From the NCBI RefSeq assembly GCF_012396615.1, contig NZ_JAAXPV010000004.1:62001-126000 (forward strand): a DNA stretch of 64,000 bases, given 5' to 3'. This document shows, one piece after another, positions 1 to 64,000 of the stretch (positions within the stretch are counted from its first letter, which is position 1; every line of letters begins with the position of its first letter). Made by a program: the position numbers and the translations under genes. Source of the stretch: Rothia terrae (GTDB taxonomy: Bacteria > Actinomycetota > Actinomycetes > Actinomycetales > Micrococcaceae). Under the pieces are notes generated by a model, which was given only the letters and a program-made list of their open reading frames with translations, made no database searches and was not told the origin of the DNA.

Positions 1-1
1 C

Positions 2-1336
2 CGCGGATTCGTTTTTCAGGCGGGTGAAATCTACGGCGGTACCCGCTCCGCATGGGACTACGGCCCCCTCGGTGCTGAGCTGAAGGAAAACATTCGCCAG
101 CAGTGGTGGCAGACTTTTGTTCGTTCACGCTCAGACATGGTTGGTCTTGATTCTTCCATCATTCTGCCTAAGGCTGTGTGGGAGGCGTCCGGTCACGTTG
201 CTACCTTCACCGACCCGCTGGTTGAGTGCCTTTCATGCCATACCCGCCTGCGTCAGGATCACTTGATTGAGGCGTTTGAAGCTAAGCACGGCAAGTCACC
301 TGAAAACGGTATGGGCGATATTAACTGCCCCAAGTGTGGCACCAAGGGCCAGTGGACTGAACCGCAGAACTTCTCAGGTCTGATGAAGACCTTCCTCGGT
401 CCCGTTGACAACGAAGAAGGCTTGCACTTCTTGCGTCCTGAAACCGCGCAGGGCATCTTCGTGAACTTTAACAACGTGGTCACCGCTGCCCGCAAGCGTC
501 CTCCCTTCGGCATTGGCCAGATCGGTAAAGCTTTCCGCAACGAAATCACCCCGGGTAACTTCATCTTCCGCACCCGTGAGTTCGAGCAGATGGAAATCGA
601 GTTCTTCACTCACCCCGAGGACGCCCCCAAGTACTTTGACCAGTGGGTTGAGGACTGCTGGAACTGGTTTGTTGATCTAGGCATTAACCCCGACAACATG
701 CGCAAGTTCGATGTTCCTGAAGACGATCGCGCTCACTACTCAGCGGGCACTATCGACCTTGAATACAACTTCGGTTTCCAGGGCAACCCCTGGGGTGAGC
801 TGATGGGTGTTGCAAACCGCACCGACTATGATCTCGGTGTTCACAATGCACACTCCAACGCAAAGCTCGAGTACTTTGACCAGGCCTCTGGCGAGCGCTA
901 CGTTCCCTACGTGATTGAGCCGTCCTTCGGCTTGACCCGTTCAATGATGGCGTTTTTGGTTGACGCTTATGTTGAAGATGAAGCGCCTAACACTAAGGGC
1001 GGCGTTGATAAGCGCACCGTGCTGAAGCTTGATCCTCGTTTGGCTCCTGTAAAGGCTGCTGTTCTTCCGCTGTCAAAGAAAGAAGACCTTGTTCCTACCG
1101 CTAAGAAGCTGCAGGAAGAGCTGTCGAAGAACTGGAACATTGATTACGATGACGCCGGTGCAATTGGTCGCCGTTACCGCCGTCAGGACGAGATCGGTAC
1201 TCCGTTCTGCATCACCGTTGACTTTGACACCCTCGAAGACAACGCTGTGACTATCCGCGAACGCGACACCATGACTCAGGAACGTGTCTCGCTGGATCAG
1301 GTGAAGTCATACTTGGCTGGCAAGCTGGTTTGCTAA
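2..1336 (+). CDS. glyS: Glycyl-tRNA synthetase, 5' end cut by the window
   Basis: Charges tRNA-Gly with glycine in the cytosol (alpha2 type, class II). The reading frame is open from base 2, so the real start lies upstream; the first ATG inside the window (137) is internal because the residues before it ([20 protein letters not shown]) already match the family's N-terminal catalytic region. Visible: two Cys pairs of the zinc insertion (CLSCHTR, CPKCGTK), class II motif 2 ([14 protein letters not shown]) and motif 3 ([13 protein letters not shown]), then the C-terminal anticodon-binding domain. The 444 visible residues are close to the family's usual 460. A strong terminator follows. Identity is very certain; only about 15-20 residues seem to be missing. 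Confidence 0.97.
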
Positions 1337-1354
1337 GTTATCTCAGACGCTAAC

Positions 1355-1401
1355 AAGGACGCCTGCCCTCCCGTATTTCGGGGGAGCAAGCGTCCTTTTT
1401 T
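1355..1401 (+). terminator. glyS terminator
   Basis: Arms AAGGACGC (1355-1362) and GCGTCCTT (1390-1397) with extra pairing inside (CTCCC/GGGAG), followed by a run of T. It also lies just past the end of the convergent acetyltransferase gene and could serve both strands. Confidence 0.9.
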
Positions 1402-1424
1402 GTAAACCGGGTGAGCTTATTTCG

Positions 1425-2027
1425 TTACGCGGCGGCTAATGTCAGTTGGTGGGGCACATGGCGGTTGTCGCGCGTGACAGCCTTGGTAATCGCGTCGTAT
1501 GAGGTGCCATCGAAGGTAAAAGAATTTTTGATGCGGCCAGTTTCTACAAAGCCAACTGAGGTGTACACGTGGCGTGCTCGCTCGTTTAATTCAAAGACTT
1601 CTAGCTCGATGCGGTCAATATCTAGGTAATCGAATGCGTAATCAACAATAAGTTTTGTTGCTTCGGTGCCGTGACCTGAGCCTTGGCCTCGTTTTCCAAT
1701 GGCGATGCGAAAATTCAGGGAGCGTTTGTCGGCATCATAATCGTTGAGCACGACTTCACCGATATACCTCTGCAGAGCAAAAGAATAGATAGCGAGGTCG
1801 ATGCGGTCTGTCTGCTCGTGTCGCGTTGCATACCAGGCTCTGGTTTTCTCTTCGGACAAGGGGTTGCCGCGTTGAGCTTGATCTGTAGAATCCACGGTTC
1901 CGGTGCGTTTGAGCACGTCTGGTTCTGTCAGGATTTCAAGCATGGCGTTGATTGCTTCTTCATCAAAAGGGCGTAGTTCAACTAATTTTCCGGTGAGTGT
2001 GGGCTTGTGCAACAGAGTACGTGTCAT
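1425..2027 (-). CDS. GNAT acetyltransferase, RimJ/RimL type
   Basis: Predicted acetyl-CoA-dependent N-acetyltransferase of about 200 residues. The RimJ/RimL-like pattern is clear: ELRPFDEEAINAML near the N-terminus, the acetyl-CoA pyrophosphate loop KRGQGSGHGTEA, then YAFDYLDIDRIELEVFELNERARHVYTSVGFVETG, the standard ending of the family. The frame is open further upstream to a TTG at 2090, but those residues do not look like family sequence, so the ATG at 2027 is preferred; its ribosome site is weak. Substrate unknown: members acetylate ribosomal proteins, antibiotics or small amines. Convergent with glyS. Confidence 0.85.
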   Translation of the reverse strand: MTRTLLHKPTLTGKLVELRPFDEEAINAMLEILTEPDVLKRTGTVDSTDQAQRGNPLSEEKTRAWYATRHEQTDRIDLAIYSFALQRYIGEVVLNDYDADKRSLNFRIAIGKRGQGSGHGTEATKLIVDYAFDYLDIDRIELEVFELNERARHVYTSVGFVETGRIKNSFTFDGTSYDAITKAVTRDNRHVPHQLTLAAA

Positions 2028-2160
2028 GGGTTCATCGTAGATTATTGATATGTCGATGAGCCTACAAATACTTTGCGGGTAGATGAACAAGTGGCTTCAA
2101 CAAAACCTGGGCTCGTACACTTAACACCAAGCATAAATTTCACCCGAAGTAAGGGGTTCT

Positions 2161-3126
2161 ATGAACGACTACACCTTCAGACCGTGGCAAGACGGCGATG
2201 ACCTTGCTCTGCTACAAATTTGGCATGACGCCGATAATACGCAGTCGCAGGCTTTCCGCTCAGCATTTACAGTTGACTCAGATTCAGCGCCGTGGTCGCG
2301 CACCATTGTTGCAGAACACCAGGGTATTCCAGTGGCTGCGGGTACTGTTTATGAAACCTCTTTGCATAACCGCCACCTGTGGAGCTACGTTGAGGTAGCT
2401 CCTGAGCATCGACGCAACGGCGTAGGGTCTGAGCTACTCAAACAGCTTCAGGAACTTGCTCAATCCTCACCTTCTGGCGTCAGTACTTTGCGCACCAAAG
2501 TTGAAAAGGGCTCTGCCGGTTATGATTTTGCAACAGAGCACGGGCTTTCCCCGATTCAGCGTTCACGTATGGTGCGCGTGCATCCCGGTACCGTTCCGCT
2601 GGTGCCTTTGCGTGAAGATGAAGACGGGCGCCCCACCCAAGAAATTGAAGATATCGCTACCGGCTCTGTTGAGCTCACCCGCGTCCTGTGGGATTTTTAT
2701 CAGAAGGCTCACGAATGGGATCCACCCGCGGAGATTGATCTGCCACGCGTCAATAGGCTTTTCCTTTCTGATGAGGCCGAAGCCTACGGTGCTGTTGTTT
2801 TGCGTGACGACGTGCTGACCGCCAAGAAGGAAGGCAAAAAGGCACCTATTAAAGCTTTCGCCGTGAGCTATCGACCGCTAGAAGCCGATATGCCCGGTTT
2901 TGAAATGCCCGAGGACGCAGCAACCGAGGTTCTTATCGGTTACGACTTTGAGTACCCTGGCGCTCGTGAAGCTATTATGCAGCTACTGTCTTTGCTGGCA
3001 CATCAGTACCCCGTCATCCTTGAAGTCGATGATTCTATGGAAGACCTGACCGTTATGATTGATCACTTGATTAAATCCGGCGTAGCCGAAGTTGAAGAAG
3101 AGACCATCGTCTTGGCTCAGGCGTAA
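2161..3126 (+). CDS. GNAT acetyltransferase with a double-domain length
   Basis: A 321-residue GNAT protein. The N-terminal half has a recognisable acetyl-CoA site (HLWSYVEVAPEHRRNGVGSELL, residues about 68-90). The C-terminal half (about 150-321) looks like a degenerate second GNAT fold without a clear pyrophosphate loop, the arrangement seen in mycothiol-synthase-like and Eis-like actinobacterial proteins. ATG at 2161 follows AAGGGG. It lies 34 bp beyond and divergent from the acetyltransferase before it, taking the longer upstream frame of that gene, or 133 bp from its preferred start. Substrate not identifiable. A perfect 12-bp hairpin separates it from the next gene. Confidence 0.8.
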   Translation: MNDYTFRPWQDGDDLALLQIWHDADNTQSQAFRSAFTVDSDSAPWSRTIVAEHQGIPVAAGTVYETSLHNRHLWSYVEVAPEHRRNGVGSELLKQLQELAQSSPSGVSTLRTKVEKGSAGYDFATEHGLSPIQRSRMVRVHPGTVPLVPLREDEDGRPTQEIEDIATGSVELTRVLWDFYQKAHEWDPPAEIDLPRVNRLFLSDEAEAYGAVVLRDDVLTAKKEGKKAPIKAFAVSYRPLEADMPGFEMPEDAATEVLIGYDFEYPGAREAIMQLLSLLAHQYPVILEVDDSMEDLTVMIDHLIKSGVAEVEEETIVLAQA

Positions 3127-3137
3127 AGATCTGACAT

Positions 3138-3169
3138 AGCGGTACAACGATCACGTTGTACCGCTTTGT
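3138..3169 (+). terminator. Hairpin, likely terminator
   Basis: Perfect 12-bp stem AGCGGTACAACG / CGTTGTACCGCT with a 4-base loop and a short T-rich tail (TTGTTG). The gap to the next gene is only about 25 bp, so it may attenuate rather than fully terminate. Confidence 0.6.
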
Positions 3170-3191
3170 TGTGTGAAGAGGTGCAGTAGAA

Positions 3192-3518
3192 ATGGATGAA
3201 GAGCGAGTCGAGCAAGTCTTACAGGTTGTAGAACAGATTCCACCTGGACGTGTTGCAACCTATGGGGATATCGCAGCTGTTGTCGGTGAGAGCCCTCGCT
3301 GGGTTGGACGCGTGATGGCCGAGTATGGTTCAAACGTGGCGTGGTGGCGCGTGGTGAATGTAAAGGGACAGATTCCAGGTCACGATATCAGCGCAAAAGA
3401 GCGGTGGGAAGCCGAGAAAATGCTTGATGAAGAAGGCAAATTAGAGATGCGGCGCGTCCGACTCGCCTTGAGTAACCTCAACAAACCCTGTGAAATATTG
3501 GGTAACAAAACGCTCTGA
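3192..3518 (+). CDS. Alkyltransferase-like protein (Atl), MGMT fold without the acceptor cysteine
   Basis: 108 residues, the size of the DNA-binding domain of O6-methylguanine methyltransferase. The family start (IPPGRVATYGDIA, residues 16-28) and the recognition helix region (SPRWVGRVMAEYG) are present, but the active-site PCHR motif is replaced by AWWR at residues 50-53, so the methyl-accepting cysteine is a tryptophan. Known Atl proteins bind O6-alkylguanine without repairing it and pass the lesion to nucleotide excision repair; that role is inferred from the motif. ATG at 3192 is preceded by AGAGGTGCAG. It stands alone between two hairpins or inverted repeats. Confidence 0.87.
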   Translation: MDEERVEQVLQVVEQIPPGRVATYGDIAAVVGESPRWVGRVMAEYGSNVAWWRVVNVKGQIPGHDISAKERWEAEKMLDEEGKLEMRRVRLALSNLNKPCEILGNKTL

Positions 3519-3534
3519 CTAGGTAAAACTTTTT

Positions 3535-3627
3535 TGTTCATCATTTATTAAACTTTTTTTCATAAGTAACGTGATGAACAGTAGGCTGATTCCGTCTAAG
3601 ATGTAGATATAAGAAAAACTCTTATAC
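3535..3627. promoter_or_regulatory. Inverted repeats upstream of the DUF2382 stress gene
   Basis: TGTTCATCA (3535-3543) and TGATGAACA (3572-3580) are perfect inverse copies 37 bp apart, in an AT-rich stretch with two runs of T. A second perfect inverted repeat, TATAAGA / TCTTATA, sits at 3609-3627, about 60 bp before the ATG. Their place suggests operators for the following stress-type gene, but no regulator is recognised. A typical promoter could not be fixed. Confidence 0.4.
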
Positions 3628-3688
3628 GTGGAGATTCCACAACATACTCTTCACTTGTATGTGGAAGAGATAGAAAGGGAGCTAATAA

Positions 3689-4525
3689 ATGGCTAACAAC
3701 TCAATCGAAACCCTGCGTAACAGCGTTGTTGTAGCAACCGACGGCGAAAAGATTGGTAAGGTTGGCGAGGTTTACCTCGACGCTGACTCAAGCCAGCCCA
3801 CCTTCGTTACTGTTGCAACCGGTCTCTTCGGTTCAAACGAAACCTTCGTTCCTTTGAATGATGCACAGTACAACGGCGACGAAATCGTTGTTCCCTTCTC
3901 AAAGGACTTCGTAAAGGACGCTCCGAACATCGCTGAAGATGGTGAGCTGTCACCTGCTGAAGAGCAGCGCCTGTACGAGTACTACTCACTCAACAACGGC
4001 ACCTACGCAAACGACACCACCCGCACCGAGACCACCGCAACCGGTGTTGCAGGTACCGGCGTAGCTGGCGACCGTGACGCGCGCGTTGACGCAGACCGTC
4101 GCGACGTACACGCTCACACCGATGCAAACAACGGCGACGTTGTTGCACACGAAGAGCGTCTGAACGTTTCAACCAACACCTCAGCACGCGAGACCGGCAA
4201 GGTTCGCCTGCGCAAGGTTGTTCACAGCGAGACCGAGACCGTTGAGGTTCCCGTACGCCGTGAAGAAATCGTTGTTGAGCGCACCAACGTAAACGACGGC
4301 AAGGTTGTAGACGGCTACGACTTCGATTCAGCAGAAGCATCAGCTGACGTAACCGTAACCGCTCACGAAGAGCGCCCCGTTGTTTCAACTGAGACCGTTG
4401 CAACCGAGCGCGTTTCAGTAGGCAAGGAAGTACACACCGACACCGAGCGTGTTTCAGGTGAAGTACGCAAGGAAGAAATCGTTGTTGAGGGTGAAGAGAA
4501 CACTCGCAACGGCAAGAAGTTCTAA
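3689..4525 (+). CDS. PRC-barrel and DUF2382 (YsnF/AvaK-like) stress protein
   Basis: 278 residues. Residues 1 to about 85 form a PRC-barrel (SIETLRNSVVVATDGEKIGKV then VYLDADSSQPTFVTV), a fold found in proteins that bind RNA or photosynthetic partners. Residues about 150-275 are DUF2382 with an internal duplication: one copy carries VRREEIVVE near residue 195 and the second VRKEEIVVE near 265, each after a VSTxT...V-VxxExH block. Known relatives (YsnF) belong to the general stress response; the biochemical role is unknown. Very acidic, rich in Val/Thr, with the TCA-rich codon use of highly expressed genes here, so probably abundant. ATG follows GAAAGGGAGC. A strong terminator follows. Confidence 0.85.
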   Translation: MANNSIETLRNSVVVATDGEKIGKVGEVYLDADSSQPTFVTVATGLFGSNETFVPLNDAQYNGDEIVVPFSKDFVKDAPNIAEDGELSPAEEQRLYEYYSLNNGTYANDTTRTETTATGVAGTGVAGDRDARVDADRRDVHAHTDANNGDVVAHEERLNVSTNTSARETGKVRLRKVVHSETETVEVPVRREEIVVERTNVNDGKVVDGYDFDSAEASADVTVTAHEERPVVSTETVATERVSVGKEVHTDTERVSGEVRKEEIVVEGEENTRNGKKF

Positions 4526-4565
4526 TTTCTGATTTGAACTGCTACGCCTAGCGTAAATTACTAAG

Positions 4566-4604
4566 GAGTCCCGCATTCAAACTATTGGATGCGGGGCTCT
4601 TTTT
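4566..4604 (+). terminator. Terminator of the DUF2382 gene
   Basis: Stem GAGTCCCGCAT / ATGCGGGGCTC followed by TTTTT. Confidence 0.9.
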
Positions 4605-4625
4605 ACCCTCAGAATAGGAAGCATA

Positions 4626-5510
4626 ATGACTAATTTAGTTGACCCGCGTTCAAAGTACCCCGTCATCAGCCCTCCTGAGCAGACCCAGCCTGAGCCCGGT
4701 TTGGATCAGGAAATGGAGCCCAAAGCAGATTTGGGTCTGGATTCATACAAAGGCAATGGTCGTCTGAAAGGACGCCGCGCACTGATTACCGGTGGTGACT
4801 CCGGCCTTGGTGCTGCAGTAGCAATTGCGTATGCTCGTGAAGGCGCGGACGTGGCAATCTCGTACCTGCCCGAAGAAGAGCCCGATGCATCCTTGATTAT
4901 GGCTGCTATTGAAGAAGCTGGCGTTAAGGCATTGGCTCTTCCCGGTGATCTTCGTGAACTTGAGCAGTGCGAGGCTATTGTCGAAAAGACTGTTGAAGCT
5001 TTTGGCGGTCTCGATATTCTCGTCAACAACGCAAGCCGTCAGCTGTGGAACGATAACATCGATAACATCAGCGATGAAGATTTCGACCACACCATGAAGG
5101 CGAATATCTACTCATCGTTCCGCGTGACCAAGGCAGCTGTAAAGCACATGGAACCCGGTTCATCTATCATCTTCACCTCGTCAATTCAGGCGTACGAGCC
5201 CTCAGAGACTCTGCTGGATTACGCGATGACTAAGGCTGCGATGAACAACTTGAGCAAGGGTCTGGCACAGGGCCTTGCACCCCGCGGTATTCGCGTGAAC
5301 TCGGTTGCTCCCGGCCCCTTCTGGACTCCTTTGCAGCCCAGCTTCGGTCAGCCGCAGGAGAAGTTGCAGTCGTTTGGCCAGGATACCCCGCTGGGTCGTG
5401 CTGGTCAGCCCGCTGAAATCGCTGGTGCATACGTGTTCCTCGCATCCGACGAGGCATCGTACGTTGCCGGCGAAACCCTCGGCCTCACCGGCGGTCGTCC
5501 GACCCCGTAG
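4626..5510 (+). CDS. SDR family oxidoreductase, YghA/glucose-dehydrogenase-like
   Basis: 294-residue short-chain dehydrogenase/reductase. About 45 N-terminal residues precede the Rossmann fold; such an extension (PRSKYP...P-EQ-QP-PG) is typical of the YghA/YhxC/YhdF group. Nucleotide site TGGDSGLG (about residues 55-62), NNAS motif near 136, catalytic Ser in FTSSIQ and YAMTK near 199-203. It acts in the cytosol on an unknown alcohol or aldehyde with NAD(P)H; relatives are stress-induced. It follows the DUF2382 stress gene after a terminator, and the association with stress proteins recurs in actinobacteria. Followed by its own terminator. Confidence 0.9.
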   Translation: MTNLVDPRSKYPVISPPEQTQPEPGLDQEMEPKADLGLDSYKGNGRLKGRRALITGGDSGLGAAVAIAYAREGADVAISYLPEEEPDASLIMAAIEEAGVKALALPGDLRELEQCEAIVEKTVEAFGGLDILVNNASRQLWNDNIDNISDEDFDHTMKANIYSSFRVTKAAVKHMEPGSSIIFTSSIQAYEPSETLLDYAMTKAAMNNLSKGLAQGLAPRGIRVNSVAPGPFWTPLQPSFGQPQEKLQSFGQDTPLGRAGQPAEIAGAYVFLASDEASYVAGETLGLTGGRPTP

Positions 5511-5536
5511 TAAGAGCTGATAAATAGCTAATATAG

Positions 5537-5581
5537 TGCCCTTGCCGTTGGCTGATACAAGCTAACGGCAAGGGCATTTTT
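5537..5581 (+). terminator. Terminator of the SDR gene
   Basis: Long stem TGCCCTTGCCGTT / AACGGCAAGGGCA with a short interior mismatch, followed by TTTTT. Confidence 0.92.
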
Positions 5582-5634
5582 GGTGTGAGCAAGCGCAATT
5601 CCCGCGCAGGGAGTGAGTATGCGAAAATTGCTAG

Positions 5635-6813
5635 GTGACTGATACTTCAACAACTCGTTCTAAGCAGCTTAAACTTCCGCCGCTTCAGCTCGGTAAGCAC
5701 ACCGTAGATGTGCCCGTGGTGCTGGCGCCCATGGCTGGCGTGACCAACAAGGCTTTTCGCCGCCTGTGCCGTGAATACGGTGGGGGACTGTACGTCACCG
5801 AAATGGTGACCGCCCGTTCTCTCGTTGAGCGACGTGAAGAAGCTCTGCGCATCATTGAACACGATAATGATGAGGCTATTCGCTCTATTCAGATTTACGG
5901 CGTTGACGCTGTGAACGTGGGCAAAGCGGTGCGCATGGTCGTTGAAGAGGACCGCGCTGATCACATTGACCTGAATTTTGGTTGCCCCGCGCCCAAGGTC
6001 ACCCGTCTAGGTGGTGGCTCCGCGCTCCCGTGGAAGACCGACCTTTTCCAGGCAATTATCAAAACCGCTGTTGAAGAGGCATCACGCAACGATGTTCCGC
6101 TGACTATCAAGATGCGCAAGGGCATCGACGATGATCACCTGACTTTTATGGAATCAGCCAAAATGGCGCGTGACCTGGGCGTTTCTGCGATTGCTTTGCA
6201 CGGTCGCACCATGGCTCAGCACTACTCGGGCAAAGCAGACTGGAACGCTATTGCCGACTTGCGTGAGGCTATTCCGGACGTTCCGGTGCTGGGTAACGGT
6301 GATATTTTCTCTGCTGAAGATGCTATTGCAATGGTTGAGCAGACCGGTATTGACGGCATCGTGGTAGGACGCGGTTGCCAGGGACGCCCGTGGCTCTTTG
6401 GCGATTTGCAGAACGCTTTTGACGGTTCTGAAGAGCGATTCCGCCCCGGTGTTTCTGAGGTAGCCGAGATGATCTATCGCCACGCCGAGTTGCTCGTAGA
6501 AACCTTTGGCGACGAAACCAAGGGGCTGCGAGAGATTCGTAAGCATGTGGCGTGGTACTTCCACGGCTACCCGGTGGGCGGCTCACTGCGCGCCAAGATG
6601 GCAACCGTCCCTGATCTGGCAGCCTTCCGCGAGTACCTCGCTGAGCTGGACCACTCCATTGAGTACCCTGGCGCAGCTGTAGAGGGGCCTCGCGGACGCG
6701 CTGGCTCACCCAAGAAGCCGCACCTTCCGCACGGCTGGCTGGACTCCCGCATCCTGGGTGACGCTGAGCGACTGGGCCTGGTAGATGCCGAATTGGATAT
6801 CTCGGGCGGCTAA
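5635..6813 (+). CDS. dusB: tRNA-dihydrouridine synthase, DusB type
   Basis: 392 residues. FMN enzyme that reduces uridines in the D-loop of tRNA. Visible: VVLAPMAGVTNKAFRRLCRE at the FMN site (residues about 29-48), the catalytic cysteine in NFGCPAPKVTRLGGGSAL (about 114-131), KMRKGIDDDH, HGRT and GNGDIFSAEDA with IVVGRGCQGRPWLF toward the end of the TIM barrel, then a helical C-terminal domain. The start is a GTG (5635) without an obvious ribosome-binding site. In Micrococcaceae dusB is commonly upstream of dgt and dnaG, as here. Confidence 0.95.
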   Translation: MTDTSTTRSKQLKLPPLQLGKHTVDVPVVLAPMAGVTNKAFRRLCREYGGGLYVTEMVTARSLVERREEALRIIEHDNDEAIRSIQIYGVDAVNVGKAVRMVVEEDRADHIDLNFGCPAPKVTRLGGGSALPWKTDLFQAIIKTAVEEASRNDVPLTIKMRKGIDDDHLTFMESAKMARDLGVSAIALHGRTMAQHYSGKADWNAIADLREAIPDVPVLGNGDIFSAEDAIAMVEQTGIDGIVVGRGCQGRPWLFGDLQNAFDGSEERFRPGVSEVAEMIYRHAELLVETFGDETKGLREIRKHVAWYFHGYPVGGSLRAKMATVPDLAAFREYLAELDHSIEYPGAAVEGPRGRAGSPKKPHLPHGWLDSRILGDAERLGLVDAELDISGG

Positions 6814-6822
6814 AAACTTCAT

Positions 6823-6878
6823 GAGAGGTGAGATAACGGACATTTCTAGGGTTTAGAGCGTTCGGTATCTCACCTCTC
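6823..6878. terminator. 13-bp hairpin between dusB and the next gene
   Basis: Perfect arms GAGAGGTGAGATA and TATCTCACCTCTC around a 30-base loop, 10 bp after the dusB stop. The tail is only weakly T-rich (GCGTTATCTTT), so termination is plausible but not certain. The right arm overlaps the expected -35 region of the following gene. Confidence 0.55.
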
Positions 6879-6895
6879 GCGTTATCTTTAGATGT

Positions 6896-7438
6896 ATGAG
6901 ACAAAGCCAGACTGTACGTGTAGAAACCCCGCAGGACCTAGCGGGGCTAGAGCACCTTTACGCTCAGCGACCGGAAGGGGCTAAAGCATGGGAATTCGTG
7001 CAGTCCCTGCGAGAGAACGCGACGGTGTGGACGCCGGAGCTCTCCATTCTTGTTGAAAATGCTCAAGGCTCTATCCTGGCGCATACAGTGGCTGTTCGAT
7101 GCTGGATTGACTCTTTTCCAGCTCTTGTCATCGTTTCGGTAGCTGGCTCGCACGAGAAGGCTCTACCCGCTGTTCAACACCTCATCGAAAAAGCTCGGAA
7201 CAAAGCTCGGCAGACGGCGTCCCCGCTGTGCTTGTTGGCACACGCATCCACTGATTATGCACCGGAATTCTATGAGCAGGTAGGGTTCGAACAGGCTCGT
7301 TTCGAAGGCATCAAAACAACACTGGACACTCAGCGTAACCACTTCTTAGCTCTCAACCTCAATCCCGATTTTGAATTGGCACCCGGTACCGCAATCTTTT
7401 CGCCAGAATTTGGCGCCGAAGACGACGATGATTTTTAA
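6896..7438 (+). CDS. GNAT-like protein
   Basis: 180 residues. The ending APEFYEQVGFEQARFEGI matches the last strand and helix of the GNAT fold, and the middle has a strand-helix pattern (ALVIVSVAGSHEKALPAVQHLIEKARNKAR), so a probable acetyltransferase without a clean acetyl-CoA loop. The -10 like TATCTT ends 7 bases before the ATG, so the transcript may be leaderless. dgt begins 9 bp after its stop, so the two genes probably share a transcript. Substrate unknown. Confidence 0.65.
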   Translation: MRQSQTVRVETPQDLAGLEHLYAQRPEGAKAWEFVQSLRENATVWTPELSILVENAQGSILAHTVAVRCWIDSFPALVIVSVAGSHEKALPAVQHLIEKARNKARQTASPLCLLAHASTDYAPEFYEQVGFEQARFEGIKTTLDTQRNHFLALNLNPDFELAPGTAIFSPEFGAEDDDDF

Positions 7439-7447
7439 GGCACCTCT

Positions 7448-8755
7448 ATGTATTCTCACGATTTTTCACCCGAAACAAGCGCTGGGGGTTCTTACTCTGA
7501 AAAGGACGCCCAGCGGTGGGTTCCTGAGCATCATCGCAACATCTACCGCTCAGCTTTTGAACGCGACCGTGCACGCATCCTGCATTCATCTGCGCTACGT
7601 CGGCTCGGGGCTAAGACTCAGGTGCTGGACCCTGAGACCGATGATTTTGTGCGTACGCGATTGACACACTCTCTAGAGGTCGCTCAGATTGGTCGAGAAG
7701 TAGGGCGTATGCTGGGGTGCGATCCCGACGTTGTGGATGCAGCCTGCCTTTCTCATGACCTGGGGCATCCGCCCTTCGGACACAACGGTGAGACCGCCTT
7801 GAATGAGTTAGCGCAGGACGCTGGCGGTTTTGAAGGTAACGCCCAGACGCTTCGCCTGCTGACTCGTCTTGAACCCAAAGTCATGCGTCATGACGGAGGC
7901 AGTGCCGGGCTCAACCTGACCCGTGCCGCCTTGGACGCGTCCTGCAAATACCCGTGGGTGCAGGCGGATGCGCCGGCGCGAGCTGACGGTAAACCCAACC
8001 GCAAATTTGGCGTGTACACCGATGATATGCCTGTTTTTGAGTGGTTTAGACGTGGTGCGCGCGATGCCGATGTGCCTCCAACGCAAAAGTGCATGGAAGC
8101 GCAGGTCATGGATCTTGCCGATGATATTTCTTACTCGGTGCATGATGTCGAGGACGCTGTCTTTGGCGGTCATGTGCAGTTGCACTATCTTAACGACACG
8201 GACGCCCGCGAAAAAGTTTTTGAGAAAACCCGCCAGTGGTACCTTCCCAATGCTACGGACGATCAGCTCAACGCGGCTTTGATGCGGTTGGAGAACCTTG
8301 ATCGCTGGGGCACTCACATGAGTGGCTCTCGCGCGTCAATGGCAGGATTTAAGGCGCTTACTTCTGAGGTCATTGGTAGATTCGCTGCGGCAGCAGTGCG
8401 GGCTACTCGCGATAAGTATGGGGATGACCCGCTGGTACGTTACTCGGCTCAGCTGGTAGTGCCCGAGGATACCGAGCACGAGATCGCCGTGATGAAAGGC
8501 ATTGCCACCACCTATGTGATGACTACTCGCGATGCTCTTCCGCACTATGAAAATCAGCGAGAAATTCTTTCGGTGCTGGTCGAATCTCTCTACGAAAACC
8601 CCAGCCTGCTCGACCGCACTTTTAAAGCTGACCTGGTAGAAATTGGCCCGAATGATGATGCTGCTAAGCTCCGTCTGGTGATTGACCAGGTGGCATCTTT
8701 GACCGACCGCTCGGCAACCGATCTGTTCAAACGCATCACCGCCGGACTGCTCTAG
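7448..8755 (+). CDS. dgt: Deoxyguanosinetriphosphate triphosphohydrolase-like protein
   Basis: 435 residues, HD superfamily dNTPase. Splits dGTP (or other dNTPs) to the nucleoside and triphosphate. Visible: RVHT-type N-terminal region RDRARILHSSALRRLGAKTQVL (about 35-56), THSLEVAQIGREVGRML, metal ligands in CLSHDLGHPPFGHNGE (about 100-115), and the later D in MDLADDISYSVHDVEDA. The C-terminal half is helical. Starts 9 bp after the preceding gene and is followed by dnaG, a conserved actinobacterial neighbour. Confidence 0.95.
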   Translation: MYSHDFSPETSAGGSYSEKDAQRWVPEHHRNIYRSAFERDRARILHSSALRRLGAKTQVLDPETDDFVRTRLTHSLEVAQIGREVGRMLGCDPDVVDAACLSHDLGHPPFGHNGETALNELAQDAGGFEGNAQTLRLLTRLEPKVMRHDGGSAGLNLTRAALDASCKYPWVQADAPARADGKPNRKFGVYTDDMPVFEWFRRGARDADVPPTQKCMEAQVMDLADDISYSVHDVEDAVFGGHVQLHYLNDTDAREKVFEKTRQWYLPNATDDQLNAALMRLENLDRWGTHMSGSRASMAGFKALTSEVIGRFAAAAVRATRDKYGDDPLVRYSAQLVVPEDTEHEIAVMKGIATTYVMTTRDALPHYENQREILSVLVESLYENPSLLDRTFKADLVEIGPNDDAAKLRLVIDQVASLTDRSATDLFKRITAGLL

Positions 8756-8803
8756 CATTTTGCGCTGATTGCGCACGCATCGCATTCGTAGCGGATAGTC
8801 CAC

Positions 8804-8816
8804 TACACTTGAACCC
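8804..8816 (+). promoter_or_regulatory. Leaderless promoter of dnaG
   Basis: TACACT (8804-8809) lies exactly 7 bases before the GTG start at 8817 and there is no ribosome-binding site in between, the TANNNT-N7 layout of actinobacterial leaderless transcripts. No clear -35 element is seen. Confidence 0.6.
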
Positions 8817-10721
8817 GTGGCTGGTTTGATTCGACGGGAAGACATTGACGAGGTGCGTTCGCGCACCGATATCCGCGAAATTGTTGAGGGGTATGTGACC
8901 CTCAAAAGCGCTGGTATAGGCTCTTTCAAAGGTTTATGCCCCTTTCACGATGAACGAACGCCGTCTTTCCATGTGCGTCCGCAGATGGGAACTTACCACT
9001 GCTTTGGTTGCGGTGAATCAGGCGATGTCATTTCGTTCGTCATGGAGATGGACCACACCTCGTTCACCGAGACTGTCGAAAAGCTAGCTGCTCGCATCAA
9101 CTATGAACTGCACTATGAGCAGGGGAGCGGGCCCGACCGCGAGCAGGTGGGTAAACGTCAGCGTTTGCTCGATGCCCATAAAGTCGCCGCCGAATTTTTT
9201 CAGCGCAACCTCTACACCCCGGCTGCAGTGGAAGCCCAAAAGTTCATGGGTGGACGCGGCTTTGACCCCGCAACCTGCCAAAAATTTGGTGTCGGTTATG
9301 CACCCAAGGGCTGGGATAACCTGCTGAAATTCATGCATTCACGCGGGTTCACCGACGACGAATTGCGCGGCACCGGTATGTTCTCCGAAGGAAACCGCGG
9401 CCTGTACGATCGTTTTCGCGGACGCGTCATGTGGCCCATTCGCGGACTCGGCGGCGAAACAATTGGTTTCGGCGCGCGCCGTTTGTACGACGACGATCAA
9501 GGCCCCAAATACCTCAACACCCCTGAAACCGCGCTCTACAAAAAATCGCAAGTGCTCTACGGCATCGACCTCGCCAAGCGCAATATCGCAAAGCAAAAAC
9601 AGATTGTGCTGGTCGAAGGCTACACCGACGTTATGGCTGCCCACCTTGCCGGTATTGAAACCGCAGTGGCAACCAGCGGTACAGCATTCGGTGAAGGGCA
9701 CATCAAAGTCATCCGCCGACTCATGGGCGATGACGGTTCTGGCGGCGAAGTGATTTTCACCTTCGACGGTGACGCCGCCGGACAAAAAGCAGCGCTTTCA
9801 GCCTTTGAAGAAGACCAACGTTTCGTGGCGCAAACCTACGTTGCTGTGGCAGATGAAGGCATGGATCCTTGCGACCTCCGCCTTGCCAAAGGCGACGCCG
9901 CTGTGCGCTCGCTGATTAACTCGCGTCGTCCGCTGTTTGAATTCGCTATTGACTCCACTTTGCGCAGCTACGATATGACCACTCTTGAAGGACGCGTGCG
10001 CGGCATGCGCGCTATCGCCCCTATTATTGCGGGAATTAAAGACTCCTCGCTGCGTCCGGCGTATATTCGTCGCGTTTCAGGACAGCTCGGTTTGGATATG
10101 GACGAGGTTCAGCGCGCCGTCACATGGGCTGTGCAGAATCCGCAGGTGTCTGCGCGTGAACGCGCTCGTATTGCTGAAGAAGAGCGTGTGAAGGCCGCTG
10201 AAGAGCAACAGATGCTTTCGTCTTCGCCCGATGCTTTTGAACAACCTGACCTCAGCGATCCTGTGGCGCGGATGGAACGCGAAGCGTTAGAAGTTATCGT
10301 TCAGGTACCCCAGCTCCTTGCCCTTGAGCAATGGCAACAGCTGACGCAGGTTCAGTTCCGTTACCGTATGCACGAAGGTGTTGCGCAGGGTGTTATTGGT
10401 GCTGCTTCAACTATTGCACCTGAACCCGGAGCTATATGGGTGAATACCGTACGTTCTTTCGCCCCCGAACAGTCGCACGCTCTGCTTGCCGAGCTGACAG
10501 TTTCGCCTATACCGGCGTCCTCACAGGAACAACTCGCTAGATACGTTCACGATATTTTGAACAGACTGTTTGAGCAGCAGATCAACCGCCAGAAATCTGA
10601 TTTGCTGATGCAACTTCAGCTTCTCAACGCGGACGCGTCGCCCGAAGAATTCCAGCGAATTCAGCGGGAGCTCATGCAACTGGAGCTGCAACGACGCCGC
10701 ATCATGGAAGGTCAAGACTAG
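8817..10721 (+). CDS. dnaG: DNA primase
   Basis: 634 residues. Makes RNA primers at the replication fork together with the replicative helicase. CHC2 zinc finger: Cys41, His44, Cys62, Cys65 (CPFH and CFGC). The RNA-polymerase/Toprim core follows, with VLVEGYTDVMAAH near 262-274 and the acidic metal site FTFDGDAAGQKA near 313-324. The C-terminal 200 residues form the helicase-interaction region. The family size is usual. GTG start at 8817 appears leaderless. The rpoD gene that often follows dnaG is not in the window; tRNA-Asn comes next. Confidence 0.96.
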   Translation: MAGLIRREDIDEVRSRTDIREIVEGYVTLKSAGIGSFKGLCPFHDERTPSFHVRPQMGTYHCFGCGESGDVISFVMEMDHTSFTETVEKLAARINYELHYEQGSGPDREQVGKRQRLLDAHKVAAEFFQRNLYTPAAVEAQKFMGGRGFDPATCQKFGVGYAPKGWDNLLKFMHSRGFTDDELRGTGMFSEGNRGLYDRFRGRVMWPIRGLGGETIGFGARRLYDDDQGPKYLNTPETALYKKSQVLYGIDLAKRNIAKQKQIVLVEGYTDVMAAHLAGIETAVATSGTAFGEGHIKVIRRLMGDDGSGGEVIFTFDGDAAGQKAALSAFEEDQRFVAQTYVAVADEGMDPCDLRLAKGDAAVRSLINSRRPLFEFAIDSTLRSYDMTTLEGRVRGMRAIAPIIAGIKDSSLRPAYIRRVSGQLGLDMDEVQRAVTWAVQNPQVSARERARIAEEERVKAAEEQQMLSSSPDAFEQPDLSDPVARMEREALEVIVQVPQLLALEQWQQLTQVQFRYRMHEGVAQGVIGAASTIAPEPGAIWVNTVRSFAPEQSHALLAELTVSPIPASSQEQLARYVHDILNRLFEQQINRQKSDLLMQLQLLNADASPEEFQRIQRELMQLELQRRRIMEGQD

Positions 10722-10849
10722 GGTATATCCGAGCGCGCCAACTTGAATACGGTAAGAGTGATACAGCTAACTCTATTTCGATTTGCGAGGGCTCAAATAC
10801 CTGTGTATAGTTATTATTCGTTGCAGCGATGAAAATCGTTCAGGAACAT

Positions 10850-10922
10850 TCCCCCGTAGCTCAATTGGCAGAGCATTCGACTGTTAATCGAAGGGTTACT
10901 GGTTCGAGTCCAGTCGGGGGAG
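10850..10922 (+). tRNA. tRNA-Asn (GTT)
   Basis: Acceptor stem TCCCCCG (10850-10856) pairs with CGGGGGA (10915-10921), discriminator G at 10922. Anticodon stem TTCGA/TCGAA with loop CTGTTAA, anticodon GTT at 10883-10885; T-arm GGTTCGAGTCC. 73 nt; the 3' CCA is not encoded. Confidence 0.97.
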
Positions 10923-10928
10923 CGATTC

Positions 10929-10966
10929 AAAATCCCACTTGCGAAAGCGAGTGGGATTTTTTGTTT
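10929..10966 (+). terminator. tRNA-Asn terminator
   Basis: AAAATCCCACT / AGTGGGATTTT with a short GC-closed loop and a T-rich tail, 6 bp after the tRNA. Confidence 0.93.
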
Positions 10967-11264
10967 AACCTTGCGGACGCGGATGCGAGGTGGGGGTGTG
11001 TGGGGCACACTTTTTGTCCTATAACCCCGAGGTAGCCGCATGGTGGGCGAGGTGAAGTGAGGTCACACCATCCGCCCTCTAGGTCGCCGAGATCCTGATT
11101 AATCAGGATCTCGAAGTTTTGGGGAGGGTGGATGCTTGTTCGTGCGCAACGTGCCGTTGCCCTTTTGGACTGGGTAGACCTTCACCGGGAAGAAATTGGA
11201 TTGGCCGTCTAAAACTGGCCGCTACACTCGCGTAAATTTCATTGAATCTGAAAGAATAAGAGGC
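10967..11264. other. 298-bp gene-free stretch with a perfect 26-bp palindrome
   Basis: Between the tRNA-Asn terminator and the OsmC-like gene. At its centre CGAGATCCTGATT (11088-11100) is followed directly by its reverse complement AATCAGGATCTCG (11101-11113). A short open frame (11131-11211) begins MLVRAQRAVALLDWVDLHRE and ends ...EIGLAV; it may be a gene remnant, and no homologue is recognised. Position next to a tRNA and the palindrome would fit decay of an inserted element; no transposase sequence remains. Confidence 0.4.
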
Positions 11265-11729
11265 ATGAGTGATAACTATTCTTCAGACGACTATGAAGTG
11301 GTTGCGGACGCAAAGTTGCCGCAGGGTATGGTGAGTGTGCGCGCGACCGGTGACGGCGATTTTGGGACGCTGGTGCAGACTAAAACTCACGCATGGCTCA
11401 TGGATGAGCCTGAAAGCGTTGAGGGTGGCCTCGGGAAAGGCCCCAACCCGTTAGAGCTGATGCAGGCGTCCTTAGCATCGTGCACTCTCATGACCATGGG
11501 GATGTATGCGCGTCGTAAAGGGGTTGAGCTGGGTGATACTCGTGCTTCGGTCACCTATAAAAAGCTTCCCGCATTACCCCGAGAAACCAAGAGCCACTTT
11601 ACGGTAGTGCTTGAGTTTGATCCTCAGATTTCGCCGGAGTACCAGGTAAAGCTTTCTGAAATTGCGCGAAAGTGCCCGGTGCACAAACTTCTAACAGGCA
11701 TGGTAGAAGTCGTCGTAGAAGAAGCATAA
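11265..11729 (+). CDS. OsmC/Ohr-family protein
   Basis: 154 residues with the ATG at 11265 (AGAATAAGAGGC before it); the frame is open 69 bp further up but those residues do not fit the family. OsmC family proteins reduce organic hydroperoxides using two cysteines; both are visible, in LASCTLMTMGMYARRKG and ARKCPVHKLLTGMVEV. Other features: N-terminal strand AWLMDEPESVEGGLGKGPNPLELM, the hallmark G-GP-P-ELM. Cytosolic. Exact substrate class (OsmC, Ohr, or YhfA-like) is not resolved by the sequence. Confidence 0.88.
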   Translation: MSDNYSSDDYEVVADAKLPQGMVSVRATGDGDFGTLVQTKTHAWLMDEPESVEGGLGKGPNPLELMQASLASCTLMTMGMYARRKGVELGDTRASVTYKKLPALPRETKSHFTVVLEFDPQISPEYQVKLSEIARKCPVHKLLTGMVEVVVEEA

Positions 11730-11797
11730 TATTTTCACCGTAAAGTGATTTTTCACCCACAAAAGGCTGAGAAACCAGTCAATAAAAGCTAAAAATG

Positions 11798-11819
11798 TTA
11801 CCTTAGTTAAAGGTATAAT
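11798..11819 (+). promoter_or_regulatory. Promoter with consensus -10 for the holin-like gene
   Basis: TATAAT at 11814-11819, 36 bp before the ATG. It overlaps an inverted repeat TACCTT-AGTTA-AAGGTA that could be an operator. No good -35 element is present at 17 bp. Confidence 0.5.
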
Positions 11820-11854
11820 CAAAAGTACACTTACCGTAACTTGGAGAGGCGGAC

Positions 11855-12805
11855 ATGTCCACTCAGGAACACCTCGATGGTTCAGTGCGTGCAGATCACG
11901 TAACTGACTCCACTGCAGGTACCCACGACGTCTACGAGACTCGTACCCTTCGCGGTGCTGGTCAGCGTACTACCGGCGTCCGTGCAGGTATCAACAACAT
12001 TAAAGCTGGTGTCACCGGCATGGCCGACGCGGGTAAGGTCATTACTCGTTTGGCACCCAAGCAGATTAAAGACGAAGTCCAGATCGCTAAGCACGAGATG
12101 AAGGACAAGGGCATTGCAGTAGGCAAGGGTGCAGCTGTTGCTGCCGGCGGTGCCGTATTTGCTCTGCTCATGTCAATTGCTTTGGTTATCTTGATCTTCG
12201 TTGGTCTAGCTAAGCTCATGCCTGCATGGTTGGCAGCGCTCGTTCTCGTTCTCGTCTTCTTGGTACTGGCTGCGATCCTCGGATTGGTTGGCTTCAAGAT
12301 GATTAAGAAGCAGCTTCCCTTCAAGCCCGAATCAGCAATCTTCGGACTGCTGTACGACTTGGGCGTTCTGAAGGAAGGTTCAGCTATGGACTCACAGCGC
12401 GTTAAGCGTGAGATGCGCCAGAAGGAAGCTGAAAAGGACGCGAAGAAGAAGCAAAAGAAGCAGGCTGAAAAGAACCAGAACAACAACGATGGTTCATCAG
12501 AGGCTCCTGCAGCTAACGAGGCTCAGCTCAAGCAGCGCACCAAGCAGCGTCGTGAGCACCTCAAGGCTCTGCGCGATGATTTGAATGTTTACTCAAACAA
12601 CATTCAGAACAATGCAACCACTGTTGTTCGCGATTCAAAGCACAACGTCGGTCGCGTACCTTCACGTATTGCTGGTGCTGGTTCACAGCTCGGTTCTAAC
12701 GCTTCAACTAAGCAGAATCTGCAGGCTCGTTGGCAGCCTCTGGCAGCGCTTGCTGCATCAGTGACTGCATTCTTCGTTTTCCTCGGAAAGATTATCCGTA
12801 AGTAA
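11855..12805 (+). CDS. Membrane protein with phage-holin-like (superfamily III) domain
   Basis: 316 residues. A basic/amphipathic stretch (KAGVTGMADAGKVITRLAPKQIKDEVQIAKHEMKDKG) leads into two membrane helices at about 88-145, the layout of the actinobacterial 'holin superfamily III' / DUF1469 proteins. Then a highly charged linker (about 175-230, Lys/Glu/Gln/Asn) and a single C-terminal membrane helix at 292-312. There are no phage genes around, so a house-keeping envelope role is more likely than lysis. TCA-rich codon use suggests high expression. SD GGAGAGG before ATG. Function unknown. Confidence 0.7.
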   Translation: MSTQEHLDGSVRADHVTDSTAGTHDVYETRTLRGAGQRTTGVRAGINNIKAGVTGMADAGKVITRLAPKQIKDEVQIAKHEMKDKGIAVGKGAAVAAGGAVFALLMSIALVILIFVGLAKLMPAWLAALVLVLVFLVLAAILGLVGFKMIKKQLPFKPESAIFGLLYDLGVLKEGSAMDSQRVKREMRQKEAEKDAKKKQKKQAEKNQNNNDGSSEAPAANEAQLKQRTKQRREHLKALRDDLNVYSNNIQNNATTVVRDSKHNVGRVPSRIAGAGSQLGSNASTKQNLQARWQPLAALAASVTAFFVFLGKIIRK

Positions 12806-12825
12806 ACGAATACGGTCTAACCTTT

Positions 12826-12865
12826 AAAATCGGTGTCGCACGGTTTCAGTGCGGCACCGATTTTT
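12826..12865 (+). terminator. Terminator of the holin-like gene
   Basis: Stem AAAATCGGTG / CACCGATTTT extended by CGCAC/GTGCG, followed by T residues. Confidence 0.92.
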
Positions 12866-12982
12866 GTATCGTCCTTGAGGACTAATCAGGCTGTGGTGAG
12901 CTTGCGCATGTGGTCTGAGAAATAAAACTCTAGTACCTTTGAAAGTGCACAACACCCGCGAGCAAAGGCAGTTGAATTTTCT

Positions 12983-14218
12983 ATGGCACAAACGCCGCTG
13001 ACCATCATGATCGGTGCCGATACCTATCCTCCTGACGTCAACGGCGCAGCACAGTTTGGTGTGCGCTTAGCAACTGCTATGCACGGACGCGGTCACAATG
13101 TGCATGTTGTGGTACCCAACGATGTTGCTGGAGAGTCTGAAACTCGCGACGTTAATGGAATCACCGAGCATCGCCTGCACTCTCATAAGGTCATTACTCA
13201 CGAGTATTTGCGCCTGTGTGCGCCGTGGGAGATTTATCGCGAGATTGGCGATATTTTGGACGCTGTTCAGCCCGATGTGGTGCATATTCAGTGCCACTGG
13301 CTGATTGGACGCGTTTTGGCGCATCAAGCGTCGCGTCGCGGTATTCGTGTTATTGCGACCAATCACGTGATGCCTGAAAATATTGCTCCTTTCTTGCCAC
13401 TACCACAGTTTTTGCAGGGGCCATTTGCCAAAATTTCGTGGTGGGATATGGCTGCTGTGCTCCGTCAAGCCCAGGTCGTTACCACCCCCACGCCTATCGC
13501 GGTGGAGGCAATGAGCGCATCAGGCGCGTTCAAGCGTCCGGCTCTGGCAGTTTCTAACGGCATTGAAATCGGGGATTACGAGCTCGCTCCGGGGGAGTCC
13601 GTCGATAAAAATCCCGGCGAACTTCGCATCTTCTTTGCCGGACGCTTAGCGGTAGAAAAGCATATTGATGTGCTGATTCGTGCGCTTAGCCTGTTGCCGG
13701 ATTCGCTATCTAACGTGGTCTTGGAAATAGCTGGCGACGGCGAACAACGAGAAAAGTTGCATAAGCTCGTTGCAGAGCTGGGCGTAGAAAATCGGGTGCG
13801 TTTTCTCGGTTATGTATCCGATGAAGAATTGCGCGCTGGCTACCTTCGCGCTGATGTCTTCTGCCAACCGGGAACCGCAGAGTTGCAGTCTTTGGTGACG
13901 CTAGAAGCTATGAGTGCTTCTTTGCCCGTGGTTCTGGCGGATGCCCTTGCTCTTCCGCATCTCGCCGATGAAGGCGTCAACGGTTATCTTTTTGCTCCCG
14001 GCAATGCGCAGGACCTAGCAGAGAAACTCGAGCTGGTTCTCTCGCTACCCGAAAAAGAGCGTCAAGCGATGGGTAACGCGAGCAAGGTAATGGTAGATAT
14101 GCACCGTGCAGAGACCACCTGGGAAATCTTCGAATCCCTCTACACCTCAAATCTCTACTACAACCAGCGCAGACGCGAACTAGCGTCATCAAGCGCCTCA
14201 TACACCCAAAAATTTTAG
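12983..14218 (+). CDS. GT4-family glycosyltransferase
   Basis: 411 residues, GT-B fold. N-terminal acceptor domain begins IMIGADTYPPDVNGAAQFGVRLA (glycine-rich loop, GT4 type); linker NGIEIGDYE near 197; the nucleotide-sugar domain has FFAGRLAVEKHIDVLIRAL (near 222-240), GDGEQREKL, and the EX7E signature ELQSLVTLE near 300-308. Relatives transfer mannose or other hexoses to phosphatidylinositol or diacylglycerol lipids at the inner face of the membrane; which lipid is not shown by the sequence. Monocistronic; followed by a tRNA gene. Confidence 0.87.
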   Translation: MAQTPLTIMIGADTYPPDVNGAAQFGVRLATAMHGRGHNVHVVVPNDVAGESETRDVNGITEHRLHSHKVITHEYLRLCAPWEIYREIGDILDAVQPDVVHIQCHWLIGRVLAHQASRRGIRVIATNHVMPENIAPFLPLPQFLQGPFAKISWWDMAAVLRQAQVVTTPTPIAVEAMSASGAFKRPALAVSNGIEIGDYELAPGESVDKNPGELRIFFAGRLAVEKHIDVLIRALSLLPDSLSNVVLEIAGDGEQREKLHKLVAELGVENRVRFLGYVSDEELRAGYLRADVFCQPGTAELQSLVTLEAMSASLPVVLADALALPHLADEGVNGYLFAPGNAQDLAEKLELVLSLPEKERQAMGNASKVMVDMHRAETTWEIFESLYTSNLYYNQRRRELASSSASYTQKF

Positions 14219-14284
14219 AGAAAACACAATTTCAGGTACTCTTATGTGAGTGGCGTAAAAGCATCGCTTAAACGCTCAAAGCAG

Positions 14285-14358
<74 letters not shown>

Positions 14359-14375
14359 CAGAAATAAATACAGCG

Positions 14376-14422
14376 AAGAAATCGCTCCGGTCGCAATAGC
14401 CAGACCGGAGCGATTTCTTTTA
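14376..14422 (+). terminator. Terminator after the CAT tRNA
   Basis: Perfect 17-bp stem: AAGAAATCGCTCCGGTC (14376-14392) with GACCGGAGCGATTTCTT (14403-14419), then TTT. Confidence 0.92.
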
Positions 14423-14439
14423 CACCAAAGTTTATACAC

Positions 14440-14479
14440 GCATCGCCCGGCTGAGATTGTCAACCGGGCGATGCTTTTT
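14440..14479. terminator. Hairpin between the tRNA and arcC
   Basis: Perfect 11-bp stem GCATCGCCCGG / CCGGGCGATGC. The T-run (TTTTTA) is on the plus-strand side; for the minus-strand arc operon the tail is CGTGTATAAAC, so it may act mainly as a barrier or mRNA 3' stabiliser for arc. Confidence 0.65.
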
Positions 14480-14493
14480 AGGAGAGTTCCTGA

Positions 14494-15402
14494 TTAGTCA
14501 GGAACAACGGTGGTGCCAGCTTTACCTAGCACTAGATCCTCAATGTCTGCAAGAGCACCGATGACTGCTCGCTTGCCGGTGTGCTGGGCGAAGTTGCGAG
14601 CTGCCTCTACCTTCGGACCCATCGAACCTGCAGCGAGGTTGAGTTCGTCAATCTCAGATACCTTGAGGGTTGAGAGCAACTCCTGATCCGGAGTGCCCCA
14701 GCCCTTGTACACGCCTTCAACGTCGGTTGCGATAACCAGTAGATCAGCGTCCAAGTTCTCAGCCAAGAGCGCAGAGCAGAGATCCTTATCGATGACAGCT
14801 TCTACACCGTGCAACTTTTGGTTTTCATCGAGGTAGGTGGGGATGCCGCCACCGCCGGCGCAAATCACCATGGTGTTCTTATCGACGAGGTGGTTGATAG
14901 CCTCTTGCTCAATGATGCGTTTAGGCAGGGGAGAAGCTACCACACGTCGGTAGTAGGGGCCGTCAGGCTTGACAACCCAGCCCTTCTGTTCAGCGAGCTG
15001 CTCAGCCATCTCTTGGCCGTAGACCGGACCAATGAACTTGGTCGGATTATCGAACGCGGGATCTTTCGGGTCAACCTCGGTCATCGTCAAGATGGTAACA
15101 ATGCGCTGTTCAGGCGGCAGAACATTGCCGAGCTCCTGTTCCAGCATGTAACCGATCATCGCTTCTGACTCTGCGCCTAGAACGTCCAACGGGTAAGCTT
15201 CAACCTCGGTGTAGGCAGCTGACTGAAGCGCCAATAAACCTACCTGCGGGCCGTTGCCGTGTGCAACAACTACCTGATTGTTCTCGGTGATGCGTGAAAT
15301 ACGCTCCGCCGCGATGTTGATGTTAGCTCGCTGGTTAGTCGCTGTGAGCGGCTCACTTCTCTTGAGAAGAGCGTTGCCGCCGAGAGCTACGAGAATCTTC
15401 AT
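14494..15402 (-). CDS. arcC: Carbamate kinase
   Basis: 302 residues. Last step of the arginine deiminase pathway: carbamoyl phosphate plus ADP gives ATP, CO2 and ammonia. Visible: [14 protein letters not shown] at the N-terminus, [14 protein letters not shown] near 50, [10 protein letters not shown] near 208, [15 protein letters not shown] and [17 protein letters not shown], and [14 protein letters not shown] near the C-terminus. The ATG at 15402 has AAAGGAG at good distance; the frame is open 7 codons further up. Last gene of arcDABC. Confidence 0.97.
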
Positions 15403-15447
15403 GGTGTGCTCCTTTGCACTCAAAACGAAGAATAAATGAAAGAAAGA

Positions 15448-16455
15448 TTAGCCGAGCGATGCGACCATGACAGCCTTGATGGTGTGCATACGGTTCTCAG
15501 CCTGATCAAAGGCGATGTTGTAGGCAGACTCAAAGACGTCCTCGGTGACCTCGATGCCGTTAGCGAACTCGGGGTACTGCTCAGCGATCTGCTTGCCAAC
15601 CTTAGTTTCTGAGTTGTGGAAAGCAGGCAGGCAGTGCATGAACTTTACGCGCGGGTTGTTGGCAGCCTTGATGAGATCCTGATTGACCTGGAAAGGCTTG
15701 AGCAAATCAATGCGGTCGCCCCAGCTTTCAATAGGCTCACCCATTGATACCCAAACGTCGGTGTGAATGAAGTCAACGCCGTCTACAGCCTTCTTGGCAT
15801 CGTCAGTAACAGTGATGCGTGCGCCGCTTTCCTTCGCGTAACCTTCACACTGCTTGACGAAGTCTTCCTCTGGCTGCAGACCCTTGGGTGCACCAATACG
15901 AACGTCCATGCCCAGCTTTGCCCCGATAAGAAGCAATGAGCGTCCCATGTTGTTACGAGCATCGCCCACGTACGCGAAGCTAATCTCGTGCAGATCCTTG
16001 CCACCGGCGTGCTCCACCATAGTCAGAGTATCTGCCAGCATCTGAGTGGGATGGAACTCATCGGTGAGGCCGTTGAAGACCGGTACGCCGGCGTATTTAG
16101 CGAGCTCATTTACAACAGTCTGCTTGAAACCACGGTACTCAATCGCATCGTACATACGGCCGAGCACACGAGCGGTATCCTTCATCGACTCCTTATGACC
16201 AATCTGCGATGAAGTGGGATCAATGTACGTGACGTTTGCGCCCTGATCGTACGCTGCGACCTCAAATGCACAACGGGTACGAGTTGAGGTCTTCTCAAAA
16301 ATCAGCGCAATGTTCTTGCCCTTGAGGTTCTGCTGCTCGGTACCTGCGTACTTAGCGCGCTTCAAATCGCGTGACAGGTCAATGAGGTAACGAAGCTCCT
16401 TCTCAGTGTGATTGGTCAGGCTGAGCAGGTGACGGTTGTGCAGGTTGAATGACAT
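15448..16455 (-). CDS. arcB: Ornithine carbamoyltransferase (catabolic)
   Basis: 335 residues. Converts citrulline and phosphate to ornithine and carbamoyl phosphate in this operon. Carbamoyl-phosphate loop [13 protein letters not shown] (about 53-65), [36 protein letters not shown] (about 127-141), DVWVSMGE and MHCLPAFH (about 271-278) are all intact. The residues following the first loop and the length fit catabolic ArcB rather than the shorter ArgF. Lies between arcA and arcC with short gaps, clearly one operon. Confidence 0.97.
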
Positions 16456-16496
16456 GAGAATAATTTCCTTTGCTATTGCGTTAGACGAAAAAGGGT

Positions 16497-17747
16497 TTAG
16501 TAATCGATAGCGTCGCGGGTAATGGGGCAGGTCATGCAGTGCCCACCGCCGCGTCCTCGACCGAGTTCACCGGAGTTAATTTCAATAACCTCAATGCCTG
16601 CTTTACGCAGTAGTGCATTGGTGTGAATGTTGCGGTCATAACCCACAACCACACCCGGCTCAAGAGCAACAACGTTGTTGCCGTCGTCCCACTGCTCACG
16701 TTCAGCATCGAACGCGGTGCCACCGGTGGGAATAACGTGTAGTTTCGGCAAGCCCAAAGACTTTGCCACAACATCGATAAAGGGTTCCTTCTCGACGTGA
16801 ACTGAGAACTTGCGCTCGCGGTCTACAGGACGCAAAGAGATGGTTTGAATGGTCTTCACGACCTCATCGAAAGCGGTCACTACATCGCGGTCACAGAAGG
16901 TAAAAACGGTATCCAAATGCATGGATGCGCGGTCCGGAGCCATCGCAGCCACAATAATGTGGTTAGCTGCTTCTGCAGCAAAAAGGTTCTTTGCCAGCTG
17001 CGAAATAGCCTGCCACGAAGTGCGCTCACCCATACCGATGAGCACAACGCCGTTACCGATAGGCATGATGTCGCCGCCTTCGAGAGTGGCTAGACCGTTA
17101 TCGCCGTCGGTTGCATCGTACCAAATCTTGAAGTCGCGGTTGGTGAACTTCGGGTGGAAGGTATAAATCGCGGTCGTCAGCAGGGTTTCCTGACGGCGTA
17201 CAGGCCAGTGCATGGGGTTCAATGCTACACCACCGTAGATCCAGGCGGTGGTGTCGCGCGTGAACTGGGTGTTAGGCAAAGGCGGAAGCAAGAAGCTCAT
17301 GGCGTTGTTTACTTCAGCCAGTGCGCGGGTTGCGGTGCGCTGGAAGTCATCGGGAAGATCCGTGTAGACGAGACCACCGATGAGGTAGTCAGCTAGCTCT
17401 GCTGAAGGAATTTCAGAGAACCATGATTCGAGTTCTTCAGAGATGCCCAAACCGACATAGTTAGCTGAGAGCTTGCGCTTGAGAACCCATTCGCGTGCTT
17501 CTGGAATGTCCAGAGTCTCGCGTAGTAACTGGTGCATCTCAAGGGTCTCAACCCCGCGGGACTGCATTTTTGCAACGAAGTCGTCGTGGTCGCTTTTAGC
17601 ACGATCTACCCAGAGCACATCGTCGAACAAGAGTTCCTTGCAGTTGCTAGGGGTCAGACGCTGGTGAGCGAGTCCGGGGGAGCACACCATTACTTCGCGT
17701 AGCTTGCCAACTTCGGACCAAGCACCAATGGGAGTTGTAGTAGTCAT
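16497..17747 (-). CDS. arcA: Arginine deiminase
   Basis: 416 residues with the ATG at 17747. Hydrolyses arginine to citrulline and ammonia. Family blocks: [18 protein letters not shown] at the start, [12 protein letters not shown] near 177-188, [22 protein letters not shown] (about 228-249), [10 protein letters not shown] (catalytic His, about 281-290) and the catalytic cysteine in [12 protein letters not shown] near the C-terminus. Two ATGs compete: 17756 and 17747. GGAG is 10 nt before 17747 but only 2 nt before 17756, so the inner one is preferred. Located between arcD and arcB. Confidence 0.97.
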
Positions 17748-17821
17748 GGGACTCATTCTCCTTTCAAGAGAATCAAGGGAAGAATTCACAGACATCGGGA
17801 ATTCGTAGGGATAAGTTTTAT

Positions 17822-19289
17822 TTAGAAGAGGCTCATTGAGCCGTTAGCAAAGAGCACAATGGCGTAGATTGCTGCTAAGGCGAGTACTGCAACGATAATC
17901 CACTCAAATGGTTTGAAGTATCGGCGTTCGCCCTTTTCTCGTTTAGCCCAAATATAAACCAGAGCACCGGGTAAGTAGAGCAATGCTGTGAGTAGCAGAT
18001 TCTCCACGCCTGCAGCTATCAGAAGCCAGATACCGTAAATGGTGGCAACTACCGAGATCGCGGTTTCGTTGCTTTGGCTCGTTGTGGTAGCCCTCGCCTC
18101 GTACAGTAATCATCAAGGCATAGACCGCAGAGAGCAGGTAGGGAACCAGAATCAGGGCGGCAGCCAAGGTCGCCATTGCCAGATAAACGTTCTCCGAGAA
18201 GTAGGATGCAATCAGAATAATCTGGGTGAGGATGTTGGTAACCCACAGAGCATTTGCGGGAGCATCATGCTTGTTGAGCTTGCCGAAGAAAGAGGGCATC
18301 GTACCGTCTGAACCGGGAACCTGCATGGTCTCGCCACAGAGCAAAATCCAAGAGAGCAAAGCACCGAGGAGTGAGAGAATAACGCCGATGCTGATGAACC
18401 AGGCGCCCCACGGGCCTACCGCGTGTGCCAGGACGTCTGCGGTTGAAACATCGGGTAGGTTAGCAACATCGGAGCGTTGCATGATACCGAGCGACAGCAG
18501 GTTAACAGCAATCAGAATCGCGAGAACAAAGACAAAACCGATGATGGTTGCCTTACCGACGTCTGAGCGCTTGTTAGCTCGCTTGGAATAAACGGATGCG
18601 CCTTCAATGCCGATGAAGACCCACACCGTCACCATCATCATGTTTTTTGTCTGGGTGAGCACATCGCCTAAGCCGGCGTCCGCGCCCCAAAAGTCAATGG
18701 CAAAAAGGTCGTATTTGAAGCCGATTGCACAGATGACGATGAAAACGAGAAGCGGAACGATTTTTGCAACGGTGGTAATTGTGTTGATCATTGCCGCGGT
18801 TTGAATTCCGCGAATGATGAGAAAGTGGATAGCCCAGAGCAAGATTGATGCACAAATAATTGCCGGGATAGTGTTGCCACCTTCAAAGATTGGGAAGAAC
18901 TTACCAATCGTTGAGAAGAGAAGGATCAGGTAGCCGACATCACCGATCAGCGCGGAGAGCCAGTATCCCCATGCTGAGTTGAAGCCGATGTAATCGCCAA
19001 ATCCCGCGCGAGCATATGCGTAAATGCCGTTATCGAGCTGAGGCTTACGAGCGGAGAGGAACTGATAAACCAGGGTCAGGCAGACCATACCGATGCCGGT
19101 GATAATCCAACCAATGATGGTCGGGCCAGCGCTGGCGGCTGCGGCGATGTTCTGGGGGAGTGAGAAGATTCCTCCGCCGATCATCGATCCGATGACAAGT
19201 GCTAGAAGGGCGAAGAAGGATAGACCGCCCGGGGCGGCAGAGCCCGTTGAGAGTTCGGAGTCAGTACTCCTGTCCGGTGTTGAACTCAT
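17822..19289 (-). pseudogene. arcD: Arginine/ornithine antiporter, frameshifted near the 3' end
   Basis: APA-family antiporter that exchanges arginine for ornithine across the membrane and feeds the arc pathway. The frame starting at ATG 19289 (AAGGA upstream) is intact for about 400 residues and shows the family N-terminus (LVIGSMIGGGIFSLPQN) and about 11 membrane helices. After GYHNEPKQRNR the frame turns to nonsense (ends at 17943), while the expected ending, about ISVVATIYGIWLLIAAGVEN then LLLTALLYLPGALVYIWAK, continues in another frame to a stop at 17822. The shift (one extra or two missing bases) lies between about 18044 and 18068. The last membrane helices would be lost. It may be a real mutation, a sequencing error, or a recoding site; there is no obvious slippery run. 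Confidence 0.88.
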
Positions 19290-19666
19290 GACAATCCTTA
19301 GTAACGAAAGAACGTTGTGTAGAAAGATCGTCCCTGCCAGTTAGGTAAGGGAAATACATTGTCGTCGATGTGATTTCACTGTAAAAGCTACAGATTCAAA
19401 GCTCTGCATACTTTCGGTTTTTCGGTTGTTGATAAAAATGAACGATCTTTTCTAGTTAAAGTCACTTCGTTTCTAAGCTCTATAACACTGTGTGATGTAG
19501 CTTAATAGTTTCAATGTAAACCATTTCAATTAATGAGAAAAATTAATAATTATCAGCATGTCGCCCTTTAAATTGAATTTAAATACAAATTTATGAATAT
19601 TTTTTACTCAATTTTTGTGGACTGGAATGGTGGCGAAAATATTTTTAAACCGTGAGCGGTTGCTGT
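19290..19666. other. 377-bp AT-rich regulatory region upstream of arcD
   Basis: No gene. Divided between the arcD promoter side (19290 to about 19450) and the 3' flank of the convergent-side M23 gene, which ends at 19667. Markedly AT-rich, rich in A and T runs at 19530-19625. Holds the FNR-like box at 19429. No T-run hairpin was found for the M23 gene. Confidence 0.6.
19429..19442 (-). promoter_or_regulatory. FNR/CRP-type box upstream of arcDABC
   Basis: Plus strand TTGATAAAAATGAA differs at one of ten defined positions from the FNR/ANR consensus TTGAT-N4-ATCAA. It is 140 bp upstream of the arcD ATG. A possible -10 (TATGCA, minus strand 19411-19406) lies downstream at a distance near that of FNR-activated promoters. 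The arc operons of many bacteria are induced without oxygen by FNR/ANR/ArcR-type regulators; direct proof here is lacking. Confidence 0.45.
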
Positions 19667-20221
19667 TTAGGCTGAAAAGTCATCGTCAATGGGTAGCAAG
19701 ATGCTCGGTGCCTGGGTCTCAATAAGAAGCCACGGATTAATGTACTCATCGCCTTTGCGAACTCCCCAGTGGACGCAGAGGGTCAGGCTCGGGCAGTGGT
19801 GTTGTGAGGCGTCTATTGCTGCGATGGGTTGACCTTTGGTGACCTTGGTGCCGATAGGGAGCGGGTTTGTTACCGGTTCAAAGCTGGACTTCTTGCCGTC
19901 GGGGTGCGTGATCGTAATGACAGTACGGTCAACAACTTTGCCAGAGAATGAAATCGTTCCTGCTTCGGGCGCAACAACCTTGGTGGATGCGGTGGCTGAA
20001 AAGTCGACGCCGCGATGCCCCGCATTCCATTTTTTGGGTGGCTTTTTGAAGTGCCGTTCCACGCTGTAGGGGTCGCCTACGGGGGATTGCCAGTGTGGTG
20101 AGGTGTCTGCTGATGCCGACGGGTTGGGTAGGAAAGTTGCAAGAAGCAGTATCGCTACCTGTATGGCGGTGGCGGTGCGCTTGGAGCTGGAGGCTGGGGC
20201 TTGCTGAAAAATGTGGTTCAT
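19667..20221 (-). CDS. Secreted M23 (LytM) peptidase
   Basis: 184 residues. Signal-peptide-like N-terminus: basic start, hydrophobic core AIQVAILLLATFLPNPSASA, likely cut after ASA (about residue 38). The zinc endopeptidase domain fills the rest: GHRGVDFSA carries the first His and the Asp ligand (about residues 68-74), and CVHWGVRKG the HxG-like end motif with the last ligand region. It probably cuts peptide bridges of peptidoglycan outside the membrane. An M23 gene directly upstream of rpsB in divergent orientation is a common actinobacterial arrangement. Confidence 0.87.
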   Translation of the reverse strand: MNHIFQQAPASSSKRTATAIQVAILLLATFLPNPSASADTSPHWQSPVGDPYSVERHFKKPPKKWNAGHRGVDFSATASTKVVAPEAGTISFSGKVVDRTVITITHPDGKKSSFEPVTNPLPIGTKVTKGQPIAAIDASQHHCPSLTLCVHWGVRKGDEYINPWLLIETQAPSILLPIDDDFSA

Positions 20222-20740
20222 AAGAAAACCTCACCACGGGTTTCCCGTTGAATCTATAGAAAAATCTAAAAATGTGGATAACTCCGCCAAAAAAAGAGTT
20301 ATCCACAGGTTTGATGTGTGTAGCTGCTCACTTAAACCTGTGTTGGTTCTGAAAACCGCAGAATACTGCTGTGAAACCGGTGCTTCTGCGGTATAGTTGA
20401 CGATTGCAGTTTGCCTAAGCGCGCGTCCTTCTACTGAGGGATGCAACTCGCGAGGGGAAAGAACGTCATTTACACGTCGTTCACCGTGCCTTAGCGTGCG
20501 GTCTGACAACGCGTAATCTCAGGGAGCTAGCTTATTCACAGCAGCTCATAAGAGACTTTCGGTCTGCTTAAAACTAAGCAGTGAAGGCTTGAAGATGAGT
20601 CCCATGAAAATTTTCAGGGGCCGTATCTGCGAGATTGCCAGGGGAACGAATAAGTTCCATGTAACCGATAACTACTATGCGCGCGGCAGATCTAGCCTGG
20701 AATCAGGGGACTGCCCGGCACCATCTCAAAAGGAGACGAC
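20222..20740. other. 519-bp region: DnaA-box hairpin and long rpsB leader
   Basis: No gene on either strand. From left: the DnaA-box inverted pair (20273-20307), a candidate promoter with -10 TATAGT at 20392-20397 (weak -35 CTGTGA at 20369-20374, 17-bp spacing), then about 340 bp of leader before rpsB. The leader has several self-complementary pieces, the clearest the near-perfect palindrome CCCATGAAAATTTTCAGGGG at 20601-20620. It may be the site where S2 regulates its own operon; this is inference. Confidence 0.5.
20273..20307. repeat. Inverted pair of perfect DnaA boxes
   Basis: TGTGGATAACTC (20273-20284) and GAGTTATCCACA (20296-20307) form a perfect 12-bp inverted repeat with an 11-base spacer. 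Each arm contains the 9-mer TTATCCACA, the consensus DnaA box. On the minus strand the right-hand side is followed by TTTTT, so a terminator/attenuator ahead of the M23 gene is an alternative. Confidence 0.75.
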
Positions 20741-21538
20741 ATGCCCGTCGTAACTATGCGCCAGCTTCTGGACTCAGGCGTTCACTTTGGTCACCAGACC
20801 CGTCGCTGGAACCCCAAGATGAAGCGTTACATCTTCACCGAGCGTAACGGCATCTACATCATCGACCTGCAGCAGTCACTCGAATTCATCGACAAGGCTT
20901 ACGAAGCAGTAAAGACCACCGTTGCACACGGCGGCACCGTACTGTTCGTTGGTACCAAGAAGCAGGCTCAGGAAGCAATTGCTGAGCAGGCAACCCGCGT
21001 TAACATGCCTTACGTTAACCACCGCTGGCTCGGTGGTATGCTCACCAACTTCGCAACCGTTTCAAAGCGTATCGACCGCATGAAGGAACTTGAGCAGCTG
21101 GACTTCGACGACGTAGCAGGCTCACAGTACACCAAGAAGGAACTCCTGCTTCTGCGTCGCGAGCACGAAAAGCTGGAGAAGACCCTCGGTGGTATCCGCA
21201 ACCTCACCAAGGCCCCTTCACTCGTATGGATCGTTGACACCAAGAAGGAGCACCTCGCAGTAGACGAGGCTCAGAAGCTCAACATCCCCGTTGTTGCAAT
21301 CCTCGACACCAACGCAGACCCGGACGAAGTTGCGTTCCCGATCCCCGGTAACGACGACTCAATCCGCTCCGTTAACCTGCTGACCCGCGTTATCGCAGAC
21401 GCAGTTGCAGAAGGCCTGCTCGAGCGTAACAACAAGAAGGCTGGCAAGGCAGACTCAACCGAAGAGCCCATGGCTGAATGGGAAAAGGAACTGCTTGAGC
21501 AGCACGAAGCTGCAAAGTCAGAAGAGTCAGCTAAGTAA
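20741..21538 (+). CDS. rpsB: 30S ribosomal protein S2
   Basis: 265 residues. Component of the small subunit, needed for S1/platform assembly. Signature blocks: [24 protein letters not shown] at the start, [40 protein letters not shown] (about 91-102) and [20 protein letters not shown] (about 165-184). SD AAAGGAG. Nine of about ten serines are TCA codons. Heads the rpsB-tsf-pyrH-frr cluster; a hairpin lies between rpsB and tsf. Confidence 0.99.
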
Positions 21539-21550
21539 TTTTGCTGAAAA

Positions 21551-21592
21551 ATAAGACGGTGCCCAACCTCGCAAGGATGGGCGCCGTCTTAT
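21551..21592 (+). terminator. rpsB-tsf intercistronic hairpin
   Basis: ATAAGACGG-T-GCCCA (21551-21565) with TGGGC-G-CCGTCTTAT (21578-21592). No T-run follows (ACTCGC), so it may be a partial terminator or processing site that sets S2 to EF-Ts ratio. Confidence 0.6.
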
Positions 21593-21660
21593 ACTCGCAG
21601 TGGACGCTTACAAGCGTCCGCCCCACCAACCTTTGAACTAAAACAATCAAGGAGTTCACA

Positions 21661-22491
21661 ATGGCGAACTACACCGCAGCAGACATCAAGGCACTGCGCG
21701 AAAAGACTGGCGCTGGCATGCTCGACGTCAAGAAGGCTCTTGACGAGGCTAACGGCGACCAGCAGAAGGCAATGGACATCATCCGCGTTAAGGGTCTCAA
21801 GGGCGTTACCAAGCGCGAAGGCCGTGCAACCGCAGAAGGCATCGTTGCAGCACGCGTTGAAAACGGCGTTGGCTACATGGTTGAAGTTAACTCAGAGACC
21901 GACTTCGTTGCTAAGTCAGAGCCCTTCATCGCTTTCGCTAACAACGTTCTTGAAGCAGCTATCTCAGCTAACGCTTCAACCCTTGAAGAACTCAAGGCAG
22001 CTACCGCAGACGGCAAGACCGTTGAAGAACTGACCACCGAAGCTGGCGCACTGCTGGGCGAGAAGGTTGTAGTTCGTCGCGTAGCACGCGTTGAGGGCGA
22101 AAACGTTGCAGTTTACCTGCACAAGACCTCAAAGGACCTGCCCGCACAGGTTGGCGTTCTGCTGGCTGTTACCGGTGAGAACACCGACGAGGTTGCTCAC
22201 GACGTTGCAGTTCACATTGCTGCTATGTCACCGAAGTACCTCAACTCAGACGCTATTGCAGCTGAGGACATCGAGGCAGAAAAGCGCGTTGCTGAAGAAA
22301 CCGCACGCGGCGAGGGCAAGCCTGAGCAGATCATCCCGAAGATCGTTGAAGGCAAGCTCAAGGCTTTCTACAAGGAAAACACCCTGCTCGATCAGGACTT
22401 CGCAAAGGACTCATCAAAGTCAGTTGAGAAGGTTCTGTCAGAAAACGGTGCAACCGCAACCGCTTTCGAGCGTTTCCGCGTAGGCGCATAA
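21661..22491 (+). CDS. tsf: Elongation factor Ts
   Basis: 276 residues. Nucleotide-exchange factor for EF-Tu. N-terminal UBA-like domain (AADIKALREKTGAGMLDVKKALDEA) and the TDFVAK motif (SETDFVAKSEPF, about residues 79-90) that contacts EF-Tu are both clear. SD AAGGAG. All or nearly all serine codons are TCA. Followed by a good terminator. Confidence 0.99.
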   Translation: MANYTAADIKALREKTGAGMLDVKKALDEANGDQQKAMDIIRVKGLKGVTKREGRATAEGIVAARVENGVGYMVEVNSETDFVAKSEPFIAFANNVLEAAISANASTLEELKAATADGKTVEELTTEAGALLGEKVVVRRVARVEGENVAVYLHKTSKDLPAQVGVLLAVTGENTDEVAHDVAVHIAAMSPKYLNSDAIAAEDIEAEKRVAEETARGEGKPEQIIPKIVEGKLKAFYKENTLLDQDFAKDSSKSVEKVLSENGATATAFERFRVGA

Positions 22492-22561
22492 GTTTAGACA
22501 AACTTGTTACCTCAAATTTGTGGATGATTAACATGTGATTGTGCACAGATTTAGGGAAGAC

Positions 22562-22593
22562 AAAGGGGAGTACCGCTTAAGGCGCTCCCCTTT
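22562..22593 (+). terminator. tsf terminator
   Basis: AAAGGGGAG (22562-22570) and CTCCCCTTT (22585-22593), with CGC/GCG inside; short T tail. Confidence 0.85.
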
Positions 22594-22680
22594 GCCGTAT
22601 GCTGTTCTAGAGCATGACTGTGCATTTTGCCCGGTTGATGCAAAAAATTTTTATCTACCGTTACACCACATGGAGGATTC

Positions 22681-23421
22681 GTGGCTGAAAACGCTTCAAA
22701 CATCCACAAGGACGACACCGGTCGTCGTCGCGTTCTGCTGAAGCTCTCAGGCGAGGTTTTTGGCGGCGGCAAGGTTGGTATTGATACTGACGTTATCCGC
22801 GGTATCGCTGATCAGATTGCGGCTACCGTTGGTCAGGTTGAGACCTCTATCGTGATTGGTGGCGGTAACTTCTTCCGCGGTGCAGAACTGTCAACTGCGG
22901 GTATGGACCGTTCACGTGCTGACTACATGGGTATGCTAGGCACCGTGATGAACTCTTTGGCGTTGCAGGACTTCTTGGAGCAGGCTGGTATCGATACTCG
23001 CGTACAGTCAGCCATCACCATGCCGCAGGTCGCAGAGACTTACATCCCGCGTCGTGCAATCCGCCATATGCAAAAAGACCGCGTTGTGATCTTTGGTGCT
23101 GGTGCCGGTCTGCCTTATTTCTCGACCGATACCGTTGCGGCGCAGCGCGCACTGGAAATTCATGCGGATGAGGTTCTGGTTGCTAAGAACGGCGTGGACG
23201 GTATCTACACCGCTGACCCGAATAAGGATTCCAACGCTGAGCGCCTGTACAACCTCACCTACGATGACGCGCTGAAGCGCAACATCCGTGTGATGGATCA
23301 GACCGCGTTCTCGCTGTGCAAGGACAACAACGTAGCGATGCGTGTGTTTGGTATGCAGGGCGAAGGTAACGTAACTCGTGCAATTCTTGGTGAAGAAATG
23401 GGAACCCTGGTTACCAAGTAA
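22681..23421 (+). CDS. pyrH: Uridylate kinase (UMP kinase)
   Basis: 246 residues. Phosphorylates UMP to UDP; amino-acid-kinase fold. Visible: [13 protein letters not shown] at the start, [31 protein letters not shown] (about 80-99), [22 protein letters not shown] (about 139-160), [12 protein letters not shown] (about 172-183). GTG start at 22681 with GGAGG upstream. In all bacteria typically between tsf and frr, as here. Confidence 0.98.
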
Positions 23422-23505
23422 TAGCTACCGGTGAGGTGGCTACGCGTCCTTGCAGAACGTTGTTACCTTGAAAAACCTAGCTAATCAGCGACTTGATTGT
23501 CTAAA

Positions 23506-23532
23506 AGTAGCCCGGCCAGCGGTCGGGCTACT
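23506..23532. terminator. pyrH-frr intergenic hairpin
   Basis: Perfect 9-bp stem AGTAGCCCG / CGGGCTACT; no T-run on either side (AGACT), so a weak terminator or processing signal. Confidence 0.5.
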
Positions 23533-23618
23533 AGACTATTGAAAAGACTCTATGGTGAGTAGTAGATACTCGCCTCAACCTGTGGCTTTTCGCCACCGCA
23601 CTATTGAAGGAGATCCCC

Positions 23619-24176
23619 GTGATCGAAGAAACCCTGGCTGATGCAGGCGAACGCATGGACAAGGCTGTAGAAGCCGCAAAGCACGAGTTTTCAAACGTTC
23701 GTACCGGACGTGCGAACCCTTCACTGTTTTCATCATTGACCGTCGATTACTACGGTGCACCTACTCCCTTGCAGCAGCTGGCGTCCTTCCAGACTCCTGA
23801 GGCACGTACTATCTTGATTACTCCTTACGATAAGAGTGCAATGAGTGCAATCGAGAAGGCTCTGCGCGACTCTGATCTCGGTGCAAACCCCTCAAATGAC
23901 GGTAACGTGATTCGCATTGTGATGCCCGAGATGACCGAAGAGCGTCGCAAGGAATACATCAAGCTTGTCAGCCACAAGGCTGAGGATGCCCGTGTGGCAG
24001 TTCGTAACGCTCGCCGTAATGCTAAGTCTGCTATCGACAAGTTCGTGAAGGACGGCGAGATCGGTGAGGACGAGGGTACTCGCGCAGAGAAGGAACTCGA
24101 CACTTTGACCAAGAAGCACGTTGAGACTGTGGATTCTCTGCTCAAGCACAAGGAAGCTGAGCTTCTCGAAGTTTAA
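23619..24176 (+). CDS. frr: Ribosome-recycling factor
   Basis: 185 residues. With EF-G splits post-termination ribosomes. GTG at 23619 is 6 bases past AAGGAG and gives the family's usual start IEETLADAGERMDKAVE; the frame is open five codons earlier (23604) but with no ribosome site. Clear blocks: FSNVRTGRANPSLF (about residues 25-38), TPLQQLASFQTPEARTILI, and MTEERRKEYIK. The C-terminal helix (KKHVETVDSLLKHKEAELLEV) is complete. Confidence 0.98.
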   Translation: MIEETLADAGERMDKAVEAAKHEFSNVRTGRANPSLFSSLTVDYYGAPTPLQQLASFQTPEARTILITPYDKSAMSAIEKALRDSDLGANPSNDGNVIRIVMPEMTEERRKEYIKLVSHKAEDARVAVRNARRNAKSAIDKFVKDGEIGEDEGTRAEKELDTLTKKHVETVDSLLKHKEAELLEV

Positions 24177-24191
24177 TCGAGGTCTTTGACT

Positions 24192-25055
24192 ATGAGCAAT
24201 ATGCTCTCAACCGACACGGCTAAGGAACCTAAACCTTCCAAAGCCGGTCGAAACTTGCCTGCCGCTATTTCCGTCGGCGTTGTTCTCGGCGCCGGCCTAG
24301 CGGTGGGTTTGTTTTATGTTCCGGTTATTTTGGTAGTTCTCGCCGCCGCTGCGACTGCTGTAGGAGCGTGGGAAGTGACCCACGGTCTGAATCAAAAACG
24401 GGGAATGGGTATTCCTGTAATTCCGGCGGTGGTCGCGGCTGCGATTGTTCCTTTTTTTGCTTACTACGGTGGCGGACAGTGGCTTATTTTTGCTGTCGTA
24501 GCCTTTAGCTTGGTACTGATTGGCTGGCGAGCGTGCGGCCCGAAAAACGGCATGATTATGTCGATGATGGGTTCGATGTTTGTCATGAGCTGGGTGCCGC
24601 TGCTTATTTCGCTTGCGTTGTTGCTCTTTAGACAGGACGCAGGCGCTGGCAAGGTTTTCACCATTTTGATTATGGCTATTGGTAACGATACCTGGGGCTA
24701 TATCGCGGGCGTGCTGTGGGGCAAGCATCCGATGGCTCCCAAGATTTCTCCGAAGAAAACCTGGGAGGGTTTTGCCGGCTCTATGGTGGGTTCCATCGTC
24801 GTTGGCGTTATCTGCATGTTTTTCTTGGGCGAGCCTTTGTGGTTCGGCTTTATCATCGCCTTCTTCTTGGTCATTGCCTCAACGGTAGGTGACCTTTCTG
24901 AGTCTATGGTGAAGCGAGAAATCGGCATCAAGGACATGAGTAATATCTTGCCCGGTCACGGAGGCGTGATGGACCGCTTGGATTCCATTGTGTTTGCGAT
25001 TGCTGCAGGGTACGTGATTTTTGAACTGCTTGCGCCTTTCTCTACAAATCTCTAA
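24192..25055 (+). CDS. cdsA: Phosphatidate cytidylyltransferase
   Basis: 287 residues with ATG at 24192. Makes CDP-diacylglycerol from phosphatidate and CTP, the precursor of phosphatidylinositol, phosphatidylglycerol and cardiolipin. About eight membrane helices after a 30-residue polar N-terminus. The CDP-DAG synthase signature near the C-terminus is complete (SMVKREIGIKDMSNILPGHG then GVMDRLDSI). Begins 15 bp after frr, likely the same transcript. The methyltransferase gene rlmN that often follows cdsA in actinobacteria is not here. Confidence 0.96.
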   Translation: MSNMLSTDTAKEPKPSKAGRNLPAAISVGVVLGAGLAVGLFYVPVILVVLAAAATAVGAWEVTHGLNQKRGMGIPVIPAVVAAAIVPFFAYYGGGQWLIFAVVAFSLVLIGWRACGPKNGMIMSMMGSMFVMSWVPLLISLALLLFRQDAGAGKVFTILIMAIGNDTWGYIAGVLWGKHPMAPKISPKKTWEGFAGSMVGSIVVGVICMFFLGEPLWFGFIIAFFLVIASTVGDLSESMVKREIGIKDMSNILPGHGGVMDRLDSIVFAIAAGYVIFELLAPFSTNL

Positions 25056-25075
25056 TAGTGAGGACTTCATTAGGT

Positions 25076-25663
25076 ATGCCCGAAACCTCTCAGCGTATTA
25101 GCGAGTTTCGCGTGGTTGATGAGCGTGAGACTGGTTACAACATCGAAGCTGTTGATCAGTTCTTCACTGATTTAGCTAACGACTATGAACGCTTGCGTTC
25201 CGATGGTTCTCATGCAGGAATCACGACGGCACGTGCGATTCGCCAAAGCACCTTTCAACCGCAGAAAGGTGGCTATGCTGTAGCTGACGTGGATGCTGCT
25301 TTATCGCGTGTGGAGGATCGTTTTGCTGCCATTGAACGACGTTCTTTCATTGCGGAGCACGGGCGTGAGGCGTGGAGCGAGCACGTGGAGCAGATCGCTG
25401 AACTGCTGATGGGACGCTTGCGGCGAGAGGACGGGGAGCGCTTTAGGCGTCCTGCGCATCGTCTGACAAAGGGTTATCTCACTGAAGATGTTGATGCTTT
25501 GTGCAATCGTCTGATGCGTGAGTTTAAGACTTCGGATAACCTGAGCGCTGATGTGGTCAGAGGAGCTGTGTTTCGAAGTGCTACAGGTTCGCGTTGTTAT
25601 GAGGAAACTCAGGTGGATGCCTTCTTGGATAAGTGCATTGAGTTGATTCACGACCTGAAGTAG
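25076..25663 (+). CDS. DivIVA-domain repeat protein
   Basis: 195 residues with ATG at 25076 (GTG at 25058 is an alternative). It consists of four degenerate copies of the DivIVA N-terminal motif, each F/I-x-x-x-x-x-GY-x-x-x-x-VD-x-x: residues about 8-26 (FRVVDERETGYNIEAVDQF), 58-77 (FQPQKGGYAVADVDAAL), 122-140 (RRPAHRLTKGYLTEDVDAL) and 163-184 (FRSATGSRCYEETQVDAFL). No long coiled coil like DivIVA/Wag31. Members of this repeat family occur in actinobacteria near cdsA; a link to polar growth or curvature sensing is inferred only. Follows cdsA after 20 bp. Confidence 0.82.
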   Translation: MPETSQRISEFRVVDERETGYNIEAVDQFFTDLANDYERLRSDGSHAGITTARAIRQSTFQPQKGGYAVADVDAALSRVEDRFAAIERRSFIAEHGREAWSEHVEQIAELLMGRLRREDGERFRRPAHRLTKGYLTEDVDALCNRLMREFKTSDNLSADVVRGAVFRSATGSRCYEETQVDAFLDKCIELIHDLK

Positions 25664-25923
25664 TCTCTGTGCCGCTCTTGTCTGAATAAAACCTTGTTCG
25701 CAGGTATTACGAACTCGAAAAATTTACCTGTAAACCTTTTTGCTCTAGTGTGACGGAACAAAAACCCCCGATGCCACTGTGATGTATATAAATAAACATG
25801 CTGATGAATTTGTTCTAAAACAGCTTTGAAATCGGCGTCAAGGACAGTAAGCTTGTTTCTGTTATCAAGTATTTGTCGCCCAAATGGGTTACAAACTTTT
25901 ACTTCATAGAAAGAAGATAAATC

Positions 25924-26187
25924 ATGGGTGTTATTCTCGGTTGGATTATTCTCGGCCTCATTGCTGGTGCGCTTGCAAAGCTCATCATGCCCGGTAAGCA
26001 GGGTGGTGGCATCATCGTTACCATGATTCTCGGTATCGTAGGCGCACTGCTCGGTGGTTGGTTGGGTAGTTTCCTGCCCTTCTTGTCATCAAACACTGGC
26101 GGTCTTGGTCTTGGCTCAATCATCACCTCAGTAATTGGTGCTTTGATTGTTCTGTGGATCTACGGCCTGGTTACCAAGCGCCGCTAA
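25924..26187 (+). CDS. GlsB/YeaQ/YmgE small membrane protein
   Basis: 87 residues, three hydrophobic helices with glycine-rich turns: GVILGWIILGLIAGALAKLIMPG, then GGGIIVTMILGIVGALLGGWLG and SIITSVIGALIVLWIYGLV. These are the marks of the transglycosylase-associated (GlsB/YeaQ/YmgE) family of inner-membrane stress proteins. SD GAAAGAAG before ATG. The 260-bp upstream gap has no gene and is AT-rich. The family's molecular function is unknown; expression is often general-stress dependent. Confidence 0.9.
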   Translation: MGVILGWIILGLIAGALAKLIMPGKQGGGIIVTMILGIVGALLGGWLGSFLPFLSSNTGGLGLGSIITSVIGALIVLWIYGLVTKRR

Positions 26188-26201
26188 ATCCTAGCTTTTT
26201 C

Positions 26202-26237
26202 AAAAGCCCCCGTTCTCGTTTGAGGACGGGGGCTTTT
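26202..26237 (+). terminator. Terminator of the GlsB-like gene
   Basis: AAAAGCCCCCGTTCTC / GAGGACGGGGGCTTTT, near-perfect 15-bp stem with T tail, GTTT loop. Confidence 0.93.
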
Positions 26238-26341
26238 GCTATGTCCTCTATGGTCAAGCTAACCCGTTGCACGCTGGCAATAGCTAACCTTGCGGTGGCA
26301 GAGTTTAATGTACACACAACTAATGTCTTGAAAGAAGAATC

Positions 26342-28159
26342 GTGAAGAGTATTTTCCGCATCATGAGGGCAACCCATACTCTGTGGCCCTATTACACCGG
26401 TATTATAGTCTGCTCAATTTTGATGTCGGTGACTTCACTGGCTAGCCCCTTCATTATTAAGGGTGCTACTGATGCTGTTGTAAATTCAGTCAATGGAACC
26501 GAGCAGACGCCGATGAGTGTCATTGTCTGGTTTGCGGTGGCGTATTTTGCCGCTCAGCTGTTCAACACGGTAATCACCAATGTGGGTGGTTTTCTCGGAG
26601 ACGTGATGAGCCAGAAAATGCGCACCATCCTCTCCACTCGCTATTTTGAAAAGCTGCTGGTGCTACCGCAAAGCTACTTTGACTCAGAGCTAACCGGTAC
26701 TATCATTTCGCGCCTTAATCGTTCGATCACCGAGGTGACGAACTTCGTGAAGATGTTCTCTAATACCTTCTTCACGATGATTATTACTACTATCGCGGTG
26801 ATTGGTATTAGCGGTTGGTACTACTGGCCGCTGGCGCTTTTGCTGGTCATTATTTTTCCCACCTACTTATGGTTGACCTCAAAAACCAGCGAAAAATGGC
26901 AGGTATGGGAGGCTGAGAAGAACAAGAATATCGACATCGCATCCGGCCGCTTCAACGAGGTAATCGGCCAGGTTCGAGTGGTGAAATCATTTGGACAGGA
27001 ACGACGCGAGTTGGGTTTGTTCAAAAAGCATTTCAACAAGACTATTGGTCTCACACAGGCGCAGTCATCGTTCTGGCACCGCATGGACGTTGCTCGCCGC
27101 GGTTTCTTAGATCTCGTCTTCTTTGGTCTCTATCTCATGATTTTTCTGCGCACCCTGGCCGGTGATTTCACCATCGGTGACATGGTGCTGTTGATTCAGC
27201 TCATGGGCATGGCAGTCCAGCCGATCTCTTCATTGAGCTGGGTAGTGGATACCGCTCAGCGCGCCATCGCAGGTTCCAAAGACTACTTTGAGGTCATGGA
27301 GCTTGCCCCTGATCAGCGTGCACTAGCCCTGGTTGCAAGTACTTCTGGCTCGCAAAAATCGCAGCCCCTCAAAACATTAGCTGGAGACGACCTCATCCGA
27401 TTTGAGAACGTAGCCTTTGGGTATGAAGGCGAAGCGAACGTCCTCAACGACATCAACCTGTCGGTCAAGCGTGGTGAAAAAATTGCTTTTGTGGGTGAAT
27501 CCGGTGGCGGTAAATCAACGCTCATGGCTTTGCTTGAAGGTCTTTATGATCCTCGCGACGGCAAAGTGGTTGTAGATGATGATGTCATTGAGAGCGCTGA
27601 CCTTGAAAAATTGCGTTCGCGCATCGGCATGGTGTTCCAGGACGCATCACTATTCTCCGGTACTATCGCCGAAAATATTGCCTACTCGCGTCCTGAAGCA
27701 ACCCGCGAAGAAATTATCCGTGCCGCAGAAAAGGCGAACGCGCATGCCTTTATTGAAAAATTTGCGGACGGTTACGACTCGCTGATCGGTGAGCGAGGCC
27801 TTAAGCTGTCGGGTGGTCAGAAGCAGCGCATTGCGGTTGCGCGTGCGATTCTCAAAGACGCTCCTATTCTGATCTTGGATGAGGCAACATCTGCGCTTGA
27901 TACCAAGGCTGAACGCGCGGTTCAGGCCGGATTGGATGAGTTGATGGTGGGGCGTACCTCTCTGATTATTGCGCACCGTCTCTCAACTATTTCTGCAGTC
28001 GATCGAATCGTCACGCTCAAAGACGGCAATATCGATGAGGTCGGCACTCCTGATGAGCTGGCGCGTTCGGGCGGTATTTACGCTGAGCTGCTGAGCCTGC
28101 AGGATTCAGGGAAGAAGGCTGATAAGAAGCGCCTGAAAAATTATGACATTGTGAGCTAG
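26342..28159 (+). CDS. ABC exporter, fused membrane and ATPase domains
   Basis: 605 residues, type IV half-transporter that works as a dimer. Six membrane helices in residues 15-300, then a nucleotide-binding domain with Walker A (GESGGGKST, about 386-394), Q-loop (GMVFQDASLF), signature LSGGQKQR (about 488-495), Walker B with LILDEATSALD (about 509-519) and the H-loop AHRLSTI. Start is GTG at 26342. MsbA/LmrA-like; drugs, lipids or peptides are possible substrates, not decidable from sequence. Monocistronic with a terminator. Confidence 0.92.
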   Translation: MKSIFRIMRATHTLWPYYTGIIVCSILMSVTSLASPFIIKGATDAVVNSVNGTEQTPMSVIVWFAVAYFAAQLFNTVITNVGGFLGDVMSQKMRTILSTRYFEKLLVLPQSYFDSELTGTIISRLNRSITEVTNFVKMFSNTFFTMIITTIAVIGISGWYYWPLALLLVIIFPTYLWLTSKTSEKWQVWEAEKNKNIDIASGRFNEVIGQVRVVKSFGQERRELGLFKKHFNKTIGLTQAQSSFWHRMDVARRGFLDLVFFGLYLMIFLRTLAGDFTIGDMVLLIQLMGMAVQPISSLSWVVDTAQRAIAGSKDYFEVMELAPDQRALALVASTSGSQKSQPLKTLAGDDLIRFENVAFGYEGEANVLNDINLSVKRGEKIAFVGESGGGKSTLMALLEGLYDPRDGKVVVDDDVIESADLEKLRSRIGMVFQDASLFSGTIAENIAYSRPEATREEIIRAAEKANAHAFIEKFADGYDSLIGERGLKLSGGQKQRIAVARAILKDAPILILDEATSALDTKAERAVQAGLDELMVGRTSLIIAHRLSTISAVDRIVTLKDGNIDEVGTPDELARSGGIYAELLSLQDSGKKADKKRLKNYDIVS

Positions 28160-28166
28160 TTGAAAT

Positions 28167-28197
28167 TGCCCCGTTGTGAAAATAGCGGGGCATTTTT
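28167..28197 (+). terminator. ABC exporter terminator
   Basis: TGCCCCG (28167-28173) / CGGGGCA (28186-28192), TTTTT tail. Confidence 0.85.
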
Positions 28198-28287
28198 GAT
28201 AAGGACTCTGTGTTTTCAGGTGGTTCTCAGCTTGTTCTTTTACGCTAGTAATTGCAGTTACTGTAGATACTTCATGGAAGGGGATAC

Positions 28288-29298
28288 ATGAAAACTAAAA
28301 TTCTAGCTACAGCTTTAGTCGCTACAGGCGCTGGATTTGCTCGCAAGCGTCATTTTGAAAAAGTGGATGCAGTAGCACCCTCATTACGCCACCCTCTGCT
28401 CTATATGCCTGTCAGCGGCCTCACGAAAATATCGTCCTTGCTTCCTGCCCCGCAACGCAACTGGATGCCCGTTGCACCAGCTGCAGCAGGCGTCCGAGTA
28501 CAGGAGGTAACACCCGACTATCTGGAACACACTGCGCCCACCGGCTTCCTCAATATTCCCGAACACATTACCGGTGACGGCGCAGTGTTGTGGATTCACG
28601 GTGGCGGACATGTGATTGCTACGGCTGGCGCTAATCAGGCCTACCCCTCAAAGCTCGCACAAGAACTAGGTGTTCCCGTCTTCAGCCCCGAGTATCGCAA
28701 TGCCGGTGAAGCCCCGTTTCCCGCTGACCTAGAGGATGTTTATACTGCTCTGCACTGGTTTCAGGAAAATGCTGAACATTACGGCATTAATCCCGCCAAA
28801 ATTGCAGTCTCTGGTTCAAGTGCCGGTGGCGGGTTAGCCGCTGCAGTCGTCAACAAAGCATTTGACGAAGGTCATCCGGTGAACTTCCAAGCACTGATTT
28901 ACCCCATGCTCGATGACCGCGCTGTGCTTCGTAAAGACGATGAAAGACGCGGGAACTTTGTATGGACGCGCACCGACAACGAGTACGCATGGCGAACCTA
29001 CCTCAACCGCGAGCCCGGTGGCCCCGGAATTCACGAATATGCGGCACCGGCACGACGTGAGAATCTAGCCGGACTGCCTGCAACATGGATTGGGGTAGGG
29101 GAATTAGACCTGTTCTATGAAGAGGATCTTGCCTACGCTCAGCGACTGAAAGAAGCTGGCGTAAACGTTCAAACCCACGTTGAACCGGGCATGTACCACG
29201 GGGCCGATGTTCTTGTGCCGCGCGCTACTAGCACTCAAAGCTTCAACGCAAGTCTGCTCAAAGCACTCCGTGATTTTTTCGTGGAGCCATCTGAATAA
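28288..29298 (+). CDS. Alpha/beta hydrolase, hormone-sensitive-lipase type
   Basis: 336 residues. Esterase of the HSL group: oxyanion-hole motif WIHGGGH (about residues 110-116), nucleophile elbow VSGSSAGGG (Ser about 178), acid in GELDLFYEED (about 273-282) and catalytic His in GMYHGAD (about 303-309). No clear signal peptide, although the first residues (MKTKILATALVATGAGFA) are hydrophobic and could form an anchor. Natural ester substrate unknown. ATG preceded by GGAAGGGG. Confidence 0.88.
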   Translation: MKTKILATALVATGAGFARKRHFEKVDAVAPSLRHPLLYMPVSGLTKISSLLPAPQRNWMPVAPAAAGVRVQEVTPDYLEHTAPTGFLNIPEHITGDGAVLWIHGGGHVIATAGANQAYPSKLAQELGVPVFSPEYRNAGEAPFPADLEDVYTALHWFQENAEHYGINPAKIAVSGSSAGGGLAAAVVNKAFDEGHPVNFQALIYPMLDDRAVLRKDDERRGNFVWTRTDNEYAWRTYLNREPGGPGIHEYAAPARRENLAGLPATWIGVGELDLFYEEDLAYAQRLKEAGVNVQTHVEPGMYHGADVLVPRATSTQSFNASLLKALRDFFVEPSE

Positions 29299-29333
29299 AA
29301 ACCGTTGAGCGCGTCGCGTGAGATACTAGAGTC

Positions 29334-30650
29334 ATGAAATTTGGCGCAACAACACCTGACTTTGGCTCACGCGATGCCCTTACCCCGGAACTCAGTAAGT
29401 TCGTGGGAGAAGGGCGCACCGTTACGATTCTTGGTTCAACCGGTTCTATTGGCACCCAAGCAATGGATGTCATTCGACACGTCGCTCATCTTTCCGGTGC
29501 CACCGTTGATAGCGCGGATGCGCCTTTGAAAGTTGTGGCGCTTGCCGCTGGCACATCGTCGCTACAGCTACTAGCTGAGCAGGCAGTTGAAACCCGTGTG
29601 AAGCTGGTCGCTACCTCAGGCGACGCTGAAGCGGCCCGCACACTCAGCGAACTCATCGCAGGGCTAGCAAGCGCAGCCAATATCGCCTATCAGCCGCACA
29701 TCGTTCACGGTCAGGACGCGGCAACTGAAGCCGCGAGATTCGGCGCCGACGTGGTTCTCAACGGAATTACCGGTTCAATCGGTCTCGCGCCCACCCTGGC
29801 TGCTCTAGAGTCTGGTCAGCAGGTTGCTCTGGCTAACAAAGAGTCCCTCATCGCCGGTGGACGCTTGGTGAGAGCAGCCGTTGACTCGTCGCCGCTAGAG
29901 CAAGCGCTCATTCCCGTGGATTCTGAGCACTCCGCGCTTGCACAGGCACTGGCATCCGGTACTGACCGTGAGGTTGATCGTCTGATTCTTACGGCCTCGG
30001 GTGGCCCTTTCCGCGGCATGAGTTACGAGCAACTACGCGATGTAACACCGAAGCAAGCGCTAGCCCACCCCACGTGGGATATGGGATTGGTAGTTACCAC
30101 TAACTCGGCGTCCATGGTGAATAAGGCTCTTGAAGTTCTTGAAGCCCACCACCTGTTTGGCGTTGATCTTGCCCGCATCGACGTGACGGTGCACCGTCAA
30201 TCCATTGTCCATTCCATGGTGCAGTTTGTGGATGGCTCAACCATCGCTCAAGCATCACCGCCCACCATGCTTCTACCCATCGCCCTAGGACTGACTTGGC
30301 CGCACCGCGTCCCCGGTGTAGCTTCATCCTGCGATTGGTCAACTGCATCTGAGTGGACCTTTGAACCGCTTGATAACAAAGCTTTCCCCGCAGTAGGCAT
30401 GATTAAGGACGCTGGTAAACGTGCCGGTACCTTTCCCGCCGTTTTCAACGCTGCCAACGAAGAAGCCGTGGCGGCTTTCCACGCTGGCACCATCCGCTTT
30501 ACCGACATCATCGACACCGTAGGCAAAGTGCTTGACGAACACGAAAACTCAGACGCTAAAACTGAGGACGCAGACCTCACATTGGATGCGGTGTTGCATG
30601 CTGAACAGTGGGCACGAGCTCGCGCCAATGAAATGCTGGGACTCTCTTAG
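29334..30650 (+). CDS. dxr: 1-deoxy-D-xylulose 5-phosphate reductoisomerase
   Basis: 438 residues. Converts DXP to MEP with NADPH in the non-mevalonate isoprenoid pathway; ispG in this window acts later in the same route. NADPH fold TILGSTGSIGTQAMDVIRH (about 31-49), LANKESLIAGG (about 163-173), substrate/metal site PVDSEHSALAQAL (about 191-203), SGGPFRG, and AHPTWDMG. Complete C-terminal helices. In many actinobacteria rip1 follows directly; here the pfl cluster and a repeat element lie between. Confidence 0.97.
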   Translation: MKFGATTPDFGSRDALTPELSKFVGEGRTVTILGSTGSIGTQAMDVIRHVAHLSGATVDSADAPLKVVALAAGTSSLQLLAEQAVETRVKLVATSGDAEAARTLSELIAGLASAANIAYQPHIVHGQDAATEAARFGADVVLNGITGSIGLAPTLAALESGQQVALANKESLIAGGRLVRAAVDSSPLEQALIPVDSEHSALAQALASGTDREVDRLILTASGGPFRGMSYEQLRDVTPKQALAHPTWDMGLVVTTNSASMVNKALEVLEAHHLFGVDLARIDVTVHRQSIVHSMVQFVDGSTIAQASPPTMLLPIALGLTWPHRVPGVASSCDWSTASEWTFEPLDNKAFPAVGMIKDAGKRAGTFPAVFNAANEEAVAAFHAGTIRFTDIIDTVGKVLDEHENSDAKTEDADLTLDAVLHAEQWARARANEMLGLS

Positions 30651-30684
30651 ACATTCGCCCAGGAAATTTTAGAGCTTTTGCAAT

Positions 30685-30789
30685 CACATAGGATGCGGGA
30701 TGCCAGCAGTCCCTCTCGCGGATTCGCGTTGGGCGCTCTCCGCGATTCACATTAGCCGCGAGCCAGCTGGCATCCCCGCATACCATGTG
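30685..30789. repeat. Intergenic hairpin element, copy A (long loop)
   Basis: Inverted arms of 23-24 bp at 30685-30707 and 30766-30789 (GATGCGGGATGCCAGC with GCTGGCATCCCCGCAT at the core). The 58-base loop (30708-30765) begins AGTCCCTCTCGCGGAT and ends GAGCCA, with an internal stem CTCGCGG/CCGCGAG. The loop aligns nearly end to end with that of copy B at 56943-57051 (other strand), while the arms do not. See findings. Confidence 0.8.
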
Positions 30790-30813
30790 AACTGGCCGCC
30801 AGCTGAATGAGTA

Positions 30814-30856
30814 ATGCCCCGGCTACTTTTCTCACGTAGCCGGGGCATAATTTTTT
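30814..30856. terminator. Bidirectional terminator between dxr and pflA
   Basis: Perfect 13-bp stem ATGCCCCGGCTAC / GTAGCCGGGGCAT, T-run on the plus side (TTTTTT). Serves dxr and, with A-rich 5' flank, possibly pflA on the minus strand. Confidence 0.88.
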
Positions 30857-30869
30857 ACAGAGAGACGCT

Positions 30870-31736
30870 TTAGTAAACCTCTAGACCGCGTGCGCGGAAC
30901 TGGTCGCGGATGCGTTCAGTTTCTTCTTTCGAGGGCGGCTGGACGTCCTTGAGCTCGTAGTTGATACCCAGGGACTCCCATTTATCGGTGCCCATTTGGT
31001 GAAAAGGAAGAACCTCAACGCGCTTGACCGCATTGGGCCAGCGGCACACAATATCGGCTACTTTCTCAACATTCTCATAAGAATCCGTGTAGCCGGGCAC
31101 AGCTACAAAACGAATCCACACGTCCTTACCCAACGCATTGAGACGGTCACCAAAGTCGATGGTGGGCTGTAACTCGCGTCCTGTGACCTTCTTATAGGTG
31201 TCCTCATCGCCGGACTTCACATCGAGAAGCACCAGATCAACGTAGTCCAAGAACTCGTCGGTGACGGTGCGTCCAAGATACCCCGAAGTATCGATGCAAG
31301 TGTGAATACCCAACGATTTTGCACTAATCAGAAGGTTCTCAGCGAAGGCACGTTGCATAAGAACTTCGCCGCCAGAGATAGTGATTCCGCCGCCGGTTGA
31401 TTTGAAGACCTTACGATAACGCTTGACCTTTTTGAGCAGCTCATCGATCATAATCGGTTTGCCGTCTCGCATCTGAAAAGTATCGGGGTTATGGCAGTAG
31501 ACGCAACGCAACGGGCATCCGTTCATGAACACTGTCATGCGGGTGCCCGGCCCGTCCACAGCGGTTACAAGCTCCCAAGAATGGATGGAGCCGAGCTTAC
31601 CTTCGCGCATCAACTGTAGCTGTGATGAGCGCTCAAGATCGGTCATCTCACCCAAACCCCAGGTGCCAGCCCCGGATTGGCGAGACTCCGGGGGAGCAAA
31701 ATCTTGTTCCCCCGGAGCCTGAACATCAATAGACAT
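30870..31736 (-). CDS. pflA: Pyruvate formate-lyase activating enzyme (radical SAM)
   Basis: 288 residues. Uses a [4Fe-4S] cluster and S-adenosylmethionine to form the glycyl radical on PFL. Radical-SAM motif C-x3-C-x2-C at Cys74, Cys78, Cys81 (CPLRCVYC). Other blocks: TAVDGPGTRMTVFMNGC, GGGITISGGEVLMQ (SAM-binding GGE, about 116-129), DTSGYLGR, LLDVKSGDEDTYKKVTG, RFVAVPGYTD. About 40 extra N-terminal residues compared with E. coli PflA. 9 bp after the separate glycyl-radical gene, so the last of pflB-grcA-pflA. Confidence 0.96.
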   Translation of the reverse strand: MSIDVQAPGEQDFAPPESRQSGAGTWGLGEMTDLERSSQLQLMREGKLGSIHSWELVTAVDGPGTRMTVFMNGCPLRCVYCHNPDTFQMRDGKPIMIDELLKKVKRYRKVFKSTGGGITISGGEVLMQRAFAENLLISAKSLGIHTCIDTSGYLGRTVTDEFLDYVDLVLLDVKSGDEDTYKKVTGRELQPTIDFGDRLNALGKDVWIRFVAVPGYTDSYENVEKVADIVCRWPNAVKRVEVLPFHQMGTDKWESLGINYELKDVQPPSKEETERIRDQFRARGLEVY

Positions 31737-31744
31737 AGATGAAA

Positions 31745-31999
31745 TTAAGCGCCCTGGTGGAAGGTGCGTGAGAGAACGTCCATCTGCTGCTCGCGGGTAA
31801 GGCGAACAAAGTTGACGGCGTAACCTGAAACGCGAACGGTGAGGTTCGGGTAGTTCTCAGGGTTCTCCATAGCGTCAAGCAAGGTGTCCTTGTTCAACAC
31901 ATTGATGTTTGCGTGGTACAGGCCCTTGCTGTCTGCGGGCTTTGCCTCGCGGTTTGCCTTCATTGATGCAAGGCGCTCTTCGTAAGTCTTTACTGCCAT
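31745..31999 (-). CDS. grcA: Stand-alone glycyl-radical domain of pyruvate formate-lyase
   Basis: 84 residues. From about residue 27 on ([20 protein letters not shown]) it is the C-terminal domain of PFL: the radical loop RVSGYA with Gly59, then [18 protein letters not shown]. Residues 1-26 are a charged helix with no equivalent there. E. coli GrcA/YfiD has the same domain and replaces the oxygen-damaged end of an otherwise complete PFL; here the neighbouring PflB lacks the domain completely, so this protein must be an essential subunit. SD AAGAAGG before the ATG; 49 bp after pflB and in another frame, so not a simple broken stop. Gene symbol by similarity. Confidence 0.92.
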
Positions 32000-32048
32000 G
32001 ATATGACCTTCTTTCTAAATGAATATTTTGTGTAAGAACTACTAGAAA

Positions 32049-34163
32049 CTAGTCTTCTTCCGGAACGAATCCGGCGTCCAAGATGCCAACGAGGTTCTTG
32101 ACCTGTTCGTCCTTGGTGCGGCCCAACGCGGTCGGGGTGATCGTGTTGGTCAGCGAGATACCGTCGAGAGCGTCGTCGTAGTCGAGCTTGCCAACGGAGA
32201 GCATTGACGCCACCATGCCGTGGGTGTCTTTGCCGTTCTCGGGGTTTGCACCGGGGGAGAACGGGGTGCCTGCGCGGTGACCTGATGGGAAGTTACCGGT
32301 TGCCTTACCGTAGACAACGTTTGAGGTAATGGTCAGAACCGACTGGGTGGGGATTGCGTCGCGGTAGAGCGGGATTGCCTTGATCTTGCTCATGACGGTG
32401 TGGACGATGGTTGCAGCGATATCGTCTGCGCGGTCGTCGTCGTTGCCGTAGGCGGGGAAGTCGCCTTCGGTCTTGTAGTCAACAATCAGACCGGTCTCGT
32501 CGCGAATGGGGGTTACCTTCGCGTACTTGATAGCTGATAGTGAGTCAGCGACGATTGACAGACCAGCGATGCCACAACCCATTGCACGGATGATGTCTGA
32601 GTCGTGCAGAGCCATCTCGATGGATTCGTAGGCGTACTTGTCGTGGCTGTAGTGAATGATATTCAAAGCCTCAACGTAGGTGCCGATAACCCAGTCAAGC
32701 ATGTGCTCATACTTGTTCCAGACTTCATCGAAGTCAAGGGGACCGTCGCCCGTGATGGGCTCGTAACCCTCAACAACCTGCTTGCCGCTCATCTCATCGC
32801 GTCCACCGTTCATGGCGTACAGCAAAGCCTTAGCAGCGTTGACGCGAGCGCCGAAGAACTGCATCTGCTTGCCGACCTTCATGGGCGATACGCAGCAGGC
32901 GATTGCGGCGTCGTCGCCCCAGTGTTGGCGAATCTGCGGGTCTGACTCGTACTGAATCGACGAGGTTTCGATAGAAATTGCCGAGCAGAATTCCTTGTAG
33001 CCATCGGGCAGGTTCTCGTCCCAGAAGATGGTGATGTTGGGCTCAGGCGCGGGGCCGAGGTTGCGAAGAGTCTGCAGTAGACGGAATGAAGTCTTGGTGA
33101 CTAGGGTGCGACCGTCGTCTGAGAAGCCACCGTCTGACCAGGTTGCCCAGTAGGGGTCACCTGAGAAGATTTGATCGTAATCGATGGTGCGCAGGAAGCG
33201 GGTGATACGCAACTTGATGACGAGTGCGTCGATCATTTCCTGTGCGTCGGACTCGGTGATGGTGCCTTCTGCAAGGTCACGCTCAAAGTAGGCATCCAAG
33301 AAACCTGAGAGGCGACCAATGGACATTGCAGCGCCGTCCTGAGACTTAACTGATGCCAGGTAACCGAAGTAGGTCCACTGAACAGCTTCTTGTGCATTCT
33401 TAGCGGGGCCTGAGATATCAAAGCCGTACTTTGATGCCATGTTCTTCAGGCGCTTGAGGGCCTTGATTTGCTCTGAGTGTTCTTCGCGGTAGCGTGCCCA
33501 GTGTTCTGAGAAGCCCTTGTCGGCCACTGAATCCTTAGCGCGTTCCTTGTCGGCGATGAGGGCATCTACACCGTAGAGAGCTACACGACGGTAGTCACCG
33601 ATGATGCGACCGCGACCGTAAGCATCGGGCAGGCCGGTGATGATGTGTGAAGAACGTGCCGCGCGGATGCGGGGAGTGTAGATATCGAAGACTGCCTCGT
33701 TGTGAGTCTTGCGGTACTCGGTGAAGATTTTCTTAACGTTTTCGTTAGGTTCTTTGCCGGCCTCGCGGATTGCGGTTTCGACCATGCGCCAGCCACCGTA
33801 GGGCATCATAGCGCGCTTGAGGGGAACATCGGTCTGCAAACCAACGATAACGTCGTCGTCCTCTGAAATGTAGCCAGCACCGAAAGCATCAATCTCTGCG
33901 GGGGTTTCGGTATCTACATCGTAAACACGCTGCTTGCGTTCTACGGAGAGGAACTTCTTCTCGAGAGTGTCCCACACACGCAGGGTCTTTTCGGTAGGAC
34001 CTGCGAGGAAGGAAGCGTCGCCTTCGAAGGGGGTGTAGTTCTTGAGAATGAAGTCGCGTACCTCAACGCCGCGCTTCCATTCGCCGTCTGCGAAGTTACG
34101 CCACGCGTCAGCAAACTCGGGACGAATCAACAGGTCTTCGTCGATGTGAGCTTGTGCAGTCAT
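32049..34163 (-). CDS. pflB: Formate C-acetyltransferase lacking the glycyl-radical domain
   Basis: 704 residues with ATG at 34163 (GGAG 11 nt upstream). Converts pyruvate and CoA to acetyl-CoA and formate under low oxygen. The catalytic barrel is intact: YEGDASFLAGPTE-like start, SSIQYESDPQIRQHWGDD, and the active-site Cys-Cys pair in IACCVSPM near residues 422-423. The protein ends at NLVGILDAGFVPEED, exactly before the GQHLNVNV...RVSGYA segment that complete PFLs carry (760 residues in E. coli). That segment is the next gene. Not a frameshift: the downstream gene has its own ribosome site and N-terminal extension. Confidence 0.95.
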   Translation of the reverse strand: MTAQAHIDEDLLIRPEFADAWRNFADGEWKRGVEVRDFILKNYTPFEGDASFLAGPTEKTLRVWDTLEKKFLSVERKQRVYDVDTETPAEIDAFGAGYISEDDDVIVGLQTDVPLKRAMMPYGGWRMVETAIREAGKEPNENVKKIFTEYRKTHNEAVFDIYTPRIRAARSSHIITGLPDAYGRGRIIGDYRRVALYGVDALIADKERAKDSVADKGFSEHWARYREEHSEQIKALKRLKNMASKYGFDISGPAKNAQEAVQWTYFGYLASVKSQDGAAMSIGRLSGFLDAYFERDLAEGTITESDAQEMIDALVIKLRITRFLRTIDYDQIFSGDPYWATWSDGGFSDDGRTLVTKTSFRLLQTLRNLGPAPEPNITIFWDENLPDGYKEFCSAISIETSSIQYESDPQIRQHWGDDAAIACCVSPMKVGKQMQFFGARVNAAKALLYAMNGGRDEMSGKQVVEGYEPITGDGPLDFDEVWNKYEHMLDWVIGTYVEALNIIHYSHDKYAYESIEMALHDSDIIRAMGCGIAGLSIVADSLSAIKYAKVTPIRDETGLIVDYKTEGDFPAYGNDDDRADDIAATIVHTVMSKIKAIPLYRDAIPTQSVLTITSNVVYGKATGNFPSGHRAGTPFSPGANPENGKDTHGMVASMLSVGKLDYDDALDGISLTNTITPTALGRTKDEQVKNLVGILDAGFVPEED

Positions 34164-34661
34164 TGTGCTGATTGCTCCTTTTTCTTCTGTCCGTTGTGCG
34201 GGCATGTGTAGAGGAATATCTTGCTTAAAACACTAGGGGTTCTGAAGGTAAAAATAAAGGCGGAAAGAAATCTTGACAGCCTGTTGTTTTGTTGCTTGAT
34301 TTTTAAAAATATGGCTCTGACTAGTTGTTTTGTAATTTTTTGAGAAGGGTCGCGGTGGAACGTTGAGGGTGCGTACGGAAAAAATATCAAATATGAAGTA
34401 AAGGTTATTTCTACACAAAAAATTGGGTGAAACTGACCTAAACTTTGAGGTGAACATGACCTAAAGTACCTGTGGAATATAGGTCACAGCAGTCTGTAAC
34501 CCGGCTCATAACATTCGCGTATATCAAGCTTTCGCCCCGATGCTATAAAGCTAGTTTTCAGCTGCTCATCTTAGGATGAAAGCTCTGACTCTAGTTCCAC
34601 AGACGCTATGTACTAGAGTATGGCTAGTTAGAAGCGTGAAAACTGAGACCGTAGGGGCGCA
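34164..34661. other. 498-bp divergent control region between pflB and rip1
   Basis: No gene. AT-rich on the pflB side, with several A/T tracts (34290-34350) and no clear -35/-10 pair for pflB. At 34434-34486 sits the triple TGACCTA array. Nearer rip1 there is TATAAA at 34544-34549 and TAGAGT around 34614, both possible -10 elements. The rip1 start codon ATG at 34662 follows GTAGGGGCGCA. Confidence 0.55.
34434..34486. promoter_or_regulatory. Three TGACCTA motifs at exact 23-bp spacing
   Basis: TGACCTA at 34434-34440 and 34457-34463, and its inverse TAGGTCA at 34480-34486; all start points differ by 23 bp. The first two extend to TGACCTAAA. About 270-320 bp upstream of pflB and 180-230 bp upstream of rip1. 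Looks like a multi-site operator; regulator unknown. Confidence 0.55.
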
Positions 34662-36005
34662 ATGGGCATCTTGCTATTTATTATTGGTGTCATCATCATG
34701 GCAGTGGCGATTGGTGCATCGATCGGTTTGCATGAGATTGGGCATCTTGTGCCCGCCAAAAAGTTTGGCGTTCGCGTGCCTCAGTACATGATTGGCTTTG
34801 GTAAAACCCTGTTTTCTGTTCGCAGGGGAGAAACCGAATACGGGTTCAAGCTGATTCCGCTGGGCGGCTATATTTCAATGATTGGAATGTATCCGCCTGC
34901 AAAAACCGGTGAGGGACTGCGCACCAGTACCACCGGCCCCTTTAGTCAGCTCATCGAGGACGCCCGTGCGGTTGACCACGAACGCATCAGCGAAACCGAT
35001 GAGAACAGGGTTTTTTATAAGCTACCCATTTATAAGCGCATCATTATTATGCTGGGCGGACCGGTGATGAACCTACTCATCGGCGTAGTGTGTGTAGCGA
35101 TTTTGATTCTTGGTTTTGGTAGTGCACAGCCCACCACCACGGTGTCATCGGTGAGTCAGTGCGTTAAAACTGTTTCATCGGAGCAGGAGAATAATGCTAC
35201 CGCAGCGTGCGCTGAGAGCGACCCGAAAGCCCCAGCCGCTGCAGCCGGTCTAAAAGCTGGAGATGTGATTACCCGTTTTGCGGGGCAACATATTTCAAGC
35301 TGGAACCAGCTGACCGATGAAATTAAAACTCACGCCAACCAGAGCGTTGAGGTGACCGTGCTTCGTGACGGTAAAACTGAGAACCTCACCATCGAACCGA
35401 TGCTCACTGCGCGTCCTGTTATGAATGAGACGACCGGAACCTATGAGAAAAATGAGGACGGTAGCTACAAGACCACCGATGTTGGCTTTATTGGTGTCTC
35501 CCCGTCAACCGAGCTGGTGCCCGGCACTGCCGGAGATATTCTGCCGACCGTTGGGGAGCAGATGAAGAGCATCTACTCCAGCGTCCTCCGCCTGCCCGCG
35601 CGTGTTTTTGAAACCGCCAGGGTGCTGGTGACGAACGGTGAGCGAGGCGTTAATGGCCCCATGTCAGTTGTGGGTGTTGGGCGCATCGCCGGAGAGATTG
35701 CATCCACCGACCAGATTAATCTCAAAGAAAAAGCAGCCACGCTGGTGTCGATGATTGGCACGCTCAATCTTTTTCTTTTTGCTCTCAACCTTGTGCCGTT
35801 GCTACCTCTTGACGGTGGTCATGTACTCGGCGCGCTGTGGGAAGGTGTTCGTAAGTTGTTTGCGCGCTTGTTTGGGCGACAGAATCCGGGACCGTTTGAT
35901 GCCGCTAAGCTCCTGCCACTGACATTTGTGGTTGCAGGTGCGTTCGGGCTGATGTCGCTGATTCTCATTACCGCAGATATCTTCAAGCCCATTACTTTGC
36001 TGTAG
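34662..36005 (+). CDS. rip1: Site-2 intramembrane metalloprotease (Rip1/RseP-like)
   Basis: 447 residues. Cuts membrane-embedded anti-sigma factors and similar proteins. First helix carries the zinc site HEIGH (His24, Glu25, His28), followed by KKFGVRVPQYMIGFGKTLFS. A PDZ domain sits at about 195-240 (AAAGLKAGDVITRFAGQHISSW), with an extra acidic insertion around 262. Last helices contain the third ligand in LVPLLPLDGGHVLGALWE (about 376-393). Four membrane segments. Usual actinobacterial partner of dxr and ispG. A MOSC gene runs toward it with 25 bp between. Confidence 0.94.
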   Translation: MGILLFIIGVIIMAVAIGASIGLHEIGHLVPAKKFGVRVPQYMIGFGKTLFSVRRGETEYGFKLIPLGGYISMIGMYPPAKTGEGLRTSTTGPFSQLIEDARAVDHERISETDENRVFYKLPIYKRIIIMLGGPVMNLLIGVVCVAILILGFGSAQPTTTVSSVSQCVKTVSSEQENNATAACAESDPKAPAAAAGLKAGDVITRFAGQHISSWNQLTDEIKTHANQSVEVTVLRDGKTENLTIEPMLTARPVMNETTGTYEKNEDGSYKTTDVGFIGVSPSTELVPGTAGDILPTVGEQMKSIYSSVLRLPARVFETARVLVTNGERGVNGPMSVVGVGRIAGEIASTDQINLKEKAATLVSMIGTLNLFLFALNLVPLLPLDGGHVLGALWEGVRKLFARLFGRQNPGPFDAAKLLPLTFVVAGAFGLMSLILITADIFKPITLL

Positions 36006-36030
36006 AAAGCTAAGCCGCGAAATCTAAAAA

Positions 36031-36714
36031 CTAAGAAATGAGCTTCACCAATTGCCGGTGGTGATGCTCCGGCAGACAATGGGCAGCAACGACATCTTGT
36101 GCGATGTTCTTGTTGCCCATTTTTGCCGCGAATACCATACCCATGGTGATCCCGTGCTCAGGTCTATCGTGAAAAACAATGTGGTGCTTGGGTTCGATAA
36201 TTCCAGGTGCGAGAACCCTGGCATATGCCCCGCAGTCACCGTGAGCAGTGAAAGTTTTCACCCAGCCCTGGCGCTCAAGCCACATTGCAAAGGTTCTGCA
36301 TGGCTGTCGTGGCACGCTCACTTCGAGAACGGCTGTGCCTACTGAAAATCGCTGATTGATTAAAACCTCCGACCAGTTCACTCCAACAGTTGTAAGGTTC
36401 TCACCAAACATTCCGTTGGCGTAATTCACGTCCCCTTGCTCAGACCAGAAATCTAGTTCTTCGCGCGCAAAGATATAGACCGCTTTGTCGGCGCCACCAT
36501 GATGCTTTGCGTTGCCCACCAAGTCGCCTTCTACTCCTGACCCGTCACCGTAACGCGGGCCTGGCGCAAAAACGCTAATGGAGTCGACCGCTACCTTGTG
36601 AATCCCGGTGGGGCGATGCGGCTGATCAGGTGCGGGAAAAGGATGCGCGATATTAGTCGACACAATATGAGGGGTGGTTGTTCTTACGGGGGTCTCAAAG
36701 CTCATATACGGCAT
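36031..36714 (-). CDS. MOSC-domain protein, YiiM type
   Basis: 227 residues. MOSC domains bind sulfur or molybdenum cofactor; YiiM-like members reduce N-hydroxylated bases such as 6-hydroxylaminopurine. Visible: GDLVGNAKHHGGADKAVYIFAREELDFW (about 64-91), FGENLTTVGVNWSEVLINQRFSVGTAVLEVS, and the conserved cysteine in RQPCRTFAMW (about 137-146), then a helical C-terminal extension as in YiiM. Inserted between rip1 and ispG on the opposite strand, which breaks the usual tandem. No terminator with a T-run was found. Confidence 0.85.
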   Translation of the reverse strand: MPYMSFETPVRTTTPHIVSTNIAHPFPAPDQPHRPTGIHKVAVDSISVFAPGPRYGDGSGVEGDLVGNAKHHGGADKAVYIFAREELDFWSEQGDVNYANGMFGENLTTVGVNWSEVLINQRFSVGTAVLEVSVPRQPCRTFAMWLERQGWVKTFTAHGDCGAYARVLAPGIIEPKHHIVFHDRPEHGITMGMVFAAKMGNKNIAQDVVAAHCLPEHHHRQLVKLIS

Positions 36715-36843
36715 TGTAAATGTGCCTGTGGTGAAAGAGTCGTAGCTTCGTCTTCTTAAAATCGAGCTAACTGGTGCACAATAGAAGTTGACTCAATACG
36801 TATGCTTTGTGGCTACGTATAAAAATACTTTTGGAGGAACGCT

Positions 36844-38007
36844 TTGACCTCGGTCAATCTAGGAATGCCTGCACCCCCGCCGCCCGTTCTGGCACCGCGT
36901 CGTAAGACTCGCCAGTTCAACGTTGGTTCAGTTGGCGTTGGCTCAGAATCGCCCATTTCAGTGCAGTCAATGACTACCACCAAAACTCACGATATTGGTG
37001 CTACTTTGCAGCAGATCGCTGAGCTCACCGCAGCCGGTTGCGACATTGTTCGCGTGGCATGCCCCACCGATAAGGACGCAGAGGCTCTGCCTATTATCGC
37101 TCAGCAGTCACAGATTCCTGTCATTGCTGATATCCACTTCCAGCCCAAGTACGTTTATGCTGCTATTGAAGCTGGATGCGGCGCTGTGCGCGTTAACCCC
37201 GGTAACATTCGTAAGTTCGATGACCAGGTTAAAGAAATCGCACAGATGGCTAAAGACCACGGCACCTCAATCCGCATTGGTGTGAATGGCGGTTCTTTGG
37301 ACAAGCGTTTGCTGGAAAAGTACGGACGCGCTACCCCCGAGGCTCTCGTTGAGTCTGCTGTGTGGGAGGCATCCTTGTTCGAAGAACACGGCTTCCACGA
37401 TTTCAAGATTTCAGTCAAACACAATGACCCCGTCGTCATGGTTGAGGCATACCGTCAGCTGGCAGCAGCCGGCGACTGGCCCCTGCACCTGGGCGTGACT
37501 GAGGCTGGCCCCGCCTTCCAGGGCACCATCAAGAGCTCCACCGCATTTGGCGCTCTACTCTCTCAGGGCATCGGCGACACCATCCGCGTCTCGCTGTCTG
37601 CACCTCCCGTTGAAGAGGTCAAGGTTGGTTCGCAGATTCTCGAATCTTTGAACCTGCGCCCGCGCAAGCTCGATATCGTTTCTTGCCCCTCATGCGGTCG
37701 CGCTCAGGTGAACGTTTGGGAGCTGGCAGAAAAGGTCACCGAAGGTCTTGAAGGCATGAAGGTTCCGTTGCGCGTAGCCGTTATGGGTTGCGTTGTAAAC
37801 GGTCCCGGCGAAGCACGCGAAGCAGACCTCGGCGTCGCATCCGGCAACGGTAAGGGACAGATCTTCGTCAAGGGCGAAGTTATCAAAACCGTTCCCGAAG
37901 ATCAGATCGTCGAGACCCTGATTGAAGAAGCTAACCGTATTGCTGGCGAGATGGAAGCAAGCGGCGAATACGTTCCCGAAGGCTCTCCGTCAGTTAACAT
38001 CAGCTAA
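36844..38007 (+). CDS. ispG: 4-hydroxy-3-methylbut-2-enyl diphosphate synthase
   Basis: 387 residues. Iron-sulfur enzyme of the MEP pathway that turns MEcPP into HMBPP. N-terminal TIM barrel: [67 protein letters not shown]-terminal cluster ligands: [11 protein letters not shown] (two Cys, about 282-292) and [12 protein letters not shown] (third Cys about 319, Glu about 326). TTG start at 36844 with GGAGGA upstream. Followed 39 bp on by a GNAT gene, as in mycobacteria. Confidence 0.97.
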
Positions 38008-38046
38008 TACGCATTTTCATTCATCGCAGAGGCCACCGGCACATCT

Positions 38047-39132
38047 ATGAAATCTACACCTACGCGGTCGCAGACCGTCAGCATTCGTCCGCTCACTCAT
38101 GAGCACCGGCAACAGCTGTGTAGATTGATAGATCGTGACCCGGTGGCCTCTGTTTTTAGCGCCGAACACTTAGCGAAGTTCGGTTTACCCGATGCTCAAA
38201 GGGCAACACGTATGCGTTCGCCTTTTGGTTTTATGGGGATTTTTGAAGCACCGAACGATGCTGCGGCTCCGGCAGAAAACAGCGCACTGGCTTTGGGGGC
38301 AGCTATTCCTCGTGCTTTACGTCAGATGGCTCAAGTGTTTGCGCGTCCTCTCCCTTTCTCGCCCGAATCTGTGGTGAATACTCAGGACGCTCCTGCCGAT
38401 TCCATCGCGCCAGTTGAAGAAAAGCTGGTGGGTGCTTTCTGGCTGGGCGGAAACTGCGTCCCGGTGGATATTCCTGAGCAGTATATTCCCGATGTAGCGG
38501 CCTTTATTTCTCAGCATCATCGTCAGATCGCATCTATCTTTGGTGCGGCAGATACCGTACTGCCGCTGTGGGAAAAAGCAGAACCCGCCTTCAAAAATGT
38601 GCTCGATATTAGGGCACAACAACCACTCTTATACCTTCCGCCGCAACGAAGCATCAGCCACTCACGCGACCTTTACCGCCAGGGCTTGCCCGCACCTCAG
38701 ATCTCTAAGGGCGTGCGCTTTGCCCGAGAGTCTGACAACAAGACCTTGCTGCAAGCATCCGTAGCAATGTTCACCGAAGAAGTGGGCTACGACCCGATGA
38801 CTCGCGATTCTATCGGCTATACGCGACGCGTCCACGATTTTATTGCCGAGCGCAGAACCGTAGTGGCAGTCAACGCCGAAGACGTTGTCGTCTTCAAAAC
38901 CGATGTGGGCATCGCAGCTGGTGACGTCTGTCAGCTTCAGGGAGTCTGGTTACACCCTGCTTATCGTGGCTTTGGGCTTTCCGCCCCATTGCTTGTTCAG
39001 GCCTGTGAGCTGTTACGGCCTCGGTATCCCCACATCAGCTTGTACGTGAATGACTACAATGTGCGAGCCCGCGCGCTCTATGCCCGCGTAGGTTTTGAGC
39101 AAGCAGATACTTTCGCCACCGTCCTCTTTTAG
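38047..39132 (+). CDS. GNAT acetyltransferase with DUF4081 (Rv2867c-like)
   Basis: 361 residues. The N-terminal part (about 1-190) corresponds to the DUF4081 region found before a GNAT fold in actinobacteria; the C-terminal GNAT domain shows VCQLQGVWLHPAYRGFGLSAPLLVQACELL (acetyl-CoA loop, about 298-327) and SLYVNDYNVRARALYARVGFEQ. The same gene stands after ispG in mycobacteria (Rv2867c), which supports the assignment by position. A poorly conserved insertion at 60-110 (EAPNDAAAPAENSA...) is rich in Ala/Pro. Substrate unknown. Confidence 0.87.
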   Translation: MKSTPTRSQTVSIRPLTHEHRQQLCRLIDRDPVASVFSAEHLAKFGLPDAQRATRMRSPFGFMGIFEAPNDAAAPAENSALALGAAIPRALRQMAQVFARPLPFSPESVVNTQDAPADSIAPVEEKLVGAFWLGGNCVPVDIPEQYIPDVAAFISQHHRQIASIFGAADTVLPLWEKAEPAFKNVLDIRAQQPLLYLPPQRSISHSRDLYRQGLPAPQISKGVRFARESDNKTLLQASVAMFTEEVGYDPMTRDSIGYTRRVHDFIAERRTVVAVNAEDVVVFKTDVGIAAGDVCQLQGVWLHPAYRGFGLSAPLLVQACELLRPRYPHISLYVNDYNVRARALYARVGFEQADTFATVLF

Positions 39133-39424
39133 TTGTAGGTAGTTTAGTTGTTTGAAACGCAAAAATATTTACAGCAATAAAGGCACATTACCTTCCTCGT
39201 AAAACTAAAGTTAAGATGTAGAACTACGAGGTAAAAACACTTTTACCGAACCACTATTACCGAACCACTCATTTTCCAATCGATAAAGTACCTAGTGATA
39301 GTTGATTACATTTCACTTCTACAGCGAATTGGATCTACATCTATATCCCCGTTTCCTCAATAGCCTTTTTGAGTCGTGACACCATAGATGTATGAGTCTG
39401 TGCGTTCACACAGCAAGAGGAAAA
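39133..39424. other. AT-rich spacer with a 14-bp tandem repeat
   Basis: 292 bp, no gene. TTACCGAACCACTA (39243-39256) is followed directly by TTACCGAACCACTC (39257-39270). Left of it TTACC-TTC-CTCGTA (39190s) and TACGAGGTAAA (39225-39235) are near-inverse. Probably the promoter region of the secreted protein; operators are likely but unproven. Confidence 0.5.
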
Positions 39425-41368
39425 ATGAAAAACATATTCACCTTGACCAGCTCAATCATAGCTATTGCGACGATGGCGTTAACCATGACTCCAGAGGTCG
39501 CTCAGGCATCAACTTTCCAACTAACACCTGAGAAAAACTTGATTACCGAAGCCTGGCAACAAAACCCAAAGAAGTATGGCCAAGCAACGTCACCTGAAGA
39601 GTGCATCACTGGTTCTGGCTGTGCGCAGACCTTCGAAAATGCCGTTATAACCTGGAGCGAAAACACAGGTGTGCAAGTACTTAACGAGGCAAAATACGTT
39701 GTTGCCTATACGCAGGCCGGCGGCCTCAAAACTTTAGGTGTTCTCGAATCTGGCTCATGGAACCATAGTTATTGTGGAGCTTCCGTTACAACTAAAAACC
39801 GCAAGAACCACAATCGTTGGTTGGTGGTGTTGGAAGACGGCAAAGGCACCATGGGTACTGCTATTGATCTTAACTCTGAAGCAGGCAAAAAATGGAAGTC
39901 AGAGCGTGCAGACACTCAAAAATGCTTTCCTACATCAGAGGTAAAAAACCACGATTGGGCAGAAAATGAAAGTTTTCAGCGAATCGTTGGAGAATACGCA
40001 GACACCATTCCTGTCACACTAGGAAAGCTCAAAGAGCCTCTGCACGCAATTGACGATACTCTAGCTATTCAACGCCACGAATACGGTTCGATCATGTTCA
40101 ATAAGAGCACAGGACAAACTGTACCTATAGAGAATGCGGCACTCGACCACTACCTGAACAACCGATCAGAATACGGTCTTCCAATCAGAGGGCAGATGAA
40201 CAGCGACTTTGACTCTTCTCTCGGTTTGCACAAACCAAGTATCATTACGTGGTTTGCTTCAGATGCTAACAACGAAAAGAGCTTGTGGGCACAAGACGGA
40301 TCACTGTACACCATGGAACTAAAAAATAATCATGGAGGTTCAAAGCAGTCTCAAAGCAACCAGGTGAGAGTTTCTTCGGCAACTAATTCTCGACCCGGCG
40401 TAGCAAACCTTCCTGAGGCTCTGGCACAATCATCTATTCCCCATTATGTTGAAACACTGAAATCAGTGGATTTAGGGCAGGCAATTGACGAGATTCATCC
40501 TGTTGTAGATGAAAAACCAGTCGATAAAACGTATTACGTGCAGAACTATTCCAAGGGTTATACAGTTCTTTTCAGCGAGGGTGAAGACCAAGTCGGAGTT
40601 ATGCCGACTGTAGCCTTTAAACTAGCCCTTGAAAAAAACGTGTTGGTGGGTACCGATATTCTCACTACTGAGTTCATCAGCGGTGACGGAGATAAAGCTC
40701 CCGAGATGCTGACTTACTTTACTCGCCGCGGATTTTTGGCGTGTGGTGTCGGGGGATCCAAGAGCGGTTTCGCGCTTCGACTAGCAGATGACCAGAAGAC
40801 TTTGGTTCAAACCGACTGGGAACTTGCAGAAACTGCTTCAAGGGGCTGTGCTCCCTCATTGACTCAAAGCGAACGCCCTGTAGAGATTCCCCAAGAACTT
40901 ATGCAACGTGAATCTTCTGAAACAGGTCCTGTAGATACAACAGTAGATTGGTCCCGGGGGCATGCCGCGCGTCGTCAACAGGCACTGTACTTTTTTGATA
41001 ATAATACCAAAGAACGCTGGATTGTAGCTGCTGATAGCAATGGCACACCTTTACCTGGAGCCCGCGCCTTCAAGACCACCTTATTTGACGCAGGATACAC
41101 TGGACCTAGCTATGATCTGGCCTTTGGTAACGATGAGTTTAAGGAATGGATCGGTCACTGGGGCTATCCTTCCTACACTGATATGAGTCTGCTGGGTGTT
41201 CCTATAGCTGAGGAAAAGATAGATTTTGTTGATGGAGCAAAGATTCTGAGCCAGGAATTTGAGTCTGGAACTCTATCCTTCAACTTTTCGACCCGTGAGT
41301 ACTCAATCAACTGGAACGAAAACGGTCTTGCTAAAAAGGCTTGGTACGACGCTCTGAACATCAAATAA
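39425..41368 (+). CDS. Secreted protein of unknown function
   Basis: 647 residues from ATG 39425 (AAGAGGAAAA upstream; a start 33 bp earlier would spoil the signal peptide). Signal peptide MKNIFTLTSSIIAIATMALT with cleavage probably after VAQA (about residue 29). The mature protein has no family recognised by eye; it is rich in Trp, Asn, Ser and Lys and has a few cysteines (SPEECITGSGCAQT; SYCGAS; KCFPTSE; FLACGVGG; SRGCAPS) that could form disulfides. Base composition and codon use are more AT-rich than the neighbours, which suggests acquisition. Monocistronic, between conserved GNAT and proS genes. Confidence 0.7.
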   Translation: MKNIFTLTSSIIAIATMALTMTPEVAQASTFQLTPEKNLITEAWQQNPKKYGQATSPEECITGSGCAQTFENAVITWSENTGVQVLNEAKYVVAYTQAGGLKTLGVLESGSWNHSYCGASVTTKNRKNHNRWLVVLEDGKGTMGTAIDLNSEAGKKWKSERADTQKCFPTSEVKNHDWAENESFQRIVGEYADTIPVTLGKLKEPLHAIDDTLAIQRHEYGSIMFNKSTGQTVPIENAALDHYLNNRSEYGLPIRGQMNSDFDSSLGLHKPSIITWFASDANNEKSLWAQDGSLYTMELKNNHGGSKQSQSNQVRVSSATNSRPGVANLPEALAQSSIPHYVETLKSVDLGQAIDEIHPVVDEKPVDKTYYVQNYSKGYTVLFSEGEDQVGVMPTVAFKLALEKNVLVGTDILTTEFISGDGDKAPEMLTYFTRRGFLACGVGGSKSGFALRLADDQKTLVQTDWELAETASRGCAPSLTQSERPVEIPQELMQRESSETGPVDTTVDWSRGHAARRQQALYFFDNNTKERWIVAADSNGTPLPGARAFKTTLFDAGYTGPSYDLAFGNDEFKEWIGHWGYPSYTDMSLLGVPIAEEKIDFVDGAKILSQEFESGTLSFNFSTREYSINWNENGLAKKAWYDALNIK

Positions 41369-41385
41369 CAACTGACAAATAACCA

Positions 41386-41434
41386 ATGTATGACGCCGCC
41401 AGTTCGCATGAGTGTACTGGGGCGTCATGCATTT
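41386..41434 (+). terminator. Terminator of the secreted-protein gene
   Basis: ATGACGCC-G-CCAGT with ACTGG-G-GCGTCAT and a weak T tail (GCATTTAAAAAT). Confidence 0.7.
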
Positions 41435-41627
41435 AAAAATAATCTGGTGCATATCTGGGGCATCTTATTAGTTCCGACGCGTCCTTTTATCTTTCCAATA
41501 GGCTGAAAATCTAGATATTGCACGCGCTTGTGTAAGGCGCGGTAGAATACTAGAGATTATGCCCTCGCGGCGCTGAGTCAGCGTCAGGACGCGGGGGAGT
41601 ACCCCAGACAGAACGGAAAGATCTACG

Positions 41628-43427
41628 GTGGCTCTTCGCCTTTCAAACCTTTTCCTGCGCACTTTGCGTGAAGACCCGGTTGACGCCGAGGTTGCAAGCC
41701 ATAAGCTGCTCGTTCGAGCAGGCTACATTCGTCGTGCCGCACCCGGTGTGTATTCTTGGTTGCCCTTGGGCCTGAAGGTTCTGAGCAAGGTCGAGAACAT
41801 CGTCCGCGAAGAAATGAACGCTATTGGCGCTCAGGAAGTTCATTTCCCAGCTCTTCTTCCGCGTGAACCGTACGAGGCAACCAACCGTTGGGACGAGTAC
41901 GGCGATAACCTCTTCCGTTTGAAGGACCGTAAGGGAGCGGACATGTTGCTGGCTCCCACCCATGAAGAGATGTTCACTCTTTTGGTGAAGGACCTGTACT
42001 CGTCTTACAAAGACTTGCCGGTGTACCTCTACCAGATTCAGACCAAGTACCGTGATGAGGCACGTCCCCGTGCTGGTCTGTTGCGCGGCCGTGAATTCAT
42101 CATGAAGGACTCCTACTCCTTCAACATTGACGACGAAGGTTTGGACGAGGCATACCTGGCTCACCGTGCCGCTTACCAGCGCATCTTCGAGCGTCTCGGG
42201 CTTGAAATTGCTATCGTCAAGGCACAGTCAGGCGCTATGGGCGGCTCCCGTTCAGAAGAGTTCTTGCACCCCACTCCCGTCGGTGAAGATACCTTCGTGC
42301 GTAGCGAGGGCGGTTATGCAGCTAACGTTGAGGCTGTGACCACCGTTGTTCCTGAGCCCAAGGATGCGTCCAACACTCCCGTGGCACAGGTGCACGACAC
42401 CCCGGATTCACCGACCATCGAAACCTTGGTTGATCAGTCCAATGCACTGCACCCGCGCGATGACCGTGCGTGGACCGCTGCAGATACCCTCAAGAACGTT
42501 ATCGTTGCTGTCATCGACCCGCAGGGCGAGCGTCGACTGGTGGCTATTGGTCTGCCCGGTGACCGCGCAGTTGATATGGGACGCGTTGAGGTTAACATCG
42601 GTTCACTGCTGGGTATCGGCGGCGAAGTTGAGGTTGAAGCTGCAACCGACGATGACCTGAAGAAGTTCCCACAGCTGGTCAAGGGCTACATTGGCCCCGG
42701 CCTCACCCTGGATGAGAAGTTGCTGGGCGCAGAATCTGCAACTGAGATTCCTTACTTCCTCGACCCCCGCGTCGTTGACGGCACTGACTGGATTACCGGC
42801 GCAAACGGGTACGGTAAGCACGTCTACTACCTGGTGGCAGGACGTGACTTCACCGCTGACGGCGTGATCGAAGCATCCGAGGTGCGCGAAGGCGATCCTG
42901 CACCCGATGGATCCGGCCCTCTTCAGGCGGCACGCGGCATCGAGATGGGCCACATCTTCCAGCTGGGACGCAAGTACGCTGAGGCACTGGGACTTAAGGT
43001 TCTTGACCAGAACGGCAAGCTACAGACCGTGACTATGGGCTCCTACGGTGTAGGTGTGACCCGTGCGCTGGCAGCAATTGCTGAGGGCAACCACGATGAC
43101 AAGGGTCTGATTTGGCCCCGCAACCTTGCTCCTGCAGACGTTCACGTTGTTATTACCGGCAAGGGTGAAGAAATCTTCTCGTACGGTGATGAGCTGGTGG
43201 CTGAACTCGAAGCACAGGGCCTTGAAGTCATGGTGGACGATCGTCCCAAGACCTCGCCCGGTGTAAAGTTCGGCGACGCTGAGTTGCTGGGCGTGCCCAC
43301 CATCGTTGTCATTGGACGCGGTTACAAGGACGGCAAGCTGGAACTGAAGGACCGTCGCAGCGGTGAAGCTCGCGATATTGAGGTAGCTCATGCTGCCGCA
43401 GAAATCGTGGCTGAGGTACGCGGCTAA
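41628..43427 (+). CDS. proS: Prolyl-tRNA synthetase, bacterial type with editing insertion
   Basis: 599 residues. Charges tRNA-Pro. Class II motif 1 ([22 protein letters not shown], about 72-93), motif 2 ([27 protein letters not shown], about 138-164), a long editing insertion (about 225-400), motif 3 ([16 protein letters not shown], about 471-486) and the anticodon-binding domain at the end. GTG start at 41628. The 5' leader from about 41570 has a small palindrome CGCTGA-G-TCAGCG; no T-box features were seen. Well terminated. Confidence 0.97.
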
Positions 43428-43453
43428 ACCTTCCCGTATAGATTCATAGGCCA

Positions 43454-43485
43454 GACCCCGGGTTCGAAGGAACCCGGGGTCTTTT
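43454..43485 (+). terminator. proS terminator
   Basis: Perfect 12-bp stem GACCCCGGGTTC / GAACCCGGGGTC followed by TTTT. Confidence 0.95.
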
Positions 43486-43519
43486 GACAAGGCAAAACAA
43501 GTGTAACGTTAGCGACCTA

Positions 43520-43590
43520 CTGAAAGAGGCACGCCAGCTGACTTCCCTTGAACGCAAGCTATGAGCCAGTTGTTTGGCGAGTCCCCTCTA
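43520..43590. repeat. Intergenic hairpin element, copy D (short loop)
   Basis: Arms CGCCAGCTGAC (43532-43542) and GTTGTTTGGCG (43569-43579) pair over 11 positions if G-U pairs are allowed (one mismatch), and pairing continues outward. The 26-base loop starts TTCCCTTGAACGCAAGC and ends GAGCCA; it matches the loop of copy C at 50832-50858. Lies in the 240-bp gap before the TauE/SafE gene. Confidence 0.7.
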
Positions 43591-43667
43591 CCAGCGCCCA
43601 TATTTGCTTTCCGTCATACTCCGCCACAAATTCTTGGCCGGCGCGAGCATCCGATATTTTGGGGTGC

Positions 43668-44438
43668 ATGGAAGCTCTTGACCCCACTACCATCGTTTTA
43701 CTCGTTATCGCCGCTCTCTTTGCAGGCTGGGTAGACGCAGTAGTAGGTGGCGGAGGGCTAATTCAGCTTCCCGCAGTACTGCTGGTGCCGGGTCTTTCTC
43801 CAGTCCAGGCGTTGGCTGTCAATAAGCTGAGTTCTTTCATGGGAACTCTGACTAGCGCAATTACGTACTATCGCAGAACCACTAGCGATATTAGAACTGC
43901 CTTGCCAATGGCAGCGGTAGCGCTGGTAGCGAGTTTTTGTGGCGCAGTTGTTGCCACTGTGATTCCTGCCGAAGTCTTTACCCCCATCATCATGGTGGCG
44001 CTCTTTGCGGTGTTGCTTTTCACTATTTTCAAACCGAACGCCGGTGAGCTGACGGCTTTGAAATTCTTAGGTAAAAAGCACATCATTTTTGCGTTGATGA
44101 TTGGTGCGGGTATTGGCTTTTACGACGGCATTTTGGGGCCGGGCACCGGCTCGTTTTTGATGATTGCCATGATGACTGTGCTGGGCTATTCCATGTTGCA
44201 GTCGGCGGCTCAGACAAAGATTGTTAATACTGCAACCAACTTGGGTGCGCTGATTCTCTTTGCGTTAGGCGGGCATCAGGTGTGGATGCTGGGCTTTGCG
44301 ATGGGGATTGCGAATATGCTGGGCGGTTATCTGGGTGCCCGCACCGCGATTTCTCGCGGCACCGGTTTTATTAGGGTTCTTATGATGTGCGTGGTGAGCG
44401 CACTGATTCTCAAGCTTGGCTACGATTTAGTTTTTTAG
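43668..44438 (+). CDS. TauE/SafE-family sulfite/organosulfur exporter-like permease
   Basis: 256 residues with ATG at 43668; the frame is open 120 bp up but that part overlaps repeat D and has no membrane-protein character. Two symmetric halves, each opening with a glycine-rich motif: AGWVDAVVGGGGLIQLPAVLL (about 20-40) and GFYDGILGPGTGSFLMIAMM (about 147-166). About eight membrane helices. The family exports sulfite or sulfonates in some bacteria; the substrate here is unknown. Overlaps the end of the convergent next gene by 4 bp. Confidence 0.9.
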   Translation: MEALDPTTIVLLVIAALFAGWVDAVVGGGGLIQLPAVLLVPGLSPVQALAVNKLSSFMGTLTSAITYYRRTTSDIRTALPMAAVALVASFCGAVVATVIPAEVFTPIIMVALFAVLLFTIFKPNAGELTALKFLGKKHIIFALMIGAGIGFYDGILGPGTGSFLMIAMMTVLGYSMLQSAAQTKIVNTATNLGALILFALGGHQVWMLGFAMGIANMLGGYLGARTAISRGTGFIRVLMMCVVSALILKLGYDLVF

Positions 44439-45322
44439 AATTCGGTGGCGGCGAGTACGGCGTTGGCACGGGCACTGCGGAAGTTTTCTCCGCTGAATTT
44501 CTCATCGCCCAGGAATGCTAGAGCATTGTCGTGAATACGAGTTTCTAGAGAGTCGAAGGAAGCGCTGGGGGAGTCGTTCGACAAGTCGTAGCCGGGGAGT
44601 TGTGCGATAGGCGCTACTGCACATTCGGTGCTGGTTCGCAGGTTTTCGCTGATATTTTGTGCTTCTTGGCCCCGCGATTCGATGCGCTGCGCGAGCGCGC
44701 TATCGATGTTATCTACATCGGCGCGAGCATTTGTTACGGAAGCTAGGTAGCCCGCGGCGTCCAAAGACTGCACGAGGGCGGTGAAGGAGTCTGTGCCTTC
44801 AGCGGTCTGCTGGTCCTCAGCGTTTTTCTCTTCTGCCGGGCAGGTAGCGTTCGAAGCGGCATCCTTAACGGATACGAGTGCTTGAGAAGCGCTGAAGCCG
44901 TTGAGCTTCTGGGTATCGGCGAAATCGAGCCACTGCGCCGTGAAATCTGTCGCTAGGGCGCGTGCAGATGCGTCAGAGGAATTCACAGAAATATCGGTTG
45001 CTGACGAGATGACGTCAGTGATGCCGGAGCTTAAACCGTCGGATGCGTGAGCCTCCACATCGGTAAATGCGGCGTCGGGAAGCTGAGATTTTTGTTGGTT
45101 GAGCATTTCATCGAGACTTTTTTTCGCCTGTGTATCGCTGATAGCAACAGATGAAAGGTTCTCAATCTGCTGAGCAAGCTGACGCTCATCGGCAAGCTGA
45201 TCCTGAAGCGACTGTTTTTTCTGCGTTGAAAAAATACCAGTGGCCAGCAAAATTACCGTCAACACAGCCAAAACTGCTGCTACTAGACTCCAACGATTTC
45301 GCACCGCGTCCCTCACCTTCAT
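44435..45322 (-). CDS. Membrane-anchored protein of unknown function
   Basis: 295 residues with ATG at 45322. One membrane helix near the N-terminus (WSLVAAVLAVLTVILLATGIF, about 12-32), then an outside domain of about 260 residues that is helical, Ala/Ser/Asp/Gln-rich, with heptad-like stretches (LQDQLADERQLAQQIENL) and two cysteines (ATCPAEEKN, STECAVAPI). DUF4439-like or lipoprotein-like ferritin domains are possible, but no motif decides. The unusual composition suggests a structural or cell-wall-side role. Not recognised. Confidence 0.65.
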   Translation of the reverse strand: MKVRDAVRNRWSLVAAVLAVLTVILLATGIFSTQKKQSLQDQLADERQLAQQIENLSSVAISDTQAKKSLDEMLNQQKSQLPDAAFTDVEAHASDGLSSGITDVISSATDISVNSSDASARALATDFTAQWLDFADTQKLNGFSASQALVSVKDAASNATCPAEEKNAEDQQTAEGTDSFTALVQSLDAAGYLASVTNARADVDNIDSALAQRIESRGQEAQNISENLRTSTECAVAPIAQLPGYDLSNDSPSASFDSLETRIHDNALAFLGDEKFSGENFRSARANAVLAATEF

Positions 45323-45455
45323 CAACCTGTGAACCAGTATTCACCATACACGTTGAGAGCAAAGAGCCGCTGTGCCAACTCTAAAAGTTGCGTAGACTGG
45401 TGGGCACAACAGAACTTTCAACGATTGCTAGTGCGTACGTAAGGAGAACACCGCA

Positions 45456-46046
45456 ATGGCTAAATCAACCGATAAAAAAGATTTGAATTCGCGTGAACGT
45501 CGCGCCGCTAACCGTGCTGCACAGGGTGTGAGCGCCCCGAAGACTAAAACACCGTTTGTGAATACTGATGAGATTCGCATCCAGCTGCTGCCGGTGATTG
45601 AAGAATTTAATCTATACCTTGAGGAGCTTCGCGCTCGCGGGGCAGGCGCCAATAAGACGCTGGAGATCGTGATTGACCTGTCCGAGGATCGCACTGATTT
45701 TGTGTCTTTAGATACTCTTGCAGAAGTTTCCCAGGCGTTGAGCAAAAAGCTGGACGAGATTGAAGACGGCGACTCGCCCTACATGCTCGAAGTCACCTCA
45801 CCCGGTGCTACCCGTTCTCTCACCGAGCGTCGACACTGGAAGCGCTCCATTGGACGCTTAATCGCGATTACCACTGTTGATGGCGAGAAATACCTTGCTC
45901 GTCTCAACGACGTCACCGAAGAAGGCCCTGTCATGGCGCGTAAAAAAGAAACCAAAAAAGGGCAGAAGCCTTCATACCGTGACCCAGAAACCATTGGTTG
46001 GGGCACAATTTCTTCTGCAAAAGTTGAAATTGAGTTCAACAGCTAA
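45456..46046 (+). CDS. rimP: Ribosome maturation factor RimP
   Basis: 196 residues. Needed for assembly of the 30S subunit. After a basic N-terminal extension (about 35 residues), the RimP core is clear: LEEL then IVIDLSEDRTDFVSLDTLAEVSQALSKKLDE (about 65-97) and YMLEVTSPGATRSLTERRHWKRSIGRLIAITT (about 108-139), then the SH3-like domain. SD AAGGAG before ATG. Heads the rimP-nusA-ylxR-infB cluster. Confidence 0.95.
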   Translation: MAKSTDKKDLNSRERRAANRAAQGVSAPKTKTPFVNTDEIRIQLLPVIEEFNLYLEELRARGAGANKTLEIVIDLSEDRTDFVSLDTLAEVSQALSKKLDEIEDGDSPYMLEVTSPGATRSLTERRHWKRSIGRLIAITTVDGEKYLARLNDVTEEGPVMARKKETKKGQKPSYRDPETIGWGTISSAKVEIEFNS

Positions 46047-46137
46047 AAAAGGTTCGCTAGAATTACTGTTGAAAGTTAAACACTTGGGTAAGTACGCACA
46101 GCGTCGCGTGTGCTGATTCAAGGACATACTCACGTGA

Positions 46138-46163
46138 TGCAGGGACGCAACCGCGTCCCTGCA
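46138..46163. repeat. rimP-nusA intercistronic hairpin
   Basis: Perfect 11-bp stem TGCAGGGACGC / GCGTCCCTGCA with a 4-base loop, 24 bp before nusA; no T-run, so a processing or regulatory structure. Confidence 0.6.
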
Positions 46164-46186
46164 GTGTTATATACGAAAGGCCAGCA

Positions 46187-47188
46187 ATGGATATCGATTT
46201 GAGCAACCTTCGTCTGCTGGAAAAAGAGCGCGATATTTCTATCGATGAGCTGATTCCGATGATTGAGAATGCGCTGTTGCTGGCGTACAACAAGCAGCCC
46301 GGTGCTATCAGCGGTTCACGCGCTGAAATTCACCGTGAAACCGGCATCATCACCATCTGGGCTCCTGAGCTTGATGAGGATGATCAGAAGATTGGCGAGT
46401 TTGATGATACTCCCAATAACTTTGGTCGTATTGCAGCTTCTACTGCTCGTCAGGTCATCTCCCAGCGTCTGCGCGATGCTGAGGATTCACACGTGTTGGG
46501 CGAGTTCCGTGACCGTGAGGGCGAGCTTGTTTCTGGCGTCATCCAGCAGGGGCCGACCCCCCGCATGGTCCACGTTGATTTGGGCACTATCGAGGCTGTC
46601 TTGCCCAGCTCAGAACAGGTTCCCGGCGAAAAGTACCGTCACGGTTCACGCGTTCGCGCATACATTCTTGAGGCACGACGCGGACACAAGGGGCCCTCTA
46701 TCGTTCTTTCGCGTTCACACCCCAACCTGGTACGTCGCCTGTTTGAACACGAAGTACCTGAGATTTCAGACGGTTCAGTAGAGCTGATGGCTATTGCCCG
46801 CGAAGCTGGTCACCGCACCAAGATTGCAGTACGCGCAACCCGCCCCGGCATTAACCCTAAGGGCTCATGCATCGGCGAAATGGGCTCACGTGTGCGCGCT
46901 GTTATGAGCGAACTCAACAACGAGAAAATCGATATCGTTGACTTTGATGAAGACCCCACCGTCTTTATCCGTGCAGCTCTCTCACCTTCGAAGGTTATTT
47001 CAGTAGACGTTACCGACGCCGCTACCCAGTCAGCACGCGCGATTGTTCCTGACGATCAGCTGTCTTTGGCTATCGGCAAGGAAGGTCAGAACGCTCGTTT
47101 GGCGGCGAAGCTGACCGGCTGGCGCATCGACATTATCTCTGAATCACGCTTCAACGAAGCTACCGCTGGAGCACCTGCCGACGCGTAA
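46187..47188 (+). CDS. nusA: Transcription termination/antitermination factor NusA
   Basis: 333 residues, the short actinobacterial form without the C-terminal acidic repeats. N-terminal RNA-polymerase-binding domain ([27 protein letters not shown]), S1 domain near 110-175 ([29 protein letters not shown]), then two KH domains: the first around [32 protein letters not shown] and the second with [31 protein letters not shown] is the usual Ser codon. Confidence 0.97.
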
Positions 47189-47220
47189 CGATTGGCGAGA
47201 GCTAAATTACATATTTGCCG

Positions 47221-47242
47221 TTAGCCCCCGTAAGGGGGCTAA
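47221..47242 (+). terminator. nusA-ylxR hairpin
   Basis: Perfect 9-bp stem TTAGCCCCC / GGGGGCTAA with a GTAA tetraloop, no T-run; weak terminator or attenuator. Confidence 0.55.
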
Positions 47243-47277
47243 ACTGGTTATTTGACCGCTTGAAATAGGTTTAGAGG

Positions 47278-47574
47278 ATGCTGACAATTAGCACTACACA
47301 CCATGAAACGTCGGCAGAAGTATCTGCCGTGCCCATGCGTACCTGTGTTGGTTGTCGCGCAACTGAACCTGTTCAAGTGCTCACTCGCGTCGCTCTACAA
47401 ACGGTAGAAGGCTCAACAACTGCCGCCGTTTTTGATGAGCAACGCACCCTGGGAGGACGCGGCGCCTGGATTCATCCGGGCAAGGACTGCCTTGATAAAG
47501 CCCTGAAAAAAGGAGCATTCAACAGGGCCTTTCGCACCCGCGTCACCACCGATCAGCTGGTGATCAAAACATAG
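47278..47574 (+). CDS. ylxR: YlxR (DUF448) RNA-binding protein
   Basis: 98 residues. The family marks are MRTCVGCRATEP (about residues 20-31) and GRGAWIHPGKDCLDKALKKGAFNRAFR (about 61-87). Basic, cytosolic, almost always between nusA and infB, as here; it has been described as an RNA-binding or nucleoid-associated protein that modulates transcription. Starts at ATG 47278 directly after AGAGG. Confidence 0.92.
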   Translation: MLTISTTHHETSAEVSAVPMRTCVGCRATEPVQVLTRVALQTVEGSTTAAVFDEQRTLGGRGAWIHPGKDCLDKALKKGAFNRAFRTRVTTDQLVIKT

Positions 47575-47774
47575 TGAGATCGCCGGTGAACGCAGTCAAT
47601 ACTGCGCGAACTGTAAGTCAACTAGTTTGACGACTTGAAAGCATGAAAGCGAGTCAGAAAACTGATGGAAACCCAATGAGTGCCGCACAATGAGTACTTT
47701 CCTGTGCTCTGCCCACGGCAAAAAGACTGCCCCTGTGCTCAATAAGTACGGGCAATCGCTTATAACAAACTGAA

Positions 47775-47804
47775 GGTTCGCGCCGTCCTGGTGCGAACCA
47801 GGAC
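47775..47804 (+). promoter_or_regulatory. Alternative hairpins abutting the infB ribosome-binding site
   Basis: GTCCTGG (47785-47791) pairs with CCAGGAC (47798-47804); GGTTCGC (47775-47781) pairs with GCGAACC (47793-47799). The two stems share bases and cannot form together. Both end just before AGGAGAAAT and the GTG of infB. Confidence 0.5.
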
Positions 47805-47813
47805 AGGAGAAAT

Positions 47814-50720
47814 GTGGCTAAGCCCCGCGTTCACGAGATCGCAAAAGAACTCGGAATTCCCTCTAAAGAAGCTCTCGGTAAGCTTCAGGAACTTGGCGAA
47901 TTCGTCAAAAGCGCATCATCAACCTTGGAACCGCCGGTAGTTAAGAAGCTCCGCGCGGCATACCCCAACGCTGGTGGCGCATCAGAAAAAACTGCTCCCG
48001 CAGCTGACTCAAAGGCAGCACCTCAGCCCGCTGCAAAGAGCGAAACTTCATCTGCACCCAAGCCCGGCGCACCTAAACCTGCGCCTAAGCCCGGTGCAGC
48101 TACTAAGAACAACGCACCTAAGCCCGGTGCCGTAAAGCCCAACGCTGGCGCACAACAGAAGTCAAAAGCTTCAACTGCAAAGCCCGCATCCAACGCTAAG
48201 CCCGGCGCACCTCGCCCCGGCAACAACCCCTTCTCAACTAGCCAGGGTATGGGACAGGCACCGAAGCCCGGTGCGCCCAAGCCTGCTGCGCCTAAGCCCG
48301 CAGCGCCTAAACCTGCGCCCAAGCCCGGTGCACCTCGCCCCGGCAACAACCCCTTCTCCTCTAACCAGGGAATGGGCAAGCGCAACGAAAACGGTCGCGG
48401 CGAAGGTCGCAACGGCGGTCCTCGCCCCAACGGCGGACGCAACCAGCGCGGCGAAAACCGTGGTGGCCCCCGTCCTGCCGGTGGCAACGGTGGTCCCCGT
48501 CCTAATGGCGGTCGCAACGGCCAGCGTCCTGCAGGCAACTCACCTCGCCCTGCCGGTGGCAACAACGCGCCCCGTCCCGCAGGCGGTAACAACGCACCGC
48601 GTCCCGCAGGTGGTGGTAACCGTCCTTCACCGAACATGATGCCCACCAAGATGACTGCAACCCCGGCACCCGCACGCGGCGGTAATTCCGGTGGCGGCAA
48701 CGGCCCTCGTCGCGGTGGCCCCGGTGGCGGCAACGGCGGCGGCTTCAACCGTGGCCCCGGTCGCGGTGGCCCCGGTGGCGGTCGCGGTAACGCACAGGGC
48801 GCATTCGGTCGCGGTGGCGGCAAGCGCAAGGGACGCAAGAACAAGCGTCGCGAGCAAGATCAGATTCAGGCACCCGTAGTAGGCGGCGTAGTAGTACCTC
48901 GCGGTAACGGCGACACCGTAGTTCGCCTGCGCCGTGGCGCGTCCATCATGGACTTTGCAGAGAAGATCAATGCGAACCCCGCTTCACTGATCACTGTGCT
49001 CTTCCACTTGGGCGAAATGGCAACTCAGACCCAGTCACTGGACGAAGAGACCTTCGAGCTGTTGGGCGCTGAGCTGGGCTACAAGGTCCAGATCGTCTCA
49101 CCCGAAGACGAAGAGCGCGAACTGCTCGAGTCCTTCGACATCGACCTTGAGGCAGAAGCAAACGCTGAAGAGGAAAACGACAAGCTCAAATTCCGCTCAC
49201 CGGTTGTCACCGTTATGGGTCACGTTGACCACGGTAAGACCCGCCTGCTGGATGCTATCCGTAACACCAACGTCATTGAAGGCGAAGCTGGCGGCATTAC
49301 CCAGCACATTGGTGCGTACCAGATTCACACCGAAGTTGGCGGCGAAGAACGCTACCTGACCTTCATCGATACCCCCGGTCACGAGGCGTTTACCGCTATG
49401 CGTGCCCGCGGTGCGAAGGTCACTGACATCGCTATCTTGGTTGTTGCAGCGGACGATGGCGTTATGCCTCAGACCGTTGAAGCGCTCAACCACGCACAGG
49501 CAGCAGATGTGCCGATCGTGGTTGCAGTCAACAAGATCGATAAGGAAGGCGCTAGCCCCGATAAGATTCGTGGCCAGCTCACCGAATACGGCCTGGTGCC
49601 CGAAGAATACGGTGGCGACACCCTGTTCGTTGACGTTTCAGCTCGTCAGAGCCTGAACATCGATGAACTTCTCGAAGCTGTTGTACTGACCGCTGACGGC
49701 GCCCTTGAACTCAAGGCTAACCCCAATAAGGAAGCTCGCGGCGTTGCCATCGAAGCTAACCTTGATAAGGGACGCGGCGCCGTTGCAACCGTCCTCGTTC
49801 AGTCAGGTACCCTGCGCGTTGGCGATGCCATTGTTGCAGGTGTAGCTCACGGTCGTGTTCGCGCAATGTTCGATGAGAACGGCAACAACGTCGAAGAAGC
49901 TGGCCCCTCACGTCCTGTCCAGGTACTCGGTTTGTCAACCGTTCCCCGCGCAGGTGACACCTTCCTCGCAACCGAAGAAGAGCGCACCGCACGCCAGATC
50001 GCTGAAAAGCGTGAGGCAGCGGACCGTAACGCACAGCTGGCTAAGCGTCGCAAGCGCGTTACCCTCGAATCATTCGACGAGGCCGTTGCAGAGGGCAAGA
50101 TGGACACCCTCAACCTCATCATCAAGGGCGACGTCTCCGGTGCTGTTGAAGCACTTGAAGAGTCACTCATGAAGATTGATGCCGGTGGCGACGAAGTTCA
50201 GCTTCGCGTCATCCACCGCGGTGTGGGTGCTATTACTCAGAACGACGTGAACCTGGCAACCGTCGATAACGCTGTGATCATCGGCTTCAACGTTCGCCCC
50301 GCAGAGCGCGTTGCAGAACTTGCAGACCGCGAAGGCGTAGAGATGAAGTTCTACTCCGTCATCTACCGCGCGATTGAAGAAATTGAGCAGGCTGTTAAGG
50401 GCATGCTCAAGCCTGAGTACGAAGAAGTTGAACTTGGTTCAGCAGAAGTACGCGAAGTATTCCGCTCCTCCAAGTGGGGTAACATCGCAGGTTCAATCGT
50501 TCGCGACGGTCTGATCAAGCGTAACGCTAACGCTCGCTTGGTACGTGACGGCTCCGTTGTTGCAGATAAGCTCAAGATCGAATCACTGCGTCGCTTCAAG
50601 GACGATGCAACCGAGGTCCGCGAGGGCTACGAGTGTGGTATTGGTCTTGGCTCCTTCAACGACATCAAGGAAGGCGACATCATCGAGACTTGGGAGATGC
50701 GCGAGAAGCCTCGCGTCTAA
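47814..50720 (+). CDS. infB: Translation initiation factor IF-2
   Basis: 968 residues. GTPase that places fMet-tRNA on the 30S subunit. N-terminal IF2_N domain ([25 protein letters not shown]), then about 290 residues of low-complexity Pro/Ala/Lys, then Arg/Gly/Asn-rich repeats (blocks like [25 protein letters not shown]). Second IF2_N near 370; G domain with GHVDHGKT (about 468-475), DTPGHE (about 519-524) and NKID (about 573-576); domains II-IV complete to [12 protein letters not shown] start at 47814, SD GGAGAAAT. The linker is unusually rich in repeats; it could be misassembled, but the frame is open. Confidence 0.97.
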
Positions 50721-50742
50721 GCCTAAGACTTTGACTCGTTAG

Positions 50743-50784
50743 GGTGTGGGCTGGCACAGCAGGTGCCAGCCCACACCTATTTTC
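50743..50784 (+). terminator. infB terminator
   Basis: Perfect 15-bp stem GGTGTGGGCTGGCAC / GTGCCAGCCCACACC followed by TATTTTC. Confidence 0.93.
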
Positions 50785-50796
50785 AATTAATATCCA

Positions 50797-50894
50797 GAGT
50801 GCACATTGTAGAGAGACGCCGCTACGTCGGCTTCCCTTAAACGCCAGCCCCGATGCCAGCCGACTAGGCGGCATCCCTCCAACGCTGTGTACTC
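50797..50894. repeat. Intergenic hairpin element, copy C (short loop)
   Basis: Inner arms GCCGCTACGTCGGC (50818-50831) and GCCGACTAGGCGGC (50859-50872), extended outward by GAGTGCACA (50797-50805) against TGTGTACTC (50886-50894). Loop of 27 bases (50832-50858) starts TTCCCTTAAACGCCAGC and ends GATGCCA, like copy D. It lies between the infB terminator and rbfA. Confidence 0.75.
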
Positions 50895-50963
50895 ATACCA
50901 CGTGAGATTTTTACTAGTTGGTAAACTGGTGAGCAGACTAATTTTCATCAAAAGGAGAACATC

Positions 50964-51407
50964 ATGGCTGATGCAGCACGTGCCGCACGACTTGCGGACC
51001 GCATTAAGGTAATTGTCGCTCAGGCGCTGGAACGCCGTATCAAGGATCCCCGCCTGGGATTTATCACCGTGACCGATGCGCGCGTTACGAACGATTTGCA
51101 GCACGCAACGGTTTACTACACCGTGTACGGTAGCGAAGAAGAGCAGGCATCAACTCGCGCTGCTCTGGAATCAGCTAAGGGCATTTTGCGTTCAGAGGTT
51201 GGTAAGAACATCACCGCTCGTTTGACCCCGACTCTGACTTTTGTTGCTGACGAGGTTCCTGTGAACGCCGCTCACCTTGAGGACTTGCTACGCAAAACCC
51301 GCGAACGCGACGCGGAGCTGGCCGCAGCGTCAGAGGGTGCTCAGTACGCGGGCGATGCTGATCCTTACAAGAAGGCTGACGAAGAAGACGCCGAGGAACA
51401 GGCTTAA
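50964..51407 (+). CDS. rbfA: Ribosome-binding factor A
   Basis: 147 residues. Helps 16S rRNA maturation and cold adaptation. KH-like fold: RLADRIKVIVAQALERRIKDPRLGFITVTDARVTNDLQHATVYYTV (broken here by domain only) with the typical DPRLGFITVTD at about 29-39 and TPTLTFVADE. The acidic C-terminal tail (about 115-147) is non-conserved. SD AAAGGAG before ATG. truB starts 3 bp after its stop. Confidence 0.96.
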   Translation: MADAARAARLADRIKVIVAQALERRIKDPRLGFITVTDARVTNDLQHATVYYTVYGSEEEQASTRAALESAKGILRSEVGKNITARLTPTLTFVADEVPVNAAHLEDLLRKTRERDAELAAASEGAQYAGDADPYKKADEEDAEEQA

Positions 51408-51410
51408 ATT

Positions 51411-52487
51411 TTGGCGAAGAAAACACCTGAGGGTCCTTCCGGTCTGGTTGTTATTGATAAGCCTGCGGGTATGACGAGCCACGATGTGGTCTCGCGTATG
51501 CGCCGGCTTGCTGGCACTCGACGTGTAGGGCATGCAGGCACGCTTGATCCGATGGCTACCGGCGTCCTCATTCTTGGCGTCAATAAGGCGACTAAGTTGC
51601 TGACGTGGGTGGTAGGGGAGTCAAAAACCTATACCACCACTATCCGTTTGGGCTTGGGAACTATCACCGACGATGCTGAGGGCGATGTAATAAGCGTTGC
51701 CGATTCGGCACGCGTTGAGAGCATCACCGAGCAGTGGATCAAGGACGCCAGCGCCCAGCTGACCGGTGAGATTATGCAGGTGCCGTCGTCGGTATCGGCT
51801 ATCAAGGTTGACGGTGTGCGTTCGTACGCGCGCGTGCGTTCGGGGCAGGAAGTGAAGCTTGAGGCTCGTCCCATTACGGTTGATGAGTTTTCTATCGAGT
51901 CCGTGACGCGCAAGGTAGTGGAGGGGCCTGAGCATATTGTCGATATGACGGGTGAACCGGTTGAAGGTACTGAATTGCCGGCACAGGCATCGGTGATTGA
52001 CGTTGAAGCTACCGTTTCGTGTTCCTCAGGTACGTACATTCGTGCCTTGGCGCGAGATCTTGGCGCAGCGCTGGGTACTTCGGCTCACCTGATAGCACTG
52101 CGACGCACTCGTATTGGAGAGGTTGAGGTAGCGAGCGCTGCTACCTTGGAACAGTTGCAGTTTATTAAGGATCGAGCTCCTGATCAGCCGCTACCGATGC
52201 TGTCATTAGAGGACGCAGCTCGTAAGTTATTTGGTAGCCGCGCGTTGAGCGGTGCAGAAGCTACGGATATTTCAAACGGGCGTCGCATCACTCCCACCGA
52301 TAATGGTGGGGAGTCTGAGACACCTGCGGCTAAGAGCAAACATGCCAGCACCGCCGGTATCAGTGCGGCATTTGCTCCCGACGGAACCCTCGTGGCGCTG
52401 ATTGAAAATAAGAAGTGGCGAGGACACCTGGTGGCAGCGCCCGTGCTTGTTTTTGAATCTGGCAAAACTTTTGGAGAAAACTCATGA
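51411..52487 (+). CDS. truB: tRNA pseudouridine-55 synthase
   Basis: 358 residues. Makes the pseudouridine of the T-loop of tRNAs. SGLVVIDKPAGMTSHDVVSRMRRL (about 6-29), catalytic Asp in GHAGTLDPMATGVLILG (about 38-54), and GTYIRALARDLG (about 205-216). TTG start at 51411, immediately after rbfA, hence translational coupling. C-terminal part contains a PUA-like domain with a variable stretch (about 280-315). Its stop overlaps the start of the next gene by 4 bp. Confidence 0.96.
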   Translation: MAKKTPEGPSGLVVIDKPAGMTSHDVVSRMRRLAGTRRVGHAGTLDPMATGVLILGVNKATKLLTWVVGESKTYTTTIRLGLGTITDDAEGDVISVADSARVESITEQWIKDASAQLTGEIMQVPSSVSAIKVDGVRSYARVRSGQEVKLEARPITVDEFSIESVTRKVVEGPEHIVDMTGEPVEGTELPAQASVIDVEATVSCSSGTYIRALARDLGAALGTSAHLIALRRTRIGEVEVASAATLEQLQFIKDRAPDQPLPMLSLEDAARKLFGSRALSGAEATDISNGRRITPTDNGGESETPAAKSKHASTAGISAAFAPDGTLVALIENKKWRGHLVAAPVLVFESGKTFGENS

Positions 52488-52858
52488 TGATTGCAGGACT
52501 CGATTTGTGGTTCTGGATTTGTGTAGTGCTCGGAACAGTGTCGACTGTTATTTGCGTGATTCAATTTTTGCGCGGAGTGGCAGCGGACGACTGGTCGCAG
52601 GGCTCGATTATCGTCTTGCAGGGTTTCTTGATGGTCTACTTTGTAGGTTCAATCATCATGCAACTTGTGACCGATGGTCCTAAGGGCGACTGGCTTGAGT
52701 ACTACGGGTACCTGCTGACCGCCATGATTATTCCAGCGGGCACGCTCACATGGTCACTTTCGGAACGCACCAAATGGTCAACACTAGTGCTGGGCGTCAC
52801 CGGACCTGTTCTGATCATCATGGTTCTTCGCATGAACCAGCTGTGGTACTACTACTAA
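52484..52858 (+). CDS. Small membrane protein of unknown function
   Basis: 124 residues, start ATG in the ATGA overlap with truB. Four hydrophobic helices (about 6-28, 42-62, 75-93, 98-118) with a Trp/Tyr-rich C-terminus (MNQLWYYY). No cysteine pairs or catalytic motif. Coupled to the truB-ribF segment, which in many actinobacteria is uninterrupted, so a lineage-specific insertion. Not recognised. Confidence 0.75.
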   Translation: MMIAGLDLWFWICVVLGTVSTVICVIQFLRGVAADDWSQGSIIVLQGFLMVYFVGSIIMQLVTDGPKGDWLEYYGYLLTAMIIPAGTLTWSLSERTKWSTLVLGVTGPVLIIMVLRMNQLWYYY

Positions 52859-52911
52859 AAACAGCTCACCTCTTTGCTTTACCACACCATCATCTTGTGA
52901 AAGGTACTTTC

Positions 52912-53322
52912 ATGGCTGAACACGCCAAAAACCGAGGCTTTGGTCGCCTGCTGGTTGTTATCTACGCTGTCTTTTCGCTCTCTGCTACAGCCCGCGCGCT
53001 ATACCAGGTGCTCCGTAAGTTCGATCAGGCACCGCTGTCTATCAGCCTCTCGGCTGTCTCAGCCATCATTTACATTGTGGCAACCGTGGCCCTTGCAAAA
53101 CGTGGCGTCAACGCGTGGAAGCTCTCTTTAGCCGCTGTGTCTACCGAAATGGTGGGCGTCCTGCTCATCGGAATTTTCTCGTTCGTGCGCCCCGACCTCT
53201 TTGAGATTGCCTCGGTCTGGTCACACTTCGGCTCAGGCTACGGCTACATACCGCTGATTCTGCCGATGGTCGGACTGTGGTGGCTAAACCGTACCAAACC
53301 AGCCACCGCCCACACCGCGTAA
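52912..53322 (+). CDS. Small membrane protein of unknown function, second copy of this layout
   Basis: 136 residues with ATG at 52912 (AAAGG upstream). Four membrane helices (about 10-30, 42-62, 72-95, 107-127), basic at both ends. The topology resembles actinobacterial proteins annotated as integral membrane protein next to truB/ribF. The open frame runs 162 bp further up, inside the previous gene, but has no start signal. No function proposed. Terminator follows. Confidence 0.75.
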   Translation: MAEHAKNRGFGRLLVVIYAVFSLSATARALYQVLRKFDQAPLSISLSAVSAIIYIVATVALAKRGVNAWKLSLAAVSTEMVGVLLIGIFSFVRPDLFEIASVWSHFGSGYGYIPLILPMVGLWWLNRTKPATAHTA

Positions 53323-53334
53323 TTTGTTGCTCAA

Positions 53335-53367
53335 CCCGCGTCCTGCAATGATCAGGACGCGGGTTTT
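53335..53367 (+). terminator. Terminator before ribF
   Basis: Perfect 11-bp stem CCCGCGTCCTG / CAGGACGCGGG followed by TTTT. Confidence 0.93.
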
Positions 53368-53447
53368 ACGTTGTAGAAAGCTAAACTTTAGGGGCAAAAG
53401 CGTTAGGCGCGTTAGGATAGATACGTCCCACTACTTCAAGGAGAACA

Positions 53448-54407
53448 GTGCAACGCTTCACCGAGCTTGAGCAGATTCCCACCGACTTTGGCCCCAGCGT
53501 GGTTACGGTAGGAAACTTTGACGGCGCGCACGTAGGGCACACCCGCGTCATGGAACGGGTGGTACAGATTGCGCGCGACAACCAGCTGGCGTCCGTGGGT
53601 GTCTCTTTCGACCCGCATCCGGCGGTGGTGCACAACCCTAACGTCGATCACGTTGAGATTATGGGGCAAGAAGATCGTCAGCGCTTCTTTGAAGACATGG
53701 GCCTTGAGAACTACGTCCTGTTGCACTACGACTTAAAATTCGCCTCACAAACCCCTGAAGAGTTTGTCAAAAATGTGTTCGTTGATGCCTTGCACGCACG
53801 CTGGGTTGTCATCGGCGACGACGTGCGGTTTGGTTACCGGAATTCCGGTGACCTCAACACCATGATTGAGCTCGGCAAAAAATACGGGTTTGAGGTAGAA
53901 GCGGTGGAAGACCTGACGCACGAGTCTCAGCGTCGCTGCTCTTCTACCTGGATTCGTGAGCTTCTGACCGACGGAAAAGTTGATGAGGCAGCCCAGATTC
54001 TTGGCCGTAACCATCTGATGCATGGAGAAATCGTACACGGTGCTGCCCGCGGTCGCGAGTTAGGGTTTCCCACTGCGAATATGAGCTTTGACTCAGACGG
54101 TTTTGTGCCGGCTGACGGTGTTTACGCCGGCTGGCTTACCGACGCGCACGGTAACAAGTGGCCGGTGGCAACGTCCATTGGCACCAACCCCACCTTTGAG
54201 GGCGTGGAGCAGCGTCAGGTGGAGTCATTCGTTATTGGACGCCCCGAAGAACGCGTTGAAGACTTCAACCTCTACGGTCAACGCGTTATTCTCGAGTTCG
54301 TCCAGCGTCTACGACCGATGGTGGCTTACCGCGGAGTTGAAGCGCTTATCGAGCAGATGAACCAGGACGTTGAACAAGCAAAAGAAGTGCTGGGGCTTAC
54401 TGCATAA
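53448..54407 (+). CDS. ribF: Bifunctional riboflavin kinase/FAD synthetase
   Basis: 319 residues. Makes FMN then FAD. N-terminal nucleotidyltransferase domain: VVTVGNFDGAHVGHTRVM (about 19-36), FDPHPAV (about 55-61), FGYRNSGDLNTM and SQRRCSSTWIRELL; C-terminal kinase domain: GRELGFPTANM (about 202-212), DGVYAGWL, SIGTNPTFEG (about 240-249) and an intact acidic helix. GTG start at 53448 with AAGGAG upstream. In many actinobacteria between truB and rpsO. Confidence 0.96.
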   Translation: MQRFTELEQIPTDFGPSVVTVGNFDGAHVGHTRVMERVVQIARDNQLASVGVSFDPHPAVVHNPNVDHVEIMGQEDRQRFFEDMGLENYVLLHYDLKFASQTPEEFVKNVFVDALHARWVVIGDDVRFGYRNSGDLNTMIELGKKYGFEVEAVEDLTHESQRRCSSTWIRELLTDGKVDEAAQILGRNHLMHGEIVHGAARGRELGFPTANMSFDSDGFVPADGVYAGWLTDAHGNKWPVATSIGTNPTFEGVEQRQVESFVIGRPEERVEDFNLYGQRVILEFVQRLRPMVAYRGVEALIEQMNQDVEQAKEVLGLTA

Positions 54408-54444
54408 CAGCCAATGCTTATCCCAGGTCATACCTGTAAACGAA

Positions 54445-54530
54445 CGCAGAGGGTGGCAAACTGGCATGAATTATCCCGTAAGCGAATCGCATCGGTCGAG
54501 AAGGAATGCTGAGTCGCCAGCTACGTTTGT
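54445..54530. repeat. Possible divergent copy F of the hairpin element
   Basis: Read on the minus strand: ...CAGC-ATTCCTTCTCG...ATTCATGCCA-GTTTGCC..., so the loop begins and ends like those of copies A-D. Its arms pair poorly (GGCAAAC with GAGTCGCC region). Assigned only by similarity at the loop ends. Confidence 0.4.
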
Positions 54531-54590
54531 CTCGCTATGTTTGCGCAACGATTTCAAGCTCTAACCAATAAACCTCACTACACGTATCTA

Positions 54591-54628
54591 CAAAAGCGGG
54601 GTGCTTCCATGAAAGAAAGCACCCCGCT
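54591..54628 (-). terminator. Terminator of the luxS-mtnN-AKR operon
   Basis: Perfect 12-bp stem AGCGGGGTGCTT / AAGCACCCCGCT; on the minus strand it is followed by TTTTGT. Confidence 0.9.
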
Positions 54629-54710
54629 GTTGCGGTGTTACTCAACGAAGCTTGGCGCAAACCTTTGTGGGAGGTTCGCCAGCTGACGGATAACGCCTCA
54701 ATCTCGCCCG

Positions 54711-55538
54711 CTACATCTCCTGATGCGTGCGCGGATCAAAACCGGAGAAGCTAATGCCGGTATGCAACATCTTGATGCGATTCATCTGCTCTTCAGTCAG
54801 CTCCCAATTAAACAGCTGCAAGTTCTCAACCTGACGCTTATCATTGGCAGTCTTAACAATCGGCAAGATATTGGACTGTACATTCCATCGCAAAACTACC
54901 TGCGCTGGCGTGCAACCGGTTTCGCGGGCAATATCCTTAATGACATCATGATCGAGTACATCTTTACCCCGACCCAGAGGTGACCACGCCTGAGTAACGA
55001 TAGCGTTTTGCTGGTGATACTCACGCAGTTTTTCCTGCTGGTAAGCGGGCTGAACCTCAACCTGATTAACCGCGGGAGTCTCACCGGTTGCATCCTTCAA
55101 AGCCTCGATATGTTCGGGCAAGAAATTGGAGACACCAATAGACTTGACTAATCCTGCATCGCGAAGTTCAACCATGGCGCGCCACGTATCCACAAACTTA
55201 TTGTTCATGGGGTTAGGCCAGTGAATCAGGTACATATCCACATAATCTAGACCCAGGCGTTCCAAAGATTCCTGCAACGATGCTTTAGTGGTCTCGTAAC
55301 CGTGATGACGGCCAGGAACCTTCGTTTGCACAAAGAGGTTGCTACGATCTGCGCCGCTGAACTTGATACCGCGTCCGACACCGATTTCGTTCTCGTAGTT
55401 CACTGCGGTATCAATCAGACGCCAGCCATTGAGGATGGCCTCAGAGACATGGACTTCTGCCTCAACGTTCTTCAACGGGTAGGTACCAAAACCAACGGCA
55501 GGGATTTTATGACCGTCACGAAGGGTATGTTCAATCAT
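54711..55538 (-). CDS. Aldo/keto reductase, AKR5-like
   Basis: 275 residues. NADPH-dependent reductase of aldehydes or ketones (2,5-diketogluconate and glyoxal reductase group). VGFGTYPLK at the start, catalytic set Asp and Tyr in IDTAVNYENEIGVGRG (about 42-57), Lys in FVQTKVPG (about 68-75) and His in LIHWPNP (about 103-109); SIGVSNFLPEHIEAL (about 135-149) and the NADP region ILPIVKTANDKRQVENLQ. Its ATG overlaps the mtnN stop by 8 bp, so it is translated with it. Detoxification of ketones formed from AI-2 precursors (DPD) is a possible link, inferred from the neighbours. Confidence 0.92.
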   Translation of the reverse strand: MIEHTLRDGHKIPAVGFGTYPLKNVEAEVHVSEAILNGWRLIDTAVNYENEIGVGRGIKFSGADRSNLFVQTKVPGRHHGYETTKASLQESLERLGLDYVDMYLIHWPNPMNNKFVDTWRAMVELRDAGLVKSIGVSNFLPEHIEALKDATGETPAVNQVEVQPAYQQEKLREYHQQNAIVTQAWSPLGRGKDVLDHDVIKDIARETGCTPAQVVLRWNVQSNILPIVKTANDKRQVENLQLFNWELTEEQMNRIKMLHTGISFSGFDPRTHQEM

Positions 55539-56313
55539 CGTTTTCTTCTCTCAACCAGTGAGTTTCTGACTGCACTAAGCGCGCAATCAGAGCTGTAGAA
55601 AGCTGAGCTGAGCGTTCAGAGACAATCTCGCCAGCCATATGGAAGTCCTGGTCAGCGGCAGGTCCGCACAAATCTGAGATACCGCGGATCGCAATAAAAG
55701 GAACCTCACGCGATGAGGCAACCTGGGCAATAGCGGTGGTTTCCATGTCGGTCGAAATAGCCTGGGAGAAAATCTCACGGGTGTCTTTCACATTGTGCGC
55801 GGTGACGAATGAACCACCGGCAAGCATGGTGTCAACGAAAACATTGCCCTCGCCCTGATAATCAGCGGCAACTTCGCGAGCTACCTCTAACAGCTCAGCT
55901 GAGGTCGAGTACTTCTCCGGCATGCCGGGCACCTGACCGCGAACATAACCGAAAGCCGTCGCATCCGCATCGGTGTAGGTGTAATCCAAACCAACAGCAA
56001 GGTCACCCACATTAATGTCCTGACGCAGACCACCTGCAGTACCAGCAGAAATAACGACGCGCGGGTTGGGCACGAGTTCCAACGCCACGGTGAAAGCAGT
56101 TGCCGCGTTCACCAAACCGATTTTTGAGCGCACCAGCAAAAGCGGCACATCAGAGTTCTCAAGTTTCAGCGTACGCGGATAATAGTGAGCTTCACCCACC
56201 ATGAAATCCTGAGCCGCTACCTCGGTTTTATCGAGAAACGGACCAGCTTCTTCATCCATCGCTACTTGAACGATAACGCCGTTCTCAAAACCGGTCAGCG
56301 CCTGATGCGACAC
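55531..56313 (-). CDS. mtnN: 5'-methylthioadenosine/S-adenosylhomocysteine nucleosidase
   Basis: 260 residues from GTG 56313, which overlaps the luxS stop (TAGTG) and has AAAAGG upstream; GTG 56334 is an alternative. Removes adenine from S-adenosylhomocysteine and methylthioadenosine, giving the LuxS substrate S-ribosylhomocysteine. Family: VAMDEEAGPFL (acid Glu, N-term), VISAGTAGG (about 83-91), DMETTAIAQVA (about 188-198) and the catalytic Asp in IRGISDLCG (about 212-220). Second gene of luxS-mtnN-AKR. Confidence 0.93.
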   Translation of the reverse strand: MSHQALTGFENGVIVQVAMDEEAGPFLDKTEVAAQDFMVGEAHYYPRTLKLENSDVPLLLVRSKIGLVNAATAFTVALELVPNPRVVISAGTAGGLRQDINVGDLAVGLDYTYTDADATAFGYVRGQVPGMPEKYSTSAELLEVAREVAADYQGEGNVFVDTMLAGGSFVTAHNVKDTREIFSQAISTDMETTAIAQVASSREVPFIAIRGISDLCGPAADQDFHMAGEIVSERSAQLSTALIARLVQSETHWLREENDD

Positions 56314-56786
56314 TACGCCATCACCTTTTCCCACTCGCTACGACCAGCTAGGAAGGTGCGAACAGCGTCCTGAGCTTCTTCCAAAGAGTGGTTAGCGCCC
56401 CACCCGCACTGAACCTCGTTAGCAGCGGGAACCTCGGTCGCTGACAGAAGATCGTTCATAGAAGCCTCAAGCACGGGCAAGAAGTCTTCAAGCTCTAGAC
56501 CCAAAGTCAGAGCGTAGAAACCCGTCTGGCAACCCATGGGGGAGAAGTCAATGAGCGCATCGGTATGGTTACGCATGTGGTGAGCAGTCATGTGCTCAAT
56601 GGAGTGTACAGCCTTCATGCCCAAGTGACCCTTGTTGGGCTGGGTAAAGCGCACATCGTACTTAATCAGCACATCGCCACCGGGCAAGGTCTTACGATCT
56701 GCTACACGCACGTAGGGTGCAGCAACAGCGGTGTGGTCGAGATCGAATGACTCAACATTGGTCTTGTCTTTAGAGAAGTTTTCCAT
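56313..56786 (-). CDS. luxS: S-ribosylhomocysteine lyase (AI-2 synthase)
   Basis: 157 residues, the usual size. Splits S-ribosylhomocysteine to homocysteine and DPD, the precursor of autoinducer 2. Metal ligands: His61 and His65 in HSIEH and a Cys in [19 protein letters not shown] supplies the catalytic cysteine. ATG at 56786 with GGAG just upstream. Placed before mtnN in an operon, so the two steps are made together. It may serve the methyl cycle only; AI-2 signalling is not proven by the gene. Confidence 0.96.
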
Positions 56787-57108
56787 GTCTCCATTCTTTC
56801 GCAGAACCACAGTGTTTGCTAGTGCGGCATACCTTTCACGCTGACAGCGTGTTTTAGGCAACTATTCACAGAGCGGGTTTAGAGTTGAGAGTGAGAACAA
56901 CGCTGGTACAAGCTGTGCACCACCGGATGCGCTGAAAATAGGCGGTAATCACGCACTATTGCCTGCTGGCGTCGGGACTGGTGTGAATCGCAGATCGAGC
57001 GCCCCGCGCGAGATCCGCGAGAGGGACTGCAGGCGATTGCGTGATTGCCGTACCAGCCCAGACTACGCAGATATTTTGTACTGGCACCACAAAAGAAAGG
57101 TATCGATT
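56787..57108. other. 322-bp divergent region with hairpin element B
   Basis: Between luxS and a divergent small membrane protein. 56943-57051 is the hairpin element copy B; the left 150 bp hold the luxS promoter side, where no consensus -10/-35 is obvious. No gene. Confidence 0.6.
56943..57051. repeat. Intergenic hairpin element, copy B (long loop)
   Basis: Arms CGGTAATCACGCACTATTGCCTGC (end at 56966; shown here in halves as CGGTAATCACGCA and ..GCCTGC) and GCAGGCGATTGCGTGATTGCCG (57029-57050, given as GCAGGC..TGCGTGATTGCCG). On the minus strand its loop starts AGTCCCTCTCGCGGAT and ends GACGCCA, 62 bases, and is co-linear with the loop of copy A. The arms have no similarity to those of A. Confidence 0.8.
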
Positions 57109-57417
57109 ATGACTAACGTTTTGGTTCCCACCGTCGCATCCTCAGCTGGTTTGCTGGGCGGCTACTACCTTGCACGTGCTACCGGCATCCGCCCGCTGGG
57201 TGCTATTGGTTTGGCTGCCGGTGGTGGAACGGCATTCAAGGCGTGGCAGAATAACCGTGGTACCGCAACTGCGGCTGCTCTTACTGCTGTTTACCTCGGT
57301 GGGTTTGGTTATTCCCATGTTCTTCACAAAAAGATTGGTGCTTGGCCCGCTGTTCTTTCAGTAACTGGAACTAGCGCAGCGGCGTCCTTGCTCTTTGGCG
57401 GTCCGAAGAAGCGCTAG
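57109..57417 (+). CDS. Small membrane protein, GlsB-like topology, unknown function
   Basis: 102 residues with ATG at 57109 (AAAGAAAGG upstream). Three or four glycine-rich hydrophobic segments (SSAGLLGGYYLARATG, GAIGLAAGGGTAFKAW, ATAAALTAVYLGGFGYSHVL, AVLSVTGTSAAASLLFG) with a basic C-terminus (GPKKR). No domain recognised. A frame is open further up (56959) but only across the repeat element, so the short form is chosen. Hairpin terminator follows. Confidence 0.72.
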   Translation: MTNVLVPTVASSAGLLGGYYLARATGIRPLGAIGLAAGGGTAFKAWQNNRGTATAAALTAVYLGGFGYSHVLHKKIGAWPAVLSVTGTSAAASLLFGGPKKR

Positions 57418-57439
57418 ACACCCCAACCCTGAGGTATTC

Positions 57440-57483
57440 ACAGTGCACGGCATCTGAGCAAGAAGATACCGTGCACTGTTTGA
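57440..57483 (+). terminator. Terminator of the small membrane protein
   Basis: Perfect 11-bp stem ACAGTGCACGG / CCGTGCACTGT, short T tail (TTTG). Confidence 0.75.
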
Positions 57484-57504
57484 GTTTAAGTGGTTTTTAT
57501 CAAG

Positions 57505-57533
57505 GTGACGCAGGTTTCATGAGGTTGTATAGT
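57505..57533 (+). promoter_or_regulatory. Promoter of the amino acid permease
   Basis: GTGACG (57505-57510), 17-bp spacer, TATAGT (57528-57533), about 80 bp before the ATG. The leader has a hairpin CACCGC / GCGGTG. Confidence 0.6.
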
Positions 57534-57612
57534 GTGACTCAAGCACCGCCCGCACGAAAAGCTGCGATGCGGTGACCAGATACTGCTAGGCAGTCCAACC
57601 ATCAGGAGAGAT

Positions 57613-59007
57613 ATGAGTACACCATTGCAGATGACGCCCGGTACATCCACCGTGGATGCCAACGCCCTGCATCGCGGTCTCACTCTCCGACATATTCTTT
57701 TTATCGCGTTGGGTTCAGCCATTGGTACGGGGCTGTTCTATGGTTCGGCATCGGCTATTGAGCTTGCCGGTCCGTCAGTACTTTTGGCCTATCTCATCGG
57801 TGGTGCTGCGGTCTTTATGGTGATGCGAGCTATGGGTGAAATGGCGCTGGCACACCCTGTTGCCGGTTCATTTTCTGAATACGCGACGATTTATTTAGGA
57901 CGCGGCGCTGGCTTTATTACCGGCTGGACGTTTGCAATCGAGATGGCTTTGGTGGCTATTGCAGATGTAACTGCTTTTGCGGTCTATATGAAGTTCTGGT
58001 TCCCTGGAACTCCGTCGTGGATCTGGATTACCAGCGTCCTGTTGATTATTCTCGCTATCAACTTTGCCAAGGTGAAGGCTTTTGGTGAGACTGAGTTCTG
58101 GCTGACCGTCATTAAGGTGACCGCTATTATTGCCATGATTGTGGGCGGTATTATTCTGCTGATTTTTGGTGCGCGGTTGAATGCCGATGTTTCGCCCGCG
58201 GTGTCTAATCTGTGGTCGCACGGTGGTTTCTTCCCGAACGGACTGGGTGGTTTCCTGGCGTGCTTTACCGTGGTGATGTTTGCCTTTGGCGGCGTTGAGA
58301 CAGTTGGTATTGCGGCGGGCGAGGCTGATAATCCTAAGGTTTCTATTCCTAAAGCAATCAATACTTTGCCCGTGCGTATCTTGTTGTTCTACGTTCTGAC
58401 GCTCACCGTGATTATGTCTTTGTACCCGTGGAATGAAATAACGGGGGAGACCTCACCCTTTGTGCAGATTTTTGAGGGACTGGGTATTGGTGCGGCCGCT
58501 CATATTTTGAACCTGGTGGTTGTGACCGCTGCAATCTCGGCTATCAACGCTGACGTTTACGCGGCAGGACGCATGCTGTTTGGTCTTGCTCAGCGCGGCA
58601 TGGCACCGGCATCCTTCAATAAGGTTTCTAAGAACGGCACTCCCTTCATGACGGTTGTGTCTATGGGCGTAGTGCTCGTGGTTGGTGTGCTCGTCAACGT
58701 TTTCTTTGAGCAGGCCTTCTTGGTGGTTGCTGCCGTGGCAACCTATGCAACGGTCATGGTGTGGGTCATGATTCTGCTAACTCATATTGCGTTCAAAAAG
58801 CAAAAAGCTCGCGAAGGGGTGACCACTGATTTCCCCGTACCCGGGTGGCCTATCGCGTCTTACCTGGCTCTGGCCTTCTTAATCTTTGTGGTTGTCATGT
58901 TTGCATTCTTCCCCGAAACGCAGATTGCCCTGATTGCCGGTGTCATTTCATCTGTGTTGCTGGGGTTGTACTACAAGTTCTTCATCCAGAAGAAGGTTAC
59001 GCAGTAA
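57613..59007 (+). CDS. Amino acid permease, AAT family (APC superfamily)
   Basis: 464 residues, 12 predicted membrane helices. Amino acid:proton symport across the membrane. The AAT signature is strong: LHRGLTLRHILFIALGSAIGTGLFYGSA (about 18-45, with the GSAIGTG unwound helix), MGEMALAHPVAGSFSEYA (about 77-94), FAFGGVETVGIAAGEADNP (about 221-239) and INADVYAAGRMLFGLAQRG. Closest in outline to proline/GABA/asparagine permeases; the substrate is not fixed by sequence. Single gene with its own promoter. Confidence 0.93.
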   Translation: MSTPLQMTPGTSTVDANALHRGLTLRHILFIALGSAIGTGLFYGSASAIELAGPSVLLAYLIGGAAVFMVMRAMGEMALAHPVAGSFSEYATIYLGRGAGFITGWTFAIEMALVAIADVTAFAVYMKFWFPGTPSWIWITSVLLIILAINFAKVKAFGETEFWLTVIKVTAIIAMIVGGIILLIFGARLNADVSPAVSNLWSHGGFFPNGLGGFLACFTVVMFAFGGVETVGIAAGEADNPKVSIPKAINTLPVRILLFYVLTLTVIMSLYPWNEITGETSPFVQIFEGLGIGAAAHILNLVVVTAAISAINADVYAAGRMLFGLAQRGMAPASFNKVSKNGTPFMTVVSMGVVLVVGVLVNVFFEQAFLVVAAVATYATVMVWVMILLTHIAFKKQKAREGVTTDFPVPGWPIASYLALAFLIFVVVMFAFFPETQIALIAGVISSVLLGLYYKFFIQKKVTQ

Positions 59008-59012
59008 TCGGT

Positions 59013-59035
59013 TGCACACTGTTTCACGGTGTGCA
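59013..59035 (+). terminator. Short hairpin after the permease
   Basis: TGCACAC / GTGTGCA, 7 bp, loop 9; no T-run. A weak terminator at best. Confidence 0.4.
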
Positions 59036-59191
59036 GATTACCTCCACTATTTCCTCTGCCTGCAATATCAGGTAAAGTTAATCCTCGTGTGACTGCTGTC
59101 CGTGGTTGTCGCACAGGCGCACACCCGCGTCTTACCCGTCTAACAAAAGTTGGTGCGGGCCATCACGGCACTAACTCCAGGAGTTATAAAC

Positions 59192-59461
59192 ATGGCACTT
59201 GATCCCAAAATCAAGCAGGAAATCATCGCAGAATATGCAACCCACGAGGGCGACACCGGTTCACCCGAGGTTCAGGTTGCAGTTTTGACTCGTCGTATCA
59301 CCGACTTGACCGAGCACATGAAGGAACACAAGCACGACCACCACTCACGTCGTGGCCTGATGATCCTCGTTGGTCGCCGTCGTAACCTGCTCGGCTACCT
59401 CAAGCGCGTTGACATCGAACGCTACCGTGCACTCATCGAGCGCCTGGGCTTGCGTCGATAA
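59192..59461 (+). CDS. rpsO: 30S ribosomal protein S15
   Basis: 89 residues, family size. Binds 16S rRNA in the central domain. ATG at 59192 (CAGGAG upstream) gives the standard start [20 protein letters not shown]; blocks [35 protein letters not shown] (in two parts: [15 protein letters not shown] and [11 protein letters not shown]) and [11 protein letters not shown]. The earlier frame start at 59150 is not used. Followed by pnp, the universal neighbour. Confidence 0.98.
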
Positions 59462-59756
59462 ATATTTTTGAAGGTAAGGGCGGCATCTTTGACGTAAGAC
59501 GTTTCATCACTTTTATATCGGTTATAAACTGATAGAGAGAAGTGCTGGCGTTCTTGACTCAAAGTACCGCCCTTGCTTCATACCCGGATCTTTCGGGTAC
59601 AGCTAATTTTCCCAACAGTTTGCATTCTCCTTGCAGGGCTTTCGCGGTCCTCGGTAGTGGCTTCCGGAATCCGCATTGCGCGGGCGTCCGTGAGCCTCGA
59701 TCGAAGACCGAAACATGCACGGGAATGCAAACTAAAATACGAGAAATGGAGGAACC
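59462..59756 (+). promoter_or_regulatory. pnp leader with long-range hairpin
   Basis: 295-bp gap. AAGGGCGG (about 59477) and CCGCCCTT (about 59568) are inverse; ACCCG/CGGGT forms a small hairpin at 59582-59598; GTTTGCATTC (59618-59627) and GAATGCAAAC (59723-59732) are perfect inverse copies around a self-complementary middle. In E. coli a pnp leader duplex is cut by RNase III and then degraded by PNPase as feedback; a like role here is inferred. Confidence 0.55.
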
Positions 59757-61970
59757 TTGGAAGGTCCCGAAATTCAGTTTGCAGAAGCAATCATTGACAA
59801 CGGTAAGTTTGGTAAGCGTACCGTTCGCTTTGAAACCGGTCGTTTGGCTAAGCAGGCAGCTGGCTCAGCAATGGTTTACATTGACGATGAAACCTCAATG
59901 CTTTCAGCTACCGCTATTGGTAAGCAGCCCCGCGAAGGCTTCGACTTCTTCCCGCTCACCGTTGACGTTGAAGAGCGTATGTACGCAGCCGGTAAAATTC
60001 CCGGCTCATTCTTCCGTCGTGAAGGACGCCCCTCAACCGATGCGATCCTGACCGCGCGTCTGATTGACCGCCCCCTGCGTCCTGCCTTCAAGAAGGGTAT
60101 TCGCAACGAGGTGCAGGTTGTTGTTACCGTGCTCTCCATCGAGCCCGATGAAATCTACAACACCGTAGCAATCAACGCGGCATCATGCTCCACCACTCTG
60201 TCAGGCGCACCTTTCGCAGGACCCATTGGTGGCGTTCGCGTTGCTTTGATTGATGGTCAGTGGGTTGCTTTCCCCAAGCACTCACAGCTTGAAAACGCTG
60301 TATTTGACATGGCTGTCGCTGGCCGCGTCATTACCCGTGCTGACGGCACTGAAGACGTTGCAATCATGATGGTTGAAGCAGAAGCAACCGATAACTCATG
60401 GAAGCTCATCAAGGAAAACGGTGCAGTAGCACCTACCGAAGAAATCGTTGCTGAGGGTCTTGAAGCATCAAAGCCCTTCATCAAGGCACTGTGCCAGGCA
60501 CAGTCAGACCTCAAGGCTCGCGCTGGCAAGGCTGAACTGGATCTGCCCTTCTTCGGCTCACACGGTGATGACGTTGATGCGGCCGTTAAGGAATACGCAT
60601 CAGAGAAAATCGTTGATGTTTACTCCATCGCAGGTAAGCAGGAGCGCGAAATCGCATCCGAGAACCTGCAGAAGGAAATCATCGAGGCTCTTGCCGGTGA
60701 AGGCAAGGAGTTCGAAGGACGCGAGTCTGAGGTTAATGCTGCATTCAATGGCTTGACCAAGCACACCGTTCGTCAGCGCATCCTCACCGAGCAGGTACGT
60801 ATTGACGGTCGCGGTCTGACCGACATCCGTCAGCTCACCGCTGAGGTTGAGGTTCTGCCTCGCGTACACGGTTCAGCAATCTTCGAGCGTGGCGAAACCC
60901 AGATTATGGGTGTTACCACCTTGAACATGCTCAAGCTCGAACAGCAGCTGGATTCACTGCACCCTGTCAAGGCTAAGCGCTACATCCACCACTACAACTT
61001 CCCGCCCTACTCAACCGGTGAAACCGGACGCGTGGGCTCACCCAAGCGTCGCGAAATCGGCCACGGTGCTCTCGCTGAGCGCGCTTTGACTCCGGTTCTG
61101 CCTTCACGTGAGGAATTCCCTTACGCGATTCGCCAGGTGTCAGAAGCTCTGGGCTCAAACGGCTCAACCTCGATGGGTTCAGTTTGTGCATCAACCCTGT
61201 CACTGCTCAACGCTGGTGTGCCCCTGCGCGCGCCCGTTGCAGGTATCGCAATGGGCTTGGTCTCAGACGAAGTTAACGGCGAAACCCGTTACGCAGCTCT
61301 GACCGATATCCTCGGTGCAGAAGATGCACTGGGCGATATGGACTTCAAGGTCGCAGGTACTTCAGAGTTCGTCACCGCAATCCAGCTGGACACCAAGCTT
61401 GACGGTATCCCCGCATCCGTTCTGGCCGCAGCACTGACCCAGGCACGCGAAGCACGTTTGCACATCCTTGACGTTATCAATGCTGCAATTGACGCTCCGG
61501 ATGAGATGAGCGACTTCGCACCGCGCGTTATCTCAGTGAACGTTCCTGTTTCAAAGATCGGTGAGGTTATCGGCCCCAAGGGTAAGATGATCAACCAGAT
61601 TCAGGAAGAAACCGGCACCGACATCAGTATCGAGGACGACGGCACCGTTTACATCGGCGCAACCGATGGTCCTTCAGCTGAGGCTGCACGTTCAGCGATT
61701 AACGCTATCGCTAACCCGCAGGTACCTGAGGTCGGCGAGCGTTACTTGGGCACTGTTGTTAAGACCACCACTTTCGGTGCGTTTGTGTCGTTGACTCCGG
61801 GCAAGGACGGCCTGTTGCATATTTCAGAGCTGCGTAAGCTCAACGATGGCAAGCGTGTAGATGACGTTGAAGACGTTGTTGGCGTTGGCCAGAAGGTTCA
61901 GGTTGAGATCACCAAGATTGATGATCGTGGCAAGCTCTCACTGGCACCCGTTGTTGCTGAAGAAGCGTAA
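59757..61970 (+). CDS. pnp: Polynucleotide phosphorylase
   Basis: 737 residues. 3'-5' phosphorolytic exoribonuclease, part of RNA turnover. Two RNase PH domains (about 10-150, 335-540) with [23 protein letters not shown]-type block (in two parts: [26 protein letters not shown]), a helical middle, KH domain [17 protein letters not shown] (about 602-618) and S1 domain [18 protein letters not shown] (about 660-677). TTG start 59757, SD GGAGGA. Serines mostly TCA. Confidence 0.98.
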
Positions 61971-62007
61971 GGTTGCCTTGCTTTTAGCAATCTAAACCTT
62001 TGATATG

Positions 62008-62045
62008 AGTAGCCTCGGCCCGTGAGGGGTCGGGGCTACTTATCT
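62008..62045 (+). terminator. pnp terminator
   Basis: AGTAGCC-T-CG-G-CCC with GGG-GT-CG-G-GGCTACT, weak T tail (TATCT). Confidence 0.75.
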
Positions 62046-62121
62046 AAAGGGGCACATTTTTGTTGCGGCGCAGGTAGGTAAGGATGCGCGGTGATGCTTT
62101 GACAGATTTGAAAGGCGATTT

Positions 62122-63453
62122 ATGCCCATTGAACTTCCTCTCACACAAGCAGATGTGCAGGACGAACTTGATTTTGTAAACGGGCGTTTGGTGTATGCGG
62201 GCGAGGGTGGTAACGAGGTCCGTCGTTCTATTCTGCCCGGTGGCGTGCGTGTGATGACGGAGCGTATGCCCTCGCAGCGCAGTGTTTCTATTGGTTTTTG
62301 GGTGGGCGTTGGCTCTCGCGATGAGCAGCCCGGTATGCTGGGCTCCACCCATTTTCTTGAGCATCTGTTGTTCAAGGGTACTGATACCCGTTCGGCATTG
62401 GATATTGCGCAGTCGTTTGATGAGGTGGGTGGCGAGTCTAACGCGCTGACCGCTAAGGAGCACACCTGTTACTACGCTCGTGTGCTGGATGAAAACACAC
62501 AGATGGCTATTGATGTGATTGCCGATATGGTGAGTAACGCAAAGCTCGATGCTCAGGATTTGGAGCAAGAGCGCGGCGTCATTCTCGAGGAAATCGCGAT
62601 GGATCAGGACGATCCCACCGATGTTGCTTTTGAAAACCACATTGAGCAACTGATGGGGCACAACCCGCTCGGGCGTCCGATTGGTGGGACCCCCGAAGAG
62701 ATTCAAGCTGTTCCGCGCGATGCTGTGCGGGAGCACTTTAAGAAGTTTTACACTCCTGATCGTTTGGTGATTTCTGCAGCGGGTTCGTTGAACCATTCTG
62801 AGATTGTTCAGTATGTGCTTTCGGCATTGGAAAAGAGCGGTTGGAATCTGCAAGAGGGTGTGTTGCCGGTTGCTCGTCGTGAGCGTCATGCTTCAGCTAT
62901 TGAGCCGTTTGCTCTAGACCGCGATGTCGAAAAGGGATTTGAGCAGACCAATATTGTGGTGGGGCGTCCGTCCATTATCGCCGGTGACGACCGGCGTTAC
63001 GCTATGAGTGTTCTAACGTCAGCGTTGGGCGGCGGTATGTCATCGCGTCTGTTCCAAGAGATCCGTGAAAAACGCGGTCTTGCTTATTCAACTTTCGCGT
63101 TCTCCGGTGCGTATTCAGACGCCGGTTACTTTGGTATGTATGCGGGATGTTTGCCGGCAAAGACCGACCAGGCTCTTGAGCTCATGAACAGTGAATTTGA
63201 AGCATTGGCGCGTGATGGTTTGCGCCCGAAAGAGCTACAGAAAGTAGTGGGACAGCTCGGCGGTGCCACTATTCTCGGTAGTGAGGATGCCGGTTCTCGC
63301 ATGTCCCGATTGGGTCGCGCTGAGCTGGATTCCGGTAAGTACTACTCGTTGGATGAGCTTCTGACCGGGATCCGATCGGTGACTCTTGGCGATGTTCACG
63401 AACTGTTGAAGTTCCTGAACGAGCAGGCTCAGATAACAACGATTGTCCGCTAG
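62122..63453 (+). CDS. M16-family zinc peptidase
   Basis: 443 residues, processing-peptidase type, normally following pnp in actinobacteria. Inverted zinc motif HFLEH (His77, Glu80, His81) with the third ligand Glu in DLEQERGVILEEI (about 151-163). The C-terminal half carries the R/Y pair region EIREKRGLAYSTFAF (about 313-327), typical of the active beta-type subunit. It probably clears peptides or matures secreted proteins; exact substrates are unknown. Expected start at 62122 has a weak SD (GAAAGGCG). Confidence 0.93.
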   Translation: MPIELPLTQADVQDELDFVNGRLVYAGEGGNEVRRSILPGGVRVMTERMPSQRSVSIGFWVGVGSRDEQPGMLGSTHFLEHLLFKGTDTRSALDIAQSFDEVGGESNALTAKEHTCYYARVLDENTQMAIDVIADMVSNAKLDAQDLEQERGVILEEIAMDQDDPTDVAFENHIEQLMGHNPLGRPIGGTPEEIQAVPRDAVREHFKKFYTPDRLVISAAGSLNHSEIVQYVLSALEKSGWNLQEGVLPVARRERHASAIEPFALDRDVEKGFEQTNIVVGRPSIIAGDDRRYAMSVLTSALGGGMSSRLFQEIREKRGLAYSTFAFSGAYSDAGYFGMYAGCLPAKTDQALELMNSEFEALARDGLRPKELQKVVGQLGGATILGSEDAGSRMSRLGRAELDSGKYYSLDELLTGIRSVTLGDVHELLKFLNEQAQITTIVR

Positions 63454-63467
63454 CGTAAGCGAGTTCT

Positions 63468-63511
63468 AAAGCCCGTGAGATTTACCGAAGCGGTAGGCCT
63501 CACGGGCTTTT
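63468..63511. terminator. Convergent terminator between M16 peptidase and SGNH gene
   Basis: Perfect 12-bp stem AAAGCCCGTGAG / CTCACGGGCTTT with an inner ACC/GGT, T tail on both strands. Confidence 0.93.
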
Positions 63512-63543
63512 AGTATTTAGCACGGTGGTAAGAGAGGGCGTGG

Positions 63544-64000
63544 TTATTTCGCCTGGGCAGTCTTAACAGCTTGCGCCACGGTTGCGGCGTAGAGAGCTGC
63601 CCCCTGCTCGTTGGGGTGCACACCATCGGATGCTAACAGCTGAGGCTTGCCGGCCGATGCGGCTGCCCAGTCTGCAACCGTGAGGTTGGGGTAGCGGGTT
63701 GCGGCGTCCTGAATAACCCGGTTAGAGGTGGAAACCCATTCAAGGTTCGCAGGTGCTTGCCCGGTCACCATCACCACGTTTTTGACGCCCAGTTCTTTGG
63801 TTTTGCTCATGACGTCATCGACCATCTCTGGCGTGAGCGTTGAGTTGGTGGCAAGCGAGATGACCACGGTGTCACCGAGGACGCCCTGATCAAGTTTGTT
63901 TTGTAGCAAACCGTCGGCTGTTGAAAATTGGCGCGAAACTTCAGCGTCGATGGACGCTTGTGGGAGTTTTTGTTCAAGCTGGCCAGCTGATGCCAGCGCA
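63544..64000 (-). CDS. SGNH-hydrolase domain, probably the end of an OafA-like acyltransferase; cut by the window
   Basis: Frame open on the minus strand to the window edge; 151 residues visible, ending TVAQAVKTAQAK. They match the SGNH domain that follows an acyltransferase-3 membrane domain in OafA-like proteins: a block with GDTVVISLATNS (N of SGNH, Asn about position 8 of the visible ATNS) and the catalytic Asp-His pair in SDGVHPNEQG near the end. The ATNS form (usually GTNG) is slightly unusual. The N-terminal part with the nucleophile Ser lies outside the window. Probably O-acetylates envelope glycans. Confidence 0.8.
   Translation of the reverse strand, partial: ALASAGQLEQKLPQASIDAEVSRQFSTADGLLQNKLDQGVLGDTVVISLATNSTLTPEMVDDVMSKTKELGVKNVVMVTGQAPANLEWVSTSNRVIQDAATRYPNLTVADWAAASAGKPQLLASDGVHPNEQGAALYAATVAQAVKTAQAK

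Follow-up and report, generated by a model that had tools for sequence, protein, structure and literature searches.

The window, by which we mean the whole 64-kb stretch of Rothia terrae DNA that was analysed, contains four hairpins, copies A to D, each of which was found where the original prediction had placed it and each of which lies between genes (Table 1). Copy A separates the convergent pair formed by dxr and a radical-SAM gene; copy B stands between the divergent luxS, on the minus strand, and the gene for a small predicted protein, for which product Pfam gave no match; copy C is flanked by infB (plus strand) and by a gene that, judging by its protein, we take to be rbfA; and copy D is flanked by a plus-strand gene for a class-II tRNA synthetase with an editing domain, presumably proS, and by a TauE-family gene, likewise on the plus strand.

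Table 1. Coordinates in the 64-kb window of the hairpin copies, of the hairpins adjoining them and of neighbouring genes; for the copies, the strand is the folding strand.
Feature	Position	Strand	Remarks
Copy A, long form	30685..30789	-	core 30699-30774; E 1e-14
Copy B, long form	56943..57051	+	core 56958-57037; E 2.8e-16
Copy C, short form without inner hairpin	50797..50894	-	E 7.7e-4
Copy D, degenerate short form	43520..43590	-	weak stem
Ordinary intrinsic terminator adjoining A	30815..30857	+	outside element; G+C hairpin, then T run
Terminator-like hairpin adjoining C	50743..50777	+	outside element; 15 bp, perfect
Ordinary intrinsic terminator adjoining D	43453..43485	+	outside element; G+C hairpin, then T run
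dxr	29334-30650	+	next to A
Radical-SAM gene	30870-31736	-	next to A
Presumed rbfA	50964-51407	+	next to C
Small predicted protein	57109-57417	+	next to B

The 15-mer reported as common to A and B is an exact match, occurring three times in the genome as against none for the pattern read backwards; within the window alone and with up to 3 mismatches, 2 occurrences were found versus 1.66 expected, which difference is not significant. The full core is significant in the window, where model R2 recovered B, A and C at the E values of Table 1, the next-best match having an E of 0.73. Of the shorter loop and paired arms that had been ascribed to C and D, what holds is a short form of the element; D itself is degenerate, is absent from the 14 window matches of model R2 at E<=5, and has mismatches (8 A.C, 6 G.T) that do not show the strand bias described below.

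Read on the folding strand, which is the opposite of the one read in the original prediction, the element consists of a long outer stem (P1), a two-sided conserved core (5' consensus UGGC-(A)UC-GGGG-CUGGCG-UGAA; 3' consensus GAGAGGG(A/U)C), and an inner hairpin (P2/P3), the last being what the short form lacks. The region earlier described as a conserved loop is accordingly conserved, but is not a plain loop, since it encloses a second, covarying hairpin. In many copies the inner loop could pair with the CUGG of the core, whose side is nearly invariant; copies with a GAA loop cannot form that pairing. Beyond the shared inner bases, the arms pair with their own partners at a median score of 27.8 versus 9.4 for swapped arms in the long form, and of 35.2 versus 11.7 in the short form, with individual swapped pairs still scoring up to 38 and 47, respectively. 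Within subfamilies the inner arms are common to the members, and in one subfamily of 48 copies the identity falls to about 0.3-0.4 at roughly 20-30 nt outward of the core.

The mismatches within the arms are asymmetric with respect to the core. In 34 copies of this genome we counted on the folding strand 45 G.T and 10 A.C, in a count limited to 26 nt of arm from which five copies (L043, L006, which is D, L009, L013 and L022) were dropped and which omits the copies first detected by model R1; the corresponding figures for 99 copies in other Rothia were 150 and 88. A wider arm count, which runs into noise past the stem, gave 65 G.T and 39 A.C in the long set and no bias in the short set (32 and 31). 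The excess of G.T over A.C implies that the element is structured as a single strand, and the chosen strand was the better folder in 151/154 copies under RNA parameters and in 152/154 under DNA parameters. As to P2, Watson-Crick combinations occupied 490 of 630 cells among 126 distinct segments, versus 313 +/- 8.7 with partners shuffled; all six pairs considered showed two-sided changes; and the covariation score was 0.350, versus 0.156 +/- 0.014 shuffled and 0.07-0.12 slid. The mismatches in P2 numbered 39 G.T and 24 A.C over all 7 positions, and 35 and 13 at positions 1-5.

The family is wider than had been claimed. Model R1, trained on this genome only, gave 48 matches there at E<=1, 34 of which were long-form matches at E<=1e-5, and blastn with copy A gave 43 at E<=10, of which 24 were laid out as long-form copies; a further 11 short-form copies have paired arms. 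Three copies (L050, L053 and L058) were excluded from the laid-out set and from all later counts on it. Among 35 Rothia genomes, 17 contain 15-70 matches and 15 contain none; within one sister pair, this genome (G000) has 37 and its sister G007 a single degenerate one. Model R1 also reaches four genomes of another family (E 3.2e-7 to 1.4e-5), and related elements with the core kept occur in other genera of the same order. Beyond the Micrococcaceae the genome contigs yielded one candidate match, L191, in an Acidobacteriaceae bin; distant blastn detected no copies in plasmids and phages, and 20 pattern matches in viral contigs were taken as chance, none of those inspected having both the core and paired arms. 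Rfam gave 3 matches in the whole window and none at A-D, none above the gathering threshold at 16 loci, and for two single copies at E<=10 nothing but sub-threshold matches. The repeat family is real and, as the comparison of strains that follows indicates, mobile, and it matched nothing in the RNA library that was searched.

Among strains of the R. nasimurium group the element is present or absent at the same site: in five of eight sites compared (S171, S176, S195, S197 and S235) it is missing in some strain, and at another, S124, remnants are left in some strain, the full sites exceeding the empty ones by 126-193 nt. All four sites A-D are without an element in G007. These full and empty sites support the suggestion of a hairpin-type mobile element, though the alignments show no clear junctions, and neither the ends nor any target duplications can be fixed from them. 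The empty S176 site of G028 is itself a hairpin, which fits insertion into a pre-existing hairpin; the other empty sites show no clear fit of that kind. S169 resembled an inverted duplication of target DNA on insertion, and other strains carry other elements there. Persistence is also in evidence, since the spacer of site C contains short copies in the same orientation in G017, G033, G012 and G028, which look orthologous over four lineages and would thus indicate long persistence rather than fast turnover; between G000 and G017 the core there differs at 1 of 27 places and the arms are unrelated. The spacer of site D has a short copy, again in the same orientation, in G017.

The core, moreover, lies in opposite orientation between strains at S171, S195, S197 and S124, which makes 4 sites among the 6 where at least two strains have a standard core. 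At S195 and S197 the outer flanks differ between strains, so that separate insertions could account for the opposite orientation. At S235 identical arms enclose a standard core, an extended core or an inverted extended core. Orientation was constant in nine other orthologous sets, which search by its design could detect no other kind. Concerted arm change and inversion fit replication template switching, a process described in the consulted portions of PMC8794818, so that pairing of the arms is no proof of selection on its own, and the covariation of P2 becomes a weaker proof because such switching is reported there in stems as short as P2. To that extent the original argument, which read two-sided arm change as the mark of selection, loses force; selected structure as such still has in its favour the strand bias, the inner helix and a core that is conserved across genera.

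We propose that the family consists of small non-autonomous mobile hairpins, REP-like in habit yet not REP, to which reading we assign a probability of about 0.42. The folded single-stranded core, held out by a stem of indifferent sequence, would be recognised by a trans-acting factor that moves the unit; template switching during replication would copy one arm from the other and at times flip the core, thus maintaining complementarity while the arm sequence changes; and the insertions lying 3' of genes would persist because they do least harm there. The gene context speaks for this reading too, 44 of 110 copies lying within convergent gene pairs and 6 within divergent ones. Against it, the search for Y1 transposases yielded no mobilising gene in this genome, and among the copies inspected none has an internal gene. 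Nor does the folding strand relate consistently to GC skew, which is positive in 63/99 copies of other Rothia, in 9/25 and 5/14 of this genome and in 8/19 of other genera; as the signs disagree between copy sets, a replication-strand preference was rejected.

Next in standing is a family of structured RNAs, whose copies would be transcribed and whose core would bind a protein or a metabolite or cleave itself, dispersal being secondary. A conserved core left unpaired, together with helices that vary and covary and a strand in which G.U is tolerated, is typical of RNA families, and the better folding of the chosen strand and the retention of the core between genera are in keeping with them; we nevertheless consider this reading unlikely, in that Rfam has no match, the similarity among copies stops by eye at the arms with no promoter-like flank in common, strains tolerate opposite core orientations, and, where the flanking genes run in one direction, the folding strand is more often antisense (33 of 110 copies) than sense (22), C and D being antisense. 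Of the same 110 copies, 18 are covered by an ORF from a simple ORF picker; the intergenic location claimed for A-D thus does not extend formally to the wider set, the ORFs in question being probably spurious.

Decidedly improbable is the reading in which old hairpins were kept paired and flipped by template switching and gene conversion alone, their structure being unselected. The opposite core orientations and concerted arm changes between close strains are what it would lead one to expect, and the covariation of P2 is compatible with it; but it leaves the strand bias relative to the core and the conservation of that core over genera unaccounted for, as it does the near identity of the cores at site C despite unrelated arms, and in the available parts of PMC8794818 the joint occurrence of stem change and loop inversion is rare and not enriched (6 cases).

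That the hairpins are bidirectional terminators or 3'-end RNA stabilisers might be thought from the 44/110 copies within convergent gene pairs (divergent pairs hold 6/110) and from the short A/T tracts that end some arms; the T content past the 3' arm, however, is barely over background (mean 2.25 of 8, versus 1.9 from the window T content, with at least 4 T in 17/95 copies), on which account termination was dropped as the main role, while A, C and D each already adjoin a terminator-like hairpin and a terminator needs no conserved core, all of which makes this reading very improbable. Least probable is a protein-binding DNA site for nucleoid, segregation or repair functions, read as duplex or cruciform, which the dispersal in both orientations relative to genes and the retention of one site in several species might suggest, but from which neither the G.T over A.C asymmetry nor the near absence of copies from G007 would be expected.

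Returning to mobile hairpins, we advance as a tentative generalisation, and with considerable doubt, that such strand-specific elements span several families of one order, their folded core being carried by stems that template switching rewrites wholesale, so that the form would be long-lived and the stem without sequence memory; the core is possibly an RNA with an activity of its own or the single-stranded DNA substrate of a putative enzyme. The family points to an undescribed mobilising activity, and the sister pair G000 and G007 is suited to finding the gene responsible. Furthermore, covariation between stem arms is commonly accepted as proving that a structure is under selection, and hundreds of hairpins in close strains, with empty sites and oppositely oriented cores, make covariation produced by mutation separable from that produced by selection.

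As regards known systems, MITEs and small repeats such as ERIC, BOX and NEMIS share with the Rothia hairpins their short length, dispersal and inverted-repeat build, as well as the occurrence of full and empty sites; MITE ends, however, are conserved terminal repeats, whereas here the ends are the most variable part, without conserved terminal inverted repeats, and the middle is fixed, neither a parent transposon nor a target duplication having been established. The attC sites of integrons also fold as a single strand with conserved structure and variable sequence, but have conserved ends and a variable tip, which layout is reversed in Rothia. REP hairpins are accompanied by a conserved tetranucleotide of the GTAG type, and the Rothia hairpins differ from them in their free stem sequence and conserved centre. 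As far as the portions consulted describe them, REPs and REPINs are small multi-copy palindromes, mainly intergenic and thought to be non-autonomous (PMC3116915, PMC8049555, PMC8266576), and the Rothia elements resemble them in these respects, with non-autonomy as proposed above; REP-type mobilisation was rejected on the search for Y1 (TnpA_REP-type) transposases (PF01797), which gave no match in this genome and was positive in 3/35 Rothia genomes and in 5/14 control genomes. Finally, the excerpts of Monttinen and Loytynoja (2022, PMC8794818) present template switching as a mutational process that creates and repairs stems and inverts loops, documented in rRNA with inverted loops of typically 4 nt; the Rothia hairpins resemble its products in their two-sided concerted stem change and loop inversion, and differ from what those excerpts describe in that cores of about 50-60 nt occur in opposite orientation and that the unit is repeated and mobile.

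The four hairpins of the original prediction (A–D) were all found at their places in the window, each in a spacer between two genes, and a search of the R. terrae genome to which the window belongs (G000) by blastn, covariance model and pattern enlarged the four to a family. With A as the query, blastn gave 43 matches at E ≤ 10, from which we laid out 24 long-form copies; a covariance model, R1, built from 21 copies of this genome, gave at least 48 matches at E ≤ 1 and at least 34 at E ≤ 1e-5 among the 150 of 1330 candidates scored; and a search for the C/D pattern that allowed as many as 3 mismatches hit 39 places, versus 12 when the pattern was reversed. Fourteen of those places were taken as short copies, of which 11, with paired arms, entered the mismatch count. 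The 15-mer common to A and B occurred 3 times, and its reversal not at all. In the window, R2—the model to which four sequences from g68, a genus of another family than that of Rothia, were added—had three matches below E 0.7, namely B, A and C; D is a degenerate copy of the short form. Elsewhere in G000, 2–3 elements are crowded into one spacer, in one instance with the core of one element serving as an arm of another.

On its folding strand the element reads P1–UGGC(A)UCGGGGCUGGCGUGAA–P2/P3–GAGAGGG(A/U)C–P1', P1 being the outer stem and P2/P3 an inner hairpin, missing from the short form. This strand is the opposite of the one on which the hairpins had originally been read, as mismatches and folding energies indicate. 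Within the first 26 nt of the arms, 34 copies of G000 (a count leaving out D and some others) had 45 G.T versus 10 A.C mismatches, though another tally in that genome, which ran into noise beyond the stem, was less favourable; 99 copies from other Rothia had 150 versus 88. P2 had 35 versus 13 at positions 1–5, and 39 versus 24 over all seven positions. The same strand folded better in 22/24, 98/99, 12/12 and 19/19 copies of four sets with RNA energies, and in 23/24, 99/99, 11/12 and 19/19 with DNA energies, so that the structured form is a single strand, of RNA or DNA.

The inner helix was likewise paired: in 126 distinct P2–P3 segments, positions 1–5 of P2 were Watson–Crick in 490 of 630 cells, against 313 ± 8.7 with the partners shuffled. 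A test for covariation on an alignment of 34 sequences, from which the structure itself had been drawn, gave a whole-structure score of 0.350, above both shuffles (0.156 ± 0.014) and slid pairings (0.07–0.12), with two-sided change in all 6 P2 pairs. Weaker measures were the pairs with two-sided change (15 versus 12.2 ± 1.3, 24 of 500 shuffles reaching 15) and the further pair types (42 versus 36.5; 7 of 500). In 114 of the 126 segments P3 reads GAGC...GCGA; the heptamer GCGAAGC, a very stable DNA mini-hairpin, was observed there on the folding strand in 16, and its complement in none, and the R. nasimurium subfamily also has it in its inner arms.

Among 110 copies, 44 lay between convergent and 6 between divergent genes, while beside co-directional genes the folding strand ran along the genes in 22 and against them in 33, 5 being left unassigned; these are raw counts from a simple gene picker, orthologous copies included, without a background expectation. 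A predicted, probably spurious, ORF covers 18 of the copies.

Coordinates of the hairpins and of other features
Feature	Location	Folding strand	Context
A	window 30685-30789	minus	between dxr and a radical-SAM gene
B	window 56943-57051	plus	between luxS and a small gene
C	window 50797-50894	minus	between infB and a gene that we take, from its protein, to be rbfA
D	window 43520-43590	minus	between a class-II tRNA synthetase gene and a TauE gene
Actino-pnp RNA (Rfam RF01688)	window 59643-59712
Crowded spacer	G000:C9:41150-41439
Crowded spacer	G000:C2:99194-99308
Crowded spacer	G000:C1:260656-260845
Short-form-like hairpin	L372 (G176, distant genus), 1501-1542		E 0.0046; core UGGCCGGGGCUGGCGACGGAAAC, paired arms
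Y1-family transposase	G029:C21:956-1318
Y1-family transposase	G012:C14:6759-7121
Y1-family transposase	G002:C2:276257-276619

The family is present in many Rothia and in some other genera. At E ≤ 0.01, R1 matched 20 of 35 Rothia genomes, 17 with 15–70 matches and three with 1–2—which numbers are lower bounds, since at most 80 candidates were scored per genome, the 30 of G024 being counted from model score alone—and none of 24 genomes of other genera. On the pnp tree (30 of the 35 Rothia genomes) the carriers were clustered, with 3 changes versus 10.1 in shuffles; the family is near-completely absent from one of two sisters, G007 having one match versus 37 in G000, and G004 one versus 27 in G030. 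Among 396 genomes of the order, R1 gave one match in each of 4 g68 genomes (E 3.2e-7 to 1.4e-5); at E ≤ 0.01, R2, which includes those sequences, matched 14 genomes from 7 of the 109 genera. These genera are Rothia, g68 (2–9 matches in each of 6 genomes), g19 and g62 with a single genome apiece, and three weak ones (E 0.0046–0.007), in which the matches listed have the core and paired arms. At E ≤ 0.001 among 394 genomes of the class, matches occurred only in G000 and G143. The g68 copies have a common inner arm, followed by 10–14 nt that are variable yet largely paired, and most of those printed have boxes like GGAGCG and GCGACC outside.

The closest relative of G000, G007 (pnp 87% identical), lacks the element at all four sites, as the comparison with empty sites revealed. 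At site C, a short copy occupies the same spacer in the same orientation in G000, G017, G033, G012 and G028; the core differs at 1 of 27 places between G000 and G017, and the 5' arm pairing with its own partner came to 36 in G000, 43 in G017 and 43 in G033, against 12.5–21.5 with another's, G012 being the exception (27.5 with its own partner, 26.5 with that of G000).

For the R. nasimurium group, flank tags were used to trace nine sites chosen from 13, and eight of them were compared in 4–7 genomes each. The element is absent in some strain at S171, S176, S195, S197 and S235, full sites being 126–193 nt longer than empty ones, and S124 holds remnants in two strains. The core has opposite orientations between strains at S171, S195, S197 and S124, with no such difference at S176 and S165; nine orthologous sets keep their orientation, in a search blind to the opposite one. 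At S124 and S171 the flanks are common to the strains and the inner arm bases changed on both sides, which is most simply read as inversion and compensatory change within the site; S195 and S197 have different outer flanks, and the copies there may be separate insertions. Element types differ between strains at S169, and at S235 the same arms surround either a standard core or a longer one, the latter in both orientations. This longer relative, with nested hairpins (L318, L317 and L294; G021, G012, R. nasimurium group), shares arms with another strain's standard core, occurs in both orientations, and was matched by blastn, in full or in part, 25–51 times per genome in 8 genomes.

Any reading of the observed copies, structure, strand and site changes has to join three facts: a conserved single-strand structure, mobility, and the change of arms and core orientation at a given site. 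Template switching between inverted-repeat arms, by which one arm is rewritten from the other and the loop can invert, is described for rRNA hairpins in PMC8794818, with 69 loop-only inversions, an enriched class, and 6 cases in which the stem changed as well, a class not enriched. Such switching in the element would rewrite one arm from the other and sometimes flip the core, leaving arms paired yet unrelated with no compensatory step needed on each occasion, and could act on P2 as well. The original prediction had taken compensatory arm change as the mark of selected structure, an argument weakened by the fact that template switching can produce such change; it accounts neither for a strand bias that goes with the orientation of the core nor for the conservation of the core in several genera. 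These two features lead us to read the element as, most likely, a mobile hairpin, whose core would be recognized by some factor as a folded single strand, and which would be moved by a mobilising factor.

The hairpins matched no Rfam family: no gathering threshold was reached by them in the window or at copy loci, single copies giving sub-threshold matches only. No title or opening of an abstract in the literature surveyed described the element, which, as the survey covered subscription journals thinly, is weak evidence of novelty. A REP was rejected, as Y1 transposase had no match in G000 and matches in only 3 of 35 Rothia genomes. The element is REP-like in habit—small, intergenic and a hairpin—but the stem is its variable part, which counts against a REP.
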